A DNA stretch of 64,000 bases from Streptomyces sp. NBC_01298. Lineage in GTDB: Bacteria; Actinomycetota; Actinomycetes; Streptomycetales; Streptomycetaceae. The DNA lies in the NCBI RefSeq assembly GCF_035978755.1, contig NZ_CP108416.1:62001-126000 (forward strand), in the 5' to 3' direction. The translations under genes and the position numbers were made by a program. Under the pieces are notes generated by a model. That model ran no database searches. It was given only the letters and a program-made list of their open reading frames with translations, and was not told the origin of the DNA. Shown here one piece after another: positions 1 through 64,000 of this stretch; the stretch's first letter is position 1, and each line of letters starts with the position of its first letter.

Positions 1-2881
1 CGCTCTGCTGCAGCAGTTCGGCAGCCGTTTGATCACTGAGCAGGTCGCGGTCGTACACGCACGTGAGCACCAGGCCGCCCGCGCTGTCGTGCTGGGCGAG
101 CAGCCCGATCGGCGGCACGGAGCGGGCCGGTATGGAACCGAGGGGAGCGATCTCGATGCCGTGGGCGGCGAGTTCCTCCGCCAGACCCGCCACCGGATGC
201 GGCGGATCCTCGAAGACGACGACCGTACCGACGGAGCCGGCGTCCTGGCCCTGCCCGCTCCACGCACGGATCCACTCGTCGGGGACCCATTCGTAGGCCG
301 CCATGTCCAGTACGCGGTCGCGGAGTCGCCGCAGGAGGTCGGCAACGGTGCCCGCCGGGTCCACCTCGACGGACATCGGCAGGGGATTGCGCAGCGGACC
401 CGGCATCCCGGCCACGTCATCGAGCGGTATGCCGCGTCCCGAGACGGTCACCGCGAAGGAGACCGGGGCCGGCCCGGTGGTACCGGAAGCCCGGTGGATC
501 AGCAGCGCCCAGACCGCCTGCAGCACGCTGCTCTCCGCGGCTCCCCAGGTGCCCGCCCAGTGCGCGAGGCGGGCGGCCTCCCCGGGCGCGAGGCGCAGCC
601 GGGCCCGGCCCACGCCGGTCAGGCCGGTGGCCCCTGAGGGGCGCCCGGGCCAGGACGCGAGCGCGCCGGACGGCATCGAGCGCGCCCAGAACCCACGTGC
701 GGGCTCGATGTCCTGGGATGCGATCCACGCGGTGTAGTCGGACAGGTTGGGCCTGCGCTCGCCTCCGGGCAGCGTGCCGCCCGCGAGATAGGCCCGGTAG
801 AACTCGCGCAGCAGGATGTGCGCGCTCCAGTTGTCGAGCAGCGCCCGATGGTAGGTGAGCACGATCCGGGTGGGGCCGGCGGCACCGGTGGGCGGGGGCT
901 CCTCCACGTCCAGCAAGGTGAGGCGCAGCGCTCCAGCGCGCCGCAGGTCGAAGCCACGCAGCCGGTCGCGCTCCAGGAGGGAGGACCAGTCGTCTCCGTG
1001 ATGGACCTGGCTGGTGATCTCGGGTGCGACCCTGCTGTGCACCATGAGCTGGGGTTCGGGGCCGCCCGTGAACCCGGTGCGCAGCACCGCCTCGCGGTCG
1101 AAGACGGACTGCCACGCCGCTGCGAAGCGTTCGGCGTCGAGCGGGCCGCGCCAGGACCACACGAGCTGCTCGATATGACGGCCGGTGCCCGGCCGTCCAT
1201 CACCGCTCCGATAGAGCGCCGACTGCTGCGGAGTCGCCCGGAAGACGGCCGAGATCGGGGCGGTGGACGCCGCGGCCAGATCCCGCAGCACGTCCCGCAG
1301 CACCCCGCCCAGGGCGGCGACCGCGGTCTCCGAGATCCCTTCGCCATGACCGGAGACCCAGTCCAGGCCGACGTGCAGCCTGCCGTCGGCCACCCCGACA
1401 TGCGCCTCGACAGCGTGCACGGGACGGCGCGGTGCGCCGCCGTTCACGGCCCCGGACCATCCGGAGAGCGCTTCGCCCGGGTCGTGCAGCACCAGGCACC
1501 CCTGGGCGGGCTCCAGCATGCTCATGGCAGCGCGCACCAGGGGGTCGGTGCTCCACTCGCGGCAGGCCCCGAAGCCCGCGCCGCCCGCTGCGCCCCCGCC
1601 CGCGGTGGCCAGGCGACCGGCCAGGGCGGCCAGCTGGTCCAGAAGGCCTAGGCCGGGACGCAGCGTGAGATGGACCGGGTACGGCTCGGTGAGGCGGCCC
1701 ACGTGGCGCCGCAGGCTCCGCCGGTCCGCCCGCGGGTCGCTGCGTACGTCGAAGGAGGCCTCGTAGACGCCTTGCCAGCGGGCGAGGGCCAGAGCGAACA
1801 CACCGGTCAGCACCTGGCCGGTGGTCAGATCGAACCGCTGGGCCATGCCGTGGACGATCCGGTCTGTGGCTCCCGCGCCCAGAACGAAGCCGGTGTGCCG
1901 GCTCTGTCCGGGACCGCTGTCGCGCTCCGCGGCCGGGGTGGTGCCGGCTCTCCCGCCCGGCGGTGTCACCGGGGCGGGCGGGAGGGAACCGGCCGCCCGT
2001 GACCTGCGCCCGGCAACCGCGGTCCAGTGCCGGACCTCGGCGGGATCGTCGGCCAGGTCCTTCAACTCGGCGACCCAGCGCGCGAGAGCGTCGGGCGCGG
2101 GCTCTGCTTCCGTCCGGGGTCCGGCGGTGCCCGTGGCGAGGAGGGTGGCCACGTCGTCGTGAAGGATCCGCCAGGACGCGGCGTCCACGACGATTTCGTG
2201 GACGATCAGTACAAGGCGGTCGGCACACGGTCCGGACGGGCGGCGGTCCCGGGCGAGCAGAGCCCGCAGCTGGATACCGCTGTGCGTGTCGAGGGTGCGG
2301 CCGACCGAAGCGACGGCCGCGTCGAAGGCGGCCTCGTCGGCGAACTCCGCCTCCACCAGAAGGTCCGGGTGGTCCGCGGACCCTGTCGGCGAGCCTGCCG
2401 CCCGGGTCAGCCGGCCGCCGACGGTGTCGAGGCCGAACAGCAGGTGCGGGTGGGCGCCCGCCACGGCACGCAGCGCCTCGCGCACGGCACCTGTGTCCAG
2501 CGAGCCACCCGGCTCGATGAACATCGCCTCGTAGCGCCGGCCTCGGGGCTGGGCCAGGGCAGCGCCCTGAGCGGGGCTGAGGGGACGCTCGTCCCCGGGC
2601 GGGCGGGTAACCAGGTCCGCGATGCGCCCGACGACGGACGCGGTGGACGATCCCTCCGGCATGGTGAGCCGCAGTGTGTGGTGGTCGGGTCCGTGCCGCA
2701 GCAGCCGGTGCTGCCAGAGGGGCCGGCCCGGGTCACCGGAGGCGAGCTCGCCCAGCAGGTTCTTCAGCGCGCCGGTGTCGAGCGGCCCGCGCAGCTCGAG
2801 CTCCCACACGGCGGTGCTTGAGGGGGGCCCGGGATCTACCACCACGGAGATCGCCGCGTGTGAGGAGCGGGGAGCAGTCAT
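1..2881 (-). CDS. NRPS-like protein with epimerization-like and condensation-like domains (3' end outside the window)
   Basis: The reading frame is open from ATG 2881 to the left edge, so about 960 residues are visible and the C-terminus is missing. Residues about 90-500 resemble an NRPS epimerization or condensation domain, with a PLSPAQ start, an IVVDAASWRIL core and a VGRLTEPYPVHL segment. Residues about 530-960 resemble a second condensation domain. The catalytic HHxxxD motif is altered in both: H228-E229-x3-D233 in the first and H678-R679-x3-D683 in the second, so the second, catalytic His is replaced each time. No adenylation or carrier domain is seen in the visible part. The start has no convincing ribosome site but overlaps the stop of a short upstream frame (ATGA), which suggests coupled translation. 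By family it should act on carrier-bound acyl groups. With both His residues missing it may be structural or use other chemistry. The domain calls are firm; the function is not. Confidence 0.8.
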   Translation of the reverse strand, partial: MTAPRSSHAAISVVVDPGPPSSTAVWELELRGPLDTGALKNLLGELASGDPGRPLWQHRLLRHGPDHHTLRLTMPEGSSTASVVGRIADLVTRPPGDERPLSPAQGAALAQPRGRRYEAMFIEPGGSLDTGAVREALRAVAGAHPHLLFGLDTVGGRLTRAAGSPTGSADHPDLLVEAEFADEAAFDAAVASVGRTLDTHSGIQLRALLARDRRPSGPCADRLVLIVHEIVVDAASWRILHDDVATLLATGTAGPRTEAEPAPDALARWVAELKDLADDPAEVRHWTAVAGRRSRAAGSLPPAPVTPPGGRAGTTPAAERDSGPGQSRHTGFVLGAGATDRIVHGMAQRFDLTTGQVLTGVFALALARWQGVYEASFDVRSDPRADRRSLRRHVGRLTEPYPVHLTLRPGLGLLDQLAALAGRLATAGGGAAGGAGFGACREWSTDPLVRAAMSMLEPAQGCLVLHDPGEALSGWSGAVNGGAPRRPVHAVEAHVGVADGRLHVGLDWVSGHGEGISETAVAALGGVLRDVLRDLAAASTAPISAVFRATPQQSALYRSGDGRPGTGRHIEQLVWSWRGPLDAERFAAAWQSVFDREAVLRTGFTGGPEPQLMVHSRVAPEITSQVHHGDDWSSLLERDRLRGFDLRRAGALRLTLLDVEEPPPTGAAGPTRIVLTYHRALLDNWSAHILLREFYRAYLAGGTLPGGERRPNLSDYTAWIASQDIEPARGFWARSMPSGALASWPGRPSGATGLTGVGRARLRLAPGEAARLAHWAGTWGAAESSVLQAVWALLIHRASGTTGPAPVSFAVTVSGRGIPLDDVAGMPGPLRNPLPMSVEVDPAGTVADLLRRLRDRVLDMAAYEWVPDEWIRAWSGQGQDAGSVGTVVVFEDPPHPVAGLAEELAAHGIEIAPLGSIPARSVPPIGLLAQHDSAGGLVLTCVYDRDLLSDQTAAELLQQS

Positions 2882-3093
2882 GCGCGTTCTGGGACGGACG
2901 GTCCGCTGCGGCTGGCAGGGGCCCCCCTCTCCTCTCTGTGGACGCTGGATAAGTGCACAAGATGACGCATGCCCGACCCGGGTGGAACGTCCGGGTACGA
3001 CTCCGGCCCGGTGCCCGGACGGAAGAAGTCCGTACGGCTCGAGCGACAACGGCAGGTTCCTTCGGGGGCCGTGCCGTAGTTCCTCGCTTCCAT
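2878..3093 (-). CDS. Small hypothetical protein (71 aa) with a TTA codon, coupled to the NRPS-like gene
   Basis: The frame starts at ATG 3093 behind a near-perfect ribosome site (AGGAGGA, 3 nt before ATG) and ends in a TGA that overlaps the ATG of the NRPS-like gene. The product is Arg, Ser and Pro rich, with CRC near residue 14, and matches no family I recognise. Third positions are GC-rich over the first 40 codons and then weaken. Codon 47 or so is TTA, the codon read by the bldA tRNA in Streptomyces, which would make translation development-dependent. The strong ribosome site and the ATGA overlap are the reasons to list it. It could instead be a leader frame that only delivers ribosomes to the downstream gene. 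Confidence 0.35.
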   Translation of the reverse strand: MEARNYGTAPEGTCRCRSSRTDFFRPGTGPESYPDVPPGSGMRHLVHLSSVHREERGAPASRSGPSVPERA

Positions 3094-3279
3094 GACTCCT
3101 CCTTGTCCGCACGTGTCCACAACCGTCGGATTGGCCACGCTAGCCCCAAGAGGAAACCGGAGTCCGTTTTCCCGAGCGGGTGTACAGCGGCGCCCGAGCG
3201 GTGCAGCAGGCACCGGGCAGACGGACAGGGAAGGACAGGGAAGGAGGGAGCAGTCCTGGGAAGCCTCCTCGCCGCGCCG

Positions 3280-4233
3280 TCACAGCATGCGGACGGCACT
3301 TTCCGCGTGCTTCTTCGCCTGCGCCAGCAGGGCCAGGCTCCTGCCGCCGAGCGACGCGCGCACGTGTCTGCGGGCGTGTGCGAGGCTCGTGTGCTCGCCC
3401 AGCACCGCGGAGATGGCCTCTTCGCGCAGTACGACGCTGTGCTGGGCGATCACGGTCACCCCCGTCTCGTCCGGGATGACGGACCATTCACCGGTGTGGG
3501 CCTCGAGCAGGAGCGGGGGCGTCGTCTGCTTGTAGATGATGCGGCCCGCGTGCGGGAAGCAGATCCGCACCGAATCGGTGGTCTCCGGGCCGTGCTCGGT
3601 CGCCGTCTCCATGCTCATGCGCTGGACGCCGGGTGCGTACTCGCTGAGGTCTACCCCGGTGACGTGCGGCACCCGCCCGGGCCAGTCCGCGGCCTGGTAC
3701 AGGAAGTCGTAGACGAGCTCGGCCGGACCGGTGATGCGCATCGAGTCCTCGAAGGACATCACCAGCTCGTCCAGGCGAGTCCACCGTTCGGCGAAGTGCT
3801 TCAGATCGGCGAGCTGGGTGCGGCTGGCCCCTGCGGTGGCTCGCTCCACCCATGCCACGTCATCGGGCAGGTCGCTGGTCATGCCGAAGGCGTACAGCAG
3901 GTCCAGCGTCGACTCGTGCGAACCCCTGGGGCTGACGCTCAGGACACCGCCCATCGAGTCCAGCGGGGCCGAGGACACGTCCTGCCGGAACTCGACGCGG
4001 CGCTCCACCGGGTCCAAGCGCCGCCAGGAGAACCACGACTCCAGCCGGCCGTCGATGAGGGACCACATCCGTAGCCGCTCCCGCTCGCCGTCGAGCTCCA
4101 GCGGTTCCACGTGGATGATCGGGGAGAAGTAGAGCGGCCACTTCACCGCGTCGGCGAGCAGTCCGTAGACCACGCCGGCGGGTGCGGCCACACGGACCTT
4201 GAACGTGGTCTTGTCCGCGTGCTCAGCAATCAC
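3280..4233 (-). CDS. Di-domain aromatase/cyclase of aromatic polyketide biosynthesis
   Basis: A 317-residue protein made of two SRPBCC/START-like halves (about 1-150 and 160-317), the layout of di-domain polyketide aromatase/cyclases. Each half carries the family pattern, for example a VxxPAxxVYxLLxDAxxWPxYFSPI stretch near residue 15 and PAELVYDFLYQAADWP in the second half. Such enzymes close and aromatise the first ring of a nascent polyketide released on an ACP by a type II PKS. GTG 4233 is the start because AGGAGAGG lies just upstream. The gene follows the thioesterase homologue on the same strand (136 bp gap) and precedes the NRPS-like gene. It is the main evidence that the cluster to the left makes an aromatic polyketide; the ketosynthase genes are not in this window. 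Confidence 0.88.
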   Translation of the reverse strand: MIAEHADKTTFKVRVAAPAGVVYGLLADAVKWPLYFSPIIHVEPLELDGERERLRMWSLIDGRLESWFSWRRLDPVERRVEFRQDVSSAPLDSMGGVLSVSPRGSHESTLDLLYAFGMTSDLPDDVAWVERATAGASRTQLADLKHFAERWTRLDELVMSFEDSMRITGPAELVYDFLYQAADWPGRVPHVTGVDLSEYAPGVQRMSMETATEHGPETTDSVRICFPHAGRIIYKQTTPPLLLEAHTGEWSVIPDETGVTVIAQHSVVLREEAISAVLGEHTSLAHARRHVRASLGGRSLALLAQAKKHAESAVRML

Positions 4234-4369
4234 CTGAACACCTCTCCTCACAATGCGCCGACGGTGACGCGAACAGAACCCAGCGGCAGGATCGAGACCG
4301 CTGGAGTACAAGCGGGTGAGCGCGCGTCCCAAGTGGTCCTCGCGCTCGGGTCCGACGGGCCGGACGGTC

Positions 4370-5119
4370 TCAGGCGACGGGCACGGGCTGCCGGGCGAGG
4401 CGGTGGGCCACCCGGCAGGCCCGGCCCAGCAGCCGGGGCAGTCCGTGTCCGCCTGCGAAGAAGTGGTGGCCGGGGACCACGCGTAGCCGGGCGGGACCCT
4501 CGGTCCAGCGGCGCCAGCCATCGGCGATCTCAGGCGGTGCCAGGGGGTTGTCCTGCGAAGCCACGACGAGCAGCGGAGTGGTCAGCGGTCCCGCGGGGGA
4601 GGGTTCACGGGCCGCCTCTTCCAGGGACCGCGCGAGTTCCAGGTCCACGCGGAGCACCGGGAGCATGGCCCGGAGCAAGATTCCCTCGTCGCTGGAGGCC
4701 GGCACGGCGCCGTTTCCGTCCAGGATGCCCAACAGCTCGATGTCCGTCTTCCCGCGCACGTCGGGCAGTCCCGAGGAGATGTGCGGAGGCTGACAGGCAC
4801 CGACGGCGAGCAGGGCGGGGCCGGGCAGGCCCGCCTCCTGCAAGGCGCGCGCGAGGGTGAAGGCGACCATCGCACCGAGACCTTGCCCGTAGAAGGCGTA
4901 CGGGCCCGAGTCCGGATCGGCGAACCGGGGCAGCTGGTCGGCGAGCAGTGCCTCACGTGTGGTCACGCGCGGTTCGGCACGACGCCCCGCGCTGCCGGGG
5001 AGGACGGCCGGTACCGGCTCCACGCCACGGCCGGTACTCGGCCTCCAGCCGCTGAATACCGAGACGCCCTCCGCGGAGTGCGCGAAACAGTGGAGCCGCA
5101 CTGGCTGTTCTTCCGACAT
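4370..5119 (-). CDS. Type II thioesterase homologue lacking the nucleophilic serine
   Basis: A 249-residue alpha/beta-hydrolase of the type II thioesterase family, which normally removes wrong acyl groups from carrier proteins of PKS and NRPS lines. Family landmarks are present: the LPGSAGRRAEP stretch near residue 40-50 (usually LPGRGxRxxEP), Asp190 in LLVVASQD, and His218/His219 before FFAGG. The nucleophile elbow, normally GHSMG, reads G78-Q-G80-L-G82, so the catalytic Ser is Gly (codon GGT). As read, the protein should not form an acyl enzyme. It may be a binding or scaffolding relic, or use another mechanism. A 7+4+7 bp heptamer pair lies about 60-80 bp upstream. Confidence 0.85.
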   Translation of the reverse strand: MSEEQPVRLHCFAHSAEGVSVFSGWRPSTGRGVEPVPAVLPGSAGRRAEPRVTTREALLADQLPRFADPDSGPYAFYGQGLGAMVAFTLARALQEAGLPGPALLAVGACQPPHISSGLPDVRGKTDIELLGILDGNGAVPASSDEGILLRAMLPVLRVDLELARSLEEAAREPSPAGPLTTPLLVVASQDNPLAPPEIADGWRRWTEGPARLRVVPGHHFFAGGHGLPRLLGRACRVAHRLARQPVPVA

Positions 5120-5180
5120 GGCATCCTCCTCTACCTCCGCCCCTGGCCGTACGAGGCGGGGTTCGAGAATCGCCGTACCG

Positions 5181-5198
5181 TCTCGAGTAACCCTTGAG
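5181..5198 (-). promoter_or_regulatory. SARP-type heptamer pair upstream of the thioesterase gene
   Basis: On the minus strand two heptamers, CTCAAGG and CTCGAGA, are separated by 4 bp, giving the 11-bp period typical of SARP operators. A GATTCT hexamer that could serve as a -10 box begins about 9 bp further downstream. This is inferred from spacing only. Confidence 0.45.
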
Positions 5199-5245
5199 GA
5201 CCAGCCGAGACCGTTGGCCCGAGGGATCGCGCCTGCCGCGTTCCG

Positions 5246-6067
5246 TCAGGCCGCGTAGCGGTCGAACGTGGACCCGCGCCGCGGTCCGGCGGCCACTTGG
5301 AGCTCCGGGTCGACCGCGAGCATGGCCTGGTGCAGGCGCTGCAACTGCGGCGAGGGGTCCACACCGAGCTCTTCGACGAGCCGCTCCCGCAGCTTCCGGT
5401 AGACATCCAGGGCGGAGGCCTGCCGCCCTGACCTGTACATGGCCAGCATGGCCTGCGCGTGCAGGCCCTCGTGCTGGGGATGGCGTGCGATCAAGTCCGC
5501 GAGTTCGACGACGAGTTCGGTGTGCCGGCTGAGGCGCAGATCCGCGTCGATCCTCCGCTCGATCGTCACCAACCGGGACTCCTCGAGACGCATGACCTCT
5601 ATCTCCAGGATCGGACCGAGTCGTATGTCCACCAGGGCGGGGCCTTGCCACAGGGCCAGGGCCTGGCGGAATAATCGGGCCGCGCGTTCGTCCTCGCCCC
5701 GTTCGAAGGCCTCCCGGCCTTCGACGACCAGCCGCTCATAGGGATGGACGTCCACGGACTCCGGGGGAACCTGCAGCATGTAGCCGCCGTGCCGGGTTGC
5801 CAGAACGTTCTTCGCGGCACCTGGCGCATCGGGTCCCATCGCGGTACCCAGGCAGCGCCGGAGCTGCATGACGTACGTCTGCAGCGTCGTCATCGCGCTC
5901 GGTGGCGGCTCCGTTCCCCAGATCTCTTCCATCAGCGTCGAAACGGGCACGATGCGGCCCGGGTAGAGGGCGAGCAACGCGAATAGTTTTCTCGGCTTTC
6001 CCGCGGTCGGCAAGATCGACCCCCCGTTCACGGCGGCACACAGCGGACCCAGAAGCTGAATTTCCAT
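5246..6067 (-). CDS. SARP-family pathway activator (copy 1)
   Basis: A 273-residue Streptomyces antibiotic regulatory protein. An OmpR-type winged-helix domain fills residues 1-95 (MEIQLLGPL start, LMEEIWG, TTLQTYVMQLRR) and a bacterial transcriptional activation domain fills about 97-250. ATG 6067 follows GGAGGA at good spacing; longer in-frame starts have no ribosome site. The protein is closely similar over its full length to the SARP at 9416-10237, both 273 aa and ending in RYAA or LYAA, so the two are recent paralogues. Three heptamers with 4-bp spacers lie about 90-120 bp upstream. It lies just upstream of the thioesterase homologue on the same strand and probably activates this cluster. 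Confidence 0.92.
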   Translation of the reverse strand: MEIQLLGPLCAAVNGGSILPTAGKPRKLFALLALYPGRIVPVSTLMEEIWGTEPPPSAMTTLQTYVMQLRRCLGTAMGPDAPGAAKNVLATRHGGYMLQVPPESVDVHPYERLVVEGREAFERGEDERAARLFRQALALWQGPALVDIRLGPILEIEVMRLEESRLVTIERRIDADLRLSRHTELVVELADLIARHPQHEGLHAQAMLAMYRSGRQASALDVYRKLRERLVEELGVDPSPQLQRLHQAMLAVDPELQVAAGPRRGSTFDRYAA

Positions 6068-6395
6068 GGCTTCCTCCGTTCGTCGTCTGGTACTCGCCAT
6101 GATGGAAAGTCGTCGGCGAACTGGCACGCTAGCCGTACCCATACCAGGTGTGCCGGATCCTTCAACGGAACTTGAGCGGCCTTCAAAGAGGAAGCAAGAG
6201 CGTCACAGCGACCGCATATTGTTCCAAACGCACGGGATGGCAGGGCGCCGACGAGTTCGTATTCGTCGCACGAGCCGCTCTCGACCCGGGATCCACTCTT
6301 GCTCGAGGCCGTCCGGGCATGACAGTCGGGACAGCGCCCGCACGACACCGAAAAGCACCGGAATCAACCGTACGAACAAGCCCTGGAGGGGCGCC
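6068..6395. other. Divergent promoter region between SARP copy 1 and the carrier-like gene
   Basis: 328 bp without a supported gene. It contains the heptamer array listed separately and a TAGCGT hexamer (minus strand, 6126-6131) that may be the -10 box for SARP copy 1. Confidence 0.5.
6159..6187 (-). promoter_or_regulatory. Three SARP-type heptamers with exact 4-bp spacers
   Basis: Reading the minus strand: TTTGAAG, 4 bp, CTCAAGT, 4 bp, TTGAAGG. The 7+4+7+4+7 arrangement is the standard layout of SARP binding sites. It lies upstream of SARP copy 1, which suggests auto- or cross-regulation by SARPs. Confidence 0.55.
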
Positions 6396-6704
6396 ATGAC
6401 GAGCCAGAAGTCTCACATGCGCACAGCCGAGATGGTTTCCCGGGCCTGGGCGGAGGCACATTCCATGACCTGCGCCGACCCGGGCCACGCCCATCGCCCT
6501 CCCGGCGAGCTGACGGCCGCCGCTCTGACCGCGCACGGCAGGCTTTCGGCGGTGCTGGGCCGGAGCATTCCGTTCACCGCACTCGGACCGGGCGGCGGTG
6601 TGCGGGGGCTCGCGAGCTTCCTCGCGGTCTACGCCGCCCAGCAGGAGGAGCAGGACGCGCCCGGTCGGACCGCCGACGCCGCTCTGGAACGACGCTGCAT
6701 GTGA
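6396..6704 (+). CDS. Carrier-protein-like small protein without the phosphopantetheine serine
   Basis: A 102-residue protein starting at ATG 6396 behind GGAGGG. I read residues 13-80 as a divergent peptidyl or acyl carrier fold: a VSRAWAEAH helix, then L39-TAAALTAHGRLSAVLGR, then SIPFTAL and VRGLASFLAVYA, which match the second and third helices of carrier domains. The usual (G/D)xS-L motif reads P-G37-E38-L39, so Glu stands where the phosphopantetheinylated Ser should be. If the fold is right, the protein cannot be loaded. It is transcribed divergently from SARP copy 1. The assignment is by pattern only; it may instead be an unrelated helical protein. Confidence 0.45.
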   Translation: MTSQKSHMRTAEMVSRAWAEAHSMTCADPGHAHRPPGELTAAALTAHGRLSAVLGRSIPFTALGPGGGVRGLASFLAVYAAQQEEQDAPGRTADAALERRCM

Positions 6705-6732
6705 GCTCGACGTTCCGCGGCGCTCGGGGGGG

Positions 6733-6781
6733 AAAAAAATGACGGGCCCGGCGGTTCCTCACAGGGAACCGCCGGGCCCGT
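6733..6781 (-). terminator. Intrinsic terminator of the Fe-S oxidoreductase gene
   Basis: A 17-bp perfect stem (arms 6742-6758 and 6765-6781, 6-nt loop) is followed in the minus direction by a run of seven T. It lies directly downstream of the Fe-S gene stop and also faces the end of the carrier-like gene. Confidence 0.9.
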
Positions 6782-6786
6782 AGGGA

Positions 6787-9060
6787 CTACTTCACCGGTT
6801 CCGGAGCGTCCTCGGTCTCCGGCTCCGGCTCGGGCTCCGGCTCCACCGGATCCGGCGTCTTCACCGATTCCAGGAGCAGTTGCGCCACGTCGACGACCGT
6901 GACGTGTTCTTTCGCCTGGCCTTCGTTCTTCTTGCCGTTGACCGAGTCGGTGAGCATGACGAGGCAGAACGGGCAGGCGGTGGAGACGATGTCCGGGTTC
7001 AGGGACAGGGCCTCGTCGACGCGCTCGTTGTTGATGCGCTTGCCGATCCGCTCTTCCATCCACATCCGCGCGCCACCGGCGCCACAGCAGAAGCCCCGTT
7101 CCTTGTGGCGGTGCATCTCCTGCTGGCGCAGGCCCGGCACCGCCGACATGATCTCGCGCGGCGGTGTGTAGACCTTGTTGTGCCGGCCCAGGTAGCACGG
7201 GTCGTGGTACGTGATCAGCCCGTCGACCGGGGTCACCGGCGTGAGGCGGCCCTCGTCGATCAGGTGCTGGAGCAGCTGCGTGTGGTGGATGACCTCGTAC
7301 TCGCCGCCCAGCTGCGGGTACTCGTTGGCGATCGTGTTGAAGCAGTGCGGGCAGGTGGAGACGATCCGCTTCGCCGCCTTCGGCTTCTTGGTCGCCGGGT
7401 CCTCGTCGTCCTCACCGAACGCCATGTTCAGCATCGCGACGTTCTCCTGCGCGAGCTGCTGGAAGAGCGGCTCGTTGCCCAGACGGCGCGGGGAGTCACC
7501 CGTGCACTTCTCGTCACCGCCCATGATCGCGAACTTGACGCCCGCGATGTTCAGCAGCTCCGCGAAGGCCTTCGTGGTCTTCTTCGCCCGGTCCTCCAGC
7601 GCGCCCGCGCAGCCCACCCAGTAGAGGTAGTCGAACTCCGAGAGGTCCTCCGCGTCCTTGCCGATGATCGGGACCTCGAAGTCCACCTCCTTGGTCCACT
7701 CCACGCGCTGCTTCTTCGCCAGGCCCCAGGGGTTGCCCTTCTTCTCCAGGTTCTTGAGCATCGTCCCGGCCTCGCTCGGGAAGGCACTCTCGATCATCAC
7801 CTGGTAGCGGCGCATGTCGACGATGTGGTCGATGTGCTCGATGTCCACCGGACACTGCTCGACACACGCGCCGCAGCTCGTGCAGGACCACAGGACGTCG
7901 GGGTCGATGACCCCGTTCTCCTCGGCTGTGCCGATCAGCGGGCGCTCCGCCTCCGCCAGCGCGGAAGCCGGGACGTCCTTCAGCTGCTCGGGCGTCGCCC
8001 TCTCATTGCCCTCCATGTCCTTGCCGCCACCCGCCAGCAGATACGGGGCCTTGGCGTGCGCGTGATCGCGCAGCGACATGATCAACAGCTTCGGGGACAG
8101 GGGCTTGCCCGTGTTCCAGGCCGGACACTGCGACTGACAGCGGCCGCACTCCGTACACGTGGAGAAGTCGAGGATGCCCTTCCACGAGAACTGCTCGACC
8201 TGCGAGACCCCGAAGACATCGTCCTCACCCGGATCCTCGAAGTCGATGACCTTACCGCCACTGGTCATCGGCTGAAGCGCACCCAACGCGACCGCGCCAT
8301 CCGCGTTCCGCTTGAACCAGATGTTCGGGAAACCGAGGAACCGGTGCCAGGCCACACCCATGTTGGTATTCAGCGAAACCACGATCATCCAGACGAAGGA
8401 CGTGGTGATCTTGATCGTCGCGACGAGGTAGGTCACGTTCTCCAACGTCGAGACGTCGAGCTTGGAGAAGGCGAGGACCAGCGGGTACGAGAAGAAGTAC
8501 GCCGGCTCCCAGTGCTCGACGCCCGCGAAGGCCCCCTCGATGCCGCGCAGCGACATGATGCACAGGCTGACGGTCAGGACGACCGTCTCGATGAAGTAGG
8601 CCTGACCGCTCTTGGACCCGGCGAAGCGCGACTTGCGGCCGGCCCGCGAGGGGAGCGACAGCTGCCGGATGACGATGAGGACGATGATGCCGGCCACGGT
8701 GAGGGTGCCGATCACCTCTACGACGAGCTCGTACGGCAGCCAGTGCCCGATGATGGGCAGCACCCAGTCAGGTTTGAACAGCTGGCCGGTGGCATTGACC
8801 AGCGTGATGAGTAGCGCGTAGAAGCCGATCGCAACGGTCCAGTGCGCCACACCCATGACGCCCCACCGGTTCATGCGGGTGTGACCGAGGAACTCCTTCA
8901 CCAGCGTCACGCTGCGCTGGTAAGGGTTGTTGGTCCGGGTGCCCGCAGGTAGGGGCTGACCGAGCTTGAAATACTTGACGAACTGGGCGATAGCACGGAA
9001 GAACAGCGCGAAGCCGACTATTTCGAGTGCCAGCGAGACAACGATCGCCGCGAGCTGCAT
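6787..9060 (-). CDS. Membrane-bound heterodisulfide-reductase-like (Fe-S)-binding oxidoreductase
   Basis: A 757-residue protein. Residues 1-235 hold about five membrane segments. Two 4Fe-4S ferredoxin motifs follow, C302-x2-C305-x2-C308-x3-C312-P and C393-x2-C396-x2-C399-x3-C403-P, and then two CCG-type cysteine-rich domains, the last with CCGAGG and ACPFC. The C-terminal 30 residues are a Pro/Glu repeat tail. This is the layout of the actinobacterial Fe-S oxidoreductases thought to pass electrons to the membrane quinone pool. Start ATG 9060 follows AGGAG. An inverted repeat TTACC-N4-GGTAA sits 37 bp upstream. It looks like a primary-metabolism gene and is out of place among cluster regulators; its codon use is like its neighbours. 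Confidence 0.9.
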   Translation of the reverse strand: MQLAAIVVSLALEIVGFALFFRAIAQFVKYFKLGQPLPAGTRTNNPYQRSVTLVKEFLGHTRMNRWGVMGVAHWTVAIGFYALLITLVNATGQLFKPDWVLPIIGHWLPYELVVEVIGTLTVAGIIVLIVIRQLSLPSRAGRKSRFAGSKSGQAYFIETVVLTVSLCIMSLRGIEGAFAGVEHWEPAYFFSYPLVLAFSKLDVSTLENVTYLVATIKITTSFVWMIVVSLNTNMGVAWHRFLGFPNIWFKRNADGAVALGALQPMTSGGKVIDFEDPGEDDVFGVSQVEQFSWKGILDFSTCTECGRCQSQCPAWNTGKPLSPKLLIMSLRDHAHAKAPYLLAGGGKDMEGNERATPEQLKDVPASALAEAERPLIGTAEENGVIDPDVLWSCTSCGACVEQCPVDIEHIDHIVDMRRYQVMIESAFPSEAGTMLKNLEKKGNPWGLAKKQRVEWTKEVDFEVPIIGKDAEDLSEFDYLYWVGCAGALEDRAKKTTKAFAELLNIAGVKFAIMGGDEKCTGDSPRRLGNEPLFQQLAQENVAMLNMAFGEDDEDPATKKPKAAKRIVSTCPHCFNTIANEYPQLGGEYEVIHHTQLLQHLIDEGRLTPVTPVDGLITYHDPCYLGRHNKVYTPPREIMSAVPGLRQQEMHRHKERGFCCGAGGARMWMEERIGKRINNERVDEALSLNPDIVSTACPFCLVMLTDSVNGKKNEGQAKEHVTVVDVAQLLLESVKTPDPVEPEPEPEPETEDAPEPVK

Positions 9061-9096
9061 GGAGGCTCCTCGAACCTGCGAGCGGGGCATTTTAAA

Positions 9097-9110
9097 TTAC
9101 CAAGCGGTAA
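9097..9110. promoter_or_regulatory. Palindromic operator TTACCAAGCGGTAA upstream of the Fe-S gene
   Basis: A 14-bp sequence with arms TTACC and GGTAA, in a short AT-rich stretch 37 bp before the ATG. The form is typical of TetR-family operators of lipid and acyl-CoA metabolism in actinomycetes. The cognate regulator is not identifiable here. Confidence 0.5.
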
Positions 9111-9380
9111 CTTCGGTCGACACACTACCGAAGATCACAGGCGGGTTGAAGGCAGGCAACCGGTGATCTACATCGCTGCGAGCAGCCTTCAGGGAGGCCC
9201 GTTCGAGCCACACTCAAGATCAACCGGTCATAGTGTCCCCCGTGGGGGTTCAGCCGGCGCATCCTTGGCCGGCACGCCCGAGGAAGCGCCCCACCTGAAG
9301 CCGCCCACACGGTCACCCCCGGATCTGTGGGCGGCCTGGCGCCCCCACAGGCCCGCCCGATCGGTCCCGGCAGAGCCCCC

Positions 9381-9409
9381 GCCCGCCCCGAGCACCGCTC
9401 AGGGCGGGC
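9381..9409 (-). terminator. Terminator of SARP copy 2
   Basis: A 13-bp stem with one mismatch and a 3-nt loop (arms 9381-9393 and 9397-9409), starting 6 bp past the SARP stop codon. No clear T-tract follows, which is common in Streptomyces. Confidence 0.7.
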
Positions 9410-9415
9410 CGCGCG

Positions 9416-10237
9416 TCAGGCCGCGTACAGATCGAAGGTCGAGGTGCGCCGCGGTCCGGCGACGACATCCAGCCGCGGGTCCACCGCGAGCATCGCCTGA
9501 TGCAGCCGCTGAAGCTGGGGAGAAGGTTCCACACCGAGCTCCTCGATGAGCCGCTGCCGCAGCCTTCGGTAGACGTCGAGCGCGGAGGCCTGCCGTCCTG
9601 AGCGATAGAGCGCCAGCATCGCCTGGGAGTGGAGCCCCTCGTGCTGGGGGTGGCGGGCGATGATGTCGGTGAGTTCGGCAAGGAGTTCGACGTGCCGGCC
9701 CAGGCGCAGGTCCGCGTCGATCCGCCGCTCGCGGGCGACGAGGCGGCTCTCCTCCAGTCGCAGCACCTCGATGTCGAGGATCGGGCCCACCCGTACGTCG
9801 ACGAGCGCGGGCCCCTCCCACAGTTCAAGCGCCTCCCGCAAGCACTTGGAGGCAAGCGCGTCCTCACCCTCCTCGAAGGCCTGCTGGCCTTCGGCCGCGA
9901 GGCTTTCGTACGAGTGGACGTCGACCGCTTCGCTGGGCACCTGGAGCAGGTAGCCGCCGTACCGGGTGACGAGTACATCCTTGGCCGAGCCCTGGGTGTC
10001 CGGGCCCATGGCAGTGCCCAGGCGGCGGCGCAGCTGAAGGATGTACGTCTGAAGGGTTGTCAGCGCGCTTTGCGGCAGTTCGGTCCCCCAGAGCTCCTCC
10101 ATGAGCGTGGGCACGGGGACAACCCGGCCGGGGTACAGAGCGAGCAGCGCCAGGAGTTGGCGGGGCTTGCCGGCAGTCGGGACGATGGACACCCCATTGA
10201 CTTCGGCATTCAATGGACCCAGGACTCTTATTTTCAT
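9416..10237 (-). CDS. SARP-family pathway activator (copy 2)
   Basis: A 273-residue SARP with a winged-helix domain (MKIRVLGPL start, LMEELWG, TTLQTYILQLRRRLG) and an activation domain containing EGPALVDVRVGPILDIEV and RHPQHEGLHSQAMLALYR. Start ATG 10237 is preceded by GGAGGG. By eye roughly three quarters of residues match SARP copy 1, and the lengths are equal, so the pair arose by duplication on either side of the Fe-S gene. Its 600-bp upstream region carries two separate SARP-type heptamer arrays, which points to control by another SARP or by itself. It ends at its own terminator. Confidence 0.92.
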   Translation of the reverse strand: MKIRVLGPLNAEVNGVSIVPTAGKPRQLLALLALYPGRVVPVPTLMEELWGTELPQSALTTLQTYILQLRRRLGTAMGPDTQGSAKDVLVTRYGGYLLQVPSEAVDVHSYESLAAEGQQAFEEGEDALASKCLREALELWEGPALVDVRVGPILDIEVLRLEESRLVARERRIDADLRLGRHVELLAELTDIIARHPQHEGLHSQAMLALYRSGRQASALDVYRRLRQRLIEELGVEPSPQLQRLHQAMLAVDPRLDVVAGPRRTSTFDLYAA

Positions 10238-10380
10238 AATTCCCTCCGCGCCTTGCCGGCACCGTCGTTTCCAAGCCGGACCAGAGTCTTTCGATACCGT
10301 CGCCTTTCGGCCTCTTTTTGTCGTCGGATGGACCGCAGACGAGGGGCACCATATCTTCCGACGATCCACCCACCTGCGGG

Positions 10381-10398
10381 ACTTGAGTGCGCTTTGAG
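10381..10398 (-). promoter_or_regulatory. SARP-type heptamer pair upstream of SARP copy 2
   Basis: On the minus strand CTCAAAG, 4 bp, CTCAAGT. The heptamers resemble those upstream of SARP copy 1 (CTCAAGT) and of the thioesterase gene (CTCAAGG), so one regulator could serve all three. Confidence 0.5.
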
Positions 10399-10447
10399 CG
10401 GTCCTCCAAGAAGTGCCCGAAAACCGCCTCACGGATTGCCGACGAGC

Positions 10448-10476
10448 CACTGACAAATCACTGACAAATCACTGAC
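10448..10476. promoter_or_regulatory. Perfect triple heptamer array (CACTGAC x3, AAAT spacers)
   Basis: CACTGAC occurs three times with identical 4-bp AAAT spacers, an exact 11-bp repeat. Its sequence differs from the CTCAAGT-type arrays, so a different SARP may bind here. It lies between divergent SARP genes; I cannot say which promoter it serves. Confidence 0.6.
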
Positions 10477-10839
10477 ACCGAGAATTCGGACTGAAAAACA
10501 GACCCGCAAAACTTTTCTGTCGTGCACCAGCACTGCTAACCTCGCCGCTTCGTTACGGCCCAAGGACTTCGAGACGTGGCGCATCAGCCACCATCCCGTG
10601 CGACGGGGCGAGCCATGAACCGCTGCTCACGGGCCGGACTTCCCTGAGCCGGCCTCCACCGCGCCCGAGCCCTGACTCGAGGAATCATCGACAACGTCCT
10701 GTGGTCCGCTCGCGAATCTCCCGCCGCGCACGCGCCTGCGGCTACTGTCCGATAAGGGAGGAGCCCACGTCTCTTCGGGGAGAATCACAAGAACGTATCT
10801 CCGGCAGCAGACTCGTCGAATGTTCCGGCCGAGGGTGAG

Positions 10840-11889
10840 ATGGAGTTTCGCATTCTGGGCCCCGTCCAGATCCACGATCCGCGCACCGGTGTGCACATCG
10901 TGCCGACGGGTCCCAAGCAGCGCGCGCTGCTCGGTGCACTGGTCGCGAAGGCCGGACAGGTGGTCTCGGCGGACCGACTCGTCGCCGAGCTGTGGGGCGA
11001 GCGCCCGCCCGCCAATGCCGCCAACGCCCTCCAGGCCCATGTGACGAGGCTGCGCAGGCTGTTCCCGATCCCCGCGCCCAACTCGCGCGAAGCAGGCCAC
11101 GAGTGGCTGGTGACCGGCCCACTGGGCTACGTAGTGCGCCTGGGCCGCTCGGACACCGACGCCCAGCGCTTCCACGCGCTGGCCACCAAGGGCAAGGCAC
11201 TGGCGGCCGCCGACCCGGGACGCTCGGCCGATGTCCTGCGCGAGGCACTGGCACTGTGGCGCGGGCCCGCCCTGGAGGGCAGCGGACGCGGGGGCATCTG
11301 CTCGGTCGAGGCCTCGCTTCTGGAGGAAGCCAGGCTCGTCGCCCTGGAGACGCTGTATGACGCCTGTCTGCGCGCGGGCCGGTTCGGCGAGATCGCGGGA
11401 GAACTGAACGAACTGACCATCCACCACCCGCTGCGGGAGCGGTTCTACTCCTTACTGATGACCGTGCTGTACCGGTCCGGCCGCCGGGCGGAGGCACTCG
11501 GCGTGTACGACCGGGCGCGCCGCAGGTTCGCGCACGACCTCGGCCTGGAGCCGGGCCCCGTGCTGCGCGGCCACATGGAAGCCGTCTTGCGCCACATCGA
11601 CCCCGATCCCTCGGCGGACACCGCCCCCGAGGTGCACCCGCCGCCCGGACCGGCCCCCGTTGCCGCTCGCCCCGTGCGGGTGCCGGCCCAGCCCACCGGC
11701 CATACCGGCGGCCTCCCGTCCGACGCCCCCGTCGGCCCCGCGGCCCCCTGCTGTTCCGATGCCGGAGCGCACCTGCTGCGCGAGGAGATCGCCTGGCTGC
11801 GCCTCCACGTGGACCGGCTCTCGCAGGAACAGGAGGAGCTGGCCACGCGCCTCGACCGGCTGACCACGGGACGCGGCCCGGCCGTCTGA
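10840..11889 (+). CDS. SARP-family activator with a C-terminal coiled-coil extension (copy 3)
   Basis: A 349-residue protein. Residues 1-95 form the winged-helix domain (MEFRILGPVQIHDP, LVAELWGERPP) and about 97-250 the activation domain. A Pro-rich linker (about 265-310) leads to a heptad-like helix at about 315-345 (LREEIAWLRLHVDRLSQEQE) that should form a coiled coil. This tail is absent from the other three SARPs here and may allow dimerisation or partner binding. Start ATG 10840 has GAGGGTGAG immediately upstream. The gene ends at a strong bidirectional terminator that it shares with SARP copy 4. Confidence 0.92.
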   Translation: MEFRILGPVQIHDPRTGVHIVPTGPKQRALLGALVAKAGQVVSADRLVAELWGERPPANAANALQAHVTRLRRLFPIPAPNSREAGHEWLVTGPLGYVVRLGRSDTDAQRFHALATKGKALAAADPGRSADVLREALALWRGPALEGSGRGGICSVEASLLEEARLVALETLYDACLRAGRFGEIAGELNELTIHHPLRERFYSLLMTVLYRSGRRAEALGVYDRARRRFAHDLGLEPGPVLRGHMEAVLRHIDPDPSADTAPEVHPPPGPAPVAARPVRVPAQPTGHTGGLPSDAPVGPAAPCCSDAGAHLLREEIAWLRLHVDRLSQEQEELATRLDRLTTGRGPAV

Positions 11890-11945
11890 CCACGCCATCC
11901 TGCCCACCCGCCCTCCGGGGAAGTTCACCCGGCATGAATGACGAG

Positions 11946-12013
11946 CGCCCCACACCGCAGTGCGCCCTCCCCTCCGGTCGGCCGGAGGGGAGGGCGCACT
12001 GCGGTGTGGGGCG
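11946..12013. terminator. Bidirectional terminator between convergent SARP genes
   Basis: A perfect 32-bp inverted repeat with a 4-nt loop (arms 11946-11977 and 11982-12013) lies exactly between the ends of SARP copies 3 and 4. Confidence 0.92.
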
Positions 12014-12026
12014 AGGAGCCCGCGGT

Positions 12027-12890
12027 TCAGCTCGCGCGGGCCACGATCCGTACTCCGCCGGCGGAAGCCGTGCGGGCCGCCGTGTCCGCCCCGGCAGAGG
12101 CCGTGGCCGGCACCGCCGTCTCGGGGTGCAGCATGAGGATCGAGCGCTGGAGTCGGCTGAGGGCCGCCGAGGGTTCGAGCCCCAGCTCGGAGACGAGCGT
12201 GGCGCGCAGCCGCTGGTAGACCTTGAGGGCTTCGCCGCGGCGTCCCGAGCGGTGCAGCGCCAGCATGAACTGGCCGTGCAGGCTCTCGTGCATCCGGTAC
12301 TGGTTGACCAGCACCGTCAACTCGGACAGGAGCTCGCGGTGACGCCCCAGGCGCAGGTCTGCCTCGATGCGCTGATCGAGCGCGCACAGCCGGGCCTCGT
12401 CCAGCCGCCTGACCTCCGTATCGATGCAGCTGCCGCCCTGTACGTCGGTCAGAGCAGGACCTGTCCACAAGGAGAGCGCGTCGCCAAGGCGGCGCGACGC
12501 ACCCGCGTAGTCCTCGGCGTCCATCGCCCGGAAGCCGGTGCCGGCCCGGCGCGCGAACTCCCGGTAGTCGACGGTGCCGCCCCGCGTGTCAAGGCGGTAG
12601 CCGCCGGGGAGGGTAGCCAGGATGTCCTTCGACGTGCAGCGCTCGTCCTCGTTGCGCGCGAGCGCCTTCGAGATCAGCAATCGCAGCTGCAGGACATAGG
12701 TCTGCAGCGTGGTGCGGGCACTGCGCGGTGGGGTCACCCCCCACAACTCCTCGATCAGCACGCTCACGGGGACCACTTGGTCGGCGTGGAGCGCGAGCAG
12801 AGCGAGTACGTGTCTCGTCTTCGGCGCGGTCGGGGTGATCGACACCCCGTTCTCGCGTACCGATAGCGCACCCAGCACTTCGATGTCCAC
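12027..12890 (-). CDS. SARP-family pathway activator under a butyrolactone-receptor operator (copy 4)
   Basis: A 287-residue SARP with a winged-helix domain (MDIEVLGALSV, LIEELWGVTPP, TTLQTYVLQLRLL) and an activation domain to about residue 250, followed by an Ala-rich tail. Start is GTG 12890, close behind a GGGGGAG run. About 95-115 bp upstream lies ACAGCACAGTCGGTTTGT, which matches the autoregulatory element (ARE) bound by ScbR/ArpA receptors. In Streptomyces a SARP gene repressed by a GBL receptor is commonly the switch for the whole cluster, and of the four SARPs here this is the best candidate. Confidence 0.92.
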   Translation of the reverse strand: MDIEVLGALSVRENGVSITPTAPKTRHVLALLALHADQVVPVSVLIEELWGVTPPRSARTTLQTYVLQLRLLISKALARNEDERCTSKDILATLPGGYRLDTRGGTVDYREFARRAGTGFRAMDAEDYAGASRRLGDALSLWTGPALTDVQGGSCIDTEVRRLDEARLCALDQRIEADLRLGRHRELLSELTVLVNQYRMHESLHGQFMLALHRSGRRGEALKVYQRLRATLVSELGLEPSAALSRLQRSILMLHPETAVPATASAGADTAARTASAGGVRIVARAS

Positions 12891-13291
12891 TTCTCCCCCA
12901 AAAGGTCACCCGAAGGCTGTTTTCAGCCTGCGTGCTTGCGACTGCAGTGCTGGTGCACTGTCACACCAGACCCCTTGATAAAAAAACAGCACAGTCGGTT
13001 TGTCAATATGGATGGGCTCTTTTCAGCCACGCCTCCTACCGCACAACCTGCCCACCAGACTGCCGACGTGCACGTTTGTGCTGGCCCGAGCCTGTTCTTG
13101 CAGTATCAGCCGCAGCTGATCAGGAAGGACGCATCATGAGATGGCCGGATCCACACCCCGACCCATATGCGAAAGCCCCGGGGCGCACGCGTGCGCGCGA
13201 CCCGAGGCGACGGAGGGGCCCCCGGCTGGATCTCGTCCCGAGCTGACGCCCGGGGCATCGTCCGGGACTCTCAAGGGACCAGACGGTCCGT
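12891..13291. other. Intergenic region upstream of SARP copy 4
   Basis: 401 bp with no convincing gene. It contains the ARE at 12986-13003 and, near 13173-13196, the palindromes GCCCCGGGGC and GCGCACGCGTGCGC, which may end transcription of the upstream TetR gene. A 36-codon frame at 13136-13246 is discussed under rejected items. Confidence 0.6.
12986..13003. promoter_or_regulatory. ARE-like butyrolactone-receptor operator upstream of SARP copy 4
   Basis: ACAGCACAGTCGGTTTGT fits the receptor consensus ACATACNNNNCNGGTTTGT at most fixed positions, with a full GGTTTGT half. Confidence 0.6.
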
Positions 13292-13921
13292 TCAACGCTC
13301 GTCTTGATGCTCGAGGCCTTCGGCCGCGACCGTGCCGAGGACGTCCCGCGACGCCAGTGAAGGCAGCAGCAGTTCCCAGAACTGTGTGACCGTGCGGTGT
13401 GAGATCCAGGCAGCGTCCCGGGCGCACAGGACCTCGAAGCCCACGGTCGCGCCGACCACGGCGGCCACGGCACTCTCCAGCGCCACCCCCGGACGCAGTT
13501 CCCCCGCCGCTCGGGCTTGCGCCATCTCCGCCTCGACCCAGCGCTGCCAGTGCTCGCGCAAGTCGGTGCGGCGCGGCCGGGCCACGTCGCCGCTGAGTTT
13601 GAACCCGGCACGCAGAACCTTGTCCGTGCGCAGCGCCCGGGCGAGACCGTGGGTCACGCTGACAAGGCGCTGCAAGTAGCTCGAACCAGTCGGTGACACC
13701 CGGTCGGTGACGGCACGCAGCCTCAGCAGGGCAGCGTCCTCGACCGCCTCCGCCAGGGCCGCCTTGGACACGAAATGGAAATGCAGTGCGCCGTTGCTCA
13801 CCCCGGCCTGAGTGCTGATCGTGGAGAGCGACGCGACCGTGAAACCCTTACGGTCGAATATCTCGGCCGCGCGTTGGATCAGGTTCTCCCGAGTCCGCAC
13901 TGCGCGTTCCTGCATGCCCAT
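13292..13921 (-). CDS. TetR-family regulator, GBL-receptor or pseudo-receptor type
   Basis: A 209-residue regulator. The HTH at about residues 25-55 (SLSTISTQAGVSNGALHFHF) and the N-terminal pattern RAVRTRENLIQRAAEIF match the ArpA/ScbR/JadR2 group. The ligand domain is more divergent than in the receptor at 18133. ATG 13921 has GGAG 8 nt upstream. It starts 13 bp after the acyl-CoA carboxylase beta gene stop on the same strand, so the two are likely co-transcribed from the ARE-controlled promoter. A regulator coupled to a precursor-supply gene would give feedback on malonyl-CoA supply. A pseudo-receptor that binds the end product is plausible but not shown. Confidence 0.88.
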   Translation of the reverse strand: MGMQERAVRTRENLIQRAAEIFDRKGFTVASLSTISTQAGVSNGALHFHFVSKAALAEAVEDAALLRLRAVTDRVSPTGSSYLQRLVSVTHGLARALRTDKVLRAGFKLSGDVARPRRTDLREHWQRWVEAEMAQARAAGELRPGVALESAVAAVVGATVGFEVLCARDAAWISHRTVTQFWELLLPSLASRDVLGTVAAEGLEHQDER

Positions 13922-13934
13922 CAAGTGTGCTCCG

Positions 13935-15527
13935 TTACTGCGGGGGATTTCCGTGCTTGCGAGATGGCACGTCAGCGTGCTTGTTGCGGAGCATCGCGAG
14001 GGCGCTGACCAGCACCTCGCGGGTCTCGGCGGGGTCGATGACGTCGTCGACGAGGCCTCGCTCGGCCGCGTAGTACGGGTGCATCAGCTCGGCCTTGTAC
14101 TCCTTGACCATGCGCGCACGCGTGGTCTCGGGGTCTTCGGATTCCGCGATCTGCTTGCGGAAGATGACGTTGGCGGCGCCCTCGGCGCCCATCACGGCAA
14201 TCTCGTTGGTCGGCCAGGCGTAGGTGAGGTCGGCGCCGATGGACTGGGAGTCCATGACGATGTACGCGCCGCCGTAGGCCTTGCGCAGGACCAGGGAGAT
14301 CCGCGGCACGGTCGCGTTGCAGTACGCGTACAGCAGCTTCGCGCCGTGGCGGATGATGCCGCCGTGCTCCTGGTCGACGCCCGGCAGGAAGCCGGGGACG
14401 TCCAGGAGGGTGATGATCGGGATGTTGAAGGCGTCGCAGAGCTGGACGAAGCGCGCCGCCTTCTCGGAGGCGTGGATGTCCAGGACGCCGGCGAGGTGGC
14501 CGGGCTGGTTGGCCACGATGCCCACGACCTGGCCGTTCAACCGGCCCAGGGCGCAGATGATGTTGCGGGCCCAGCGCCCGTGGACCTCCATGTACTCGCC
14601 GTCGTCGACGAGCTCTTCGATGACCTTGAGCATGTCGTACGGGCGGTTGCCGTCGACGGGCACCAGGTCCAGCAGCGCGTCCGAGCGCATGTCGACGGGG
14701 TCGGCGCAGGGGACGCTCGGCGGGTGCTGACGGTTGTTCTGCGGCAGCATCGACAGCAGGAACCGGACCTCGGAGATGCAGGTCTCCTCGTCGTCGTACG
14801 CGAAGTGCGCCACCCCCGAGGTCTCGGCGTGCACGTCCGCGCCGCCGAGGCCGTTCTGGGTGATCTCCTCGCCGGTCACCGCGCGGACCACGTCCGGACC
14901 GGTGATGAACATCTGCGAGGTCTCCCGGACCATGAACACGAAGTCCGTCAGCGCCGGGGAGTAGGCCGCGCCGCCGGCGCAGGGGCCCAGCATCACCGAG
15001 ATCTGCGGGATGACACCCGAGGCCTTGGTGTTGCGCTGGAAGATGCCGCCGTACCCGGCGAGCGCCGAGACGCCCTCCTGAATGCGGGCACCGGCACCGT
15101 CGTTGAGGGAGACCAGCGGGGCACCGGCCGCGATGGCCATGTCCATGATCTTGTGGATCTTCGTGGCATGGGCCTCACCCAGAGCGCCACCGAAGATCCG
15201 GAAGTCGTGCGCGTAGACGAAGACCGTACGGCCCTCGACCGTGCCCCACCCGGTGATGACACCGTCCGTGTAGGGCTTCTTGGCCTCGAGGCCGAACCCG
15301 GTCGCACGGTGGCGACGCAGCTGCTCGACCTCCTTGAAGGAACCCTCGTCGAGCAGCAACGCGATCCGCTCACGGGCGGTCAGCTTGCCCTTGGCGTGCT
15401 GCGCTTCGGTCGCACGCTCACTCGGCCCACGCCGGGCCTGCTCCCGGATCGACTGCAGTTCGGCCACACGCCCGTGAGCATCCGCCGCCCCCACAGAGGC
15501 CCGAGAAATGTCTTCCAGAACAGTCAC
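13935..15527 (-). CDS. Acyl-CoA carboxylase beta (carboxyltransferase) subunit
   Basis: A 530-residue biotin-dependent carboxyltransferase of the propionyl/acetyl-CoA carboxylase beta family, normal length. It contains both crotonase-like halves, with acyl-CoA and biotin-binding loops GAGARIQEGV, GPCAGGAAYSPA, DVPGFLPG and YGGAYIVMDS. With a biotinylated alpha subunit (not in the window) it makes malonyl-CoA or methylmalonyl-CoA. GTG 15527 is the start because GAGGGA lies upstream; the TTG 18 nt earlier has no site. Directly upstream is a perfect ARE palindrome, and the small epsilon subunit gene lies beyond it. Such cluster-borne carboxylase genes supply malonyl-CoA to aromatic type II polyketide synthases. 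Confidence 0.95.
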   Translation of the reverse strand: MTVLEDISRASVGAADAHGRVAELQSIREQARRGPSERATEAQHAKGKLTARERIALLLDEGSFKEVEQLRRHRATGFGLEAKKPYTDGVITGWGTVEGRTVFVYAHDFRIFGGALGEAHATKIHKIMDMAIAAGAPLVSLNDGAGARIQEGVSALAGYGGIFQRNTKASGVIPQISVMLGPCAGGAAYSPALTDFVFMVRETSQMFITGPDVVRAVTGEEITQNGLGGADVHAETSGVAHFAYDDEETCISEVRFLLSMLPQNNRQHPPSVPCADPVDMRSDALLDLVPVDGNRPYDMLKVIEELVDDGEYMEVHGRWARNIICALGRLNGQVVGIVANQPGHLAGVLDIHASEKAARFVQLCDAFNIPIITLLDVPGFLPGVDQEHGGIIRHGAKLLYAYCNATVPRISLVLRKAYGGAYIVMDSQSIGADLTYAWPTNEIAVMGAEGAANVIFRKQIAESEDPETTRARMVKEYKAELMHPYYAAERGLVDDVIDPAETREVLVSALAMLRNKHADVPSRKHGNPPQ

Positions 15528-15572
15528 GACACGTCCCTCCCTCAAGGTGCGGCCCGATCGATGCCCACCATA

Positions 15573-15594
15573 ACAAACCGCTCATGCGGTTTGT
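15573..15594. promoter_or_regulatory. Perfect ARE palindrome upstream of the carboxylase beta gene
   Basis: Arms ACAAACCGC and GCGGTTTGT are perfect inverted repeats around TCAT. This is the strongest butyrolactone-receptor site in the window. It lies between the epsilon and beta subunit genes, 46 bp before the beta start. Confidence 0.8.
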
Positions 15595-15647
15595 AAGGGT
15601 GATGCGTGGCACGCACACAAATCAGCCTTGATCAACAACCTCGGGCT

Positions 15648-15854
15648 CTACCGCCAGCTATACGGAGAGCGGTAGTCCGCCACGGCCCTTTCGGGCCGCC
15701 ACGACGGAACGTCCGACGGTTCCTGCTCGCCCCGGCTCTCTCCGTGCCCGGTGAGCACCGAACAGAGCACCACGGTCACCGCCGCCAGCTCTTCGTCACT
15801 CGCCCTCCCTCGCTCGATACGGAGAGCGAACTTCTCGCCGCCGGGAACGCCCAT
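15648..15854 (-). CDS. Acyl-CoA carboxylase epsilon subunit
   Basis: A 68-residue protein starting at ATG 15854 behind GAGGAGGAGTC. The sequence ALRIERGRASDEELAAVTVV followed by a variable linker and a C-terminal SWRPE...SPYSWR matches the small epsilon subunits of actinobacterial acyl-CoA carboxylases, which bind and stabilise the alpha-beta complex. It is followed on the same strand by the beta subunit, with an ARE in the 120-bp gap, so beta can also be transcribed from its own promoter. Confidence 0.82.
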   Translation of the reverse strand: MGVPGGEKFALRIERGRASDEELAAVTVVLCSVLTGHGESRGEQEPSDVPSWRPERAVADYRSPYSWR

Positions 15855-16122
15855 GACTCCTCCTCAGACCTTCGGCCACGGTCCGCGACGCACCTCAAGG
15901 CACACTCGAGACCCGCCAGGGACCGAGCGGAGGACCCCAGGGGCAACCGAGCGACGCCGAGCAGGGGGAATGGCCGGGCGGGGATGGCCGGAGTTGAACG
16001 CTCCGCAAATCCTCGCCCTGGAGGCTCGCATTCCCCTGGAAACTAAACCGGTTGGTATGTATCTTTTTCGAGGCTTCAAAGCACTGCAACAACTCGCCAG
16101 CGCCGTTTGTTCAGGGGGAACA
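15855..16122. other. Divergent promoter region between the carboxylase epsilon gene and the afsA-type gene
   Basis: 268 bp between divergent genes. The notable element is the ARE at 16040-16061, about 60 bp before the afsA-type start. No small gene was recognised. Confidence 0.55.
16040..16061. promoter_or_regulatory. ARE upstream of the afsA-type gene
   Basis: On the minus strand ACATACCAACCGGTTTAGT fits the receptor consensus ACATACNNNNCNGGTTTGT with one mismatch. It implies feedback control of signal synthesis by a butyrolactone receptor. Confidence 0.72.
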
Positions 16123-17118
16123 ATGACTGCGACTACATTCCGAGTTGAGCGTCCGTCGATACCCTCTTCGCGGGGACGGACATGGCCTCACACCAGTCCC
16201 GCCGGCCTGTCCTGGCCAACTCTGACCAGCACTGTTCCCAAGGAATTAGTGCATCGGTCCGCTGTCGCGGAAGTCATGCTCACCGACTGGGAACGCGAAG
16301 ACGACACCCGCTTCCGGGTGGCCGCCCAGTGGCCTCGCGGCCACAGCTTCTTCACTCCCGTCGCGAACGGCTACCACGACCCTCTCATCGGCTGCGAGAC
16401 GATTCGTCAGATCGGCCTGCTCCTGGGGCACGCCGAGTTCGGCGTGCCGCTCGGACATCAATTCAGTGTATGTGACATCAACATAGCCGTGCGCCCGCAG
16501 CATCTGCGGGTTGGCTGGGCCCCGGCCGCCCTCGACATCGAGGTCACCTGCACGGAGATGAAGAGCCGCGGCAGGAATCTGTCGGGTCTGCGCCTCGAGA
16601 CGGTTTTCCGGCGCGAGGGGCACATCGTTGCGACCGGGGGCGGCTCGTTCTCCTGCATGACCCCGGGGGTGTACCAGCGCATCCGCGGCAACCACACCCT
16701 CTACGGGCCCTGGCACCAGCTGCCGCTCGTCAGTCCTGCGGCGCCGCAGAGCGTCGGGCGCATGTCGCCCATGGACGTGGTCCTGTCGCCCACGGACGAG
16801 CCCACTCGCTGGCAGCTGAGAGCGGACACGCGCCACCCCGTACTGTTCGAGCACGCGGTGGACCACGTACCGGGCATGGTGCTGCTCGAGGCGGCCCGGC
16901 AGGCCACGGCGTCGGTGCTGGAGCGGTCCTCCTACCTCCCGCTCGACGTCGCCGCAAACTTCAAGCGGTACACCGAACTGGACTCACCCTGCATGATCGA
17001 GGCCGAGCGCCTTCCCGGGAGGGGCCCCGACGACGAGGAAACGGTCCTGGTGACCGGCCATCAGGACGGCGAGCTCGTCTTCGACGCCACGGTGGTCGCC
17101 GGGTCGCACGGCGTTTGA
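16123..17118 (+). CDS. AfsA-type gamma-butyrolactone biosynthesis protein
   Basis: A 331-residue protein with the two tandem AfsA hot-dog domains typical of A-factor synthase (about 45-180 and 220-325). Recognisable stretches are PKELVHRSAVAEVMLTDW in the first and FEHAVDHVPGMVLLEAARQA in the second. The enzyme condenses a beta-ketoacyl-ACP with dihydroxyacetone phosphate, the first committed step to butyrolactone or butenolide signals. ATG 16123 follows AGGGGG at correct spacing. It is convergent with an NmrA-like reductase, which could act later in signal synthesis, and lies between two receptor-type regulators, a complete signalling island. Confidence 0.94.
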   Translation: MTATTFRVERPSIPSSRGRTWPHTSPAGLSWPTLTSTVPKELVHRSAVAEVMLTDWEREDDTRFRVAAQWPRGHSFFTPVANGYHDPLIGCETIRQIGLLLGHAEFGVPLGHQFSVCDINIAVRPQHLRVGWAPAALDIEVTCTEMKSRGRNLSGLRLETVFRREGHIVATGGGSFSCMTPGVYQRIRGNHTLYGPWHQLPLVSPAAPQSVGRMSPMDVVLSPTDEPTRWQLRADTRHPVLFEHAVDHVPGMVLLEAARQATASVLERSSYLPLDVAANFKRYTELDSPCMIEAERLPGRGPDDEETVLVTGHQDGELVFDATVVAGSHGV

Positions 17119-17150
17119 GGGAGCAAGCGGCGGTGCAAGACAGCACGCCG

Positions 17151-17996
17151 TCACCGGGCCGAGAAGGAACCCAGGTGATCTCTGGCCCACACGCGAAAGC
17201 AGCCGGCCGGCCGGCCGAGCAGCGCAGGGACGGTTGCGTCCATCCGGGCCTTCGCCCCCGCGCGCTGGCGCTCCGCGCCCGCCAGGAGCGCTTCGACGAG
17301 GTCGTGGGGGTACCGCTTGCCCAGCGCGGCTCGCGCCTGGTCCGCGCCCAGTTCCTCGAACCTGAGCGGACGGCCCAGCAGTTCGGCGAGCTGCGCCGTC
17401 TGCTGGGCCGCCGTGATCGGCTCCGGCCCCGTCAGGGTGTAGGCCCGGCCCGCGTGGCCCTCCTCGGTGAGGGCGCGCACCGCGACGTCCGCGACATCGC
17501 GCGGATCGACGCACGCGTTGGGCGAAGACCCGTACTGGGCGCGCACCACGTGCTGTGCGCGGACGGAATCCGCCCAGGCCAGAGCATTTGACATGAACGA
17601 TCGAGGGCGCAGCAGGGTCCACTCCATCCCGGACGCGCGCAGGAGGTCCTCGTTCGCCCGCTGCCACCGGGTGATCAGATCGTTCGCCCCGGGATCCACG
17701 ACCGCGGCCGCGGACAGCTTCACCACGTGCCGTACGCCGACCGCCACCGCGGCCCGGACGAAGCGCGCGTCGTCGTCGCCGATGCGGCTGGTCACGAGGA
17801 AGGTGGCGCGCACGCCATCCAGTGCCCGGGTGAGCGACTGCGGATCGCTGTAATCGCCCTGGACTATCTCTGCCCTCCCGGACGCGCCGGTCACGCGCCC
17901 CGGATCCCGCGCCAGAATGCGAACTGCCAGGTCAGAGGGGAATCGGCGGACCACCTCTCGCCCGATCCTTCCTGTTGCACCGGTGAGGAGAATCAT
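17151..17996 (-). CDS. NmrA/HSCARG-type NAD(P)-dependent reductase
   Basis: A 281-residue atypical short-chain dehydrogenase. MILLTGATGRIGREV gives the Rossmann GxxGxxG motif, and VRHVVKLSAAAV plus LLRPRSFMSN fit the NmrA group. ATG 17996 has GGAAAGG upstream. It lies between the afsA-type gene and the receptor gene, and its start faces an ARE. Reductases at this position in GBL islands often modify the signal skeleton, but it could also be a tailoring enzyme of the polyketide. Confidence 0.82.
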   Translation of the reverse strand: MILLTGATGRIGREVVRRFPSDLAVRILARDPGRVTGASGRAEIVQGDYSDPQSLTRALDGVRATFLVTSRIGDDDARFVRAAVAVGVRHVVKLSAAAVVDPGANDLITRWQRANEDLLRASGMEWTLLRPRSFMSNALAWADSVRAQHVVRAQYGSSPNACVDPRDVADVAVRALTEEGHAGRAYTLTGPEPITAAQQTAQLAELLGRPLRFEELGADQARAALGKRYPHDLVEALLAGAERQRAGAKARMDATVPALLGRPAGCFRVWARDHLGSFSAR

Positions 17997-18060
17997 GACT
18001 TTCCTTTCCTGACCCGTCACTCCTCGGCCCATCGACCGAAGAGAAGGTTGACCGTTGTAA

Positions 18061-18082
18061 GATACAAACTGGGCGGTTTTTT
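18061..18082. promoter_or_regulatory. ARE between the NmrA-like and receptor genes
   Basis: ACAAACTGGGCGGTTTTTT has both half-sites of a butyrolactone-receptor operator. It lies in the divergent promoter region about 50 bp before the receptor gene, consistent with autorepression. Confidence 0.65.
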
Positions 18083-18132
18083 ACTGGTCGCCGGAGCACC
18101 CGACACCATCCCCGAAGGGGGGAGGAGGCAGA

Positions 18133-18804
18133 GTGGCTGAGCAAGTACGAGCCATCCGCACGCGGCAGACGATCCTTTCCGCGGCGGCCAAGATCTTCGA
18201 GGAACACGGATACCAAGCGGCCACGATCTCCCAGATCCTCCGGGAGGCGGGGGTGACCAAGGGAGCCCTGTACTTCCACTTCCAGTCGAAGGAAGAACTG
18301 GCCCAAGGCGTCCTTGCGGAGCAGGACCAGCAGTTCGTCATCCGCAGCAGCGCCTGCAAGGTGCAGGAGATCGTGGACGCGGTGATGCTGCACGCGCACC
18401 GGCTGCAGACCGACCCCATGGTGCGCGCCGGCGTACGGCTGTCGATGGACCAGCTGACACAAGGCCTGGACCGCAGCGGCCCGTTCCTGCGCTGGAGCGA
18501 AGTCGGCCTCGCACTGTTCCAAGAGGCCCAGGGCCAGGGTGAGCTGCTGCCCCATGTCGTGCCCACCGAGACGGCGGGCGTCCTCGTGGGCGCGTTCGCC
18601 GGAACCCAGTCCATGTCCCAGGCCATCTGTGACTACGCGGACCTCGCGACAAGGGTGTCCGCACTGATGCGCCACCTGCTGCCCAGCGTCGTGGTTCCGT
18701 CCGTCCTCGCCTCGCTCGACCTCTCCGAGACCCGTGGCGCCACGGTCTACGCCGAGGCGTTCAGGCCCGTGGACGAGCTGGTGGGGGCAGGCGGCACCGC
18801 CTGA
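18133..18804 (+). CDS. Gamma-butyrolactone receptor (ScbR/ArpA type TetR repressor)
   Basis: A 223-residue TetR repressor. The N-terminus (RAIRTRQTILSAAAKIFEEH, then QAATISQILREAGVTKGALYFHF) and the ligand-domain signatures RAGVRLSMDQLTQGLDR and VPSVLASLDLSE are very close to ScbR-type true receptors. GTG 18133 follows a GGGGGGAGGAGG stretch. It should bind ARE palindromes and be released by the AfsA-derived signal. It sits next to the afsA-type and NmrA-like genes, and AREs occur at its own promoter, at afsA, at the carboxylase gene and at SARP copy 4. Confidence 0.95.
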   Translation: MAEQVRAIRTRQTILSAAAKIFEEHGYQAATISQILREAGVTKGALYFHFQSKEELAQGVLAEQDQQFVIRSSACKVQEIVDAVMLHAHRLQTDPMVRAGVRLSMDQLTQGLDRSGPFLRWSEVGLALFQEAQGQGELLPHVVPTETAGVLVGAFAGTQSMSQAICDYADLATRVSALMRHLLPSVVVPSVLASLDLSETRGATVYAEAFRPVDELVGAGGTA

Positions 18805-18812
18805 TCTCGCAG

Positions 18813-20339
18813 TCACACCCCGCTCCGTCGCGGGTGACGGACGCGAACACCTCGGGCCAGGTACGCCGACAGCGCGACGGCCAGGCCGTCACGTCCGGGG
18901 GCCCATGCGATATAGCCGTCGGGCCGCACCAGCAGCGCCTCGTGCGGCACGTCGGGAGTGGGCATCGCGTGCACCACTCGCAGGGTCCCCTCCCATTCCC
19001 GCGCCGCGTCGCGGTAGCGGCTGCCCTTCTCGCCGAAGAGCAGCAACAGCGGCTTGCCCTCCGCCAGAAGCCCGATCACATCGGTCTTGACTGTCGCGGT
19101 CGTGAGCGCGACGTTGTGCAGGAACCTTCCTGCATCGGGGGCGGACCACCCCGTGGGCTCCGGGAGCACCGTGTCCTGAGCGCTGATCATGCCGCCGAGG
19201 CAGCCCCCGGTCGGGTCCGCCGCCAGAATCTCCGCGAACACGGCGCGCAGCGCGTCGGCTTCGGTCCCCTCCCGCATCAGGGCGAGCTGGGCCCGGGTGT
19301 TCTCGACGATGCGCCGGGCGGCCGGCCGCCGCTCCAGATCGTAGGTGTCGAGCAGCCCCGCGCTCGCCGTACCGTGCACCGCGAGGGCTAGCTTCCAGCT
19401 CAGATCCAGGGCGTCCAGCACCCCGGCACTCAGCCCCTGCCCGCCGATCGGGAAGTGCATGTGCGCCGCGTCCCCGGCGAGGAAGACACGCCCCGCGCGG
19501 AAATTCCGTGCAAGCCTCGTGAAGTCGCTGAACCGGCTGAGCCAGCGCGGAGCATCCATCGCGATCTCGCGTCCGGCTATCCATGACGCCTCCCGACGCA
19601 GTTCCTCCAGGCCGAGCGGGCTGTGCCGGTCGGCATGCACACGCAGGAAGTTGGCTGTCCGGACGTGCGTACGGCCCCCTGTATCGGGCTTCGCGACGAT
19701 CCATCCCCGAGGGGTACGGTGCCACCCCGGGGCCAGGGCGGCCGGGTCCGGGAGCGTGACGGTCGCGGCCATGGCCGCGACCGTTGCCGGGTAAGTCTCG
19801 GACTCGATGCCCGATTGTTCGCGCACCGTGCTGCGCGCACCGTCCGCTCCCACCGCGTATCCGGTGACACAGGTGACCGTTCCCCCCGGCCCCTCAGCCG
19901 TGATCCGCACCCCGTCCGGCTCCTGGACGATGCCCGTCACTTGGTGCTCGCGCAGGATCCGGACGCCGGCCCGGCGGGCCCTTTCCTCGAACAGACGCTC
20001 CAGATCGGCCTGGGAGCACTTGAGGATCGGCTCCGGCTCGCCCTCGGGCGCCGTGATGACCAGTCCGGGCAGACCACCGAAGTGGAAGGGACTCGCCCCT
20101 CCGACGTACGGAGCCGAACCGGCCGGCAGGTGTCCGCGCCGCGCCAGGCACTGCACGGCCCGGGCGTGCAATGTGTTCGCCTTGGGCTGCTCGCTGACTG
20201 CGGCCGCCCGTTCGATGACTACGGTGTCGACGGCCCGGGCGCCGAGGTCGGCCGCGACGAGCAAACCGACCGGCCCGCCCCCGACGACGGCCACTTGCGC
20301 CCGAATCTCGCCTTTCCGCGACACGACAGCACTGTGCAC
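18813..20339 (-). CDS. FAD-dependent aromatic polyketide monooxygenase (PgaE/PheA/TetX-like class)
   Basis: A class A flavoprotein monooxygenase of about 508 residues. It has the N-terminal dinucleotide motif VVGGGPVGLLVAADLG, the DG motif VGADGARSTVREQSG, the GD motif RVFLAGDAAHMHFPIGGQG and a C-terminal thioredoxin-like region ending in RPDGYIAWA. The order and spacing match angucycline oxygenases such as PgaE, which hydroxylate aromatic polyketide intermediates with NADPH and O2. GTG 20339 is preferred; a TTG at 20375 would extend it by 12 residues but has no ribosome site. A weak ARE-like sequence lies upstream. It supports an aromatic, possibly angucycline-type, product. Confidence 0.9.
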   Translation of the reverse strand: MHSAVVSRKGEIRAQVAVVGGGPVGLLVAADLGARAVDTVVIERAAAVSEQPKANTLHARAVQCLARRGHLPAGSAPYVGGASPFHFGGLPGLVITAPEGEPEPILKCSQADLERLFEERARRAGVRILREHQVTGIVQEPDGVRITAEGPGGTVTCVTGYAVGADGARSTVREQSGIESETYPATVAAMAATVTLPDPAALAPGWHRTPRGWIVAKPDTGGRTHVRTANFLRVHADRHSPLGLEELRREASWIAGREIAMDAPRWLSRFSDFTRLARNFRAGRVFLAGDAAHMHFPIGGQGLSAGVLDALDLSWKLALAVHGTASAGLLDTYDLERRPAARRIVENTRAQLALMREGTEADALRAVFAEILAADPTGGCLGGMISAQDTVLPEPTGWSAPDAGRFLHNVALTTATVKTDVIGLLAEGKPLLLLFGEKGSRYRDAAREWEGTLRVVHAMPTPDVPHEALLVRPDGYIAWAPGRDGLAVALSAYLARGVRVRHPRRSGV

Positions 20340-20385
20340 GTCGATGGCTTTCCCCCCCGAGCTAATGCCTCTCAACGACGACAGA

Positions 20386-20408
20386 AATATACCGGGTGGC
20401 CTGTTCTT
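20386..20408. promoter_or_regulatory. Weak ARE-like sequence upstream of the monooxygenase gene
   Basis: ATATACCGGGTGGCCTGTTC keeps the centre and one half of the receptor consensus but is a poorer match than the other four sites. Confidence 0.3.
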
Positions 20409-20487
20409 TTTTCGAGTGCGGAGGAATCAGGCCTTACAGGGAGGAACAGGGCGTCAGGGTCGGCACAGGGGAAGGGCCGCCCCGGAC

Positions 20488-20877
20488 TCAGCCCGCGGTC
20501 CCCAGGCGGGCCGAAGACATCGGGCCGCCCTCAGAGCGCTCGGTCTTGCATCCCTTGACGCCCGGCGCCAGGGTACGCGCGTCCACGGCCTCCGCGGGTG
20601 CCCCGGTGGCGTACAGCCCCTCCGGGGCGGTGTCCCGGTCGTGGGGGAGCAGCCAGAAGACCCGGCGCCGGAAGGTACCGGAGTTGCGGGAGGGCTTCGC
20701 CCCCGGCCCCAGCACCGCGTACCCGACGATGCGGCCGTCGCGGTGGTAGGCGGGCCTGCCGCGGCGGGTCGGGAGCCGGTCCAGGCTCTGGCGGACGTAA
20801 TCGAGCCGGCTGATGTCCTCGAGCCAGACGAGGTCCGCCTCGTGCAGGATCTCGTCCTCTGCGATGAGGGCGCTCAT
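20488..20877 (-). CDS. DUF6009 family protein
   Basis: A 129-residue protein with the pattern LVWLEDISRLDYVRQSLDRL, then GRPAYHRDGRIVGYAVLGPG, which I recognise as the DUF6009 family found in Streptomyces plasmids and integrated elements. Its function is unknown. ATG 20877 overlaps the helicase stop (ATGA) and has GAGGAGAG upstream, so it is the last gene of a three-gene replication operon. Confidence 0.75.
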   Translation of the reverse strand: MSALIAEDEILHEADLVWLEDISRLDYVRQSLDRLPTRRGRPAYHRDGRIVGYAVLGPGAKPSRNSGTFRRRVFWLLPHDRDTAPEGLYATGAPAEAVDARTLAPGVKGCKTERSEGGPMSSARLGTAG

Positions 20878-22463
20878 ACTCTCTCCTCGTGCGCGAGCAG
20901 GCCGATGCCCGGGTAGTACTTGCGCTGGTTCGAAAGGATCATCGCCTTCGGCGACACCAGACCCACCGCCTCGCGGACGCGTGCCGCGAACGCCCGGGAA
21001 GAGATCGCCGGAGCCCCTTCGCTGCGGCACCAGCTCCGGTACGCGGCATACAGAAGCGCCTGTTCCGCCCGCAGACCGGGCTCGAACCGGCAGGTCTCAC
21101 CGATGAACCGCCCGGTGTGGTCCTCGGTCTCGGCGTACGCCGAGGTGGCGATGCGGACCCGCTCCGGCCCCGAGAGGTCCTTGTCGCCGCCCAGATAGCG
21201 GCGGGCGCCCTCGATGAGCCAGTTGAGGATGCCCGGGCCCTCCCGGGTGACCAGGACGTCCGCCAGGTTGTCGATCTTGCGGTCGTCGGAGACCACGCGC
21301 TCGAACGGGATGAGCCGCATGCGCCGCCAGAACGCGAAGCCACCGGTGCCCACTTCGGGCCGGTGGTTGCCCAGCAGCCACAGCTTGTGCGTGGGCTCGA
21401 AGCTGAAGAAGTCCTGCCGCATCCGGCGCGCCTTGATGCGGTCGCCGCCGGTGAGCAGTTTGACGCGGGCCTCGTCGAAGCGGTCGCCCGGCTTGACCTC
21501 GCTGCACACGATGACCCGCCGACCGTGCAGTTCGGCGAGGTCGGTCGGGTGGCCCTCGTACGGACGCGCCATCAGGAACCCGGGCGGCGCGGCGTCCGCG
21601 TAGTCCCCGAGGAGCTTCATCAGGACGTCCAGCAGGACCGACTTGCCGTTCTTGCCGGAGCCGAACAGGAACGGCATGACCTGGGCGCCGACGTCCCCGG
21701 TGACGGAGTAGCCGAGCAGCAGCTGCAGAAAGCTGATCATCTGCGCGCCTTCGGGGCCTCCGCCGAAGGTGTCGGTCAGAAAGCGGTTCCAGCGCGGGGT
21801 GGCCATCGGCTCCGGCGCGGCCGACGTGCAGCGCGAATGGAAGTCCTTCGTCGGCTGCGCCGCGCGGATGTGCCCGGTACGCAGGTCGACGACGCCCGCG
21901 GGGGTGCACAGGGCGTACGGATCCGCGTCCAGCAGCGCCGCGTTGAGCACCATGCCCGGGGCGGACTTCGCCTGGGTGAGCATCGCGTTCATGCCGCTGG
22001 TGCTGAGCGCGCGGCGACGGTGCTGCTGCAGCGCGACCGGGGTGTAGACGCCCCGGGGGTCGGTGGTGGCGATGCTCTCCGCGAGGTCGCCGGCGGCCCA
22101 GAGCACGGTGTCGTCCTCGTCGATCTGCCAGCGGGTCTCGTCCCAGCGGAACCAGCCCATGCCGGGAACATGCCGGTAGTCGTCGGCATAGAGCTTGACG
22201 AACAGTTTGGCGTTGCCCCGGTCGGTGAGCGTGTCCGGCAGCAGCCCGGCCGCCGTCGCCTCGCCGTCCGCGTGCGGGGCACGCGCCTCCTGGGCGGGGA
22301 CCTTGGGGGCCACCGCGACGGGGCTGGTGACCGGGATGACGGGCACGCCGGTCATGTCCGCGTCCCGGTCCTCGTGCTCCGCCGCGACGGGCTGCGCGAG
22401 GATCTGCGCGGCGGCGGCCTGGACGTCGAACTCGCAGAGACGGCCGCCGTTCTCCAGGCTCAC
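20874..22463 (-). CDS. Phage/plasmid primase-helicase, D5 N-terminal plus SF3 helicase domain
   Basis: A 529-residue replication protein. The D5 N-terminal region (about 85-230) is followed by an SF3 helicase with Walker A G268-SGKNGKS-V and the downstream RVIVCSEV and KLWLLGNHRP segments (Walker B and motif C region). A DNA-binding tail follows. SF3 helicases unwind origins of phages and plasmids such as P4. It overlaps the prim-pol gene upstream and DUF6009 downstream by 4 bp each (ATGA), a tightly coupled operon. The gene has no chromosomal role and marks a mobile or plasmid-derived segment. Confidence 0.92.
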   Translation of the reverse strand: MSLENGGRLCEFDVQAAAAQILAQPVAAEHEDRDADMTGVPVIPVTSPVAVAPKVPAQEARAPHADGEATAAGLLPDTLTDRGNAKLFVKLYADDYRHVPGMGWFRWDETRWQIDEDDTVLWAAGDLAESIATTDPRGVYTPVALQQHRRRALSTSGMNAMLTQAKSAPGMVLNAALLDADPYALCTPAGVVDLRTGHIRAAQPTKDFHSRCTSAAPEPMATPRWNRFLTDTFGGGPEGAQMISFLQLLLGYSVTGDVGAQVMPFLFGSGKNGKSVLLDVLMKLLGDYADAAPPGFLMARPYEGHPTDLAELHGRRVIVCSEVKPGDRFDEARVKLLTGGDRIKARRMRQDFFSFEPTHKLWLLGNHRPEVGTGGFAFWRRMRLIPFERVVSDDRKIDNLADVLVTREGPGILNWLIEGARRYLGGDKDLSGPERVRIATSAYAETEDHTGRFIGETCRFEPGLRAEQALLYAAYRSWCRSEGAPAISSRAFAARVREAVGLVSPKAMILSNQRKYYPGIGLLAHEERV

Positions 22464-23572
22464 CTTCTGCCTCCGAGCGAGAGCGGGCGCATCGCGCCCG
22501 CTCTGAGCCCGCTGCGGATGACGGCGCCGCTGCGGCGCTCCTGCCCCGGCCGGGCCCGCTCGGCCGCTTCACGCAGCAGACCGGCGGCGTCGGTCTCCGT
22601 CAGGTGCCCGGCGGCGACCAGTCCGCCGGCGGTGTAGGCGGCGCGGTTCAGTTTCTCGGAGAACGCGGCCCCTTCGGGTACGGCGGCGCAGGCGACGACC
22701 TCGGCGAGGACTCCGGTCAGGAGCCTGCCCGGGGCGCCTCGACCGCCGCCCGCCGCGATGACGGCCTGGCGGGCCCGGGGCGGTACGGAGCGGGGCGCGG
22801 CCACGTGCGCCGGTGACAGGTGTCCGGTGCGCTCCAGTTCCCGGGCGAGCCAGGCCGGGAGCGGCGCGGGCTCCCGCGCGGGGCCCACGGGCTCGTAGAC
22901 GCCCGCGCGGGTCACGGTGCCGGGGGCGACGATGTAGCCGCCGTGTGCCCGCAGGTCGACCTGCCAGGCGAGGGCGCGGCCGTTACCCGATCCGGTGGAG
23001 CACTGCCAGCGGTGGCCTCCGTGGTCCCGGTACCAGACGTGCAGTCCCCCGGAAGGAGTACGCACGCGCAGGGTCGAGGCGTCGTCGGCAGGGCTGACGG
23101 CGCCGCGCAGGGCGGCCAGCAGGCCCAGGGTGTGAAAGCCGTTGGCCAGTCCGGTCAGGTCCACGTCCGGAGAGATGGCGACGCCGGGCAGCAGCCGGTC
23201 CCGGTCGGGGAGTTCGCGGGCGTGCGCGTCGATGTCGACGACCACGAGGTCCGCGGGACCGCACGCGACACCGATGCCCAGGTCCGGGCGGGAACCCCAG
23301 CACTGCTCGATCCTGGCGGGGTCGAGGGTGGCCGCGTGGAAGCCGTGGCACCAACGGCCCGCCCGGAGGCAGTCGCAGGCACCACGGTGGTGGCCCGCCG
23401 AACGGCAGGTCTCACAGTTGCCCACGGGCGTCTTGCGGCCCGGAGCCAGCGGGTGAACGGGCCAACCGCGCCGCGCGCACCACAGGGCAGTCGTCAGAGG
23501 CTGCTGTTCCCCCCAAGCAGCTCTCCCCGACTGCCTTGGGTAACTACGCGAAACTCGCAGCTCACCTGCCAT
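22460..23572 (-). CDS. Bifunctional DNA primase/polymerase (prim-pol, archaeo-eukaryotic primase type)
   Basis: A 370-residue protein of the prim-pol family that synthesises primers for plasmid and phage replication. The catalytic D113-x-D115 pair lies in LVVVDIDAHA, the TPSGGLHVWY segment supplies the conserved His, and WQVDLRAHGGYIVAPGT supplies the third acidic residue. Cys and His residues at about 53-75 (CETC, CDC) may form a zinc site. A C-terminal helical domain carries the PriCT-like region. It is the first gene of the replication operon, and its upstream side is a 600-bp non-coding, iteron-containing stretch. Confidence 0.9.
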   Translation of the reverse strand: MAGELRVSRSYPRQSGRAAWGEQQPLTTALWCARRGWPVHPLAPGRKTPVGNCETCRSAGHHRGACDCLRAGRWCHGFHAATLDPARIEQCWGSRPDLGIGVACGPADLVVVDIDAHARELPDRDRLLPGVAISPDVDLTGLANGFHTLGLLAALRGAVSPADDASTLRVRTPSGGLHVWYRDHGGHRWQCSTGSGNGRALAWQVDLRAHGGYIVAPGTVTRAGVYEPVGPAREPAPLPAWLARELERTGHLSPAHVAAPRSVPPRARQAVIAAGGGRGAPGRLLTGVLAEVVACAAVPEGAAFSEKLNRAAYTAGGLVAAGHLTETDAAGLLREAAERARPGQERRSGAVIRSGLRAGAMRPLSLGGRR

Positions 23573-24188
23573 CCACTTCCCCCATCAGCGACTGAAGCGA
23601 CTCAACGCCTGGAATCAGGCTAGCGAAACCACCGGGAGGCAAGAGACAACTGAGCCTGCGCAAGCGCGTGCCTCCGCGGAGTGCTCCAGCTACCCGGCGA
23701 CTGAAGACGCAGCTACCGAATTTTCTTCGGTAGCTCGTTGAGACGCTCACAAAACACCAGGTCACAGAGGTGCACAAGCCAAAACAGCGACTGAAGCGAC
23801 TCAAGACCCGTATATATGACGCCCACACACACGCACACGCGCACATGCGTTGCAGCCCATATACCCGGACCTTGAGTCGCTTCAGTCGCTGTCTGGCTCA
23901 AGCACCCCCTCTGAACAGGGGTTTTACTCATCGCATCGCAGCGACTGAGCCAGCCCTCAGTCGCTGTTCCTCAGTCGCTCCGCCCCGCGGGCCGACGTCG
24001 AAGGGCCTTGAGCCCTCCTCTGCCCGGGCTTTAGCCGGACGTGAGCAGGCCGACGGGCCACGGCCGGCCCCCGCCGGGCCACCCCGGATCCCCGGGACGG
24101 GCGCGGCCGCGCCGACCAGGGGACGCGAGGGGCGCGACCTGCTGATGGAGGGGCGGCTCGCGAGCTTCGTGCAGTCCCCGCAACGAGC
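23573..24188. repeat. Iteron-rich non-coding region, candidate replication origin
   Basis: 616 bp without a gene, directly upstream of the prim-pol gene. The octamer GCGACTGA or its complement occurs seven times (23588, 23697, 23787, 23882, 23941, 23957, 23971). The 20-mer AGCGACTGAAGCGACTCAAG at 23786-23805 recurs as a perfect inverted copy at 23871-23890, and a 19-base match stands at 23587-23605. Between the inverted copies lies an AT and CA/TG-rich stretch (TATATATG, CACACACACG). A hairpin with arms AGCTACCGAA and TTCGGTAGCT lies at 23711-23735. Iterons next to replication proteins are the usual make-up of an origin; use as an origin is inferred. Confidence 0.7.
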
Positions 24189-24635
24189 TCAGGCAAGGGC
24201 GGAGACCAGCAGGGCGAAGGCGGCGATGATGACGGCGACGCGGGCGTAGTGGAAGCGTTCCCAGCGGTGCAGCTGCTGCTTCCAGTCGGCGGGCCGGTTC
24301 TCGGGGGTCCACGTCTTGTTCAGGTTGTTGATCGGGACGAGCAGCAGGATCGACATGACCACGCTGAGCATCAGCAGCGCGCCGGCGGTGACGACGAGGC
24401 CGGTGCCGTGGTGGTCCCATCCGGCGATGGCCCAGACCGCCACGAGGACGAGCGAGCCTATGTACCAGACCGGCATCACGGCGCCGAGCATCCGGCCGCC
24501 GTGGGCATGGCCGAGTTGGCGGCTGTCGTCGGGGAGTGCGTTGAGGATCCGGCTCATGACGAAGGCGACGGAGAACTCCACCCCCACCATCACGCCGACG
24601 ATCACGGTGGTGAACACCTCGAGTGCGTTGAGCAT
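24189..24635 (-). CDS. DUF1772 / anthrone-oxygenase-like membrane protein
   Basis: A 148-residue protein with four membrane helices (about 5-28, 53-73, 82-103, 128-147) and the DUF1772 pattern GVMVGVEFSVAFVMSRIL...WERFHYARV. ATG 24635 follows GGAGGAG. It is divergent from a TetR gene with two matching palindromes between them, so it is very probably the repressed target. Family members include anthrone oxygenases of aromatic polyketide pathways, but most copies have no known function. Confidence 0.8.
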   Translation of the reverse strand: MLNALEVFTTVIVGVMVGVEFSVAFVMSRILNALPDDSRQLGHAHGGRMLGAVMPVWYIGSLVLVAVWAIAGWDHHGTGLVVTAGALLMLSVVMSILLLVPINNLNKTWTPENRPADWKQQLHRWERFHYARVAVIIAAFALLVSALA

Positions 24636-24652
24636 GACGACTCCTCCGATAT

Positions 24653-24716
24653 CTAGCATTGCTAGGTGATGGGGCAACGCTAACTCTGCTGCCGCTCTTT
24701 TGTCTAGCAGTGCTAG
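24653..24716. promoter_or_regulatory. Two TetR operators, CTAGCANTGCTAG
   Basis: CTAGCATTGCTAG (24653-24665) and CTAGCAGTGCTAG (24704-24716) are 13-bp perfect palindromes differing only at the centre. One sits next to the DUF1772 start and the other overlaps the ribosome site of the TetR gene. Dual control of both divergent genes is the obvious reading. Confidence 0.85.
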
Positions 24717-24725
24717 GATCGAATC

Positions 24726-25304
24726 ATGTCAGTACACGAACGCAAGCTGCGCGAACGGGCGGTCCGCGAGCGCCTCATCGTGGCGACGGCCCGCGAACTC
24801 GCCGAGCAGCAAGGCTGGGACGCGGTCACCACCCGCCGGCTCGCCGAGCGCATCGAATACAGCCAGCCCGTCCTCTACAGCCATTTCCGCGGCAAGCGCG
24901 AGATCATCGGCGCTGTCGCCCTCGAGGGTGCCACGGAGATGGCCGCGGCGCTGCGGGCCGCGGCCTCCGCCGCGGACGACCCCCGCACCAGGGTCGCCGC
25001 CCTCGCCCGCACCTACCTCGCATTCGCCGAGCACAACCCGGCGGTCTACGACGCCTTGTTCCAGCTCGACGGCGGCCTGGCCTACGCCCAGGAGGACACC
25101 CCCGAGCCTCTGAAGGATGCTTTCGCCGCCCTGCTGGAGACGCTCGGCGAGGTCGCCGGGGACGGCGTCCACCCGGGGCTGTTCACCGAGGTGTTCTGGG
25201 CGGCCCTGCACGGGCTGGCCACCCTGATCCGGGCGGGACGGCTGCCCCCCGGAGACGCCGAGCGGAGGGTGGAGCTGCTGGTGGACCGGCTCGCCGTCGT
25301 CTGA
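24726..25304 (+). CDS. TetR-family repressor of the DUF1772 gene
   Basis: A 192-residue repressor with HTH at about 28-58 (DAVTTRRLAERIEYSQPVLYSHF) and a TetR C-terminal WHG-type domain (FAEHNPAVYDALFQLDGGL, FTEVFWAALHGLATL). ATG 24726 is 9 bp from a palindrome identical in type to the one at the divergent DUF1772 promoter, so it should repress itself and that gene. The inducer is unknown. Confidence 0.9.
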   Translation: MSVHERKLRERAVRERLIVATARELAEQQGWDAVTTRRLAERIEYSQPVLYSHFRGKREIIGAVALEGATEMAAALRAAASAADDPRTRVAALARTYLAFAEHNPAVYDALFQLDGGLAYAQEDTPEPLKDAFAALLETLGEVAGDGVHPGLFTEVFWAALHGLATLIRAGRLPPGDAERRVELLVDRLAVV

Positions 25305-25331
25305 CGCATATGGTCGCCGCGGGCCACGGGG

Positions 25332-25487
25332 TCAGCGGGCCGCGTGGACGGCCGCGGCGTCCTCCGGGCCGTAGGCGCGCAGGGTGTCGAGGTCGCCCTC
25401 GACGATCAGCGCGGGGCAGCGGACGTCGCCGAGGCGGGCGCCCGCCTCGGTGGGGGCGGACACCCCCATCTTGGCGACGACTGCCAT
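25332..25487 (-). pseudogene. Remnant of an alpha/beta-hydrolase gene
   Basis: A 51-codon frame reads MAVVAKMGVSAPTEAGARLG then DVRCPALIVEGDLDTLRAYG, which corresponds to the stretch around the catalytic acid of alpha/beta-hydrolases (PALIVxGxxD). The N-terminal nucleophile half and the C-terminal His segment are missing. It lies downstream of the DrrB-type gene on the same strand. I read it as a decayed fragment. Confidence 0.55.
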
Positions 25488-25539
25488 CCGGCGCTGCGCA
25501 GGATGCCGGTGCCCCGCCCGTGACTGGGAGGGTCAACCC

Positions 25540-26331
25540 CTACTTCGGGTCGCGCTGGAACAGGGACTTGGACCAGAAGTAGCCGAGCACGGCCAGGCCC
25601 AGGCACCAGGCGACCGCGATCCACCCGCTGTTGCCGATCTCGGTACCGAGCAGCAGGCCGCGCAGGGTCTCGATGGCCGGGGTGAACGGCTGGTACTCGG
25701 CGACCGGCTGGAACCAGCCCGGCATCGCGTCAACCGGCACGAACGCGCTCGACAGCAGCGGCAGGATCATCAGCGGCATCGCGTTGTTGCTGGCCGCCTC
25801 GGCGTTCGGACTGGTCAGCCCCATCCCCACGGCGATCCAGGTGAGCGCCAAGGAGACGAGCGCGAGCAAGCCCAGCGCCAGCAGCCATTCCACGGCGGTG
25901 GCGTCCACGGACCGGAAGCCGATGGCCACCGCGACGGCCCCGACGAGGACGACGCTCATCACGCACTGGATCACACTGCCGACGACGTGCCCGATGAGCA
26001 CCGACCCGCGGTGGATGGGCATCGTACGGAAGCGGGCGATGATGCCCTCGGTCATGTCCATGGCAACGGACACCGCGCTGCCGATCGTGGTGCCGCCGAT
26101 GGTCAGCATCAGGATCCCGGGGACGAGATAGGCGAGGTACGCGCTCCGGCCCCCGCCGCCGCCCTCGAGGCCGGCGCTCATCACGTCGCCGAAGATGTAG
26201 ACGAAGAGCAGGAGCAGCATGACCGGGGTGAGCAGCAGGTTCAGCGTCAGGGACGGGTAGCGCCGCACGTGCAGGAGGTTGCGGCGCAGCATGGTGGCCG
26301 AGTCGCGGACGGCGAAGGAGAGAGAGCTCAT
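25540..26331 (-). CDS. ABC-2 type transporter permease, DrrB-like (copy 1)
   Basis: A 263-residue membrane protein with six predicted helices and the DrrB-like stretches YPSLTLNLLLTPVMLLLLFV, SMPIHRGSVL-type loop (RFRTMPIHRGSVLIG) and AMPGWFQPVAEYQPFTP. It is the membrane half of a daunorubicin-resistance-type exporter. Its ATG overlaps the ATPase stop (ATGA). A close paralogue lies at 42165-42950. The substrate is unknown. Confidence 0.92.
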   Translation of the reverse strand: MSSLSFAVRDSATMLRRNLLHVRRYPSLTLNLLLTPVMLLLLFVYIFGDVMSAGLEGGGGGRSAYLAYLVPGILMLTIGGTTIGSAVSVAMDMTEGIIARFRTMPIHRGSVLIGHVVGSVIQCVMSVVLVGAVAVAIGFRSVDATAVEWLLALGLLALVSLALTWIAVGMGLTSPNAEAASNNAMPLMILPLLSSAFVPVDAMPGWFQPVAEYQPFTPAIETLRGLLLGTEIGNSGWIAVAWCLGLAVLGYFWSKSLFQRDPK

Positions 26332-27308
26332 CGGACGTCTTCCTTGGTCTGGTGGGTGGAGGCGGTCAGGGCGAAGAACACGTCGTCGAGGTCAGGGGTG
26401 TGCACGGTCAGCTCGTCCGCCTCGACACCGGCCGAGTCCAGCCGGCCGAGGATCGAGCGCAGCGCGCGCTGACTGCCGTCGCTGGGGATCTGCAGCGCCA
26501 GCGCCTCGTCGTCCCGGGTGACCTCGCCGAGTACCGCGGCGGCGTTCCGGTAGACGTGCGGGTCGGAAAACCTCAGCCGTACGTGGCCTCCGGGGACCAG
26601 CCGCTTCAACTCTTCCGCCGTGCCCTCGGCGGCGATCCTGCCGCCGTTCAACACCGCGATCCGATCCGCCAGCTGATCCGCCTCCTCCAGGTACTGCGTC
26701 GTGAGGAAGACGGTCACCCCACCAGAGACCAGCTCGCGGATGATCTGCCACATGTTGTGCCGGGAACGGGGATCCAGCCCGGTGGTCGGCTCGTCGAGGA
26801 AGATGATCCGCGGATCACCCACCAACGTCATCGCGATGTCGAGCCGACGCTTCATCCCACCCGAGTAGGTCGAAGCCGGCTTCTTCGCCGCCTCCACCAG
26901 ATCGAACCGCTCGAGGAGTTCGGCGGTGACCCGCCGCCCCTCCCCCCTCGACAGATGATGCAGATCCGCCATGAGCAGCATGTTCTCCTCACCCGTGATC
27001 AGCCCGTCGACCGCGGAGAACTGCCCCGTGACACCGATCGCGGCGCGCACCCCGCCCGGGGAGGCCGCGATGTCGTGGCCCGCGACCTGGGCCTGTCCGC
27101 CGTCGGCGGCGATGAGCGTGGACAGGATGTTCACGACGGTGGTCTTGCCCGCGCCGTTGGGCCCGAGCAGTGCGAACACGGAACCGGCCGGGATGCTCAG
27201 ATCGATGCCGTCGAGGACGGTCTTGTCTCCGTAGGACTTGCGCAGACCGACCGTGGAGACGGCGGCCGGGGCCGCTCCACCTGACGCGGACATGACAGAA
27301 GAAGGCAT
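26328..27308 (-). CDS. ABC transporter ATP-binding protein, DrrA-like (copy 1)
   Basis: A 326-residue ATPase with Walker A GPNGAGKTT, Q-loop GQFSAVDGLITGEEN, signature YSGGMKRRLD, Walker B IIFLDEPTTGLD and a DrrA-type C-terminal extension ending in HTPDLDDVFFALT. ATG 27308 has GGAGGG upstream. It is coupled to the permease and follows a DUF4097 gene (70 bp gap). A run of nine G followed by purine and CG alternation lies in that gap. Confidence 0.93.
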   Translation of the reverse strand: MPSSVMSASGGAAPAAVSTVGLRKSYGDKTVLDGIDLSIPAGSVFALLGPNGAGKTTVVNILSTLIAADGGQAQVAGHDIAASPGGVRAAIGVTGQFSAVDGLITGEENMLLMADLHHLSRGEGRRVTAELLERFDLVEAAKKPASTYSGGMKRRLDIAMTLVGDPRIIFLDEPTTGLDPRSRHNMWQIIRELVSGGVTVFLTTQYLEEADQLADRIAVLNGGRIAAEGTAEELKRLVPGGHVRLRFSDPHVYRNAAAVLGEVTRDDEALALQIPSDGSQRALRSILGRLDSAGVEADELTVHTPDLDDVFFALTASTHQTKEDVR

Positions 27309-27378
27309 GGAGCCCTCCATTCGAAGGCTGAAGTGGCGGGGGGGGGGAGAGAGAGCGCGCGCGCGAATACGGAAGGGG

Positions 27379-28224
27379 TCAGCCGGCGATCGCGCGACGA
27401 ATGTCGATGTTGCCGTACTTCGTCCGGGCGCGGACCTTGACGGTGTCCGTGCTCCCCTCCGGGCTCCCGGACGCGGTGAGCGTGTTGCGGACCTGCCCGG
27501 AACCGGAGCTGACGTCGAGCCAGGCGGCCGTACCCTCGCGGACGCCGACCTCGATGGCCCCGTAGGAGGTCTCCAGCTCCACCGTGCCGCGGGCGACTTC
27601 GCCCACCCGCAGGGTGCCGTGGGCGGTCTTGGCGGTGACCGAGTCCTCGGCCCGCCGGATCTCGATGTCGCCGTTGGCACCGCTCACCCGCAGCTCGCCG
27701 GTAGCGGCGCCGACGGTCGTGGTGCCGTGCGAGTTCTTCAGGACGGCGGAGCCGTCGACGAAGCCGAGGCGCAGGCTGCCGGAGCTGGTGGTGATCTCGG
27801 TCGCGCCCTCGGCCCGGTCCACGGTGATCGATCCGTGCGACGCGGTCAGCTTGAGCGGGCCGGTCGTGTCGAGGCGCACGTCGCCGGACGAGGTCTTCAC
27901 CCGGACCTCGCCGAGCCGGCCCTCGCCGACCACCTGGGTCCAGGCGCCGGTCGTGTCGATGTGCGAACCGGTGGGCAGTTCGACCGTCACATCGACGATG
28001 CCGGGCTTGCCGAACGGGTTGGACTTGGGCGTCCTGACGGTCAGCACGCCGCCCGCGAACGTGACCTCGGTCTGCTCGGCGGTCCGTACGTCCTTGTCGC
28101 GCTTCGGGTCCCGGGGCCGCACCGCGACGACGGTGTCGAGGCGGTCGCCCGCGGTGAACTGAATGGAGCCGGCCTCCACGTGTGCGGTGACCGAGATCGC
28201 TTCGGAGGTGTCGAAAGAAGGCAT
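27379..28224 (-). CDS. DUF4097 beta-strand repeat protein (copy A)
   Basis: A 281-residue protein made of short beta-strand repeats (TSSGDVRLDTTG, SHGSITVDRA, SGANGDIEIRRA, TSYGAIEVGV, TKYGNIDIRRA), the DUF4097 adhesin-like beta-solenoid. No signal peptide or membrane segment is seen, so it is probably cytoplasmic. Function is unknown. It lies between an RHH regulator gene and the DrrAB pair on the same strand; the same partner order recurs at 42165-44623. Confidence 0.85.
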   Translation of the reverse strand: MPSFDTSEAISVTAHVEAGSIQFTAGDRLDTVVAVRPRDPKRDKDVRTAEQTEVTFAGGVLTVRTPKSNPFGKPGIVDVTVELPTGSHIDTTGAWTQVVGEGRLGEVRVKTSSGDVRLDTTGPLKLTASHGSITVDRAEGATEITTSSGSLRLGFVDGSAVLKNSHGTTTVGAATGELRVSGANGDIEIRRAEDSVTAKTAHGTLRVGEVARGTVELETSYGAIEVGVREGTAAWLDVSSGSGQVRNTLTASGSPEGSTDTVKVRARTKYGNIDIRRAIAG

Positions 28225-28294
28225 GGCTGTCCCGTCCTCTTGGGTCTTCCGGGCGTCCCCGCTGGTGGGACGTGGTGTGGGCGAACTGATGCGG

Positions 28295-28807
28295 CTAGCG
28301 GACCCAGCCGGTGAAGCTCTGTCCCACGCTCTGGGACTTCTCGGCCGTACGGGGCCCTGCGCCACCGTCGACCGCGGCCGATACGGCGCGCACCAGCCAG
28401 GCGTTGACCGACAGCCCCTCGCGGCTCGCGGCCTCCTCGGCGCGGGCCTTGAGGTGGGCCGGCAGGCGCAGGTTGACGCGTGCGGTGCCGCCCTCGTCGC
28501 CGTCGGCGGGTGCCTGCGGCGCGAGCGGTTCACTGGTGGGCTGCGCGGGAGCATGACTCTCGCCGGCGGGCACCGTCACCACGAACTCGGGGTCGAGCCC
28601 ACGCAGTCGTACGTCGACCGAGCCGGGGGCGAGTTCACGGGTGATCTCGTCCATCGCCGCGGAGAGCACATTGAGCAGCGTCAGCCGGGTCGCGGACTCC
28701 AGCGGAGCGGTGAGCCGCTCGGCCAGCTTGCGGGCTTCGTCGCCGCCGGCCTCGGCGGCCACGGCGAGCTCTTGGCGGAGGGTGGCGACGTAGGGCGTGA
28801 GGTCCAT
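28295..28807 (-). CDS. HicB/ribbon-helix-helix type regulatory protein
   Basis: A 170-residue protein. Residues 1-80 are helical (MDLTPYVATLRQELAVAAEA). The C-terminal part ARVNLRLPAHLKARAEEAAS followed by SVNAWLVRAVSAAV is a ribbon-helix-helix DNA-binding fold. No ribosome site precedes ATG 28807, so the mRNA may be leaderless; an alternative ATG lies 12 nt upstream. A direct repeat (GCACAGCATG, GCACAGCTATGG) overlaps the start and may be its operator. It is the first gene of the RHH-DUF4097-DrrA-DrrB operon. No toxin partner is visible. Confidence 0.75.
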   Translation of the reverse strand: MDLTPYVATLRQELAVAAEAGGDEARKLAERLTAPLESATRLTLLNVLSAAMDEITRELAPGSVDVRLRGLDPEFVVTVPAGESHAPAQPTSEPLAPQAPADGDEGGTARVNLRLPAHLKARAEEAASREGLSVNAWLVRAVSAAVDGGAGPRTAEKSQSVGQSFTGWVR

Positions 28808-28975
28808 GTCGCACAGCATGGCACAGCTATGGCGCCATGTCGAGCCAATCTGGCACCACTCCCCCGCGCGCCGACACCACAGCACACAAAACACCTGCTC
28901 ACAGCACTGACACCATCCCGCGCCACAACGACACCACCCCGACACAAGCCGAGGTCCCTGCTGCAACCGTTCCCC

Positions 28976-29018
28976 GGGCGCTGCCCGGACCCGGTCCTCA
29001 AACGCTGGACGGGCTGAA
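28976..29018. repeat. Streptomyces REP-like extragenic element (first)
   Basis: It contains CTCAAACGCTGGACGGGCT, which resembles the complement of the second element (CTCAAGCGCCGGCGGGGCT). Elements with this core are scattered widely in Streptomyces intergenic DNA. Confidence 0.5.
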
Positions 29019-29069
29019 TGACCACCCCCCGGCCGGGGCCGGGAAAGGCGGTGGGCCGGGGACGGGGGC

Positions 29070-29184
29070 GGGGTGGGGTGTTGGCCGGGACGTAAAGCGT
29101 GATTTGTGGCGCACTACTCGGGATTACTGTCGAAGTACGGCACAGGGCGCCTAAATCATGCAGTCCAGGCCAACACCCCACCCC
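29070..29184. repeat. Nested inverted repeat, 115 bp, MITE-like or cruciform
   Basis: Outer arms GGGGTGGGGTGTTGGCC (29070-29086) and its perfect complement (29168-29184) enclose inner imperfect arms TGATTTGTGGCGC (29100-29112) and GCGCCTAAATCA (29147-29158). The core is clearly less GC-rich than its surroundings. It has no coding potential. A non-autonomous mobile element or a protein-binding site is possible. Confidence 0.6.
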
Positions 29185-29236
29185 CCCCCCGGCACCGACC
29201 CCCCACCCGCAGCCACCCCGCGCCCAGGCCAACCCC

Positions 29237-29270
29237 AGCCCCGCCGGCGCTTGAGGCGCAGGGGCCCGGG
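29237..29270. repeat. Streptomyces REP-like extragenic element (second)
   Basis: AGCCCCGCCGGCGCTTGAGG followed by a GC-rich tail, oriented opposite to the first element. Confidence 0.45.
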
Positions 29271-29300
29271 GACAGCGTCCCCGGCAACGCCGCCGCGCCC

Positions 29301-30029
29301 TCAGGACGCCGACGCCGTCCGCCGCGCATAGTGGCGAGCCGCCTTCGCCCGGTTCCCGCACCCCGTGCTGGTGCACCACCGCCGGGTGCCGTTCCGACTG
29401 ACGTCGTGGAACCGCAGCCCACACGTCGGGTTGGCACAACTCCGCATCCGGTCCCCCGCGGTGCTGAGCAACCGGAGGTAGTCCGCCGCCACGAGGTACC
29501 CGAGCAGACGCCCCGAGTCGGGCGCCTCCAGCCGCTCCACGGGCCCGGCGGCCGTGAGCAGCCGGCGGATCCGGCCCGCGTCGAGCAGCCGGTTGAAGTC
29601 GTCGAGCGCCCCCGGCCCCGCATCGGCGCGCCCGGCCACACCGGCCAGCGCGGAGCGGGCGGCCCGGGCGGCGGTCAGGGTGGTCCGGTCGGCACGCAGC
29701 TCGCCGCCTGCGTACGCCGCGGCCACCCGGGACCCGGCCAGCCAGCACGCGAGCCCGGAGGTGGAGTCCAGCAGGTCGTAGCGGCCGTACCGGTCGTGCC
29801 AGTGGGTGTTGAGGATGTCCAGACTGAGCGGCTCCCCGGTCAACGGACGCGGATCGACCCCGGCCCCCATCCCACCCCCGGCACCACCCCCGGCAGCACC
29901 CCCGGCCCTGCCCCCGGCCCTCGCCACCCCGACCGAGGCACCCGCCGAGCCTCCCGCCGAGGCACCCGCCGAGGCACCCGCCGAGCCTCCCACCGAGGCC
30001 CCCATCGCGGCCCCACGATCCCCGCTCAT
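29301..30029 (-). CDS. CGNR zinc-finger protein with a Gly/Ala-rich N-terminal repeat
   Basis: A 242-residue protein. The C-terminal 50 residues hold the CGNR zinc finger: CANPTCGLRFHD, then RRWCTSTGCGNRAKAARHY with four Cys. The middle part (LDILNTHWHDRYGRYDLLDS onward) is the ABATE-type stress domain. Residues about 8-60 are a low-complexity stretch built of GASxGGSAGAS units, unusual for the family. ATG 30029 overlaps the stop of the TetR gene (ATGA). The family is thought to bind DNA or act in stress; its target is unknown. Confidence 0.85.
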   Translation of the reverse strand: MSGDRGAAMGASVGGSAGASAGASAGGSAGASVGVARAGGRAGGAAGGGAGGGMGAGVDPRPLTGEPLSLDILNTHWHDRYGRYDLLDSTSGLACWLAGSRVAAAYAGGELRADRTTLTAARAARSALAGVAGRADAGPGALDDFNRLLDAGRIRRLLTAAGPVERLEAPDSGRLLGYLVAADYLRLLSTAGDRMRSCANPTCGLRFHDVSRNGTRRWCTSTGCGNRAKAARHYARRTASAS

Positions 30030-30694
30030 CCCCGCGCCCCGGTGTACACGGGTTCGGGCGCGGCCGCGAAGGCGCAGTACGGCGAGGATCCCTCGGCCCG
30101 GTACAGCTCCACGGCCTGCGGCGCCGCGAGGATCCCCGGCAGGATCAGCTGCCACAGCCGGGTCAGGTACCCGCGCAAGGGCCCGCAGGAACAGCCCGGG
30201 CGGCGCTCCTCCACGCGCAGGCACACGTCCATCCCGATCAGGGAGTGCACGAGTTGCGCGGCCGTCCCCCAGGGGTCGACCGCGCCGGTCAGGGCGTCGG
30301 CCAGCTCCTCGCGGACGGCATCGGTCCAGGAAACGCTGCCGTCGGGGTAGTGCACGAACTCCCGGGTCAGCCGCGCGCCCGCCCGTACGACGGGGTCGTG
30401 CCCGAGCCGCCCGGCGACGGCGTGCGTCATGTCGACGGCGGCCTGCAAGGGCCGCATCCCGCGGTGCGGCACGGCGCCCAGCGCGCCGACGATCGTTTGC
30501 CGGGCTTCGGTGCGCACCGCTCTGACCAGGTCGTCCTTGGCGGGGAAGTGGTACATCAAGGCGCCCTTGGTCACTCCCGCGGCGGTGCAGATCACCGCGA
30601 GCGAGGCCCCTTCGTAGCCGTAGAGGTCAATGGCCTTGGCGGCGCCGTCGATCAGAGCCCGTCGTGTCCGCTCGGCTCGCTCCTGCTGCGCCAT
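30026..30694 (-). CDS. TetR-family regulator, ScbR-like
   Basis: A 222-residue repressor. RAERTRRALIDGAAKAIDLY and SLAVICTAAGVTKGALMYHF give an HTH typical of the butyrolactone-receptor-like branch, and VRAGARLTREFV matches the receptor helix found in ScbR (RAGVRLS). It could be a third receptor-type regulator in the window. The start is ATG 30694. It is coupled to the CGNR gene downstream. The next gene upstream on this strand, at 32440, has its own terminator between. Confidence 0.85.
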   Translation of the reverse strand: MAQQERAERTRRALIDGAAKAIDLYGYEGASLAVICTAAGVTKGALMYHFPAKDDLVRAVRTEARQTIVGALGAVPHRGMRPLQAAVDMTHAVAGRLGHDPVVRAGARLTREFVHYPDGSVSWTDAVREELADALTGAVDPWGTAAQLVHSLIGMDVCLRVEERRPGCSCGPLRGYLTRLWQLILPGILAAPQAVELYRAEGSSPYCAFAAAPEPVYTGARG

Positions 30695-30725
30695 GGGCGC
30701 TCCTCGTGCGTAGGGGATGGAGACG

Positions 30726-30763
30726 TGCGGATGGTGCTGCCCGCCCCGGCAGCACCATCCGCA
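30726..30763 (-). terminator. Terminator downstream of the AMP-ligase gene
   Basis: Perfect 16-bp stem (30726-30741 with 30748-30763) and a 6-nt loop, directly after the ligase stop and before the TetR gene on the same strand. Confidence 0.85.
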
Positions 30764-30766
30764 CGG

Positions 30767-32440
30767 TCAGGCCGCGCTGCCGGCCGGGACGGAGGCCGCA
30801 ACGGAGGCCAGGCCGTCCTCGAAGCTCTTGCGGAGCTGGGCACGGCGGAGCTTGCCGATGCCGGTCTTGGGGATCTCGGACCGGTCGACGGGCAGCAGGT
30901 GCGGTACGTCGACGCCCAGCCGCTCGCGGACCCGCTCGCGGATCCGTTCGCCCTGCTCCCCGGTGAGGGTGCCGGTGCGCGGGCTGAAGAAGACCGCGAG
31001 CTCCTCGGCGCCGCCGGGCTCGGCGGTGACGAGCGAGGCGACGGTGTACGAGGGCTCGATGAAGTCGAGTTCCTCCACGGCGGCCTCGATCTCGTGACCG
31101 TGGTAGGCGATCTCCCCGAGCTGGATGACGTCGTCGGTGCGGCCGGTGACGGTGAGGATGCCGTTCTCCACGTACGCCAGGTCGCCGGTCTTGAACCAGC
31201 CGTCGTCCGTGAAGGACTGCCGGTTCTGCACGGGGTTGTCGTAGTACCCGGAGGTGATGGTCGAACCGGTGACCTGGAGGCGGCCGGTGACGCCCCACGG
31301 CACGAGGGCGCCGTGCTCGTCGACGACCCGGATGCGGGTACCGGGCTGCGGGCGGCCGACGGGCACGTAGCGGTCGTCGCCGGCGGCGGCCTCGGTGAAC
31401 TGGCAGTCGGCCACGCCGGCGGTGGTCTCGGACATGCCCCAGCCCGGGAACATCGCGGTGGCGGGCAGCCCGTAAGGGGCCAGCAGGTCCAGGAAGCGGC
31501 GGACGACGCCGGAGCGGACGGCCTCGCCGCCGTTCATGATGTAGCGCAGCGGGCTCAGGTCCCAGCCGCGGCCCTCGAAGCGGTCGGCCTGGTCGTTGAC
31601 GAGCACGAAGGCGAAGTTGGGCGCCCAGGTGGTGTCGGCCCGGTGGGTGGAGACGGCGTCGAGCCAGCGCAGCGGGTCCTCCAGGACCCACTGGATCTTG
31701 GCGTGGACCTGGGCGGCGCCGAGGAAGACGTCGCGCGCGTGGAACATGATCAGCCCGCCGATGTGGTCCAGCGGCATCCAGTTGAAGGTGCGCGTGTCCG
31801 CGTCGAGCTTGTTCACGCGGGAGGTGGCCGCGCTGCGCGTGAGGATGTTGCGGTGGGTCAGGCTGACGGCCTTGGGCACGCCGGTGCTGCCGGAGGTGAG
31901 CAGCAGCACGGCCGGGTCGGCGGCGTCCGGCTCGTGCCAGGCGAGGTCCGGCTCGTGGGCGGTGCGCAGGCTCGCCACGTCGCCCAGGTGGGCGGCGGCC
32001 CAGCCGGCGTCGGCGGTGACGGCGGGCGCGATCTCCTGGCCGGTGCCGGTCAGGACGCGGGGGCGGCCGTACCCGGCCCAGACGCGCTCCAGCAGGCCGG
32101 GGCCGTTGACCGCGTCGGCGCTGACGGGCAGCGGCAGGAAGCCTCCGAGGACACAGCCCCAGAAGCCGGCGAGGAGGTCGGCGTCGTCGGCCGACTGCAG
32201 GATGATCTTCTCACCGGTGGCGGCGCCGGAGGAGCGCAGGCCGGCCAGGACGCGCGAGGCGTCGTCGAGCAGCTCGGCGTAGCTCTGGTGGACCTCGGTG
32301 CCGTCGGCGCGGATGTACGTCACGCCGCGTTCGTCGGCCTGGCTCTCACCGACGGCGCGGACGAGGGCGGCGCCGAGGTGCGCGACGCCGGTTTCGGGGG
32401 CGGGCCCGCCGTCGAGCAGGGATATGCCGGTGCCGGTCAT
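30767..32440 (-). CDS. AMP-dependent acyl/aryl synthetase (stand-alone adenylation enzyme)
   Basis: A 557-residue ANL-superfamily enzyme. Motifs include the P-loop LLLTSGSTGVPKAVSLTH near residue 188, PGWGMSETTAG near 345, the hinge-region GDLAYVENG and the C-terminal catalytic Lys motif PKTGIGKLRRAQLRK. Such enzymes activate a carboxylic acid with ATP and pass it to CoA or to a carrier protein. No carrier domain is attached. Its ATG overlaps the stop of the methyltransferase gene (ATGA), so the two are translated together and probably act on one product. The acid cannot be predicted by eye. Confidence 0.88.
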   Translation of the reverse strand: MTGTGISLLDGGPAPETGVAHLGAALVRAVGESQADERGVTYIRADGTEVHQSYAELLDDASRVLAGLRSSGAATGEKIILQSADDADLLAGFWGCVLGGFLPLPVSADAVNGPGLLERVWAGYGRPRVLTGTGQEIAPAVTADAGWAAAHLGDVASLRTAHEPDLAWHEPDAADPAVLLLTSGSTGVPKAVSLTHRNILTRSAATSRVNKLDADTRTFNWMPLDHIGGLIMFHARDVFLGAAQVHAKIQWVLEDPLRWLDAVSTHRADTTWAPNFAFVLVNDQADRFEGRGWDLSPLRYIMNGGEAVRSGVVRRFLDLLAPYGLPATAMFPGWGMSETTAGVADCQFTEAAAGDDRYVPVGRPQPGTRIRVVDEHGALVPWGVTGRLQVTGSTITSGYYDNPVQNRQSFTDDGWFKTGDLAYVENGILTVTGRTDDVIQLGEIAYHGHEIEAAVEELDFIEPSYTVASLVTAEPGGAEELAVFFSPRTGTLTGEQGERIRERVRERLGVDVPHLLPVDRSEIPKTGIGKLRRAQLRKSFEDGLASVAASVPAGSAA

Positions 32441-33261
32441 GCCTGGTTCTCCTCTTGCTGAGCGGTGTCCGACGCGGTGTCGGACCCGGTGTGCGACGCG
32501 GTGTCGGCGGGGGTCGCGGTGGCCACGATGACGAGCGGGCCCCGGCCGTGGAAGGGCGCGGGCTCCTTGCGGAAACCGCCGTACTCGGCCGTGATGGTCA
32601 GTCCCGCCGCGGCCAGCAGTTCGCGCACCTCGGGCCCGGTCAGGACGGCCTGGTCGAAGAAGTTGTCGTACATGGCGACCGTGCCGTCCGCGGTGCGGAC
32701 CAGCAGGGTCTCCTCGTTGCGCCAGTTCGCGGCGTGCGCGTTGATGAACTGGCGGGCGAGGCGGGTGATGAGGACCCCGTCGCGGCGGTGGTGGCCGACG
32801 CTGTTGGGCTGGAAGGAGTCGACGAAGTTCAGCAGGTGGCCGAACTCCAGGACGACCTGCCCGCCGGGGTTCAGCAGCTCGCGGACGGAGCGCAGGACGG
32901 CCGGGAGCTGTGCCCGCTCCAGGTAGTTCAGCGTCATGAAGAGGCTGTAGACGAGGTCGTAGCGCTCGTCGGTGCGGTGCTCCTCGGCGCGGGCCTCCAC
33001 GTAGGAGATGCCCTCGTCGCCGGCGGCGCGGGCGTACTCCAGGAACGCGGCGCTCTGGTCGACGCCGGTCCCGCGGTGCCCGCGCTCGCGCAGGGCGCGC
33101 AGGTTGGAGCCGGTGCCGCAGCCCAGGTCGAGTACGGTGCCCGCCTCGGGGAGCAGGGACGCGAGGAACTCCGTCTCGGCGTCGAGGTTGCGGAAGTCCT
33201 TCCGCATGATCTCGTAGTACTCACCGGGGAATTCGAAGCTCGTGCCGGTCAAATCCGTCAT
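32437..33261 (-). CDS. SAM-dependent methyltransferase
   Basis: A 274-residue class I methyltransferase with motif I VLDLGCGTGSNLRAL (residues about 43-57), the acidic motif II region GTGVDQSAAFLEYAR and post-motif LNPGGQVVLEFG. The last 25 residues are a Thr/Ser/Asp tail of repeats (TASHTGSDTASDTA). It is the first gene of the pair with the AMP-ligase. A 17-bp tandem repeat lies just upstream. The methyl acceptor is unknown. Confidence 0.87.
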   Translation of the reverse strand: MTDLTGTSFEFPGEYYEIMRKDFRNLDAETEFLASLLPEAGTVLDLGCGTGSNLRALRERGHRGTGVDQSAAFLEYARAAGDEGISYVEARAEEHRTDERYDLVYSLFMTLNYLERAQLPAVLRSVRELLNPGGQVVLEFGHLLNFVDSFQPNSVGHHRRDGVLITRLARQFINAHAANWRNEETLLVRTADGTVAMYDNFFDQAVLTGPEVRELLAAAGLTITAEYGGFRKEPAPFHGRGPLVIVATATPADTASHTGSDTASDTAQQEENQA

Positions 33262-33316
33262 CCTCCTCGGATGTCAGTGCTCGTCGGTCGTCGGTGCTCG
33301 GCGGGAGGCGGTGCTC

Positions 33317-33374
33317 GTCGGTGTGCGGTACCGGTCGGTGCGCGGTGCTCGTCGGTGCGCGGTACCGGTCGGTG
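33317..33374. repeat. 17-bp tandem repeat, about 3.4 copies
   Basis: Units GTCGGTGTGCGGTACCG, GTCGGTGCGCGGTGCTC, GTCGGTGCGCGGTACCG and a partial GTCGGTG run head to tail between the AraC stop and the methyltransferase start. The 17-bp unit is not a multiple of the codon length. Confidence 0.85.
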
Positions 33375-33380
33375 TCGGTG

Positions 33381-34346
33381 CTACGTGGGCACGGCCTCGC
33401 GCATGGTCCGGTAGCCGCGCGGGGTGAGCCCGTACCGGTCGCGGAAGAGCCGGCTGAAGTGCGAGGCCTGGTAGAGGCCGGACCGCTCGCCGATCACCCC
33501 GACGGGCAGGTGTTCGAGCCGCGGGTCTCGCAGCTCGGAGCGGCAGCGGGCGAGGCGTTCGTCCCGGATCCACCGGGCGGGGCTGGTCCCGTGCTCCTGG
33601 AAGATCCGCTGGAGGTAGCGCAGCGAGATGTTGTGGTGCTCGGCGACCGCCTGCGGGGTGAGGTCGGGGTCGGAGAGCCGTGCGCGGATGAACCCCTGGA
33701 TGCCCAGCATCAGGTCGTGCCGGGCCACCTCGTCCTCGGCGGCGACGTGGCGCAGCCGATCGGCGAGGACGGCCGCGGTCAGGCCCGCCACGGTGGCGCC
33801 GACCCGGTCCACGGCGGAATGGATCTCGGTGCCGTGGTCGTGGAGGCCGGCGAGCAGCTGGGAGAGCAGGGCGCCCGCGCCCATCCGCCCGCACCAGCCG
33901 GTGGCGGTGAGCTTCGCGGTGTCGGCCGCCGACATGCCGAGGTGCCGGTGCGGCAGTTGGACCTCGACCAGGTGGAAGGGCCGGGGCAGCAGGAGGCGGT
34001 AGGGCCGGCTGGTGTCGCAGCAGATGATCTGCGGGCCGCTCGCCTGGCCCCGGCGGCCGTCCTGGTGAACGTGGATCTCGCCGGCCAGCGCCCGGAACAG
34101 CCGCAGGGACTCGGAGGGGTCCGGGCGGATGTGGCGGCCGGGGCGTACGGCCTCGTGGGCCTCCCCGGTGACTAGGGAGATGGTGACGTCTCCGAACTCG
34201 CGCCGGACGGTGGTCCCGTACACGGACTCGCCGTGTGCCCGGATGACCCGCGCCGCCGTACCCGCGGAGGGTGTGGTGAGCGCGGCGAGCGGTGGACTGC
34301 GGTCCGGCACGGATGTGCTCGGCCCGCGAAGGGGCAGCATGTCCAT
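33381..34346 (-). CDS. AraC-family transcriptional regulator with an AraC-binding-like N-terminal domain
   Basis: A 321-residue regulator with a cupin-like N-terminal domain of the AraC-binding type (about 30-200) and a C-terminal AraC HTH pair: TPQAVAEHHNISLRYLQRIF, then VGVIGERSGLYQASHFSRLF and YGLTPRGYRTMR. It lies upstream of the methyltransferase and ligase genes on the same strand and is divergent from the GAPDH gene, so it could control either group. A TACTCGAGTA palindrome and a direct repeat TGAACAGGC lie in the 267-bp divergent promoter region. Confidence 0.88.
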   Translation of the reverse strand: MDMLPLRGPSTSVPDRSPPLAALTTPSAGTAARVIRAHGESVYGTTVRREFGDVTISLVTGEAHEAVRPGRHIRPDPSESLRLFRALAGEIHVHQDGRRGQASGPQIICCDTSRPYRLLLPRPFHLVEVQLPHRHLGMSAADTAKLTATGWCGRMGAGALLSQLLAGLHDHGTEIHSAVDRVGATVAGLTAAVLADRLRHVAAEDEVARHDLMLGIQGFIRARLSDPDLTPQAVAEHHNISLRYLQRIFQEHGTSPARWIRDERLARCRSELRDPRLEHLPVGVIGERSGLYQASHFSRLFRDRYGLTPRGYRTMREAVPT

Positions 34347-35621
<1,275 letters not shown>

Positions 35622-35702
35622 CCGGCGCCCCGTAGACGGGCGCCCGCCGACGGCGACCCCGTCGGCCGCGGCGCCCGTCCCGACCGGAGGTTTCCGATTC
35701 CC

Positions 35703-36617
35703 GTGATCAAGACCCCCCATCACGAGGGTGAACAGGCCGTCCAGAAGCAGGCCGGCGAAGGCGGTCCCGGCTGGGGTTCGCCGATGTTCGACGACGTGAT
35801 CCAGCCCGGGTTCGACCAGTACCTGATGCGCCAGCGCATGCTCTTCCTGGGCGGCGCCGACGCCACGGGCGCCATGTGGTCCTCGCTGGTCACCGGCGAC
35901 CCCGGCTTCGCCCTGCCCACCAGCCGGCGCACGATCACGCTGTCCTCCCTGCCCGTGCCGGGCGATCCGCTCGCCGAAGCCTTCGCGGAGACGGCCGACA
36001 TCGGGCTGCTCGCCCTCGAACCGCACACGACGACCCGGATCCGGATCAACGGCGTGGCGCGGCGCGAGGGGGAATCCCTGCAGATCCGCACCGAACAGGT
36101 GCTGGGCAACTGCCCCAAGTACCTCCAGGTACGGGTCCCGGTCGCGGACGGGCCGGCCTCGGCGCCCCGGGAGACCCGGGACGGCGACGAGCTGACGCCC
36201 GAACAGGAGAAGTGGATCCGCGGCGCGGACACCTTCTTCATCGCCAGCCAGGCCGACGGCTACGGCGCGGACTCCTCGCACCGGGGCGGCGACCCCGGTT
36301 TCGTCACGGTGGCGGGACCGCGCAGGCTCGTATGGCCCGACTACTTCGGCAATTCCTTCTACATGACCCTGGGCAATCTGCAGCTCAACGAGAACTGCGG
36401 ACTGCTCTTCCTGGACTGGGAGTCCGGCCACACCCTGCAACTGACGGGCAAGGCACGGATCAACTGGGCCGAGGGGGACCGGGCGGACGTGCCCGGAGCC
36501 CTGCGGATGTGCGAGTTCGACATCGAGCGCGTGGTGCAGATCGACGGGGCGACCCGGCTGCGCTGGGCGTTCGGCGGTCCCTCGCCCTACAACCCGGCGG
36601 CACCGGCGCGGGCCTGA
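35703..36617 (+). CDS. Pyridoxamine 5'-phosphate oxidase-fold flavin-binding protein
   Basis: A 304-residue protein of the PNPOx/FMN-binding split-barrel group ([68 protein letters not shown]). The second half repeats the barrel theme ([60 protein letters not shown]). Proteins of this group reduce or oxidise small substrates with FMN or F420. GTG 35703 has GGAGG about 12 nt upstream, a longer spacing than usual. It lies between the GAPDH and aminotransferase genes on the same strand. Confidence 0.8.
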
Positions 36618-36766
36618 TCCCCCTCAGCCCCGCGCCGTCCCCCTCCCCCGGTCTCCCCTGGTCACCGTCCGGCCGTGCCGCCCTCCCCCGTCGGCGCGGC
36701 CGGACGGTGCTGTACTCCCGCCCGGCACCCTCGCCGCCCACGGCTTCCCCATCGAAGGATTGCGCC

Positions 36767-37876
36767 ATGCCCGATGCCGATCCGCACACGGCCCCCACGC
36801 CCTCCACGGCCTCCCCCACCTCCCCCAGGCTCCGGGCCGACGTCTCGACGCTCCCCGCGTACGTGCCGGGCCGCGCCGCACGCGACGAGTTCGTCGACAA
36901 GCTCTCCTCGAACGAGAACCCCTACCCGCCGCTCCCCTCGGTGATCTCCGCGGTCGAGACCTGGCTGGGCCGCCTCAACCGCTACCCCGACCCCACCGCG
37001 GCCGAGCTCGTCGCGGAACTCGCCGACCGCCTCGCCGTACCCGCCGACCACCTGGTGCTGGGCACCGGCTCGGTCGGCATCACCCAGCACCTGGTCGCCG
37101 CCGCCGCGGGCCCGGGCGACGAGGTCGTCTTCGCGTGGCGCTCGTTCGAGGCGTACCCGCTGCTGGCCTGGGCCGCCGGGGCCACCTCCGTCCAGGTCCC
37201 GCTGCGCGACGAGACCCACGACCTGGACGCCCTGGCCGACGCGGTCACCGACCGCACCCGCCTGATCTTCGTCTGCAACCCGAACAACCCGACCGGCACC
37301 GCCGTGCGCCGGGCCGAACTGGAACGCTTCCTGGACCGCGTACCCCCGCACATCCTCATCGTCATCGACGAGGCCTACCGCGAGTTCGTGGACGCCGCCG
37401 AGGACATCCCGGACGGCATCGACCTCTACCGGGACCGCCCCAACGTGGCCGTCCTGCGCACCTTCTCCAAGGCCTACGGTCTGGCCGCGCTCCGCGTCGG
37501 CTACGCGGTGGCCCACCCCCGGGTCACGGCCGCCCTGCGCGCCTGCTCCGTCCCCCTCGGCGTGAGCGGCCCCGCCCAGGCCGCCGCCCTGGCCTCGCTG
37601 CGCGCCACGGAGGAACTCCGCGAACGCGTGACCGACCTGGTCGCGGAACGCGACCGCGTCAGCGCCGCCCTCCGCGCGGAGGGCTACGAGGTCCCCGAAA
37701 GCCACGCCAACTTCGTCTGGCTGCGCCTGGGCTCCCGCACCGCCTACTTCGCGGACGCCTGCGAGGCGGCCGGCCTGATGGTCCGCCCCTTCGGCGAAGA
37801 GGGCGTCCGCATCACGATCGGCACCCCAACCGCAAACGACCGCCTCCTGAAAACCGCCTCCCACTGGAACCAGTAA
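36767..37876 (+). CDS. HisC-like pyridoxal-phosphate aminotransferase
   Basis: A 369-residue fold-type I aminotransferase. It shows the HisC pattern: [53 protein letters not shown] and the PLP-lysine motif [19 protein letters not shown] 36767 follows GAAGGA. HisC-like enzymes use histidinol phosphate or aromatic amino acids. It is not in a his operon, so an aromatic or pathway-specific role is likely; with 4-hydroxyphenylpyruvate made by the block at 46-63 kb, tyrosine formation is one option. It is convergent with the LRR gene (12 bp between ends). Confidence 0.88.
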
Positions 37877-37888
37877 CCCCGCTCCCCC

Positions 37889-38614
37889 TCACGTCAAGAC
37901 GACGCAGCCCCGCCGCTCCAGCTCGATGATGACCGGTAGGGAAGGGTCCACTTCGTTCCAGCGCAGATCCAGCTTCTCCAACGACGGCATGTCGGCGAGC
38001 CAGTCGGCCGGCCGGCCCAGCCGGTTGCTCCGCAGGTCGATCTGGCGCAGTCGCGGGAGGCCCGCCAGCGACTCCGGCACCCCGGCCAGGGAGTTCTCGC
38101 GTAGGTCCAGGTGGCGCAGTTCGTGCAGCTCGGAGGCCGACGAGGGGAGCTGCTCGATCGAGTTCCCCCGCAGCCACAGCTCACGCAGGCCGCGGAGCCC
38201 GCCGATGGCGTCGGGCAGGGTGGTGAGCCGGTTGTGCTGCGCTCTGAGCTCGATGAGGCCGCTCATCCCACCGATGCTCTCGGGGAGGGTGGTGAGGGAG
38301 TTCTCGCCGACGTTGAGGTAACGCAACCGGGTCAGGTTTCCCACCGAGTCCGGAAGCCGCGTCAGCCGGTTGTCGTGCAGGTAGAGGAAGTCGCCGAGCC
38401 CCGCCAGCCTGCCGATTTCTTCGGGCACCGACGTCAGCGCGTTGTGGCCCAGGTCCAGCGTGTTCAGCCGGTGAAGGCGCCCGATCTCCGGCGGCAGCGC
38501 CGTCAGCCCGTTGTCCGCGAGGATCAGCACCTCGAGCCCGGTCTCGTGCCACACCGACTCGGGCACCTCCCCGAGCCCTCGACGCCACAGGTCCAGTGTG
38601 TGCCTCACTGCCAT
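37889..38614 (-). CDS. Leucine-rich-repeat protein
   Basis: About 241 residues made almost entirely of nine 23-residue leucine-rich repeats of the type LxxLDLGxNxLTxVPExIGxL, from about residue 25 to the end. No signal peptide, membrane segment or enzyme domain is seen, so it is probably a cytoplasmic protein-binding scaffold. ATG 38614 is used; an in-frame GTG at 38623 is an alternative. LRR proteins of this form are uncommon in actinomycetes and their partners are unknown. Confidence 0.85.
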   Translation of the reverse strand: MAVRHTLDLWRRGLGEVPESVWHETGLEVLILADNGLTALPPEIGRLHRLNTLDLGHNALTSVPEEIGRLAGLGDFLYLHDNRLTRLPDSVGNLTRLRYLNVGENSLTTLPESIGGMSGLIELRAQHNRLTTLPDAIGGLRGLRELWLRGNSIEQLPSSASELHELRHLDLRENSLAGVPESLAGLPRLRQIDLRSNRLGRPADWLADMPSLEKLDLRWNEVDPSLPVIIELERRGCVVLT

Positions 38615-38623
38615 CCCCCTCAC

Positions 38624-38977
38624 CCACAGCCCTGGACTCGATTCTCACTCGGCCGGGATGGGGCCCACGGACCAGCCTCAGCCACAGAAGGTGCGCCCAG
38701 TGCAGCCCGCAGCCGGTATCCGGCGTACGGGCGCTACTCCGCACCACAGACGGCATCAGCCACTGTGCTGCTTGCCTCCGACGGAAACCCCCACCCGGCC
38801 CGCCACTGGCCGCTACGAAATCGCGCCCCCCAAGAGGCAGCACCGAGAACTCCGTGCCGTCCGCGGCGCGTAGCCACCGCGGACATCCGCGAACGAACGA
38901 GGCGGCCCACTTCCGACCTGTCGTCGTAGCCGAGGAGTCCGCGCAGGCTGATCATGAGCGGTGCTCCTTTACGGTTG
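38624..38977. other. Junction region next to the truncated DUF4097 locus
   Basis: 354 bp. The only frame with a ribosome site is the 73-codon frame at 38734-38955. The sequence GGAGCACCGCTCATG at its start matches the ribosome site and ATG of the DrrA gene at 43927 and marks the point where the duplicated copy ends. Confidence 0.5.
38734..38955 (-). CDS. Hypothetical 73-aa protein fused to a duplicated DrrA ribosome site
   Basis: The frame MISLRGLLGYDDRSEVGRLV... starts at an ATG with AAAGGAG upstream, the same spacing and nearly the same bases as the DrrA start at 43927. No family is recognised and the C-terminal half is poor in coding character. It is either a small protein or a chance frame at a deletion junction. 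Confidence 0.25.
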   Translation of the reverse strand: MISLRGLLGYDDRSEVGRLVRSRMSAVATRRGRHGVLGAASWGARFRSGQWRAGWGFPSEASSTVADAVCGAE

Positions 38978-39700
38978 TCAGAGGCTGCGGGCGGCGATGT
39001 CGCCGTAGGCGGTGGTCGCGTGGATGGCGAGGCCCGCGGCGGCGCCCTCGCTGTTGCGAAGGGCGTTGTCGATCCGGCCGAGGGCGGTGCCGGCGTCGAG
39101 GGTGGCACTGACCCCACGGCCCGCGCCGACCGAGATGTCTCCGTACTCGGTGTGCAGTTCGACCGTGCCGCGCACGGCTTCGACGATGCTCAGGTCGCCC
39201 TTCTGCGTACTGATCCGGGCAGAGCCCGCCAGGCGGCCGACCGAGACGTCACCGGCCGCCAGGGTCAGGTGCGCGCTCGCGGCCTCGTCGATCTTGACCG
39301 AGCCCTGCGCGGCCTCGAAGACCACGTCACCAAGGCGTCCGACGCCCCGGAGCTCGGCGCTGGCCGCCTTCGCCTCGACGCCGGAGCCGGCGGGCAGCTG
39401 AACGGTCACCTCAACGGAACCGGAGGCGCCCAGGATCTGGTTCTTCGCGGGGACCGCGATCCGCAGGACCCCGTCGGCGTACTCGACCACGGTCTGCTCG
39501 GCCGCCTTCACATCGCGGCCCTTCGAAGCGTCGGCGGGCCGGACCTCGACCACGGTGTCCGCGCGGTCAGCGGCGATGAGCCGGACGGCGCCGGCCGGGA
39601 TGTCCAGAACGGCGGAGATCGGGGCGGTGGTAGCGAACTTCTGCATGATTCTCTCCTGCGACTCGTTGTTTCCGATGAAGGAAAAGCTACGTTGCTTTCC
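38974..39700. repeat. Recent duplication, first copy (partner 43951-44677)
   Basis: About 727 bp match the segment 4,977 bp further on with only a handful of differences, most of them clustered near the 3' end of the gene. Past 39700 the two copies diverge abruptly to a lower but still visible similarity. Confidence 0.9.
38978..39646 (-). CDS. DUF4097 beta-strand repeat protein (copy B)
   Basis: A 222-residue DUF4097 protein (VRLIAADRADTVVEV near residue 21, then repeats such as AAQGSVKIDEA, TQKGDLSIVEAV and TEYGDISVGAGRG). It is identical to copy C (43955-44623) except for one Ser/Thr difference near the C-terminus (LRNSEG against LRNTEG). ATG 39646 follows AGGAGAG. Unlike copies A and C, no transporter genes follow, and the regulator that is divergent from copy C is missing. 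It is therefore an orphan duplicate. Confidence 0.88.
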   Translation of the reverse strand: MQKFATTAPISAVLDIPAGAVRLIAADRADTVVEVRPADASKGRDVKAAEQTVVEYADGVLRIAVPAKNQILGASGSVEVTVQLPAGSGVEAKAASAELRGVGRLGDVVFEAAQGSVKIDEAASAHLTLAAGDVSVGRLAGSARISTQKGDLSIVEAVRGTVELHTEYGDISVGAGRGVSATLDAGTALGRIDNALRNSEGAAAGLAIHATTAYGDIAARSL

Positions 39701-39912
39701 ATATTTCGACAAGGAAGTCGTTGCGAAGAAACTTAATAAATGCAGGTCAGCGCCTTACAATCGTTGCGAAAGCCTAAAGCTGAATGCAACGACGAAGCCG
39801 CAAACGTTGCAATGGACTGAAAGTGAAAGCTACAGCGGCGCGGCTACGCCCGGGCATGACGATGCCTCCGCCCGGCGGGTTTCCCGGCCGACGGAGGCTC
39901 GCTCGCGGGGTG

Positions 39913-40347
39913 TCAGCCGCGCAGGGTGGCGATGGCCTTCTCGATGCGCCCCAGGCGCGTCTCGGGCTTCTTCGCGCTCTCGATGGCGCGCACGTGCTCG
40001 CGCTTGCGGCTGTACGTCAGGTTGTCGTACGCGGCGCGGGCGGCCGGGTCCCCGTCCAGAGCCCGGGCGAAGTCGTCGGGCTCGACGACGACGCGCGGCT
40101 CGGTGTCCAGCTCCAGCTCCACCTCGACCTCCTCGCCGATCTCGACACCCGCGGCATCTCGGTTGGCATGGCTGAGGCCGATCAAGTGGCGGCCGCGCAG
40201 GAGGGCGACCCGGCTCTGCCAGGAATGCCCGTTGATCGTGATCGTCACCGGCGGCCGCGCGCCACCGGCGAGTGCCGCCACCACCTCGGACGGAACTTCG
40301 AGGCCCCGCATGGGCTCGGGCGGCTCGACGACGGACTGGAACTTCAA
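39913..40347 (-). CDS. DUF1905/YdeI-type small protein
   Basis: About 144 residues. The N-terminal half (EVVAALAGGARPPVTITING, LLRGRHLIGLSHANRDA, EEVEVELELD) is the DUF1905 beta-barrel, and the C-terminal half (FARALDGDPAARAAYDNLTY, SRKREHVRAIESAKKPETR) is the YdeI/OmpD-associated helical segment. TTG 40347 is the likely start, behind GAGGAGAAGG. Function is unknown; such proteins may bind small molecules. Confidence 0.8.
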   Translation of the reverse strand: MKFQSVVEPPEPMRGLEVPSEVVAALAGGARPPVTITINGHSWQSRVALLRGRHLIGLSHANRDAAGVEIGEEVEVELELDTEPRVVVEPDDFARALDGDPAARAAYDNLTYSRKREHVRAIESAKKPETRLGRIEKAIATLRG

Positions 40348-40398
40348 GACCTTCTCCTCTTCGTCTCTTCGTCCTGCTGCTTCCCGCACCCGGGTCAA

Positions 40399-40447
40399 AG
40401 CCGTCCGGGACGGCGGGGGAAACGTTCCCCCGCCGTCCCGGACGGCT
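40399..40447. terminator. Strong terminator between the DUF1905 and VOC genes
   Basis: A perfect 23-bp inverted repeat with a 3-nt loop (arms 40399-40421 and 40425-40447), immediately downstream of the VOC stop codon. Confidence 0.9.
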
Positions 40448-40465
40448 GTCGGACACAGGTCGCGG

Positions 40466-40879
40466 CTACTCCGCGTAGGGCTGGTCGGTGCCCTGGTCGC
40501 TGTAGCCGAGGCTCCAGACGTAGCCGTCCGGGTCGGCGAAGGTGCCGCCGTAACCGCCCCACGGCAGGGCGCCGGCCGGCTTGAGGACCGTGGCGCCGGC
40601 CTTCGAGGCCTCCGCCATGATCTCGTCGACCCGCGTCTCGCTGCGGACCACGTACGTCAGGACCAGCCCGCTGAAACCGCTGCCCTCCTGGTCCGTGCCC
40701 ACCTGCTGGGCCAGGCCTTCGCGGCTGTAGAAGCCGACCGGCGAGGCGCCGTCCGACTCGAAGAACACCGAGATGCCGAAGTCGCTCTGGATCTTCCAGC
40801 CGAGTCCCTCGGTGTAGAACTGCTTGGCCCGGTCCATGTCCCGGACACCAAGAAGGATCGAGCTGACGTGCGCCTTCAT
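40466..40879 (-). CDS. VOC-family (glyoxalase/bleomycin-resistance fold) protein 1
   Basis: A 137-residue two-module VOC protein (MKAHVSSILLGVRDMDRAKQ, FYTEGLGWKI, and GGTFADPDGYVWSLGY at the end). VOC proteins bind metals or sequester drugs such as bleomycin; the substrate is unknown. ATG 40879 follows AGAGGAGCAGG. Its promoter, inside the 3' end of the AraC gene, carries the box shared with VOC protein 2. Confidence 0.87.
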   Translation of the reverse strand: MKAHVSSILLGVRDMDRAKQFYTEGLGWKIQSDFGISVFFESDGASPVGFYSREGLAQQVGTDQEGSGFSGLVLTYVVRSETRVDEIMAEASKAGATVLKPAGALPWGGYGGTFADPDGYVWSLGYSDQGTDQPYAE

Positions 40880-40931
40880 GTCCTGCTCCTCTCACTGTGA
40901 ACGGATGCGGTTCCTGCGGTTGCTGTGACCA

Positions 40932-41417
40932 TCACGCTAGGGCTTGCGGGGCGGCCGTGGCTTCTCGATTCCTGACCGGTCTGGAGACTTGCTTCGCCAC
41001 GCACGCCGGCATCCCCTCCACCGTGATCGCCGGCCCCGCGTCGTCGGCTGCGGCCTGACGCCGGAAGGCCCCCGGGGGCATGCCGACCAGCTCGGTGAAG
41101 CGGGTGGTGAACGTTCCCAGCGACGCGCAGCCGACCTCGAAGCAGACCTCGGTGACGCTGAGGTCCCCCCGCCGCAGCAGCGCCGTCGCCCGCTCGATGC
41201 GACGCGTCATCAGGTACGCGTACGGCGACTCCCCGTACGCGGCACGGAACTGCCGGCTCAGGTGCCCGGCGGACATGTTCACATCGTGGGCGAGCGCTTC
41301 CACGTTCAGCGGCTGCGCGTACTCCCGGTCGATCCGGTCCCGGACGCGGCGCAGCCGTGCGAGATCCTCCAGGCGCTGCGCCTGGACGCGTGCACGTCGC
41401 CATTCGGGCTTGCACAT
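40932..41417 (-). CDS. AraC-family regulator (HTH domain only)
   Basis: A 161-residue regulator consisting mainly of the AraC DNA-binding domain: LNVEALAHDVNMSAGHLSRQ, FRAAYGESPYAYLMTRRIER and LSVTEVCFEVGCASLGTFTT, with VGMPPGAFRR. There is no separate ligand domain. Its gene lies between two VOC genes on the same strand, and the same 25-bp box precedes both VOC promoters, so it probably controls them. The box for VOC protein 1 overlaps the end of this gene (codons for SRPVRNRE). Confidence 0.87.
   Translation of the reverse strand: MCKPEWRRARVQAQRLEDLARLRRVRDRIDREYAQPLNVEALAHDVNMSAGHLSRQFRAAYGESPYAYLMTRRIERATALLRRGDLSVTEVCFEVGCASLGTFTTRFTELVGMPPGAFRRQAAADDAGPAITVEGMPACVAKQVSRPVRNREATAAPQALA
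40961..40985 (-). promoter_or_regulatory. Conserved promoter box for VOC gene 1
   Basis: Begins CTTCTCGATTCCTGA on the plus strand; 23 of 25 positions match the box at 41886. A TAGCGT hexamer (40934-40939) lies 21 bp away in the direction of transcription and could be the -10 box. Confidence 0.65.
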
Positions 41418-41441
41418 GAGAACCCCTTGCCCTTCGTCGGC

Positions 41442-41852
41442 TCAGCGCAGTTCCTGGATGCGGACCAGGTTGCCCGCGGGGTCGCGGAACGCGCAGTCAC
41501 GGACGCCGTACGGCTGCTCGGTCGGTTCCTGGACGACCTCGGTGTCACCGGCCTGCGCCTTCTCGAAGGTGGCGTCGAGGTCCGGGGTGGCCAGCAGGAT
41601 CCAGCCGTAGGTGCCCTTGGCCATCATCTCGGTGATGGTTCGGCGCTCGTCCTCGGTGACGCCGGGATCGGAGGCCGGCGGCGCCAGCAGGATCGACGTG
41701 CCCGGCTGACCGGGCGGGCCGACCGTGATCCAGCGCATCCTCCCCTGCCCGGCATCGCTGCGGACCTCGAAGCCGAGGACGTCGCGGTAGAAGGCGAGCG
41801 ACGCGTCCGGGTCGTCGTGCGGAAGCGACGTCGTGTGAATGGTGATGTCCAT
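41442..41852 (-). CDS. VOC-family protein 2
   Basis: A 136-residue VOC protein (MDITIHTTSLPHDDPDASLA, FYRDVLGFEVRSD, then TEQPYGVRDCAFRDPAGNLV). ATG 41852 lies only a few bases from a TAGCCT -10-like hexamer, so the transcript may be leaderless. Its promoter carries the same box as VOC gene 1, with the AraC gene between them. Confidence 0.87.
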   Translation of the reverse strand: MDITIHTTSLPHDDPDASLAFYRDVLGFEVRSDAGQGRMRWITVGPPGQPGTSILLAPPASDPGVTEDERRTITEMMAKGTYGWILLATPDLDATFEKAQAGDTEVVQEPTEQPYGVRDCAFRDPAGNLVRIQELR

Positions 41853-41885
41853 GGTGAGCAGGCTAGGACGGCTCCCCGAACCGCG

Positions 41886-41910
41886 CTTCTCGATTCCTGA
41901 TCGGTCCGGA
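41886..41910 (-). promoter_or_regulatory. Conserved promoter box for VOC gene 2
   Basis: Begins CTTCTCGATTCCTGA, with the -10-like TAGCCT (41860-41865) 20 bp away, the same geometry as the VOC gene 1 promoter. Confidence 0.65.
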
Positions 41911-42164
41911 CATCCCGGGCGTTCGCGGGCAGGCACGCGAGAACTCCCCCACGATCACGGCCGGTTGAGGACAGAAGCTGTCCTCAAGGGCGCTGACCCG
42001 CGATCCGCAGCGCCCGGTGTGGCCGGCCGAGGCCGAGGCCGTCGCGGGCGCGCCGACGGCGCCCCGGGCGCATACGAACGAGGCGGCGCACTCCGACGTG
42101 TGGTCGGGGTACGCCGCCTCGGGGCGGAGCGGGGTGCGGGAGGGGGCCTGTGCTGCCTCGGCCG

Positions 42165-42950
42165 CTACTTCGGGTCACTGTTGAACTTCGCGGCCGACCA
42201 GAAGTAGCCGAGGACGGCGAGGCCCAGGCACCAGGCGACGGCGATCCATCCGTTGTTGCCGATCTCGGTGCCCAGGAGGAGTCCGCGCAGGGTTTCGATG
42301 GCCGGGGTGAAGGGCTGGTACTCGGCGATCGGCCGGAACCAGCCCGGCATCCCCTCGACCGGCACGAACGCGCTGGAGAGGAGCGGGAGGAGGATCATCG
42401 GCATCGCGTTGTTGCTCGCGGCCTCGGCGTTCGGACTGATCAGTCCCATGCCGACGGCGATCCAGGTGAGCGCCAGGGCGAACAGGACCAGGAGCCCGAA
42501 GGCCGCCAGCCATTCCAGGGCCGTCGCGTCCGTCGAACGGAAGCCGATGGCCACCCCCACGGCTCCGACCAGGACCACGCTCGCGATCGACTGCAGCACG
42601 CTGCCGATGACGTGCCCGATGAGCACCGACCCTCGGTGGATCGCCATCGTCCGGAAGCGGGCCATGATCCCCTCGCTCATGTCGGTGGAGACGGACACCG
42701 CCGTGCCGATCGTGGTCGAACCGATCGTCATCAGGAGCAGGCCGGGGACGAGGTAGGCGATGTAGTCGGCGCGGCTGCCGCCGCCGATGCCGGCGCTCAT
42801 CACGTCTCCGAAGATGTAGACGAAGAGCAGCAGGAGCATGATCGGCGTGAGCAGCAGGTTCAGGGTCAAGGACGGGTAGCGGCGGGCGTGGAGGAGGTTG
42901 CGGCGCAGCATCGTGGACGAGTCGCGGACGGCGAGGGACAGGGAACTCAT
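42165..42950 (-). CDS. ABC-2 type transporter permease, DrrB-like (copy 2)
   Basis: A 261-residue six-helix permease with the same landmarks as copy 1 (RRYPSLTLNLLLTPIMLLLL, GMPGWFRPIAEYQPFTPAIE). By eye well over four fifths of residues are identical to copy 1 at 25540-26331. ATG 42950 overlaps the DrrA-like stop (ATGA). It belongs to the regulator/DUF4097/DrrAB locus. Confidence 0.92.
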   Translation of the reverse strand: MSSLSLAVRDSSTMLRRNLLHARRYPSLTLNLLLTPIMLLLLFVYIFGDVMSAGIGGGSRADYIAYLVPGLLLMTIGSTTIGTAVSVSTDMSEGIMARFRTMAIHRGSVLIGHVIGSVLQSIASVVLVGAVGVAIGFRSTDATALEWLAAFGLLVLFALALTWIAVGMGLISPNAEAASNNAMPMILLPLLSSAFVPVEGMPGWFRPIAEYQPFTPAIETLRGLLLGTEIGNNGWIAVAWCLGLAVLGYFWSAAKFNSDPK

Positions 42951-43927
42951 CGGAGGTTCTCCTTGGACTGGGCGGGGACGGTGGACTGGGCGGGGCGGGG
43001 GTCGGTGCCGGTCAGGGCGAAGAACACGTCGTCGAGATCCGGGGTGTGCACGGTCAGCTCGTCCGCCTCCACGCCGGCCGAGTCCAGCCGGTCGAGGATC
43101 GAGCGCAGCGCGCGCTGGCTGCCGTCACTGGGGATCTGCAGCGCCAGCGCCTCGTCATCCAAAGCGACCTCACCGAGCACCGCAGACGCGGACCGGTAGG
43201 CGTGCGGGTCCGAGAACCGCAGACGCACATGGCCGCCCGGGATCATCCGCTTCAGCTCTTCCGCCGTGCCCTCGGCGGCGATCCGGCCGTCGTTCAGCAC
43301 CGCGATGCGGTCCGCGAGTTCGTCCGCCTCCTCCAAATACTGCGTGGTCAGGAAGACCGTCACACCACCCGTGACCAGCTCGCGGATGATCTGCCACATG
43401 TTGTGGCGCGACCGCGGGTCGAGACCGGTGGTCGGCTCGTCGAGGAAGATGATCCGCGGATCACCCACCAGCGTCATGGCGATATCCAGGCGTCGCTTCA
43501 TACCGCCGGAGTAGGTGGAGGCGGGCTTCTTCGCCGCCTCCGTCAGGTCGAACCGCTCGAGGAGTTCGGCGGTGACCCGCCGCCCCTCCGCCTTCGACAG
43601 GTGGTGCAGGTCGGCCATGAGGAGCATGTTCTCCTCTCCCGTGATCAACCCGTCGACCGCGGAGAACTGCCCCGTGACACCGATGGCGGCGCGGGCCGCC
43701 CGCGGGTCGGCGGCCAGGTCGTGGCCCCCGACCCGGATCTCGCCGGAGGCGGGATCCGGGGAGACGAGGGTGGAGAGGATCTTGACGGCGGTGGTCTTGC
43801 CCGCGCCGTTCGGGCCGAGCAGGGCGAAGACCGTTCCTTCGGGGACGGCCAGGTCGATGCCGTCGAGGACCGTCTTGTCGCCGTAGGACTTGCGCAGACC
43901 GTTCGCCGTGATGGCCGAGGTCGTCAT
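42947..43927 (-). CDS. ABC transporter ATP-binding protein, DrrA-like (copy 2)
   Basis: A 326-residue ATPase, the same length as copy 1, with Walker A GPNGAGKTT, signature YSGGMKRRLD, Walker B IIFLDEPTTGLD and the DrrA C-terminal domain (HTPDLDDVFFALT). ATG 43927 follows AAGGAG. It is 27 bp from the DUF4097 copy C stop on the same strand, so the three genes form one operon. The substrate is unknown. Confidence 0.93.
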   Translation of the reverse strand: MTTSAITANGLRKSYGDKTVLDGIDLAVPEGTVFALLGPNGAGKTTAVKILSTLVSPDPASGEIRVGGHDLAADPRAARAAIGVTGQFSAVDGLITGEENMLLMADLHHLSKAEGRRVTAELLERFDLTEAAKKPASTYSGGMKRRLDIAMTLVGDPRIIFLDEPTTGLDPRSRHNMWQIIRELVTGGVTVFLTTQYLEEADELADRIAVLNDGRIAAEGTAEELKRMIPGGHVRLRFSDPHAYRSASAVLGEVALDDEALALQIPSDGSQRALRSILDRLDSAGVEADELTVHTPDLDDVFFALTGTDPRPAQSTVPAQSKENLR

Positions 43928-43950
43928 GAGCGGTACTCCTTCTGTGACTG

Positions 43951-44677
43951 GTTGTCAGAGGCTGCGGGCGGCGATGTCGCCGTAGGCGGTGGTCGCGTGG
44001 ATGGCGAGGCCGGCCGCCGCGCCCTCGGTGTTGCGAAGGGCGTTGTCGATCCGGCCGAGGGCGGTGCCGGCGTCGAGGGTGGCACTGACCCCACGGCCCG
44101 CGCCGACCGAGATGTCTCCGTACTCCGTGTGCAGTTCGACCGTGCCGCGCACGGCTTCGACGATGCTCAGGTCGCCCTTCTGCGTACTGATCCGGGCAGA
44201 GCCCGCCAGGCGGCCGACCGAGACGTCACCGGCCGCCAGGGTCAGGTGCGCGCTCGCGGCCTCGTCGATCTTGACCGAGCCCTGCGCGGCCTCGAAGACC
44301 ACGTCACCAAGGCGTCCGACGCCCCGGAGCTCGGCGCTGGCCGCCTTCGCCTCGACGCCGGAGCCGGCGGGCAGCTGAACGGTCACCTCAACGGAACCGG
44401 AGGCGCCCAGGATCTGGTTCTTCGCGGGGACCGCGATCCGCAGGACCCCGTCGGCGTACTCGACCACGGTCTGCTCGGCCGCCTTCACATCGCGGCCCTT
44501 CGAAGCGTCGGCGGGCCGGACCTCGACCACGGTGTCCGCGCGGTCAGCGGCGATGAGCCGGACGGCGCCGGCCGGGATGTCCAGAACGGCGGAGATCGGG
44601 GCGGTGGTAGCGAACTTCTGCATGATTCTCTCCTGCGACTCGTTGTTTCCGATGAAGGAAAAGCTACGTTGCTTTCC
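43951..44677. repeat. Recent duplication, second copy (partner 38974-39700)
   Basis: Matches the segment 4,977 bp upstream over about 727 bp. This is probably the parental copy, since it retains the transporter and regulator partners. Confidence 0.9.
43955..44623 (-). CDS. DUF4097 beta-strand repeat protein (copy C)
   Basis: A 222-residue protein, one residue different from copy B. ATG 44623 follows AGGAGAG. It is divergent from the HTH-MarR regulator at 44846 and is followed by the DrrAB pair. The shared promoter region contains four GTTGCRA-type motifs that could be the regulator's operators. Confidence 0.9.
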   Translation of the reverse strand: MQKFATTAPISAVLDIPAGAVRLIAADRADTVVEVRPADASKGRDVKAAEQTVVEYADGVLRIAVPAKNQILGASGSVEVTVQLPAGSGVEAKAASAELRGVGRLGDVVFEAAQGSVKIDEAASAHLTLAAGDVSVGRLAGSARISTQKGDLSIVEAVRGTVELHTEYGDISVGAGRGVSATLDAGTALGRIDNALRNTEGAAAGLAIHATTAYGDIAARSL

Positions 44678-44784
44678 AAGTCCCAGCAAGAAGTTCGTTG
44701 CGATGAATCCTAGTATTTGCAGGTCAAAGCCGTGAAATCGTTGCGAAGAACTGAAGTTAAATGCAACGACAGCCACTCAGAACG

Positions 44785-44814
44785 TTGCAATGACATGGAA
44801 GCGAACGCTATACT
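44785..44814 (+). promoter_or_regulatory. Sigma-70-like promoter of the HTH-MarR regulator
   Basis: TTGCAA, 18 bp, TATACT. The -35 box overlaps a CGTTGCAA motif; related motifs (TCGTTGCGA, TGCAACGA) lie at about 44697, 44736 and 44763. The corresponding place near copy B (39807-39836) has TTGCAA, 18 bp, TACAGC, so its -10 box is weaker. Confidence 0.7.
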
Positions 44815-44845
44815 GGAGGCACGACGACGCACGAAGGAGACCGCG

Positions 44846-45637
44846 ATGCCGGGAGGCAGGCTCACCCAGCAGGAACGCCAGCAGATCGCGCTGGGAGTGG
44901 CCGACGGCCTCGCCTACGCGGAGATCGCCCGACAGCTGGACCGACCGACCTCGACCATCACGCGCGAGGTCATGCGCAACGGCGGCCCCGGCGCCTACCG
45001 CGCCGATCTGGCCCACCGCGCCACCGAAGCCCGCGCGCACCGGCGCAAGCAGACCGCGCCCCGTGGACCGCAGGCCGCCCCGCAGGCCTACGGACGGGAC
45101 GCCGAGGCCGTACGCGCCTACGAGGAGGTGTTCACCACCGTCATGATGGCTTCGGGCATGCCCACCATGACGGCCCGGGTGATGGCCTGCCTCACCCTCA
45201 CCGACACGGGCAGCCTCACCGCGTCGGAACTCGTCCAGCGCCTCCAGGTCAGCCCGGCCTCGGTATCGAAGTCGATAACGTTCCTGGAGGGACAGGGCCT
45301 CATCCGACGGGAACGCGAGGAAGGCCGCCGCGAGCGCTACGTCGTCGACGACGACATCTGGTACCAGTCGATGATGGCCAGCGCCCGCTCCACCGCCCAG
45401 ATCGTCGAGACGGCGCGGCAGGGCGTCACCGTCCTCGGCGCCGGCACCCCGGCCGGCACCCGCATGGAGAACATCGCCCGCTTCCTCGACTTCGTCTCGG
45501 AGAGCATCGCCCGCGCCGCGGAACAGGCCCGCGAGATCCTCCACACGAAACCGGAGGCGCCCTCGGACACCTCCACCGAAAGATCCGAAAGAAATATCGC
45601 CGGGACCGATGAGTTCCCCGGGGAGCCACGGTCTTAG
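44846..45637 (+). CDS. Transcriptional regulator fusing an IS30-type HTH to a MarR/GbsR-like domain
   Basis: A 263-residue protein. Residues 1-50 (RLTQQERQQIALGVADGLAY, AEIARQLDRPTSTITREVMR) are an HTH_38 helix-turn-helix like that of IS30 transposases. Residues about 95-215 are a winged-helix MarR/GbsR-type domain (ARVMACLTLTDTGSLTASEL, VQRLQVSPASVSKSITFLEG, IRREREEGRRERYVVDD). There is no transposase catalytic domain. ATG 44846 follows GAAGGAG. It is divergent from the DUF4097-DrrAB operon and very likely represses it. Confidence 0.82.
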   Translation: MPGGRLTQQERQQIALGVADGLAYAEIARQLDRPTSTITREVMRNGGPGAYRADLAHRATEARAHRRKQTAPRGPQAAPQAYGRDAEAVRAYEEVFTTVMMASGMPTMTARVMACLTLTDTGSLTASELVQRLQVSPASVSKSITFLEGQGLIRREREEGRRERYVVDDDIWYQSMMASARSTAQIVETARQGVTVLGAGTPAGTRMENIARFLDFVSESIARAAEQAREILHTKPEAPSDTSTERSERNIAGTDEFPGEPRS

Positions 45638-45732
45638 ATCATGAAAGGCACGCCGCGGCAGCCACGCACGTGGTCGCGGGGCGCGCCGGACGGACCGCCG
45701 AGAGCCAGCCACGAGATTCCGAGGAACCCCAG

Positions 45733-46305
45733 ATGCGCACCCTGATCAGCTCCGCCTTCGTCTCCCTCGACGGCGTCGTGGAGGCCCCCGGCGGCGAGCC
45801 CGGGTACCGGAACTCCGGCTGGACCTTCAAGGACGTCGAGTTCCTGCCCGAGGCGTTCGAGATCAAGGGCCGGGAGCAGAAGGAGGCCTCCGCGATCCTG
45901 CTGGGCCGCACCAGCTACGAGGCCTTCAGCCCCGTGTGGCCCGCCATGGAGGACTTCGCCGACTACAAGGTGATGCCCAAGTACGTCGTCTCCACCACCC
46001 TCACCGAGGACGACCTGGTGTCGGACTGGGGCGACACCACGATCCTGCGCACCCTCGACGAGGTCGCCGCGCTCAAGGAGACCGAGGGCGGCCCGATCAT
46101 CGTGCACGGCAGCGCCGCCCTGAACCGGGCGCTCTCCGACGCCGGCCTGATCGACCGTTACCACCTGCTCGTCTTCCCGCTGCTGCTCGGTGCGGGCAAG
46201 CGCCTCTTCAGCGCCACGGACAAGGACGCGCAGAAGCTGAAGCTCGTCGAACACGCGGCGTACGCCAACGGCCTGCAGCTGAACGTCTTCGACGTCGTCC
46301 GCTGA
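45733..46305 (+). CDS. RibD C-terminal/dihydrofolate-reductase-like protein
   Basis: A 190-residue RibD_C/DHFR-fold protein (LISSAFVSLDGVVEAPGGEP, AILLGRTSYEAFSPVWPAME, KYVVSTTL, GPIIVHGSAALNRALSDAGL and LLVFPLLLGAGKRLF). This family uses NADPH to reduce small substrates; members are common in Streptomyces and rarely characterised. ATG 45733 follows GAGGAA. It is convergent with the aromatic-precursor operon, with a shared terminator between. Confidence 0.87.
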   Translation: MRTLISSAFVSLDGVVEAPGGEPGYRNSGWTFKDVEFLPEAFEIKGREQKEASAILLGRTSYEAFSPVWPAMEDFADYKVMPKYVVSTTLTEDDLVSDWGDTTILRTLDEVAALKETEGGPIIVHGSAALNRALSDAGLIDRYHLLVFPLLLGAGKRLFSATDKDAQKLKLVEHAAYANGLQLNVFDVVR

Positions 46306-46325
46306 CCCGTACGACAAACGACACA

Positions 46326-46357
46326 GGAGCGGCGCCCCCACGGGGGAGCGCCGCTCC
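46326..46357. terminator. Bidirectional terminator between RibD-like gene and aroA
   Basis: Stem GGAGCGGCGC/GCGCCGCTCC with an inner CCCC/GGGG extension (46326-46357), between two convergent genes. Confidence 0.85.
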
Positions 46358-46364
46358 GTGCGTC

Positions 46365-47648
46365 TCAGCCGAACAGCCGCCGCAGCTCCTCGTGGAACCC
46401 GGGGAAGGTCTTGGCCACGCAGGCCGGGTCGTCGAGGGTGATCCCGGCGGCGCGCAGGCCCAGTACCGAGAAGGACATCGCGATGCGGTGGTCGCGGCGG
46501 CAGTCGATCGTCGCCGGGGCGGGGGTGCCCGGGTGCACGGTGATGCGGTCCGGTCCCTCCTCCACCTCGATGCCCAGTGCGCGGAGGTTCTCCGCTACCG
46601 CGGCGATCCGGTCGGACTCCTTCAGCCGGGCGTGCGCGATGCCCGTGATGGTGACCGGGGCGTCCGCGAGCGGGGCGATCGCGGCCATCGTCATGAAGGT
46701 GTCCGAGATATCGCCCATGTCGACGGTGAATCCGCCGCGCAGCGCGCCGGTGCCCGTGACCTCGGTCCAGTTGGCGGTCGTGGTGACCCGGGCGCCGGCC
46801 TGCCGCAGCACCTCCACGAAGGCGGTGTCGCCCTGCAGGCTGCCCTCGCCCAGCGCCCGGACCCGTACGGTACGGCCGGTGACGGCGGCCGCCGCGAAGA
46901 AGTACGAGGCGGTCGAGGCGTCCGGCTCGATGTCGAGGTCGGTGGGCCGGTAGCCGCCCGGGTGGACCGTGATCGCGCTGCCCTCCTCCTCGACCCGGGC
47001 ACCGAACTGCCGCATCAGGGCCAGGGTCATGTCCACGTACGGACGGCTGACCAGCCGCGGCACGTCCACCGTGAGCGGCCCGCCCATCAGCGGGGCGGCC
47101 ATCAGCAGCCCGGAGAGGTACTGGCTGCTCAGCCCGGAATCCAGCTCGATGCGGCCCCCGGCCAGCCCCCGCGCGGTCAGGGTGAAGGGCAGGCCCGTAC
47201 CGCGCACCCTCGCCCCGAGCCCGGTGAGCGCCTCCAGCAGCGGCCCGAGCGGGCGCGCCCGCAACTGGTCGGAGCCGTCGAAGGCGATCTCCCCGCGCCC
47301 GGTGGCCGCGAAGGGCGGCAGGAAGCGTGCCGCGGTGCCGGCGTCGGCGCACCAGACCCGGCCGGGGCCGGCCGGTCCGGTGCCGCGCCCGGTGACCTCC
47401 CAGACCTCGCCGGAGCCGTCGCCGTAGCCGGAGCCGTCCCCGTACCCGTAGCCGCTGTCGCCGATGTCGCGGACCCCGGTGCCCAGGTCCGTCAGCGCGG
47501 CCCGGAAGGCGAGGGTGTCGTCGCTGACCAGGGGCGCGCCGAGGCGGCTGCTGCCGGGGGCGGCGGCCGCGAGGAGCAGCGCCCGGTTGGTGATGCTCTT
47601 GGACCCGGGTATCCGGGCCTCCAGTACGGGAGTTGTCACGCCGCTCAT
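46365..47648 (-). CDS. aroA: 5-enolpyruvylshikimate-3-phosphate synthase
   Basis: A 427-residue EPSP synthase. It carries the N-terminal PGSKSITNRALLLAA, the DAGTAARFL motif (usually NxGTxxR), DSGLSSQYLSGLLMA, and LKESDRIAAVAENLRALG plus DHRIAMSFSVLG near the end. It makes 5-enolpyruvylshikimate 3-phosphate from shikimate 3-phosphate and PEP. An insertion near residue 65-80 repeats GYGDGSG, encoded by imperfect tandem repeats. ATG 47648 overlaps the transketolase stop (ATGA). It is the last gene of the precursor operon and a paralogue of the expected housekeeping gene. Confidence 0.94.
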   Translation of the reverse strand: MSGVTTPVLEARIPGSKSITNRALLLAAAAPGSSRLGAPLVSDDTLAFRAALTDLGTGVRDIGDSGYGYGDGSGYGDGSGEVWEVTGRGTGPAGPGRVWCADAGTAARFLPPFAATGRGEIAFDGSDQLRARPLGPLLEALTGLGARVRGTGLPFTLTARGLAGGRIELDSGLSSQYLSGLLMAAPLMGGPLTVDVPRLVSRPYVDMTLALMRQFGARVEEEGSAITVHPGGYRPTDLDIEPDASTASYFFAAAAVTGRTVRVRALGEGSLQGDTAFVEVLRQAGARVTTTANWTEVTGTGALRGGFTVDMGDISDTFMTMAAIAPLADAPVTITGIAHARLKESDRIAAVAENLRALGIEVEEGPDRITVHPGTPAPATIDCRRDHRIAMSFSVLGLRAAGITLDDPACVAKTFPGFHEELRRLFG

Positions 47649-49771
47649 CGTACGGAGCCTCTGCGCTGGGCCCGCTCGAAGCTCGCGCGGGCCGCCGCCG
47701 CCACCTTCGGCGCCGTCAGGCCGTGGAGTTCGTACAGGGACTGGTACGGGGCGGAGGCACCGAAGGAGTCGATGCCCAGCGAGGTGCCGGCCGCGCCGAC
47801 CAGGGCGTACCAGCCGAGGCTGGACCCGGCCTCGACGGAGACCCGGGCGGCCACATCCGTGGGGAGCACCTCCTCCCGGTAGGCCTCCTCCTGTGCCTGG
47901 AACCACTCCAGGCAGGGCATGGACACCACCCGGGTGGCGAGGCCCCCGTCCTGGAGGATGCGGCGGGCGTCGAGCGCGATGGGCACCTCGCTGCCGGTGG
48001 CGATGAGGATGGCCTCGGGGCGCCCGCCCTCGGCCTCGGCCAGGACGTACCCGCCGCGCGCGGCGCCCTCTGCGGGGGACAGCCCGCTCTCCTCGGTGCG
48101 CTCCAGCACGGGCAGGTTCTGCCGGGACAGGCACAGGCCCGCCGGGCGGTCGTCGTTCTCCAGGATGGTGCGCCAGGCGACGACGGTCTCGTTGGCGTCG
48201 GCGGGCCGGACCACGTCCAGGCCGGGGATGGCGCGCAGCGACCAGAGGTGCTCGATGGGCTGGTGGGTGGGGCCGTCCTCGCCGAGGCCGATGGAGTCGT
48301 GGGTCCAGACGTAGGTGACGGGCAGCTTCATCATGGCCGCGAGGCGCACGGCCGGCCGCATGTAGTCGGAGAACACCAGGAAGGTGCCGCCGTAGGGGCG
48401 GGTCCCGCCGTGCAGGGCGATGCCGTTGAGGATCGCGCCCATGGCGTGCTCGCGGATGCCGAAGTGCAGGGTCCGCCCGTACCGGTGGCCGGAGTACGCC
48501 TCCGTCGCCAACTCCTCGGGGACGAAGGAGGGTTCGCCCTTCATCGTGGTCAGGTTGGACTCGGCGAGGTCCGCGGAGCCGCCCCACAGTTCGGGCAGGA
48601 CGGGGGCCAGGGCGTTCAGCACCTCCCCGGACGCCTTGCGGGTGGCCATCTGGCCGCCCCCGGCGAACACCGGCAGGCTCTCCTGCCAGCCCTCGGGCAG
48701 CCGGCGCTCCGAGAGCCGGTCGAAGAGCTCGGCGCGCCCGGGGTTGAGGGCGCGCCAGTCGGCGAGGGTCTTGTCCCACTGGCGGTGGGCCTCGGCGCCG
48801 CGGTCGGCGACCCGGCGGGCGTGGGCCAGGACCTCGTCGGGGACCTGGAAGGAGAGCGAGGGGTCGAGGCCCATCGCCGCCTTGGCGGCGGCGGCCTCCT
48901 CGGCGCCGAGGGCGGATCCGTGGATGCCGCCGGTGTTGCGCTTCTTCGGCGCGGGCCAGCCGATGATCGTGCGCAGCGATACCAGGGAGGGCCGGTCGGT
49001 GGTCTCCCGGGCGGTGACGAGCGCCCGGTTCAGGGCCTCGACATCCTCGGTGTACTCCCCGCCCGCCGTCCAGTCGACCTCCTGCACGTGCCAGCCGTAC
49101 GCCCGGTAGCGGGCGAGGGTGTCCTCGGAGTGCGCGATCTGCCGGTCGTCCTCGATGGAGATGCGGTTCTCGTCGTAGAGAACGACGAGGTTGCCGAGGC
49201 GCTGGTGTCCGGCCAGCGAGCTGGCTTCGTGCGCGACGCCCTCCTCCAGGTCTCCCTCGGAGGCGATGGCCCAGATGGTGTGGTCGAAGGGGGAGGCGCC
49301 GGGCGCGGCCTCCGGGTCGAACAGGCCGCGCTCGCGCCGGGCCGCCATGGCCATGCCCACCGCGTTGGCGAGGCCCTGGCCGAGGGGGCCGGTGGTGGTC
49401 TCCACGCCCGGGGTGTGCCCGTACTCGGGGTGCGCGGGGGTCAGACTGCCCTCGGTGCGCAGGCCCTTGAGATCGTCGAGGGTGAGCCCGTAGCCCGACA
49501 GGTAGAGCTGCGTGTAGAGGGTCAGGCTGGCGTGGCCGCAGGAGAGCACGAACCGGTCCCGGCCGGCCCAGCGCGGGTCCCGGGGGTCGTGCCGCAGCAG
49601 CCGCTGGAAGAGCAGGTAGGCGGCCGGCGCGAGGCTCATGGCGGTGCCGGGGTGTCCGTGCCCGGCCGCCTCGACCGCGTCCACGGTCAGCGCGCGGGCG
49701 ACCTCGACGGCCCGGCGGTCGGCGTCCCCCCAGAGCAGGGCGGGCGCCTGCGGGGCGGTGGCGACGGTCAT
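47645..49771 (-). CDS. tkt: Transketolase
   Basis: A complete 708-residue transketolase. It has GHGHPGTAMSLAPAAYLLFQ, the thiamine-diphosphate motif ASEGDLEEGVAHEASSLAGH, the pyrimidine-domain FGIREHAMGAILNG, THDSIGLGEDGPTHQPIEHL, and a C-terminal domain with IATGSEVPIALDARRIL. It produces erythrose 4-phosphate, a substrate of DAHP synthase. Its placement between aroB and aroA shows a precursor-supply role. ATG 49771 follows AGGAAGG; a 205-bp gap with no gene separates it from aroB. Confidence 0.95.
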   Translation of the reverse strand: MTVATAPQAPALLWGDADRRAVEVARALTVDAVEAAGHGHPGTAMSLAPAAYLLFQRLLRHDPRDPRWAGRDRFVLSCGHASLTLYTQLYLSGYGLTLDDLKGLRTEGSLTPAHPEYGHTPGVETTTGPLGQGLANAVGMAMAARRERGLFDPEAAPGASPFDHTIWAIASEGDLEEGVAHEASSLAGHQRLGNLVVLYDENRISIEDDRQIAHSEDTLARYRAYGWHVQEVDWTAGGEYTEDVEALNRALVTARETTDRPSLVSLRTIIGWPAPKKRNTGGIHGSALGAEEAAAAKAAMGLDPSLSFQVPDEVLAHARRVADRGAEAHRQWDKTLADWRALNPGRAELFDRLSERRLPEGWQESLPVFAGGGQMATRKASGEVLNALAPVLPELWGGSADLAESNLTTMKGEPSFVPEELATEAYSGHRYGRTLHFGIREHAMGAILNGIALHGGTRPYGGTFLVFSDYMRPAVRLAAMMKLPVTYVWTHDSIGLGEDGPTHQPIEHLWSLRAIPGLDVVRPADANETVVAWRTILENDDRPAGLCLSRQNLPVLERTEESGLSPAEGAARGGYVLAEAEGGRPEAILIATGSEVPIALDARRILQDGGLATRVVSMPCLEWFQAQEEAYREEVLPTDVAARVSVEAGSSLGWYALVGAAGTSLGIDSFGASAPYQSLYELHGLTAPKVAAAARASFERAQRRGSVR

Positions 49772-49976
49772 GACGGGCCTTCCTGTTCGGGGGATTCGGA
49801 TACGGGTGTGCGTGCGGGTCCCGCGGCTCCCACCGCTTCCGCGCGTACGGGGCCTGCGGTGCGTTCGGCTGCTGCGCCCCCGCCGGCCCACCCCGCCGGC
49901 CGGACCGATCCGCCGTGGCGGACCGCGCGGGCACGCCGGACGGCGCGGGCACGGGCGTAGCGGACGGGGGCCCGCT

Positions 49977-51068
49977 TCACCGGGAGATCCGCTCGTAGGC
50001 GGCCCGGAGCAGGTCCTCGTCCGGGGCGGTGAGCAGGGCGGGGCGGCCGATGGCGTCGAGCACGACGAACCGCAGCCGGTTGCCCCGGGTCTTCTTGTCG
50101 ATGCCCATCGCGTCGCGCAGCGGGGCCCAGGCCCCGGCGTGGGTGGTGGGCAGGCCGGCGGCGGCGAGGAGGGTGCGGTGGCGGTCGGCGTCGGCGGCGG
50201 ACAGCCGGCCGTCGAGCCGGGCGAGTTCGGCGGCGAAGACCATGCCGGCGGCCACCGCGTGACCGTGCCGGACCCGGTAGCCGGCGACCCGCTCGATGGC
50301 GTGGCCCAGCGTGTGCCCGTAGTTGAGGTGCTCGCGGCGGCCGTCCTCCCGGAAGTCCTCGGTGACGACCTCCGCCTTGACGCGGATGGCGCGCTCCACG
50401 AGCTCCCGGGTGTGGACGGGCCCGGCGGGGTCCTCCTCGACCAGGCGCAGGATCTCCGGGTCGGCGATGAACCCGGCCTTGATCACCTCGGCGAGGCCGC
50501 TGACGTAGTCGGCGGGCGGCAGGGTGTCCAGCAGGTCCAGGTCGCACAGCACCCCGGCGGGCGGGTGGAAGGCGCCGACCAGGTTCTTGCCCTGGGGCAG
50601 GTTCACGGCGGTCTTCCCGCCGATGGCGGCGTCGACCATGCCGAGCAGGGTGGTCGGGACGAGCACCAGCCGCACGCCGCGCAGCCACCCGGCGGCGGCG
50701 AACCCGGCGAGGTCGGTGGTGGCGCCGCCCCCGACGGCCACGACGGCGTCGGAGCGGGTGAACCCGGCGTCGGCGAGGGCCCGCCACAGGCCGGTCACGA
50801 CGGTCATGTCCTTGGCGGCTTCGCCCTCGGGCACTTCCAGCGAGACGACGACGCGTCCCTCGTCGTTGAGTTCCCGCGCGATCCGCCGGGCGGTCGCCAG
50901 CAGCGTGCGGGAGTGCACGACGGCCACCCGCAGCGGTTCGGAGCCCAGTACGCGCCCGGTCTCACCGGTCAGCCCGTGACCGACGACGACCTCGTAGGGA
51001 CGCTCGCCCCCGACCGTGATCCGGGTGCTCCCCGCCAGCGCCGGCGTGTTCAGCGTCGGGGCGCTCAC
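49977..51068 (-). CDS. aroB: 3-dehydroquinate synthase
   Basis: A 363-residue AroB with NAD motif [17 protein letters not shown], the metal-site region [36 protein letters not shown] and [16 protein letters not shown] near the end. It turns DAHP into 3-dehydroquinate. GTG 51068 overlaps the chorismate synthase stop (GTGA). The K-T-A-V and GHTLGH signatures fit the true dehydroquinate synthases rather than the amino- or sugar-cyclising relatives. Confidence 0.93.
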
Positions 51069-52252
51069 CGGACGGCCAGGTTCTCGAGGTAGCCCCGGTG
51101 GTTGCGGGCGGTCTCGGCGAGGGAGTCCCCGCCGAACTTCTCCAGCGCGGCGTGCGCGAGGACCAGCGCCGTCATCGCCTCGGCCACGACGGCCGCGGCG
51201 GGCACCGCGCAGACGTCGGAGCGCTGGTGGTGGGCGACGGCCGGCTCGCCGGTGGCGACGTCGATGGTGGCCAGGGCCCGCGGCACGGTGGCGATGGGCT
51301 TCATGGCGGCGCGCACCCGCAGCGGTTCGCCGGTGGTCATCCCGCCCTCGACCCCGCCGGAGCGGGCGGTGCGGCGGCGGACGGCCCCCTGCCCGTCCCG
51401 CTCGATCTCGTCGTGCGCGAGGGAGCCGGGGACCTTGGCTAGGCCGAAGCCGTCGCCGAACTCCACGCCCTTGATGGCCTGGATGCCCATGAGGGCGGCC
51501 GCGAGCCGGGAGTCGACGCGCCGGTCGCCGTGGACGTAGCTGCCCAGGCCCGGCGGAAGTCCGTACGCGAGCACCTCGACGACCCCGCCGAGGGTGTCGC
51601 CGTTCTCGTGGGCCCGGTCGATCTCGGCGACCATCGCGGCGGAGGCCTCCGGGTCCAGGCAGCGCACCGGGTCGGCGTCCACGCGCTCGGTGTCGTACGG
51701 CTCCGGCACCAGTCCCTCGGGTGCGACGGCCGCGCCGAGCGAGACGACGTGGCTGACGATCGTGATCCCGTACGCCTGCTTGAGGAAGGCCCGGGCGACT
51801 TCCCCGACGGCGACCCGGGCGGCGGTCTCGCGGGCGCTGGCCCGCTCCAGGACCGGGCGGGCGTCGTCGAATCCGTACTTCTGCATCCCGGCGAGGTCGG
51901 CGTGGCCGGGGCGGGGGCGCGAGAGCGGGGCGTTGCGCGCCCGGCCGGCCAGCACCTCCGGGTCCACCCCGTCGGCGGCCATCACCGTCTCCCACTTGGG
52001 CCATTCGGTGTTGCCGACCTGGATCGACACCGGTCCGCCCTGGGTGAGGCCGTGGCGGACACCGCCGAGGAAGGTCACCTCGTCCCGCTCGAAGGCCATC
52101 CGGGCGCCCCGGCCGTGGCCGAGGCGGCGGCGGGCGAGGGAGTCGGCGACCGCCTTGGTGGAGATCTCCACGCCGGCGGGCAGGCCTTCGAGGACGGCGG
52201 TGAGGGCGGGGCCGTGCGATTCGCCCGCGGTGAGCCATCGCAAAGTACTCAA
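51065..52252 (-). CDS. aroC: Chorismate synthase
   Basis: A 395-residue chorismate synthase with [52 protein letters not shown] and [17 protein letters not shown]. It converts EPSP to chorismate with reduced FMN. TTG 52252 is the start, behind GAGGATCACCC. It is coupled to aroB. The 132-bp gap upstream contains a hairpin with arms CGGATCCCCGT and ACGGGGATCCG. Confidence 0.94.
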
Positions 52253-52384
52253 GGGTGATCCTCTGTCATGCGGGGTGGTGGGCCGGCGTGGTGGGCGGTC
52301 GGACCCGGCCGGTGGGGCGGCCGGATCCCCGTGGAGGGGGGAGGGATGGCGGAAGGGGTCGTACGGGGATCCGCGGGCGCGGGG

Positions 52385-53512
52385 TCAGACGCCCACGGCC
52401 ACCGGCGGAGCCTCGATCGGCCCCATCCGCTGGACCCGCCAGCCGGCTCCCATCAGGCCCTGGGACAGGGTGACGGCGGTCCCGCGGGCGACCATCAGCT
52501 CGACCAGGCCGCTCTCGTCGCCGGGCGAGTGGTCAATGGTCATGTCCTCGATGTTGACGGCGAGTTCGGCGGCGTTCGCGAGGAGCCGGGCGAGTTCGCC
52601 GGGCTGGTCCCCGATCAGGACGCGGACCGGAGCGCAGGCGGGCACCGGGTGCCCGTGCTTGCCGGGGATGCGGTCGCGGCCGCTGAGGCCGCGGCCGAGC
52701 AGGTCGGCCAGGAGCGTGGTGCCCTGGGCGCGTTCGTCGGCGTCGTCGGTGGCGAGGCCCCGCAGGGCGGCCACGGTGACCTGGAGGTCCTCGGCGAGCT
52801 CGGTCAGCACGTCGGCGACCGCGGTGGCGTTGGACTCCAGGATGTCGCTCCACAGCCGGGGGTCGCCCCCGGCGATCCGGGTCACGTCGCGCAGCCCCTG
52901 TCCGGCCAGCCGGCAGGCGTCCTCCGGGAGGTGCTGGAGGCGGGCGGCCATCAGCGAGGCCACCACGTGCGGGGTGTGGGAGACGCGGGCCACGGCCCGG
53001 TCGTGGACGTCGCTGTCCATGACGACGGGCATCGCCCCGCACAGGGAGACCATCATGAGCGCCATGTTGAGGGCGTCGCGGCTGGTGTGGGCCGTGGGGG
53101 TCAGCACCCAGGAGCGGCCCTCGAAGAGGGTGGCGCAGGCGGCGAGCGGGCCGGAGCGCTCCCGGCCGGCCATCGGGTGTCCGCCGATGAAGCTGACGGG
53201 ATCGGCGCCGGCGGCGAGGACCCCGATCTCCGGTTCGGTCTTGACGCTGGCGACGTCGGTGTACGAGCGGGCCAGGCCCAGCCTCTGCTGGGCGGCGAGC
53301 ACGGTGCCGACCTGGGCCGGCGGGACGGCCAGTACGGCCAGGTCCACGGTGGTCTTCGGGGCGCCGACGGTGCCGGCGCCGAGCGAGGCGGCGGTGCGGG
53401 CGGCCGAGTCGTTCGCGTCCATGAGGTGGACGGCCACCCCTCGGCGGGACAGGGCCAGTGCGATGGAGGTTCCGATGAGGCCCGTCCCCACCACCGCGGC
53501 GGAGCGGATCAT
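52385..53512 (-). CDS. tyrA: Prephenate dehydrogenase with C-terminal ACT domain
   Basis: A 375-residue TyrA with NAD motif VVGTGLIGTSIALALSRRG, the catalytic-region FIGGHPMAGRERSGPLAA, SHTPHVVASLMAARLQ and GLRDVTRIAGGDPRLWSDIL, and an ACT domain at about 300-360 (VRVLIGDQPGELARLLANAA). It makes 4-hydroxyphenylpyruvate from prephenate and may be feedback-regulated by tyrosine through the ACT domain. ATG 53512 overlaps the chorismate mutase stop (ATGA). Confidence 0.93.
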   Translation of the reverse strand: MIRSAAVVGTGLIGTSIALALSRRGVAVHLMDANDSAARTAASLGAGTVGAPKTTVDLAVLAVPPAQVGTVLAAQQRLGLARSYTDVASVKTEPEIGVLAAGADPVSFIGGHPMAGRERSGPLAACATLFEGRSWVLTPTAHTSRDALNMALMMVSLCGAMPVVMDSDVHDRAVARVSHTPHVVASLMAARLQHLPEDACRLAGQGLRDVTRIAGGDPRLWSDILESNATAVADVLTELAEDLQVTVAALRGLATDDADERAQGTTLLADLLGRGLSGRDRIPGKHGHPVPACAPVRVLIGDQPGELARLLANAAELAVNIEDMTIDHSPGDESGLVELMVARGTAVTLSQGLMGAGWRVQRMGPIEAPPVAVGV

Positions 53513-53886
53513 CTGGATTCCCCGGCGGTGACCAGGTCTCGGCGCAGGGCGGCCGCACCGCCCAGGTAGACGTGCTTGATCTCGCGCTTGGACAGTTCCG
53601 TCTCGGCGTACGCGAGGATCCGCACGACCCGGGGCAGGGCCCCGGCGATGTCCAGTTCCTGCGCGCACATCATCGGCACGTCGGTCACGCCCAGTTCGCG
53701 GGCGGCGACCGCCGGGAACTCGCTGACCAGGTCGGGGGTCGCCGTGAAGAACAGGCTGACCAGCTCCTCCTGGTCGAGCCCGTTGGCGGCGAGCATCTCC
53801 TGGAACAGCGTTCGGACCCCGTCCAGCAGGTGGCCCCGCTCGTCGACTTCCAGCTGGATGGCACCGCGCAGGGCACGCACGGACAT
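53509..53886 (-). CDS. Chorismate mutase, AroH type
   Basis: A 125-residue monofunctional AroH-class chorismate mutase (MSVRALRGAIQLEVDERGHL, LDQEELVSLFFTATPDLVSE, FPAVAARELG, VPMMCAQELDIAGALPRVVR). It rearranges chorismate to prephenate, the substrate of the coupled prephenate dehydrogenase. AroH-type mutases are trimeric and are less common in Streptomyces than AroQ enzymes. The start is ATG 53886. Confidence 0.93.
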   Translation of the reverse strand: MSVRALRGAIQLEVDERGHLLDGVRTLFQEMLAANGLDQEELVSLFFTATPDLVSEFPAVAARELGVTDVPMMCAQELDIAGALPRVVRILAYAETELSKREIKHVYLGGAAALRRDLVTAGESR

Positions 53887-53934
53887 GGGCTTCTCCCTTT
53901 GCTTCAGGACGGTACGTCGATCGGTCGCTCGGGA

Positions 53935-55326
53935 TCAGGCGGCGGCCGGTACGGCTTCGGGGCGGGCCGCGCCGGCCGTCGCGCGACCGCGGTACAGCTC
54001 GGCGACCCGGAAGGCCAGGTCGAGCGACTGCTTGCGGTTCAGCCGCGGGTCGCAGGCGGACTCGTAGCGCTGTCCGAGGTCGGTGAGCCGGACCTCGGCG
54101 CCGCCTCCGACGCATTCGGTGACGTCGTCGCCGGTCAGCTCGATGTGGATGCCGCCGGGGTGGGTGCCGAGCGCGCGGTGGACCTCGAAGAAGCCGGTGA
54201 CCTCGTCGAGGACGTCGTCGAAGTGCCGGGTCTTGTGGCCGCTGGGCGCCTCGAAGGTGTTGCCGTGCATCGGGTCGCAGATCCACGCGGGTCGCGCGCC
54301 CTCGGCGGTGACCTTGCCGATCAGCTCGGGGAGGATCTCGCGGATGTTGCGGGCGCCCATCCGGGTGATGAAGGTGAGGCGGCCGGGTTCGCGCTGCGGG
54401 TCCAGCTTGTCGATGAGGCGCAGGGCCTCGTCGGCGGAGGTCGTGGGGCCGAGCTTGACTCCGATGGGGTTCTGCACCGTGGAGGCGAACTCGATGTGGG
54501 CGCCGTCCAGTTGACGGGTGCGCTCACCGATCCAGATCATGTGGCCGGAGACGTCGTACAGCTGGCCGGTACGGGCGTCGACGCGGGTGAGCGCGGCCTC
54601 GTAGTCCAGCAGCAGGGCCTCGTGGCTGGCGAAGATCTCGGAGGAGTGGACGGCGGCCGGGTCGGCGCCGCAGGCGGCGAGGAAGGTCAGGGCGTAGTCG
54701 ATGTCCCCGGCGAGGCGCTCGTAGCGCTCACCGACCGGGGAGGCGGCGACGAAGTCGCGGTTCCACTCGTGGACCTGGCGCAGGTCGGCGTAGCCGCCGG
54801 TGGTGAAGGCCCGTACGAGGTTCAGGGTGGCGGCGGAGGAGTGGTACATCCGCTTGAGCCGCTCCGGGTCCGGGGTGCGGGACTCGGGCGTGAAGGCGAG
54901 GCCGTTGACGGAGTCACCGCGGTAGACGGGCAGTTCGACACCATCGCGGATCTCGGTGGGCTTGGAGCGGGGCTTGGAGTACTGCCCGGCGATCCGGCCG
55001 ATCTTCACCACGGGCACGGAGCTCGCGTAGGTGAGGACGGCGGCCATCTGGAGCAGCGTCTGCACCTTGTCGCGGACCTGGTCGGAGCTGACGGCGTCGA
55101 AGGTCTCGGCGCAGTCCCCGCCCTGGAGGACGAAGGCCTCGCCCCGGGCGACGTCGGCGAGCCGGTCGCGCAGCCGGTCGCACTCGCCGGCGAAGACCAG
55201 GGGCGGGAAGGAGGCGAGGTCGTCGAGCGCGGAGCGCAGGGCGACCGGATCGGGGTAGGACGGCTGCTGGGCGGCGGGCAGCAGCCGCCAGGAGTCGACG
55301 GCCGTGGCGTGCGTGGCGAGGGTCAT
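53935..55326 (-). CDS. 3-deoxy-D-arabino-heptulosonate 7-phosphate synthase, class II
   Basis: A 463-residue class II (plant-type) DAHP synthase. Features are FVLQGGDCAETFDAVSSDQV, VVKIGRIAGQYSKPRS, HMIWIGERTRQLDGAHIEFA, NPIGVKLGPTTSADEAL, FITRMGARNIREILPELIGK, CDPMHGNTFEAPSGHKTR and HIELTGDDVTECVGG. It condenses erythrose 4-phosphate and PEP, the entry step. ATG 55326 has only a weak ribosome site. It is the first of seven precursor genes and stands behind an intergenic hairpin, so it may have its own promoter. Confidence 0.95.
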   Translation of the reverse strand: MTLATHATAVDSWRLLPAAQQPSYPDPVALRSALDDLASFPPLVFAGECDRLRDRLADVARGEAFVLQGGDCAETFDAVSSDQVRDKVQTLLQMAAVLTYASSVPVVKIGRIAGQYSKPRSKPTEIRDGVELPVYRGDSVNGLAFTPESRTPDPERLKRMYHSSAATLNLVRAFTTGGYADLRQVHEWNRDFVAASPVGERYERLAGDIDYALTFLAACGADPAAVHSSEIFASHEALLLDYEAALTRVDARTGQLYDVSGHMIWIGERTRQLDGAHIEFASTVQNPIGVKLGPTTSADEALRLIDKLDPQREPGRLTFITRMGARNIREILPELIGKVTAEGARPAWICDPMHGNTFEAPSGHKTRHFDDVLDEVTGFFEVHRALGTHPGGIHIELTGDDVTECVGGGAEVRLTDLGQRYESACDPRLNRKQSLDLAFRVAELYRGRATAGAARPEAVPAAA

Positions 55327-55406
55327 GGTGGCTGTGCCTCGATCGGTTTCGGTGGGAAAGGGAAGAGGTGTGGGCCTGTCGCCGCCCGGGATGGCGGCCC
55401 CGGGAG

Positions 55407-55446
55407 CCGGGGGTCCGTACGGTGGTGCGGCCGTACGGACCCCCGG
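55407..55446 (-). terminator. Hairpin between the exporter and DAHP synthase genes
   Basis: A perfect 16-bp stem (arms 55407-55422 and 55431-55446, 8-nt loop) downstream of the MFS gene stop. It may end transcription of the HpaB-to-MFS group or reduce read-through into the seven shikimate genes. Confidence 0.75.
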
Positions 55447-55483
55447 TGGGCAATCCGTTGCGGGTGCCTGTCTCGCCAGGGGC

Positions 55484-56752
55484 CTAGACCGGCTCGTGGA
55501 CCCCGGAAGGAACGGCCTCGGGTGCCTGGGCTCCGGGCCCGGCTTCCTCACCGGCGGCCTTGTGGCCCTTGGTGAGGCCGAAGAAGAGCAGACCGCCGAC
55601 GCCGAGGACGGCGATGACGATGCCCATCGGAACCGCGCTGTCCTCGCCGGCCAGGCCGACGAGCGGCACCACGGCCGCGCCGATCAGGTGCTGGGACAGG
55701 CCCAGCAGCGCGGCGGCCGAACCGGCCACGTCGCCGTGGTCCTGGAGGGCCAGCGCGAAGGAGTTCGGCAGGACGAGGCCGACGCTGGAGACGACCAGGA
55801 AGAGCGCGACGAGCAGCGGGGCCAGACCGGCGTCGGTGAGGACGACGGCGAGCAGCCCGAGGCCGCCGACCGCGGAGACGGCCAGACCGGTGGCGAGCAG
55901 GGCGCGCGGGCCGGTCTTGTGCACGATGCGGCCGCTGACCTGCGCGGCGATGACCAGGCCGAGGGCGTTGACGCCGAAGACGACGCTGTACGCCTGCGGG
56001 GACATTCCGTGGATGGACTGGAGCACGAAGGTCGAGCCGGAGATGTAGGCGAACATCGCGGCGAAGGCGAAGCCGCAGGCCAGGTTGTAGCCGACGAACA
56101 CCTTGTCGCCGAGCAGCCGGCGGAAGATCGGGCCGGTGGCCTTGAGGCCGCCGTGCACGCGCCGTTCGGCGGGGTGCGTCTCGGGCAGGGCGCCGGCGAC
56201 GCCGATGAGCATCAGGGCGCCGATGATGGCGAGGGCGATGAAGATGCCCTTCCACGAGGTGACGAGCATCAGCTGGCCGCCGAGGACGGGGGCCAGGATC
56301 GGCGCGATGCCGGTGATGAGCATCAGCATCGCGAAGAACCGGGCCGCGGCGGGCCCGGTGTGCCGGTCGCGCACGACCGCGGAGGCGATGACGATGCCGG
56401 TGGCGCCGCCGAGGCCCTGGAGGGCGCGCAGCCCGACCAGCGTCCAGATGTTGGGGGCGAAGGCGCACAGCAGGGCGGTGACGGCGAACAGCGCCAGACC
56501 CGCGATGAGCGGCCGGCGGCGGCCGAGCGCGTCGCTGACGGGTCCGGCGATGAGCTGGCCGATGCCGAGGCCCAGCAGGCAGGCGGTGAGGCTGAGCTGG
56601 GCCGCCGAGGCGCTGGTGCTCAGGTCCTCGGCGATCTGCGGAAGGCCCGGCATGTAGGCGTCGTTGGCCAGCGGGCCGAGAGCGGTGAGTGCACCGAGGA
56701 TGATCGCGAACCGGACGATGCCGGCGCTCTTCGGTGTGGCGGATGAAGTCAT
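55484..56752 (-). CDS. MFS exporter, Bcr/CflA type
   Basis: A 422-residue major facilitator with 12 predicted helices and the Bcr/CflA pattern (ALGPLANDAYMPGLPQIAED, LGIGQLIAGPVSDALGRRRP, ATGIVIASAVVRDRHTGPAA, APILAPVLGGQLM). Such transporters export drugs and pathway products with proton exchange. It lies 29 bp downstream of the NAD(P)-binding reductase gene and is the probable exporter and self-protection gene of the pathway. Confidence 0.93.
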   Translation of the reverse strand: MTSSATPKSAGIVRFAIILGALTALGPLANDAYMPGLPQIAEDLSTSASAAQLSLTACLLGLGIGQLIAGPVSDALGRRRPLIAGLALFAVTALLCAFAPNIWTLVGLRALQGLGGATGIVIASAVVRDRHTGPAAARFFAMLMLITGIAPILAPVLGGQLMLVTSWKGIFIALAIIGALMLIGVAGALPETHPAERRVHGGLKATGPIFRRLLGDKVFVGYNLACGFAFAAMFAYISGSTFVLQSIHGMSPQAYSVVFGVNALGLVIAAQVSGRIVHKTGPRALLATGLAVSAVGGLGLLAVVLTDAGLAPLLVALFLVVSSVGLVLPNSFALALQDHGDVAGSAAALLGLSQHLIGAAVVPLVGLAGEDSAVPMGIVIAVLGVGGLLFFGLTKGHKAAGEEAGPGAQAPEAVPSGVHEPV

Positions 56753-56781
56753 GTGTCTGATCCCCTCCGGGGGACGCGGAA

Positions 56782-57429
56782 TCAGTAGGCGACGGTGATG
56801 CGGGCCTGGATCGCGTCGCCGCGCTCCAGTTCGTCCGCGAAGGCGACCGCGTAGTCGGCGATGCTGATCTGGCTCTTGCCTTCGGCGTCCACCAGGAGCT
56901 GCTCACCACCGACGCGATAGGTCCCGGTGCGCGGACCGGGCTCGATCTGGGCGGCGGGGGAGATGAACGTCCAGTCCAGGGAGCCGGCCTGGCGGTAGAG
57001 GGCGAGCGCCTCGCTCTGGGCGAGCGCGTTCTGCTTCCACATGGCCGGGAAGTTCGGGTTGTCGATGACCTTGACGCCCGGGGCGACCTCCAGGCTGCCG
57101 GCGCCGCCGAGGACCACGACACGGCGTACGCCGCTGCGGGTGAGGCCCTCGATGAGCGCGTTGGCCGCACCGACGATGATCTTGTGGTCGTCGTCGACGC
57201 CGAGCTTGGGGCCGACGGCCGAGGCGACGGCGTCGTAGCCCGCCGCGGACAGGTCGGCCACGGTGTCCGCGTCGGTGGCGTCACCGGCGATGACCTTGAG
57301 GCCTTCGTGGCCGTTGCCCGCGATCTCGCCGGTGCGGGTCACGCCGGTGACGGCGTGGCCGCGGGAGAGCAGTTCGCCGGCGATGGCGCTGCCGATGTGT
57401 CCGCTGGCTCCGAAAAGCAGGATGTTCAT
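56782..57429 (-). CDS. NAD(P)-binding oxidoreductase, atypical SDR (NmrA-like)
   Basis: A 215-residue atypical short-chain dehydrogenase: NILLFGASGHIGSAIAGELL gives the Rossmann motif, followed by VIAGDATDADTVADLSAAGY, RRVVVLGGAGSLEVAPG and LDWTFISPAAQIEPG. Its substrate is unknown. The setting suggests reduction of a carbonyl in the tyrosine-derived product. ATG 57429 is the start. Confidence 0.88.
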   Translation of the reverse strand: MNILLFGASGHIGSAIAGELLSRGHAVTGVTRTGEIAGNGHEGLKVIAGDATDADTVADLSAAGYDAVASAVGPKLGVDDDHKIIVGAANALIEGLTRSGVRRVVVLGGAGSLEVAPGVKVIDNPNFPAMWKQNALAQSEALALYRQAGSLDWTFISPAAQIEPGPRTGTYRVGGEQLLVDAEGKSQISIADYAVAFADELERGDAIQARITVAY

Positions 57430-57488
57430 GGTGGTGCCTCTTCTTCCTCGGTGATTCTTCGGGGGTGGTGCCGGACGAGGAGCGCGGG

Positions 57489-58301
57489 CTAGTCCTCTTC
57501 GAGGAAGTCGGGCTGCTCGCGGATGATCTCGTCCCAGAGCAGCTGGAAGCTGAACCAGCCCAGCTGCTCGTTGCCGAAGCCGTCCCCAGCGGCGACGGCC
57601 TGCTCATGGGTGAAGCTCTTGGGCGTGCCCGCGGCCCTGGCGAGCAGCTGCACCTGGGCGCAGCTGTCGTAGGTGAAGAACCAGTGCACGGCCTCGTCGA
57701 GCGATCCGCCGACGGTTATCAGGCCGTGGTGGCGCAGCAGGATCGCGCGGTTGTCGCCCAGCTTCTCCGCGATGTCGCGGCCGAGTTCGGCCGAGACGGA
57801 GGGGCCTTCGTACTCCTCGTAGAGGACCTGGCGGTTGTAGAAGGCCGACGATTCCTGGTCGATGGGGTCCAGCAGGCGGCCCAGGGCGCCCAGCGCGCGG
57901 GAGTGCGCGGTGTGGCCGTGGGCGGCCGCCGTGGCACCCGGCTGCATCTCGTGGATGGCCGAATGGATGACGAACGCACTGGGGTTGACCCGGTGCTTAC
58001 CCTCTACGACGTTGCCCGCCGAGTCCACGCAGATAAGGTCGGCGACGCGGACCAGGTTGAAGGAGACGCCGAAGGGGTTCACCCAGAACCGGTCCTCGTG
58101 CTCCGGGTCGCGGACCGAGATGTGGCCCGAGATGCCCTCACCGAAGCCGTACTTCCCGAACAGCCTCAGCGCGGCGGCGAGCCGCTGCTTGCGGTGGCGG
58201 CGCGTCTCCTCGTGGGTGGCGAAGACCGGCTCGCTGGGGATCGGCAGGCCGGTGTGCGTGTCCGCCAGGTAGGCGGGCCGGTCGGTCTCGGTGACGCTCA
58301 T
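57489..58301 (-). CDS. Class II aldolase/adducin family protein
   Basis: A 270-residue protein with the class II aldolase fold: FGEGISGHISVRDPEHED (glycine-rich loop), the metal-binding AAHGHTAHSRALGALG (His-x-His) and LLRHHGLITVGGSLDEAV (second His pair). The zinc-binding His residues are present, so it may be an active aldolase or decarboxylase acting on a hydroxy-acid intermediate. Its exact reaction is unknown. The next genes on the same strand are an oxidoreductase and an exporter. Confidence 0.88.
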   Translation of the reverse strand: MSVTETDRPAYLADTHTGLPIPSEPVFATHEETRRHRKQRLAAALRLFGKYGFGEGISGHISVRDPEHEDRFWVNPFGVSFNLVRVADLICVDSAGNVVEGKHRVNPSAFVIHSAIHEMQPGATAAAHGHTAHSRALGALGRLLDPIDQESSAFYNRQVLYEEYEGPSVSAELGRDIAEKLGDNRAILLRHHGLITVGGSLDEAVHWFFTYDSCAQVQLLARAAGTPKSFTHEQAVAAGDGFGNEQLGWFSFQLLWDEIIREQPDFLEED

Positions 58302-58409
58302 GCTCGGGGGTCCTCATCTCCGGAATCTCCGGGTCGTCTTCCGGTGTCGGTGCGGGTACGGCTACGGGTACTGGTGCGGGCGGCGGTACGGATGCGGGTG
58401 CGGGCGGCG

Positions 58410-59954
58410 CTAGACCGTGAGCAGGACGTCCTCGTTCTCCTGGGTGGCGGCCGTGACGGTCTCGGCGTGCTGCAGGATCGCGCCGACGATGTCCTGGCTG
58501 CGGTCGACCAGGGAGGGGATCCCGAAGGTGAAGAAGAGCGAGCCGGCGGCGATGTTGCCGAGCCCGTACAGGCGCGGGTCGGGCCGGCCGTTGGTGGTCA
58601 GCTGGCTGGTCGGACGCGCTATGTGCAGGCCGCCGTGGGGGTGCCGGCTGGCGACGCGGCTGCGCATGAGCGAGGTGACCAGGGGCGCGGCGCTGGTGGG
58701 GATGCGCCCCTCGGAGGCGTTGACCGCGCTGATGACGCGGTCGGCCGTGAAGTCGTGTCCCTCGGCGGTGACGACGTCGAAGCCGGCCTCGGGGTTCGGG
58801 GTGATGTTCTGCAGGCCGGCGACGATCTCCAGCTTGTCCGCCTCGACGAGGTCGAGGAGGACTCCGGCGCTGCCGGGCGGCATCGGGCAGCACAGGCTCA
58901 TGATCGTGCGGTAGTGGGCGCGCAGCAGCTGGACCTTGTCCTGCTCGCGCAGCATCGGCCAGACGTCGGGGCCGGTCTCGGGAACCGCGCGCTGGAGGAT
59001 GCGCAGGCCCATGTGGGGGGAGTCGACCTCTTCGATCTGCCGGCGCAGCCGGTCGACCGGGTCCTCCAGGTCAACCCGGATGATCTCCGAGACGACGGCG
59101 TCGAGGTCGGCGCCCACGTCGCGGAACTCGGCCCGCATGATGGTGGCGATGTCCTCGAGGGAGATCTCGGGGTGGATCGCGGCCAGCTCCTCCATCCGGT
59201 GCGGGGTGAAGTGCCGCAGCTCGAAGGGGACCGCCTTCTGCCGTACGCCGGGCAGGACGCCTCGCCGGGACAGCAGGCTGATCTTGCCCTGGTGCCCCTG
59301 GGCGGCCAGCGACAGGATGATGTCGATGGCGGTCAGGCCGCTGCCGATGATCGCGACGTGCTCCCGCTCGCCGACGTTCGCCAGCTTGTTGACGATCGGG
59401 TACGGGTCCCCGACGAAGCCGGGGGTGTCGCCCAGACCGTAGACGTCCTTGGGGCTGTCGCCGCCGACGCACAGGATGGCGTAGTCGAAGGCGCGGGCCC
59501 GGCCGTTGCCGGTGCGCAGCAGCACCCGGTTGGCGGCGCGGCTCGCGGAGGTGACCCCCTCGCCGACGAGGTCGACCCGCCAGCCCTGGCGGCGCAGTTC
59601 GCCGAGGGCCGCGTAGGCCGTCTGCTCCAGGTACTCGCCGTAGACGGTGCGGGGGGCGAAGCGGCTCCCCGACCAGCGGTCGACTCCGGTGCGGACCCCG
59701 ATGACCTTGTCCCGCGTCTCCAGCCAGTTCTCGAAGTGCTGGAGGTCGCCGGCGCGCACGGACATGTCGTCGGGGGTCGCGTTGACCTTGAGGGTCTCGG
59801 TGTCCACCTGGTAGGCGCGCCCCCGCCACAGGTGCGGTGACGGTTCGAAGACCGTGAGGCTGCCCGGTTCGCTTTGTGTTCGCGACAACGCGTCGATCAA
59901 GCAGACTGCAGCCGCGCCTCCTCCGACGATGCCGATCGAGAATCCACGGGACAT
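58410..59954 (-). CDS. FAD/NAD(P)-binding protein (NAD_binding_9 family)
   Basis: A 514-residue flavoprotein. The N-terminus FSIGIVGGGAAAVCLIDALS is a dinucleotide-binding motif, and HVAIIGSGLTAIDIILSLAA near residue 200 is a second one. LKVNATPDDMSVRAGDLQHF and RTVYGEYLEQTAYAALGELR are family landmarks. Proteins of this group are poorly characterised; some resemble N-hydroxylating monooxygenases. ATG 59954 has GGTGA upstream. In this pathway it may perform an oxidation, but nothing in the sequence fixes the substrate. Confidence 0.85.
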   Translation of the reverse strand: MSRGFSIGIVGGGAAAVCLIDALSRTQSEPGSLTVFEPSPHLWRGRAYQVDTETLKVNATPDDMSVRAGDLQHFENWLETRDKVIGVRTGVDRWSGSRFAPRTVYGEYLEQTAYAALGELRRQGWRVDLVGEGVTSASRAANRVLLRTGNGRARAFDYAILCVGGDSPKDVYGLGDTPGFVGDPYPIVNKLANVGEREHVAIIGSGLTAIDIILSLAAQGHQGKISLLSRRGVLPGVRQKAVPFELRHFTPHRMEELAAIHPEISLEDIATIMRAEFRDVGADLDAVVSEIIRVDLEDPVDRLRRQIEEVDSPHMGLRILQRAVPETGPDVWPMLREQDKVQLLRAHYRTIMSLCCPMPPGSAGVLLDLVEADKLEIVAGLQNITPNPEAGFDVVTAEGHDFTADRVISAVNASEGRIPTSAAPLVTSLMRSRVASRHPHGGLHIARPTSQLTTNGRPDPRLYGLGNIAAGSLFFTFGIPSLVDRSQDIVGAILQHAETVTAATQENEDVLLTV

Positions 59955-60127
59955 GTGTCAGTCACCTATCAATTCGTGGAAGGCGCGGGGTCGTCGTGCG
60001 CCGGCCTTGCTGTCCGCGATCACGGTGGCCCTTTCCTCGCCTACTCCGGGGATTCAGTGGGAGCCGCCGGCCACCCCCGGTGCGGCGGGGGCGGAACCGG
60101 TCGGCCAAGGGTTTGGGTCTTTGCGAC

Positions 60128-61171
60128 TCAGGCGGCGGAGTTCTTGAAGTTCTTCATCGAGACGGTGAAGTCCCCGCGATTGGCGCGGTAGTCGATGCAG
60201 TACTCCTGCGGGTACCAGCCGCCTATCTGCCACTGCTGCGGCTGCTTTATGGGCCAGCAGCGGCTCGGGTTGACCCCGGCGGCTATGCCCTCGAACCAGG
60301 CCTTCGTGATCATCGGCTCGAGGAAGCTGATCTTGGCGTCGTAGGCGCCGTATATGAAGGTCTGGGTGAAGGCGATCGAGCTCCACTCGGGCGAGTTGAG
60401 GTCGATCAGGTGGTTGCCCATGGCCGCCTCGGCCACGTTGTTGTTCACGTAGTCCGCCGGCAGGTACTGCGGGGGGATCGGCTCGATGGCCGTCGCGTAG
60501 TCGTCGCAGTTGATGGCCAGGCCGCAGGGGCCGCTGCGGATCGCGTCGCGCTCCGCCTTGGACTGCGTGTAGAAGTGGAAGTCGAAGTGCGGGGTGTCGT
60601 AGATGTGCTCCGGCCCGTGGCCCATCGGGTTGAAGTTGACCAGGGCCCACTTGAGCGGCATGCCGGGCAGCGCGGTGAGCTGCGAGGGAAGGTCCAGCGG
60701 GCGCTCGTGGCCGCCGACGCACTCGGTGTGCTGGTCGACCGAGCCGTCACCGTTCACGTCGAAGCAGTGGTGCCCGTCGGTCATGGTGGTCGGCAGGTTG
60801 GTCAGCATGGACTGGGGGAATACGATGCCGACGGTCTGCGGCTTCACGCCGTTGATCTGCGCGTACGTGCGCACCGTGCCGTTGCCCAGGGCGCTCGGGG
60901 TGCCGTAGGAGGAGCACGGGCCCGCGTAGGAGAGCGTCTCCTGGAGCAGGACCTGCGAGGCCCACTGCGCGACCTTGACGGTGCGCTCGCGGGTCGGGGC
61001 GTCCCGCGTCACCAGGCACACGGTCACCGGGCCCGACGTACGCGCCGCGGCCTCCGCGGTGGAGTCCGTGGCCTGGGCCGGGTCGCCCGGCAGGATCAGC
61101 AGGGTCAGGGCCGATATGGCCAGGGCAGCTCCGAGGAGCACCCGCCAGCTCAGCAGCTTCTTCGCGCGCAC
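60128..61171 (-). CDS. Secreted DUF5602 (TTHB210-like) protein
   Basis: A 347-residue protein with a Sec signal peptide (about 1-33, LLGAALAISALTLLILPGDP then AQA). The central part has GHGPEHIYDTPHFDFHFYTQ, which I recognise as the TTHB210-like DUF5602 domain with its His-rich strand. GTG 61171 begins 1 bp after the flavin reductase stop, so the two are translationally coupled. The function of the family is unknown. An exported protein inside a small-molecule operon is unusual; it could bind the product or a metal outside the cell. Confidence 0.8.
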   Translation of the reverse strand: MRAKKLLSWRVLLGAALAISALTLLILPGDPAQATDSTAEAAARTSGPVTVCLVTRDAPTRERTVKVAQWASQVLLQETLSYAGPCSSYGTPSALGNGTVRTYAQINGVKPQTVGIVFPQSMLTNLPTTMTDGHHCFDVNGDGSVDQHTECVGGHERPLDLPSQLTALPGMPLKWALVNFNPMGHGPEHIYDTPHFDFHFYTQSKAERDAIRSGPCGLAINCDDYATAIEPIPPQYLPADYVNNNVAEAAMGNHLIDLNSPEWSSIAFTQTFIYGAYDAKISFLEPMITKAWFEGIAAGVNPSRCWPIKQPQQWQIGGWYPQEYCIDYRANRGDFTVSMKNFKNSAA

Positions 61172-61172
61172 T

Positions 61173-61670
61173 TCACACCTGTTCCAGTTCGAATCTGTGG
61201 AATCCGCCCTGAAGGAAGATCAGGGGGGTCTGGGTCTCGCGGGCACCCATGGCGACGACTTCGCCGATGACCATCACGTGGTCGCCGGCCACCACGTGGT
61301 CGCGCAGGCTGCACTCCATCCAGGCAGCCGCGTCGAACAGGAGCGTCCCGGTGGCCTCGCCCGGAGCCCCGGCCACCTCGGTCAGCGCCTGGTCGCGCTC
61401 GGGCCGCCGGCGCGCGAACGCGCGGGCCGTCGACTCGCCCTCGGCGCCGAGGATCGAGATCCCCACGACCCCGGTGCGCAGCAGCTCGGCGAAGAACTCC
61501 GAGTCGTGACGGAAGCTCAGGGACACCAGCGGCGGTTCCAGGGAAACGGAGGTGAGCGAGTTGACGGTGATCGCGTTGTGGGTGCGCGCGCCGTCCTTGT
61601 CGGTGTAGGTGCTGACGACGCACACCCCGGTGGCGAAGGAACGCATCACATCGCGCAGGTCGTGGTTCAT
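61173..61670 (-). CDS. Flavin reductase (HpaC/two-component monooxygenase reductase type)
   Basis: A 165-residue flavin reductase (MRSFATGVCVVSTYTDKDGA, THNAITVNSLTSVSLEPPLV, SLSFRHDSEF, WMECSLRDHVVAGDHVMVIG). It should supply reduced FAD to the HpaB-type hydroxylase encoded just upstream. ATG 61670 is the start. It is coupled to the secreted DUF5602 gene by a 1-bp gap. Confidence 0.92.
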   Translation of the reverse strand: MNHDLRDVMRSFATGVCVVSTYTDKDGARTHNAITVNSLTSVSLEPPLVSLSFRHDSEFFAELLRTGVVGISILGAEGESTARAFARRRPERDQALTEVAGAPGEATGTLLFDAAAWMECSLRDHVVAGDHVMVIGEVVAMGARETQTPLIFLQGGFHRFELEQV

Positions 61671-61750
61671 GGCCGGGCCTCTCTGCTGGGCGCGGACGGG
61701 TGCGCGCGGCGCTTCGGCCGCGGGCACCCGTCCGTACGCGGGCTTGACGG

Positions 61751-63289
61751 TCAGCTGTCCTGGGCCCAGCGGCCGCGGGTCCAGCCGTCGAGGTCGTAGT
61801 CGTCCAGGGCCTTCTGGACGAGGTCGCCGTAGTTGTCGAGCAGACCGGCGCCGCGCGACCAGTTCAGCGTGTCGAGGCGCACCTGGTCGGGACCGCCGGC
61901 GTAGTTGAGCTCGTACAGCTCGTGGCGGGCGCCGAACTCGGTGCCGATCGCGTCCCAGGCCAGCTTGAAGAGCTTGGTGCGCTCCTCGGCGGTGGCGCCG
62001 GTGCCGCGGTAGTAGCGGTCGAGCAGCGGACGCAGCTCGGGGTGCTGGAGGTCCTTGGCGCTGGAGGGGGTCATCAGCAGCGCGCCCGCGAGGTGCTCCT
62101 CGAAGAAGCGGTGCGTGCGCTCCCAGCTGAGCGGGGCGAGCGCCCGGTAGCCGGCCGAGTAGTCCATGCGCGGCAGGACGGTGCCGGCCGGGCCGGCCTC
62201 CGGGTCCAGGGCCATGGCGGTGGTGACGGCCCAGGTCTGGTGGCGCCAGGCGAGCAGTTCGCCGAGGCCGGCCTGGACGCCGCGGAAGCCGTCCGTGCCG
62301 TTGATGCGGGTGCCCCGGTCGAGGACGCCCGCCATGAACTCCAGCTTGACCGACATGCGGATCGCGCCCTGGAAGAAGCCGCGGGAGAGCAGGCCGGAGC
62401 GCGGGAAGTACTGGTGGATCTTCTCGGTGTCCCGGTAGATCAGGACGTTCTCCCACGGGATGAACGCCTTGTCGAAGACCAGCACCGCGTCGTTCTCGTC
62501 GAACCGGCTGGAGAGCGGGTTGTCGAACGGGCTGGTGGCCTTGGACTCGTAGGAGGTGCGGCAGACGACCTTCATGCCGGGGGTGTTCAGCGGGGCCAGG
62601 AAGGCCAGCGCCATGTCCTCGGCCTTGCCCTTTTCGAGGTTGGCCAGGTGGATCTGGCCGACGAAGGCGACGTTGCTCAGCGCCGAGGCGGTGGCCATGA
62701 GCTTGGCGCCCTCGACGACGATGCCGTCCTCGCGCTCCTCGACGACCTTGAGGTAGACGTCGCGGATCTCGTGCGCCGACTTGTTGCGGTCGACGGGCGG
62801 GTTGACGATCGCGTGGCTGATCGAGAGGCCCTGGCGGGCGTACTTCTCGTACCAGGCGCGGGCGTTGTCGCCGAAGGGCTCGTAGAAGTCGTGGGTGACG
62901 GCCAGGCCGGCCATGAACGACGCCTTGTAGTCGGGCGTGCGGTTCATGAAGCCGTAGCTCAGGCGGGCCCAGTGCTCGATGGCGTCGCGGGCCTTGATGA
63001 GGTCCTCGCCCGAGTGCGCCGGGGTGAAGAAGCGGTGGACGCGGTACCCCGTGTACCGGTCGACCGTCGTCATCAGGTCCTTGGTGTCCGGGTGGTGGAG
63101 CGCGTCGTAGAGGTGCGCGGTCGACCGCGCGGCCATGGCGAAGGCCGGGTGCGTCGTCACGTCCTTGACGAGCTCGCCGTCCACGAAGACCTGGCGACCG
63201 TCGCGCAGGCTCTCCAGGTAGGAGTCGCCCGTCATGAGGTCGTTCGGAGCCTCGCCGGCCGACTGATCCACTATCGGGACCTGACCCAT
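61751..63289 (-). CDS. 4-hydroxyphenylacetate 3-hydroxylase (HpaB) family oxygenase
   Basis: A 512-residue FADH2-dependent phenol hydroxylase. Landmarks are SYLESLRDGRQVFVDGELVK, RNKSAHEIRDVYLKVVEERE, DGIVVEGAKLMATASALSNV, CRTSYESKATSPFDNPLSSR, FDENDAVLVFDKAFIPWENV and LGELLAWRHQTWAVTTAMAL. HpaB-type enzymes add oxygen ortho to a phenol, giving catechols. Here 4-hydroxyphenylpyruvate, tyrosine or a product of them is the likely substrate. ATG 63289 follows AGAGGA. It heads the seven-gene tailoring group. Confidence 0.93.
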   Translation of the reverse strand: MGQVPIVDQSAGEAPNDLMTGDSYLESLRDGRQVFVDGELVKDVTTHPAFAMAARSTAHLYDALHHPDTKDLMTTVDRYTGYRVHRFFTPAHSGEDLIKARDAIEHWARLSYGFMNRTPDYKASFMAGLAVTHDFYEPFGDNARAWYEKYARQGLSISHAIVNPPVDRNKSAHEIRDVYLKVVEEREDGIVVEGAKLMATASALSNVAFVGQIHLANLEKGKAEDMALAFLAPLNTPGMKVVCRTSYESKATSPFDNPLSSRFDENDAVLVFDKAFIPWENVLIYRDTEKIHQYFPRSGLLSRGFFQGAIRMSVKLEFMAGVLDRGTRINGTDGFRGVQAGLGELLAWRHQTWAVTTAMALDPEAGPAGTVLPRMDYSAGYRALAPLSWERTHRFFEEHLAGALLMTPSSAKDLQHPELRPLLDRYYRGTGATAEERTKLFKLAWDAIGTEFGARHELYELNYAGGPDQVRLDTLNWSRGAGLLDNYGDLVQKALDDYDLDGWTRGRWAQDS

Positions 63290-63630
63290 TTTGGTGTCCT
63301 CTCCAGGGGTAATACACGCGACCGCTGCCGGACGCACAGTTCGATTGCCCCGAGCGTAGGCTCGGCCGCCGATCCGCTCTTGCGGGGCCGCGCACGGACA
63401 ATTGCCCATCTACGCCAACCCTGGCGCCATCACGTTCGAGGGGGTACGTCAACTGCGAGCAGGAGAAGCCTTGTTGACTTCAGAGAGAAGGGGCGCTCCA
63501 CGCTTCTCGATATTGCGGAGTCATGCGTTCCGGATGCTCCGAAATAACTTCGGCCCGGCATTGATCCAGGTAATTCGGATACGCGGCCGGGCCGAATGGA
63601 AAAGAACCGCAAAAGATGTCGGCCGGCTGG
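63290..63630. other. Promoter region of the HpaB operon
   Basis: 341 bp between the LysR-type gene and the HpaB gene, both on the minus strand. No coding frame is credible, and no remnant of a LysR effector domain is visible. It contains the CCGAA/TTCGG palindrome at 63539-63553. Confidence 0.6.
63539..63553. promoter_or_regulatory. Palindrome CCGAAATAACTTCGG, candidate LysR operator
   Basis: A 15-bp sequence with perfect 5-bp arms around an AT-rich centre, inside the HpaB operon upstream region. Confidence 0.5.
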
Positions 63631-63909
63631 TCAGGCCGCGGGACGGGTGTGGCTGGCGGACGCCGCGTCGATACAGGCGGCCTCGGCTATCAGAATGATC
63701 TTCTCCACGTGCGGCAGCAGTCGCATGCCCGCCTCGGTGAGCTGGACCCGGCCGCCGGCGCGATGGAACAGCTCGGCCCCGATGTAGTCCTCGAGGTTCT
63801 TGATGTGGGCGGTGACGCTGGGCTGCGAGTAGTGGAGGTTGCGAGCGGCGCGAGTGAAGCTCATCTCGGCGGCCACTTCACGGAACGAGCGTAACTGCTG
63901 GAACTGCAC
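63631..63909 (-). CDS. LysR-type DNA-binding domain protein without an effector domain
   Basis: A 92-residue protein containing only the LysR winged helix: MQFQQLRSFREVAAEMSFTR, AARNLHYSQPSVTAHIKNLE, GAELFHRAGGRVQLTEAG and the linker helix. LysR regulators normally have about 300 residues; the 200-residue ligand-binding part is absent and TGA follows the linker. GTG 63909 has GGGAG upstream. It lies directly upstream of the HpaB operon. It is either a genuine one-domain regulator or the product of a truncated gene. Confidence 0.8.
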   Translation of the reverse strand: MQFQQLRSFREVAAEMSFTRAARNLHYSQPSVTAHIKNLEDYIGAELFHRAGGRVQLTEAGMRLLPHVEKIILIAEAACIDAASASHTRPAA

Positions 63910-63965
63910 GGCAGGGGCTCCCTTCTGCGAGACTCAGAGCCTCGGAGACTGGGAACATACCACGG

Positions 63966-63981
63966 TGCAGGTATAACTGCA
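63966..63981. promoter_or_regulatory. Palindrome TGCAG-N6-CTGCA at the LysR-type promoter
   Basis: A 16-bp palindrome whose centre supplies a TATACC -10-like hexamer on the minus strand, about 55 bp before the LysR-type start. Autoregulation is likely. Confidence 0.55.
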
Positions 63982-64000
63982 GTACGAGGATTCGCGCTTC

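Follow-up and report, generated by a model that had tools for sequence, protein, structure and literature searches.

Within a 64,000-nucleotide stretch of the Streptomyces sp. NBC_01298 genome (contig NZ_CP108416.1; the whole stretch is referred to here as the window), genes for aromatic precursor supply share an operon with a set of tailoring genes, which raises the question of what product this combination may serve. We propose that the operon forms the centre of a gene cluster whose secondary metabolite is an N-oxygenated catechol made from tyrosine, a reading whose substrate and product we infer and to which we assign a probability of about 40%. The gene cluster is conserved and apparently uncharacterised: no characterised cluster with the same gene set was found among literature titles and the beginnings of abstracts, a search whose scope did not extend to MIBiG or most subscription journals.

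Operon layout and aromatic supply

As the sequence-only reading had claimed, 14 genes were called on a single strand (minus), from hpaB (63289) through to aroA (46365), with intergenic distances of −4 to 205 bp and a 4-bp overlap at three neighbour pairs. The start of the flavoprotein gene was moved upstream to position 59954, so that the Rossmann motif was included. A LysR-like gene (63631..63909, minus strand), located 341 bp upstream of the operon, was shown to contain a 92-aa frame encoding an HTH domain only (PF00126 on an 81-aa part). Directly 3′ of aroA, a terminator-like hairpin of 14 pairs was detected (46326..46357, minus strand); because the hairpin scan returned five such sites compared with 3.1 expected, it is place and length that speak for this element.

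All seven supply enzymes named in the earlier reading were present on the minus strand. Five of these scored above their NCBIfam equivalog cut-offs, i.e. EPSP synthase AroA (46365..47648; TIGR01356, 378.7 bits, cut-off 287), transketolase for erythrose-4-phosphate supply (47645..49771; TIGR00232, 752 bits, cut-off 682), prephenate dehydrogenase (52385..53512; NF005109, 492 bits, cut-off 397), AroH-type chorismate mutase (53509..53886; TIGR01796, 134 bits, cut-off 82) and class II DAHP synthase (53935..55326; TIGR01358, 726 bits, cut-off 615). The 3-dehydroquinate synthase AroB (49977..51068; PF01761 and PF24621) and chorismate synthase AroC (51065..52243; PF01264, 385.6 bits) exceeded their Pfam gathering scores. 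No AroD, AroE or AroK family match was observed among the 14 operon proteins, in agreement with the previously noted absence of a dehydratase, shikimate dehydrogenase and kinase, functions that are presumably supplied by primary metabolism. Since prephenate dehydrogenase, which makes 4-hydroxyphenylpyruvate (4-HPP), exceeded its equivalog cut-off, the supply route ends in 4-HPP, as had been proposed, and family-level assignments show a set of seven enzymes that would raise flux to this compound. A second copy of the class II DAHP synthase, on contig C1, is 75% identical, with one TAG in the matched stretch.

HpaBC and a likely catechol

The HpaB-like protein, a predicted FADH2-dependent phenol ortho-hydroxylase (61751..63289, minus strand), carries both HpaB domains (PF11794 and PF03241) above cut-off, similar to HpaB-type phenol hydroxylases, and its closest solved chain is 4oo2 (490 bits), which we take to be SgcC, with 475–478 bits to HPAH chains. 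It is accompanied by an HpaC-like flavin reductase (61173..61670, minus strand; PF01613, 113 bits). The HpaBC assignment therefore held for both proteins at the Pfam level, but not at the level of equivalogs, as HpaB scored below both 4-HPA 3-monooxygenase models (TIGR02310, 542 compared with 885 bits; TIGR02309, 281 compared with 480 bits). Because 542 bits falls short of the cut-off of 885, the operon-encoded HpaB is no standard 4-HPA hydroxylase.

A phenol ortho-hydroxylase of one of three unrelated types (HpaB, an HsaA-like flavoprotein or tyrosinase) was found in 33 of the 46 related loci that encode the flavoprotein described below, and never were two observed in the same fetched locus. 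It is because of this recurrence that a catechol in the product, as previously suggested, is considered likely.

A putative N-hydroxylase and its aldolase-like partner

The tailoring enzymes had been left unassigned, a view that does not stand for two of them. The first is a NAD_binding_9 flavoprotein (designated P0001 or FAD; 58410..59954, minus strand), the predicted overall fold of which comprises an FAD domain, an NADP domain and a helical substrate domain and is that of an amino-acid N-hydroxylase. Fold similarity to the aspartate N-hydroxylases FzmM and CreE extended over 475 residues, and the protein is probably a flavin N-hydroxylase of this kind, a kinship for which its predicted fold and several individual residues speak. 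The flavin-stacking Trp51 of FzmM corresponds to W43 of P0001, which is present in 54/54 in-frame rows and was placed in this column by hhalign and two MAFFT runs. Arg266 of the FzmM Arg cluster was aligned with R238 (54/54 rows) by hhalign and one MAFFT run, but not by the other. Conversely, the catalytic-site Asn62 of FzmM is not matched, with hhalign placing Asp51 at this position; N58 of P0001, which is located nearby and conserved in 53/54 rows, lies opposite a Thr in all three alignments. The hhalign alignment stops before the aspartate-binding residues Arg409, Arg412, Asn413, Arg416 and Arg577 of FzmM. Furthermore, the FAD family profile gave no sequence match to FzmM or CreE, and the protein is shorter (514 aa, compared with about 600 aa). 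In the fosfazinomycin and cremeomycin systems, FzmM and CreE are paired with the lyases FzmL and CreD, respectively, whereas no CreD-type lyase (PF00206) was found in the window; the nearest PF00206 gene (C3:45982-46830) is located 74 kb away from the FAD gene (C3:120413-121954) on the contig.

The partner of FAD is instead a class II aldolase-like protein (AldII; 57489..58301, minus strand). The label given to it in the sequence-only reading is correct as a Pfam family (PF00596), but very probably wrong as a function. When 38 AldII rows were compared with E. coli K-12 FucA in two MAFFT modes, His128, His130 and His192 of AldII corresponded to FucA His92, His94 and His155 in 38/38 rows, while the catalytic Glu73 of FucA was replaced by Ala109 in 38/38 rows, both features being shared with NovR. 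This alignment shows AldII to be a three-histidine metal protein of the NovR/TqaM kind that lacks the aldolase catalytic acid, and it is probably, like those enzymes, a non-heme oxygenase that uses Fe(II) and O2. The view that a catechol metabolite arises through an aldolase C–C bond step and ordinary redox tailoring draws on the Pfam labels, HpaBC and the retained metal-binding histidines; it is nevertheless highly improbable, in view of the missing acid, the N-hydroxylase fold predicted for FAD and the oxygenase functions described for the nearest named solved relatives of AldII. The routine labels of FAD and AldII hide their most likely functions. Because of the N-hydroxylase fold of FAD and the oxygenase likeness of AldII, the earlier description of the product as catechol-containing omits probable nitrogen chemistry.

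The nearest solved chain to AldII by score is NovR (9ryg, 198 bits), aligned over residues 24–266 with 42% identity. The novobiocin cluster, like the AldII operon, contains a prephenate dehydrogenase, and an aromatic prenyltransferase is part of the novobiocin/clorobiocin (NovR/CloR) route. A comparable route, in which the aryl unit undergoes no nitrogen chemistry, might operate here: AldII would convert 4-HPP or its 3,4-dihydroxy form via a mandelate to 4-hydroxy- or 3,4-dihydroxybenzoate, with HpaBC setting the catechol, an AMP-forming enzyme activating the benzoate and the flavoprotein acting in an unrelated step. Consistent with such a route, prephenate dehydrogenase was found in 21/46 FAD loci and supplies the substrate class of NovR (PMC13111500). 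However, FAD and AldII are encoded co-directionally, adjacent or one gene apart, in 38/46 loci, including the six tyrosinase loci, which are without prephenate dehydrogenase, one of which (L051, which was scanned) encodes an amino-acid permease. AldII was also about equally close to NovR (42%), the uncharacterised fungal protein 4xxf (42%) and TqaM (40%), and a tree with long branches did not join it to NovR alone. Moreover, His206 (fixed in 38/38 rows) and His60 of AldII are Trp and Leu, respectively, in NovR, no prenyltransferase family was matched among the 14 operon proteins and, unlike in NovR/CloR systems, the partner gene is N-hydroxylase-like. Taken with the evidence on both sides, the NovR-like route is possible, though on the doubtful side.

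TqaM, which acts in 2-aminoisobutyrate biosynthesis in fungi, shares with AldII the His triad, His60 and the lack of Glu73, yet it occurs in other organisms with TqaL and TqaF as partner enzymes, and its substrate is unrelated to tyrosine (PMC12192607). A third homologue, pyruvic oxime dioxygenase (POD), is likewise a class II aldolase family protein with three histidines, producing nitrite from an oxime (PMC5216522), and an Fe(II)-dependent reaction with an oxime could be expected of AldII as well. In a corresponding nitrite module, FAD would convert an amino acid to an oxime, AldII would act as a POD to release nitrite and a 2-oxo acid, and nitrite would be built into a nitroso, diazo or N–N group by an ANL-type ligase, as in cremeomycin. 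FzmM-type catalysis may run via an oxime (PMC10404684), CreM is an ANL enzyme (PMC11705231) and AMP-binding-family genes are located within the cluster. Against this, AldII is only distantly similar to POD (79 bits, E 3.5e-21 to AfPOD 8il8, compared with 198 bits to NovR) and falls outside the POD group, for which PMC11841055, also the source of the PDB codes, gives the authors' threshold of E below 1e-60 to AfPOD. Of the ligase candidates, one is nearest to McyG/StsA and the other, by eye, is without the usual ATP-binding motifs; in addition, a CreE/CreD-like pair is already present elsewhere on the same contig. Such a module is thus considered improbable.

Extent of the cluster and proposed route

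The operon comprises the 14 genes described earlier, but the cluster is bigger and continues to the right of the window, where a degenerate AMP-ligase pair, a regulator and AfsA-like genes were observed. To the left, three minus-strand genes at 30.8–34.2 kb probably belong to the same cluster: a stand-alone A domain (g27, 30767..32440), linked to FAD/AldII in relatives, a SAM methyltransferase (g28, 32437..33261; PF13649), also present in L033, L065, L072, L074 and L081, and, by synteny, an AraC regulator (g29, 33381..34223; PF12833). The closest matches to g27 by score are the adenylation domains of McyG (363 bits) and of StsA (356 bits), both of which share the WMPLDH[IV]G stretch but, unlike g27, are not stand-alone. 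No carrier protein emerged when small ORFs from 25 to 73 kb were scanned for motifs. Three plus-strand genes possibly belong to the cluster: a GAPDH-like gene (g30, 34614..35621; family by eye, 81% homologues in L033 and L038), a PNPOx-like gene (g31, 35703..36617; PF01243, homologues in L033, L038, L065 and L073) and a HisC-like aminotransferase gene (g32, 36767..37876; NF002878, 516 bits, cut-off 374, homologues in L039, L040 and L041), the product of which could make tyrosine from 4-HPP.

In the proposed route to an N-oxygenated catechol, 4-HPP would be transaminated to tyrosine, HpaBC would introduce the catechol and the N-hydroxylase would convert the alpha-amino group of tyrosine or DOPA to an N-hydroxyl group or an oxime. 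This N-oxygenated arylpropanoid would then be cleaved or decarboxylated by the Fe(II) enzyme with O2, and the A domain encoded at 30.8–32.4 kb, which resembles McyG/StsA, may activate the resulting acid. Export of the product would be mediated by an MFS transporter (55484..56752, minus strand; PF07690, 165 bits), which, like an NAD_binding_10/NmrA-like reductase (SDR; 56782..57429, minus strand; PF13460, 91 bits), was found in 9/9 HpaB-type loci with AldII. A more specific version, which we consider rather unlikely, is that FAD and AldII constitute an undescribed two-enzyme module, in which the N-hydroxylase would bring tyrosine or DOPA to the oxime level and the Fe(II) oxygenase, with O2, would cleave this intermediate to yield nitrite or an aryl nitrile or acid; this would represent a lyase-free alternative to CreE/CreD, coupled to whichever of the three phenol hydroxylase types the host had.

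If the proposed reading is true, genes annotated as 'aldolase' and 'FAD/NAD(P)-binding protein' would mark N-oxygenated catechol clusters, making the pair a search handle for such compounds in a cluster family of Streptomyces, Kitasatospora, Microbispora, Micromonospora and relatives. Groups of this kind might act as iron ligands or provide a reactive N–O function, and a further oxygenase reaction would be added to the class II aldolase fold, beside those of NovR, TqaM and POD.

The remaining tailoring gene, g55 (60128..61171, minus strand), encodes a protein that by eye looks exported. Its earlier DUF5602 label is weak for g55 itself (PF18197, E 0.02, 15.9 compared with a cut-off of 26.6 bits), although the protein has DUF5602/TTHB210-like relatives, PF18197 being present in 26 of the 120 relatives listed among 1438 found. 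Comparison of its AF2 model (pLDDT 91) with the PDB gave no fold match, while His184, His194, Asp196, His198, His253 and Glu284 were shown to be invariant (A2 numbering, first residue missing).

The operon and its aromatic supply genes

The window corresponds to C3:62001-126000 on contig C3 of the genome. The operon comprises 14 minus-strand genes, from hpaB (63289) to aroA (46365), neighbours being spaced by -4 to 205 bp. Upstream of hpaB, at a distance of 341 bp, is a LysR-like gene, and a hairpin directly follows aroA. Seven of the 14 genes encode supply enzymes, each scoring above its NCBIfam or Pfam cut-off, and a family scan of the 14 operon proteins returned no match to AroD, AroE or AroK. 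Elsewhere in the 9.7-Mb genome (five contigs), a second DAHP synthase (75% identical to the operon copy), three more chorismate synthases and five further EPSP-synthase-family matches were identified. In view of these additional copies, the operon looks like a dedicated aromatic supply rather than the primary pathway.

Further groups combining chorismate synthase with a DAHP-synthase-like gene were observed on contig C1 at 4.56-4.57 Mb and 1.63 Mb, that at 4.56 Mb also containing an EPSP-synthase-family gene; these are perhaps other aromatic-supply clusters. The LysR-type protein (63631-63909, minus strand) is cut down to its HTH (92 aa), and homologues (87-114 aa as called) occupy the same position in loci L033, L034, L035, L037, L042 and L053-L055.

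The flavoprotein and its class II aldolase-like partner

The NAD_binding_9 flavoprotein (58410..59954, minus strand), the closest named relatives found for which are from Streptomyces spp. (94-96% identity), is followed by a class II aldolase-like protein, AldII (57489..58301, minus strand). Removal of six duplicates from 52 fetched loci (20 + 32) left 46, the window's own locus being left out. All 46 were fetched via the flavoprotein, so that every count is conditional on its presence: AldII was encoded at 38 of them (32 of the 36 with flavoprotein identity of 49% or more), in each case co-directionally. The match ends are 40-240 bp apart in 32 loci and 1095-1179 bp apart, with one intervening gene, in the other six. 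Two sets of loci do not fit this pattern. L045-L048 combine the flavoprotein with an HpaB-like gene, AldII being absent, among aromatic-catabolism-type genes (in L045, which was scanned, Aldedh, glyoxalase-family and FAA hydrolase genes), while L079, L080, L082 (Nocardia) and L084 encode the flavoprotein without AldII or any of three hydroxylase types. In L036 and L062, the pair adjoins, or lies amid, large presumed NRPS genes, and L036 also encodes an 816-aa FMN-oxidase/aminotransferase fusion of the kind expected for hydroxyphenylglycine.

Compared with solved chains, AldII matched NovR best (198 bits), followed by an uncharacterised protein, presumably from Glaciozyma (186 bits), TqaM (147 bits), pyruvic oxime dioxygenase (POD; 79 bits) and FucA (about 60 bits). 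Chains 8il8, 8iqa and 8ix6 are described as PODs in an excerpt of PMC11841055. When 38 AldII rows (the window plus 37 loci) were aligned with FucA of E. coli K-12, the positions facing His92, His94 and His155 were His in all 38 rows and that facing Glu73 was Ala in all 38; the latter is Ala in NovR and Gly in TqaM, 9n43 and 4xxf. Excerpts describe NovR/CloR (PMC13111500) and TqaM (PMC12192607) as non-heme iron oxygenases performing oxidative decarboxylation. Given these relatives, the His triad and the Ala facing Glu73, AldII is probably an Fe(II)/O2 enzyme. His206 of AldII is invariant and absent from all five comparison rows, while His60 is likewise present in TqaM, 9n43 and 4xxf but not in NovR. 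The tree has long branches and does not place AldII beside NovR alone, for which reason AldII is treated as a putative subfamily of its own.

Phenol ortho-hydroxylases and the proposed route

Among the 46 loci, HpaB was found in 13, tyrosinase in six and an HsaA-like protein in 14, the last resembling HsaA and, below its cut-offs, the acyl-CoA-dehydrogenase-type 4-HPA hydroxylase. Thirteen loci lack a phenol ortho-hydroxylase in the fetched stretch (in L034, one sits just past it), and no fetched stretch holds two types. This exclusion applies per fetched locus and not per genome, since the L055 genome encodes both HpaB and an HsaA-like protein, the latter ~11 kb from a homologue of the A-domain gene g27. 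The strongest reason to expect a catechol or o-quinone next to the flavoprotein/AldII chemistry is that three unrelated enzymes serve a single reaction.

The HpaB loci with AldII (n=9) all contain SDR and MFS genes, and eight contain g55 (60128-61171, minus strand in the window). Members of the g55 family look exported and share an invariant set of His, Asp and Glu residues; the confidently predicted fold had no match in PDB. Relatives numbered 1438, those listed also including Solirubrobacteraceae, Gemmatimonadota and Lysobacter. The tyrosinase loci represent a second cluster type for the flavoprotein-AldII pair, and their fetched stretches contain no aromatic-supply genes. These six loci are L051, L052, L076, L077, L078 and L083; in L051, which was scanned, MelC1, a MoaF-like protein and an amino-acid permease accompany tyrosinase.

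As core of a cluster for a tyrosine/DOPA-derived N-oxygenated catechol, the operon would supply 4-hydroxyphenylpyruvate, based on family-level evidence, which may be transaminated to tyrosine. HpaBC would hydroxylate the ring, the flavoprotein would perform N-oxidation and AldII an O2-dependent cleavage, the order of these four steps not being fixable from sequence. FzmM Asn62 has no matching residue in the flavoprotein. The single enzymes belong to known kinds, and literature searches, limited to open-access papers, did not reveal the flavoprotein-AldII pairing or the cluster family. The pair constitutes a solid conserved unit that is directly testable and for which misleading gene labels have been corrected.

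Cluster extent and neighbouring features

The cluster is larger than the 14-gene operon and reaches right of the window, into the adjoining stretch L085 (position x equals window x + 62000; overlap confirmed). L085 encodes AMP-binding-family proteins of 127 and 537 aa and, to ~71.5 kb window-equivalent, matches to a TetR regulator, an AfsA-like protein, a P450, an SDR and an epimerase-like family, assigned via scanned homologues (the epimerase-like one by eye). The closest relatives, L053-L055, carry a similar gene set upstream of hpaB. The AMP-binding pair (L085:2106-4099; window-equivalent 64106-66099) is conserved, the larger protein occurring in 9/46 loci. By eye, the 537-aa protein lacks the ATP-loop and the C-terminal Lys, and the accompanying 127-aa protein resembles an ANL C-terminal piece (second C-terminal subdomain); the former is therefore probably a conserved pseudo-ligase rather than an active ligase.

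On the left, g27, the methyltransferase gene g28 and the AraC gene g29 (30.8-34.2 kb) have homologues near the flavoprotein/AldII genes in Kitasatospora (L033/L056) and Microbispora (L065, L072, L081). The GAPDH-, PNPOx- and aminotransferase-like genes at 34.6-37.9 kb have counterparts in L033 and L038-L041, the PNPOx-like gene additionally in L065 and L073. Of 13 genomes searched, counting the own one, 12 encode a homologue of g27 (E 1e-100), which was placed relative to the flavoprotein in six of the 12: on the same contig within ~26 kb in G000 (own genome), G231, G183, G160 and G202, and on a different contig in G045. The g27 protein, in which the ATP-loop and C-terminal Lys are kept (by eye), shares the stretch WMPLDH[IV]G with McyG and StsA. 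These two load phenylpropanoid or alpha-keto acids, with which a substrate acid lacking a free amino group would be consistent. A motif scan found no carrier protein, making amide or ester formation a possible use of g27. A predicted tRNA-Val (33460-33534, plus strand) is antisense to g29 and coincides with part of its 3' region.

Approximately 13 kb left of the window, L109:3514-6979 (G000:C3:45514-48979) encodes an N-hydroxylase resembling CreE (610 bits against FzmM) adjoined by a Lyase_1/ADSL_C protein, with mevalonate-pathway enzymes nearby (L109.6-12, by eye); together they may form a separate cluster of meroterpenoid type that uses nitrite, also on contig C3. The stretch 20488-23425 contains Prim-Pol, D5_N primase-type and DUF6009 genes of the kind seen in plasmids or mobile elements. 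Look-alike blocks occur at 25540-28224, 38978-39646 and 42165-44623, including DUF4097 genes (27379 and 38978) and similar neighbours, presumably for ABC transporters. Two 222-aa proteins, encoded at 38978 and 43955, are identical over their first 40 residues, which points to recent duplication.
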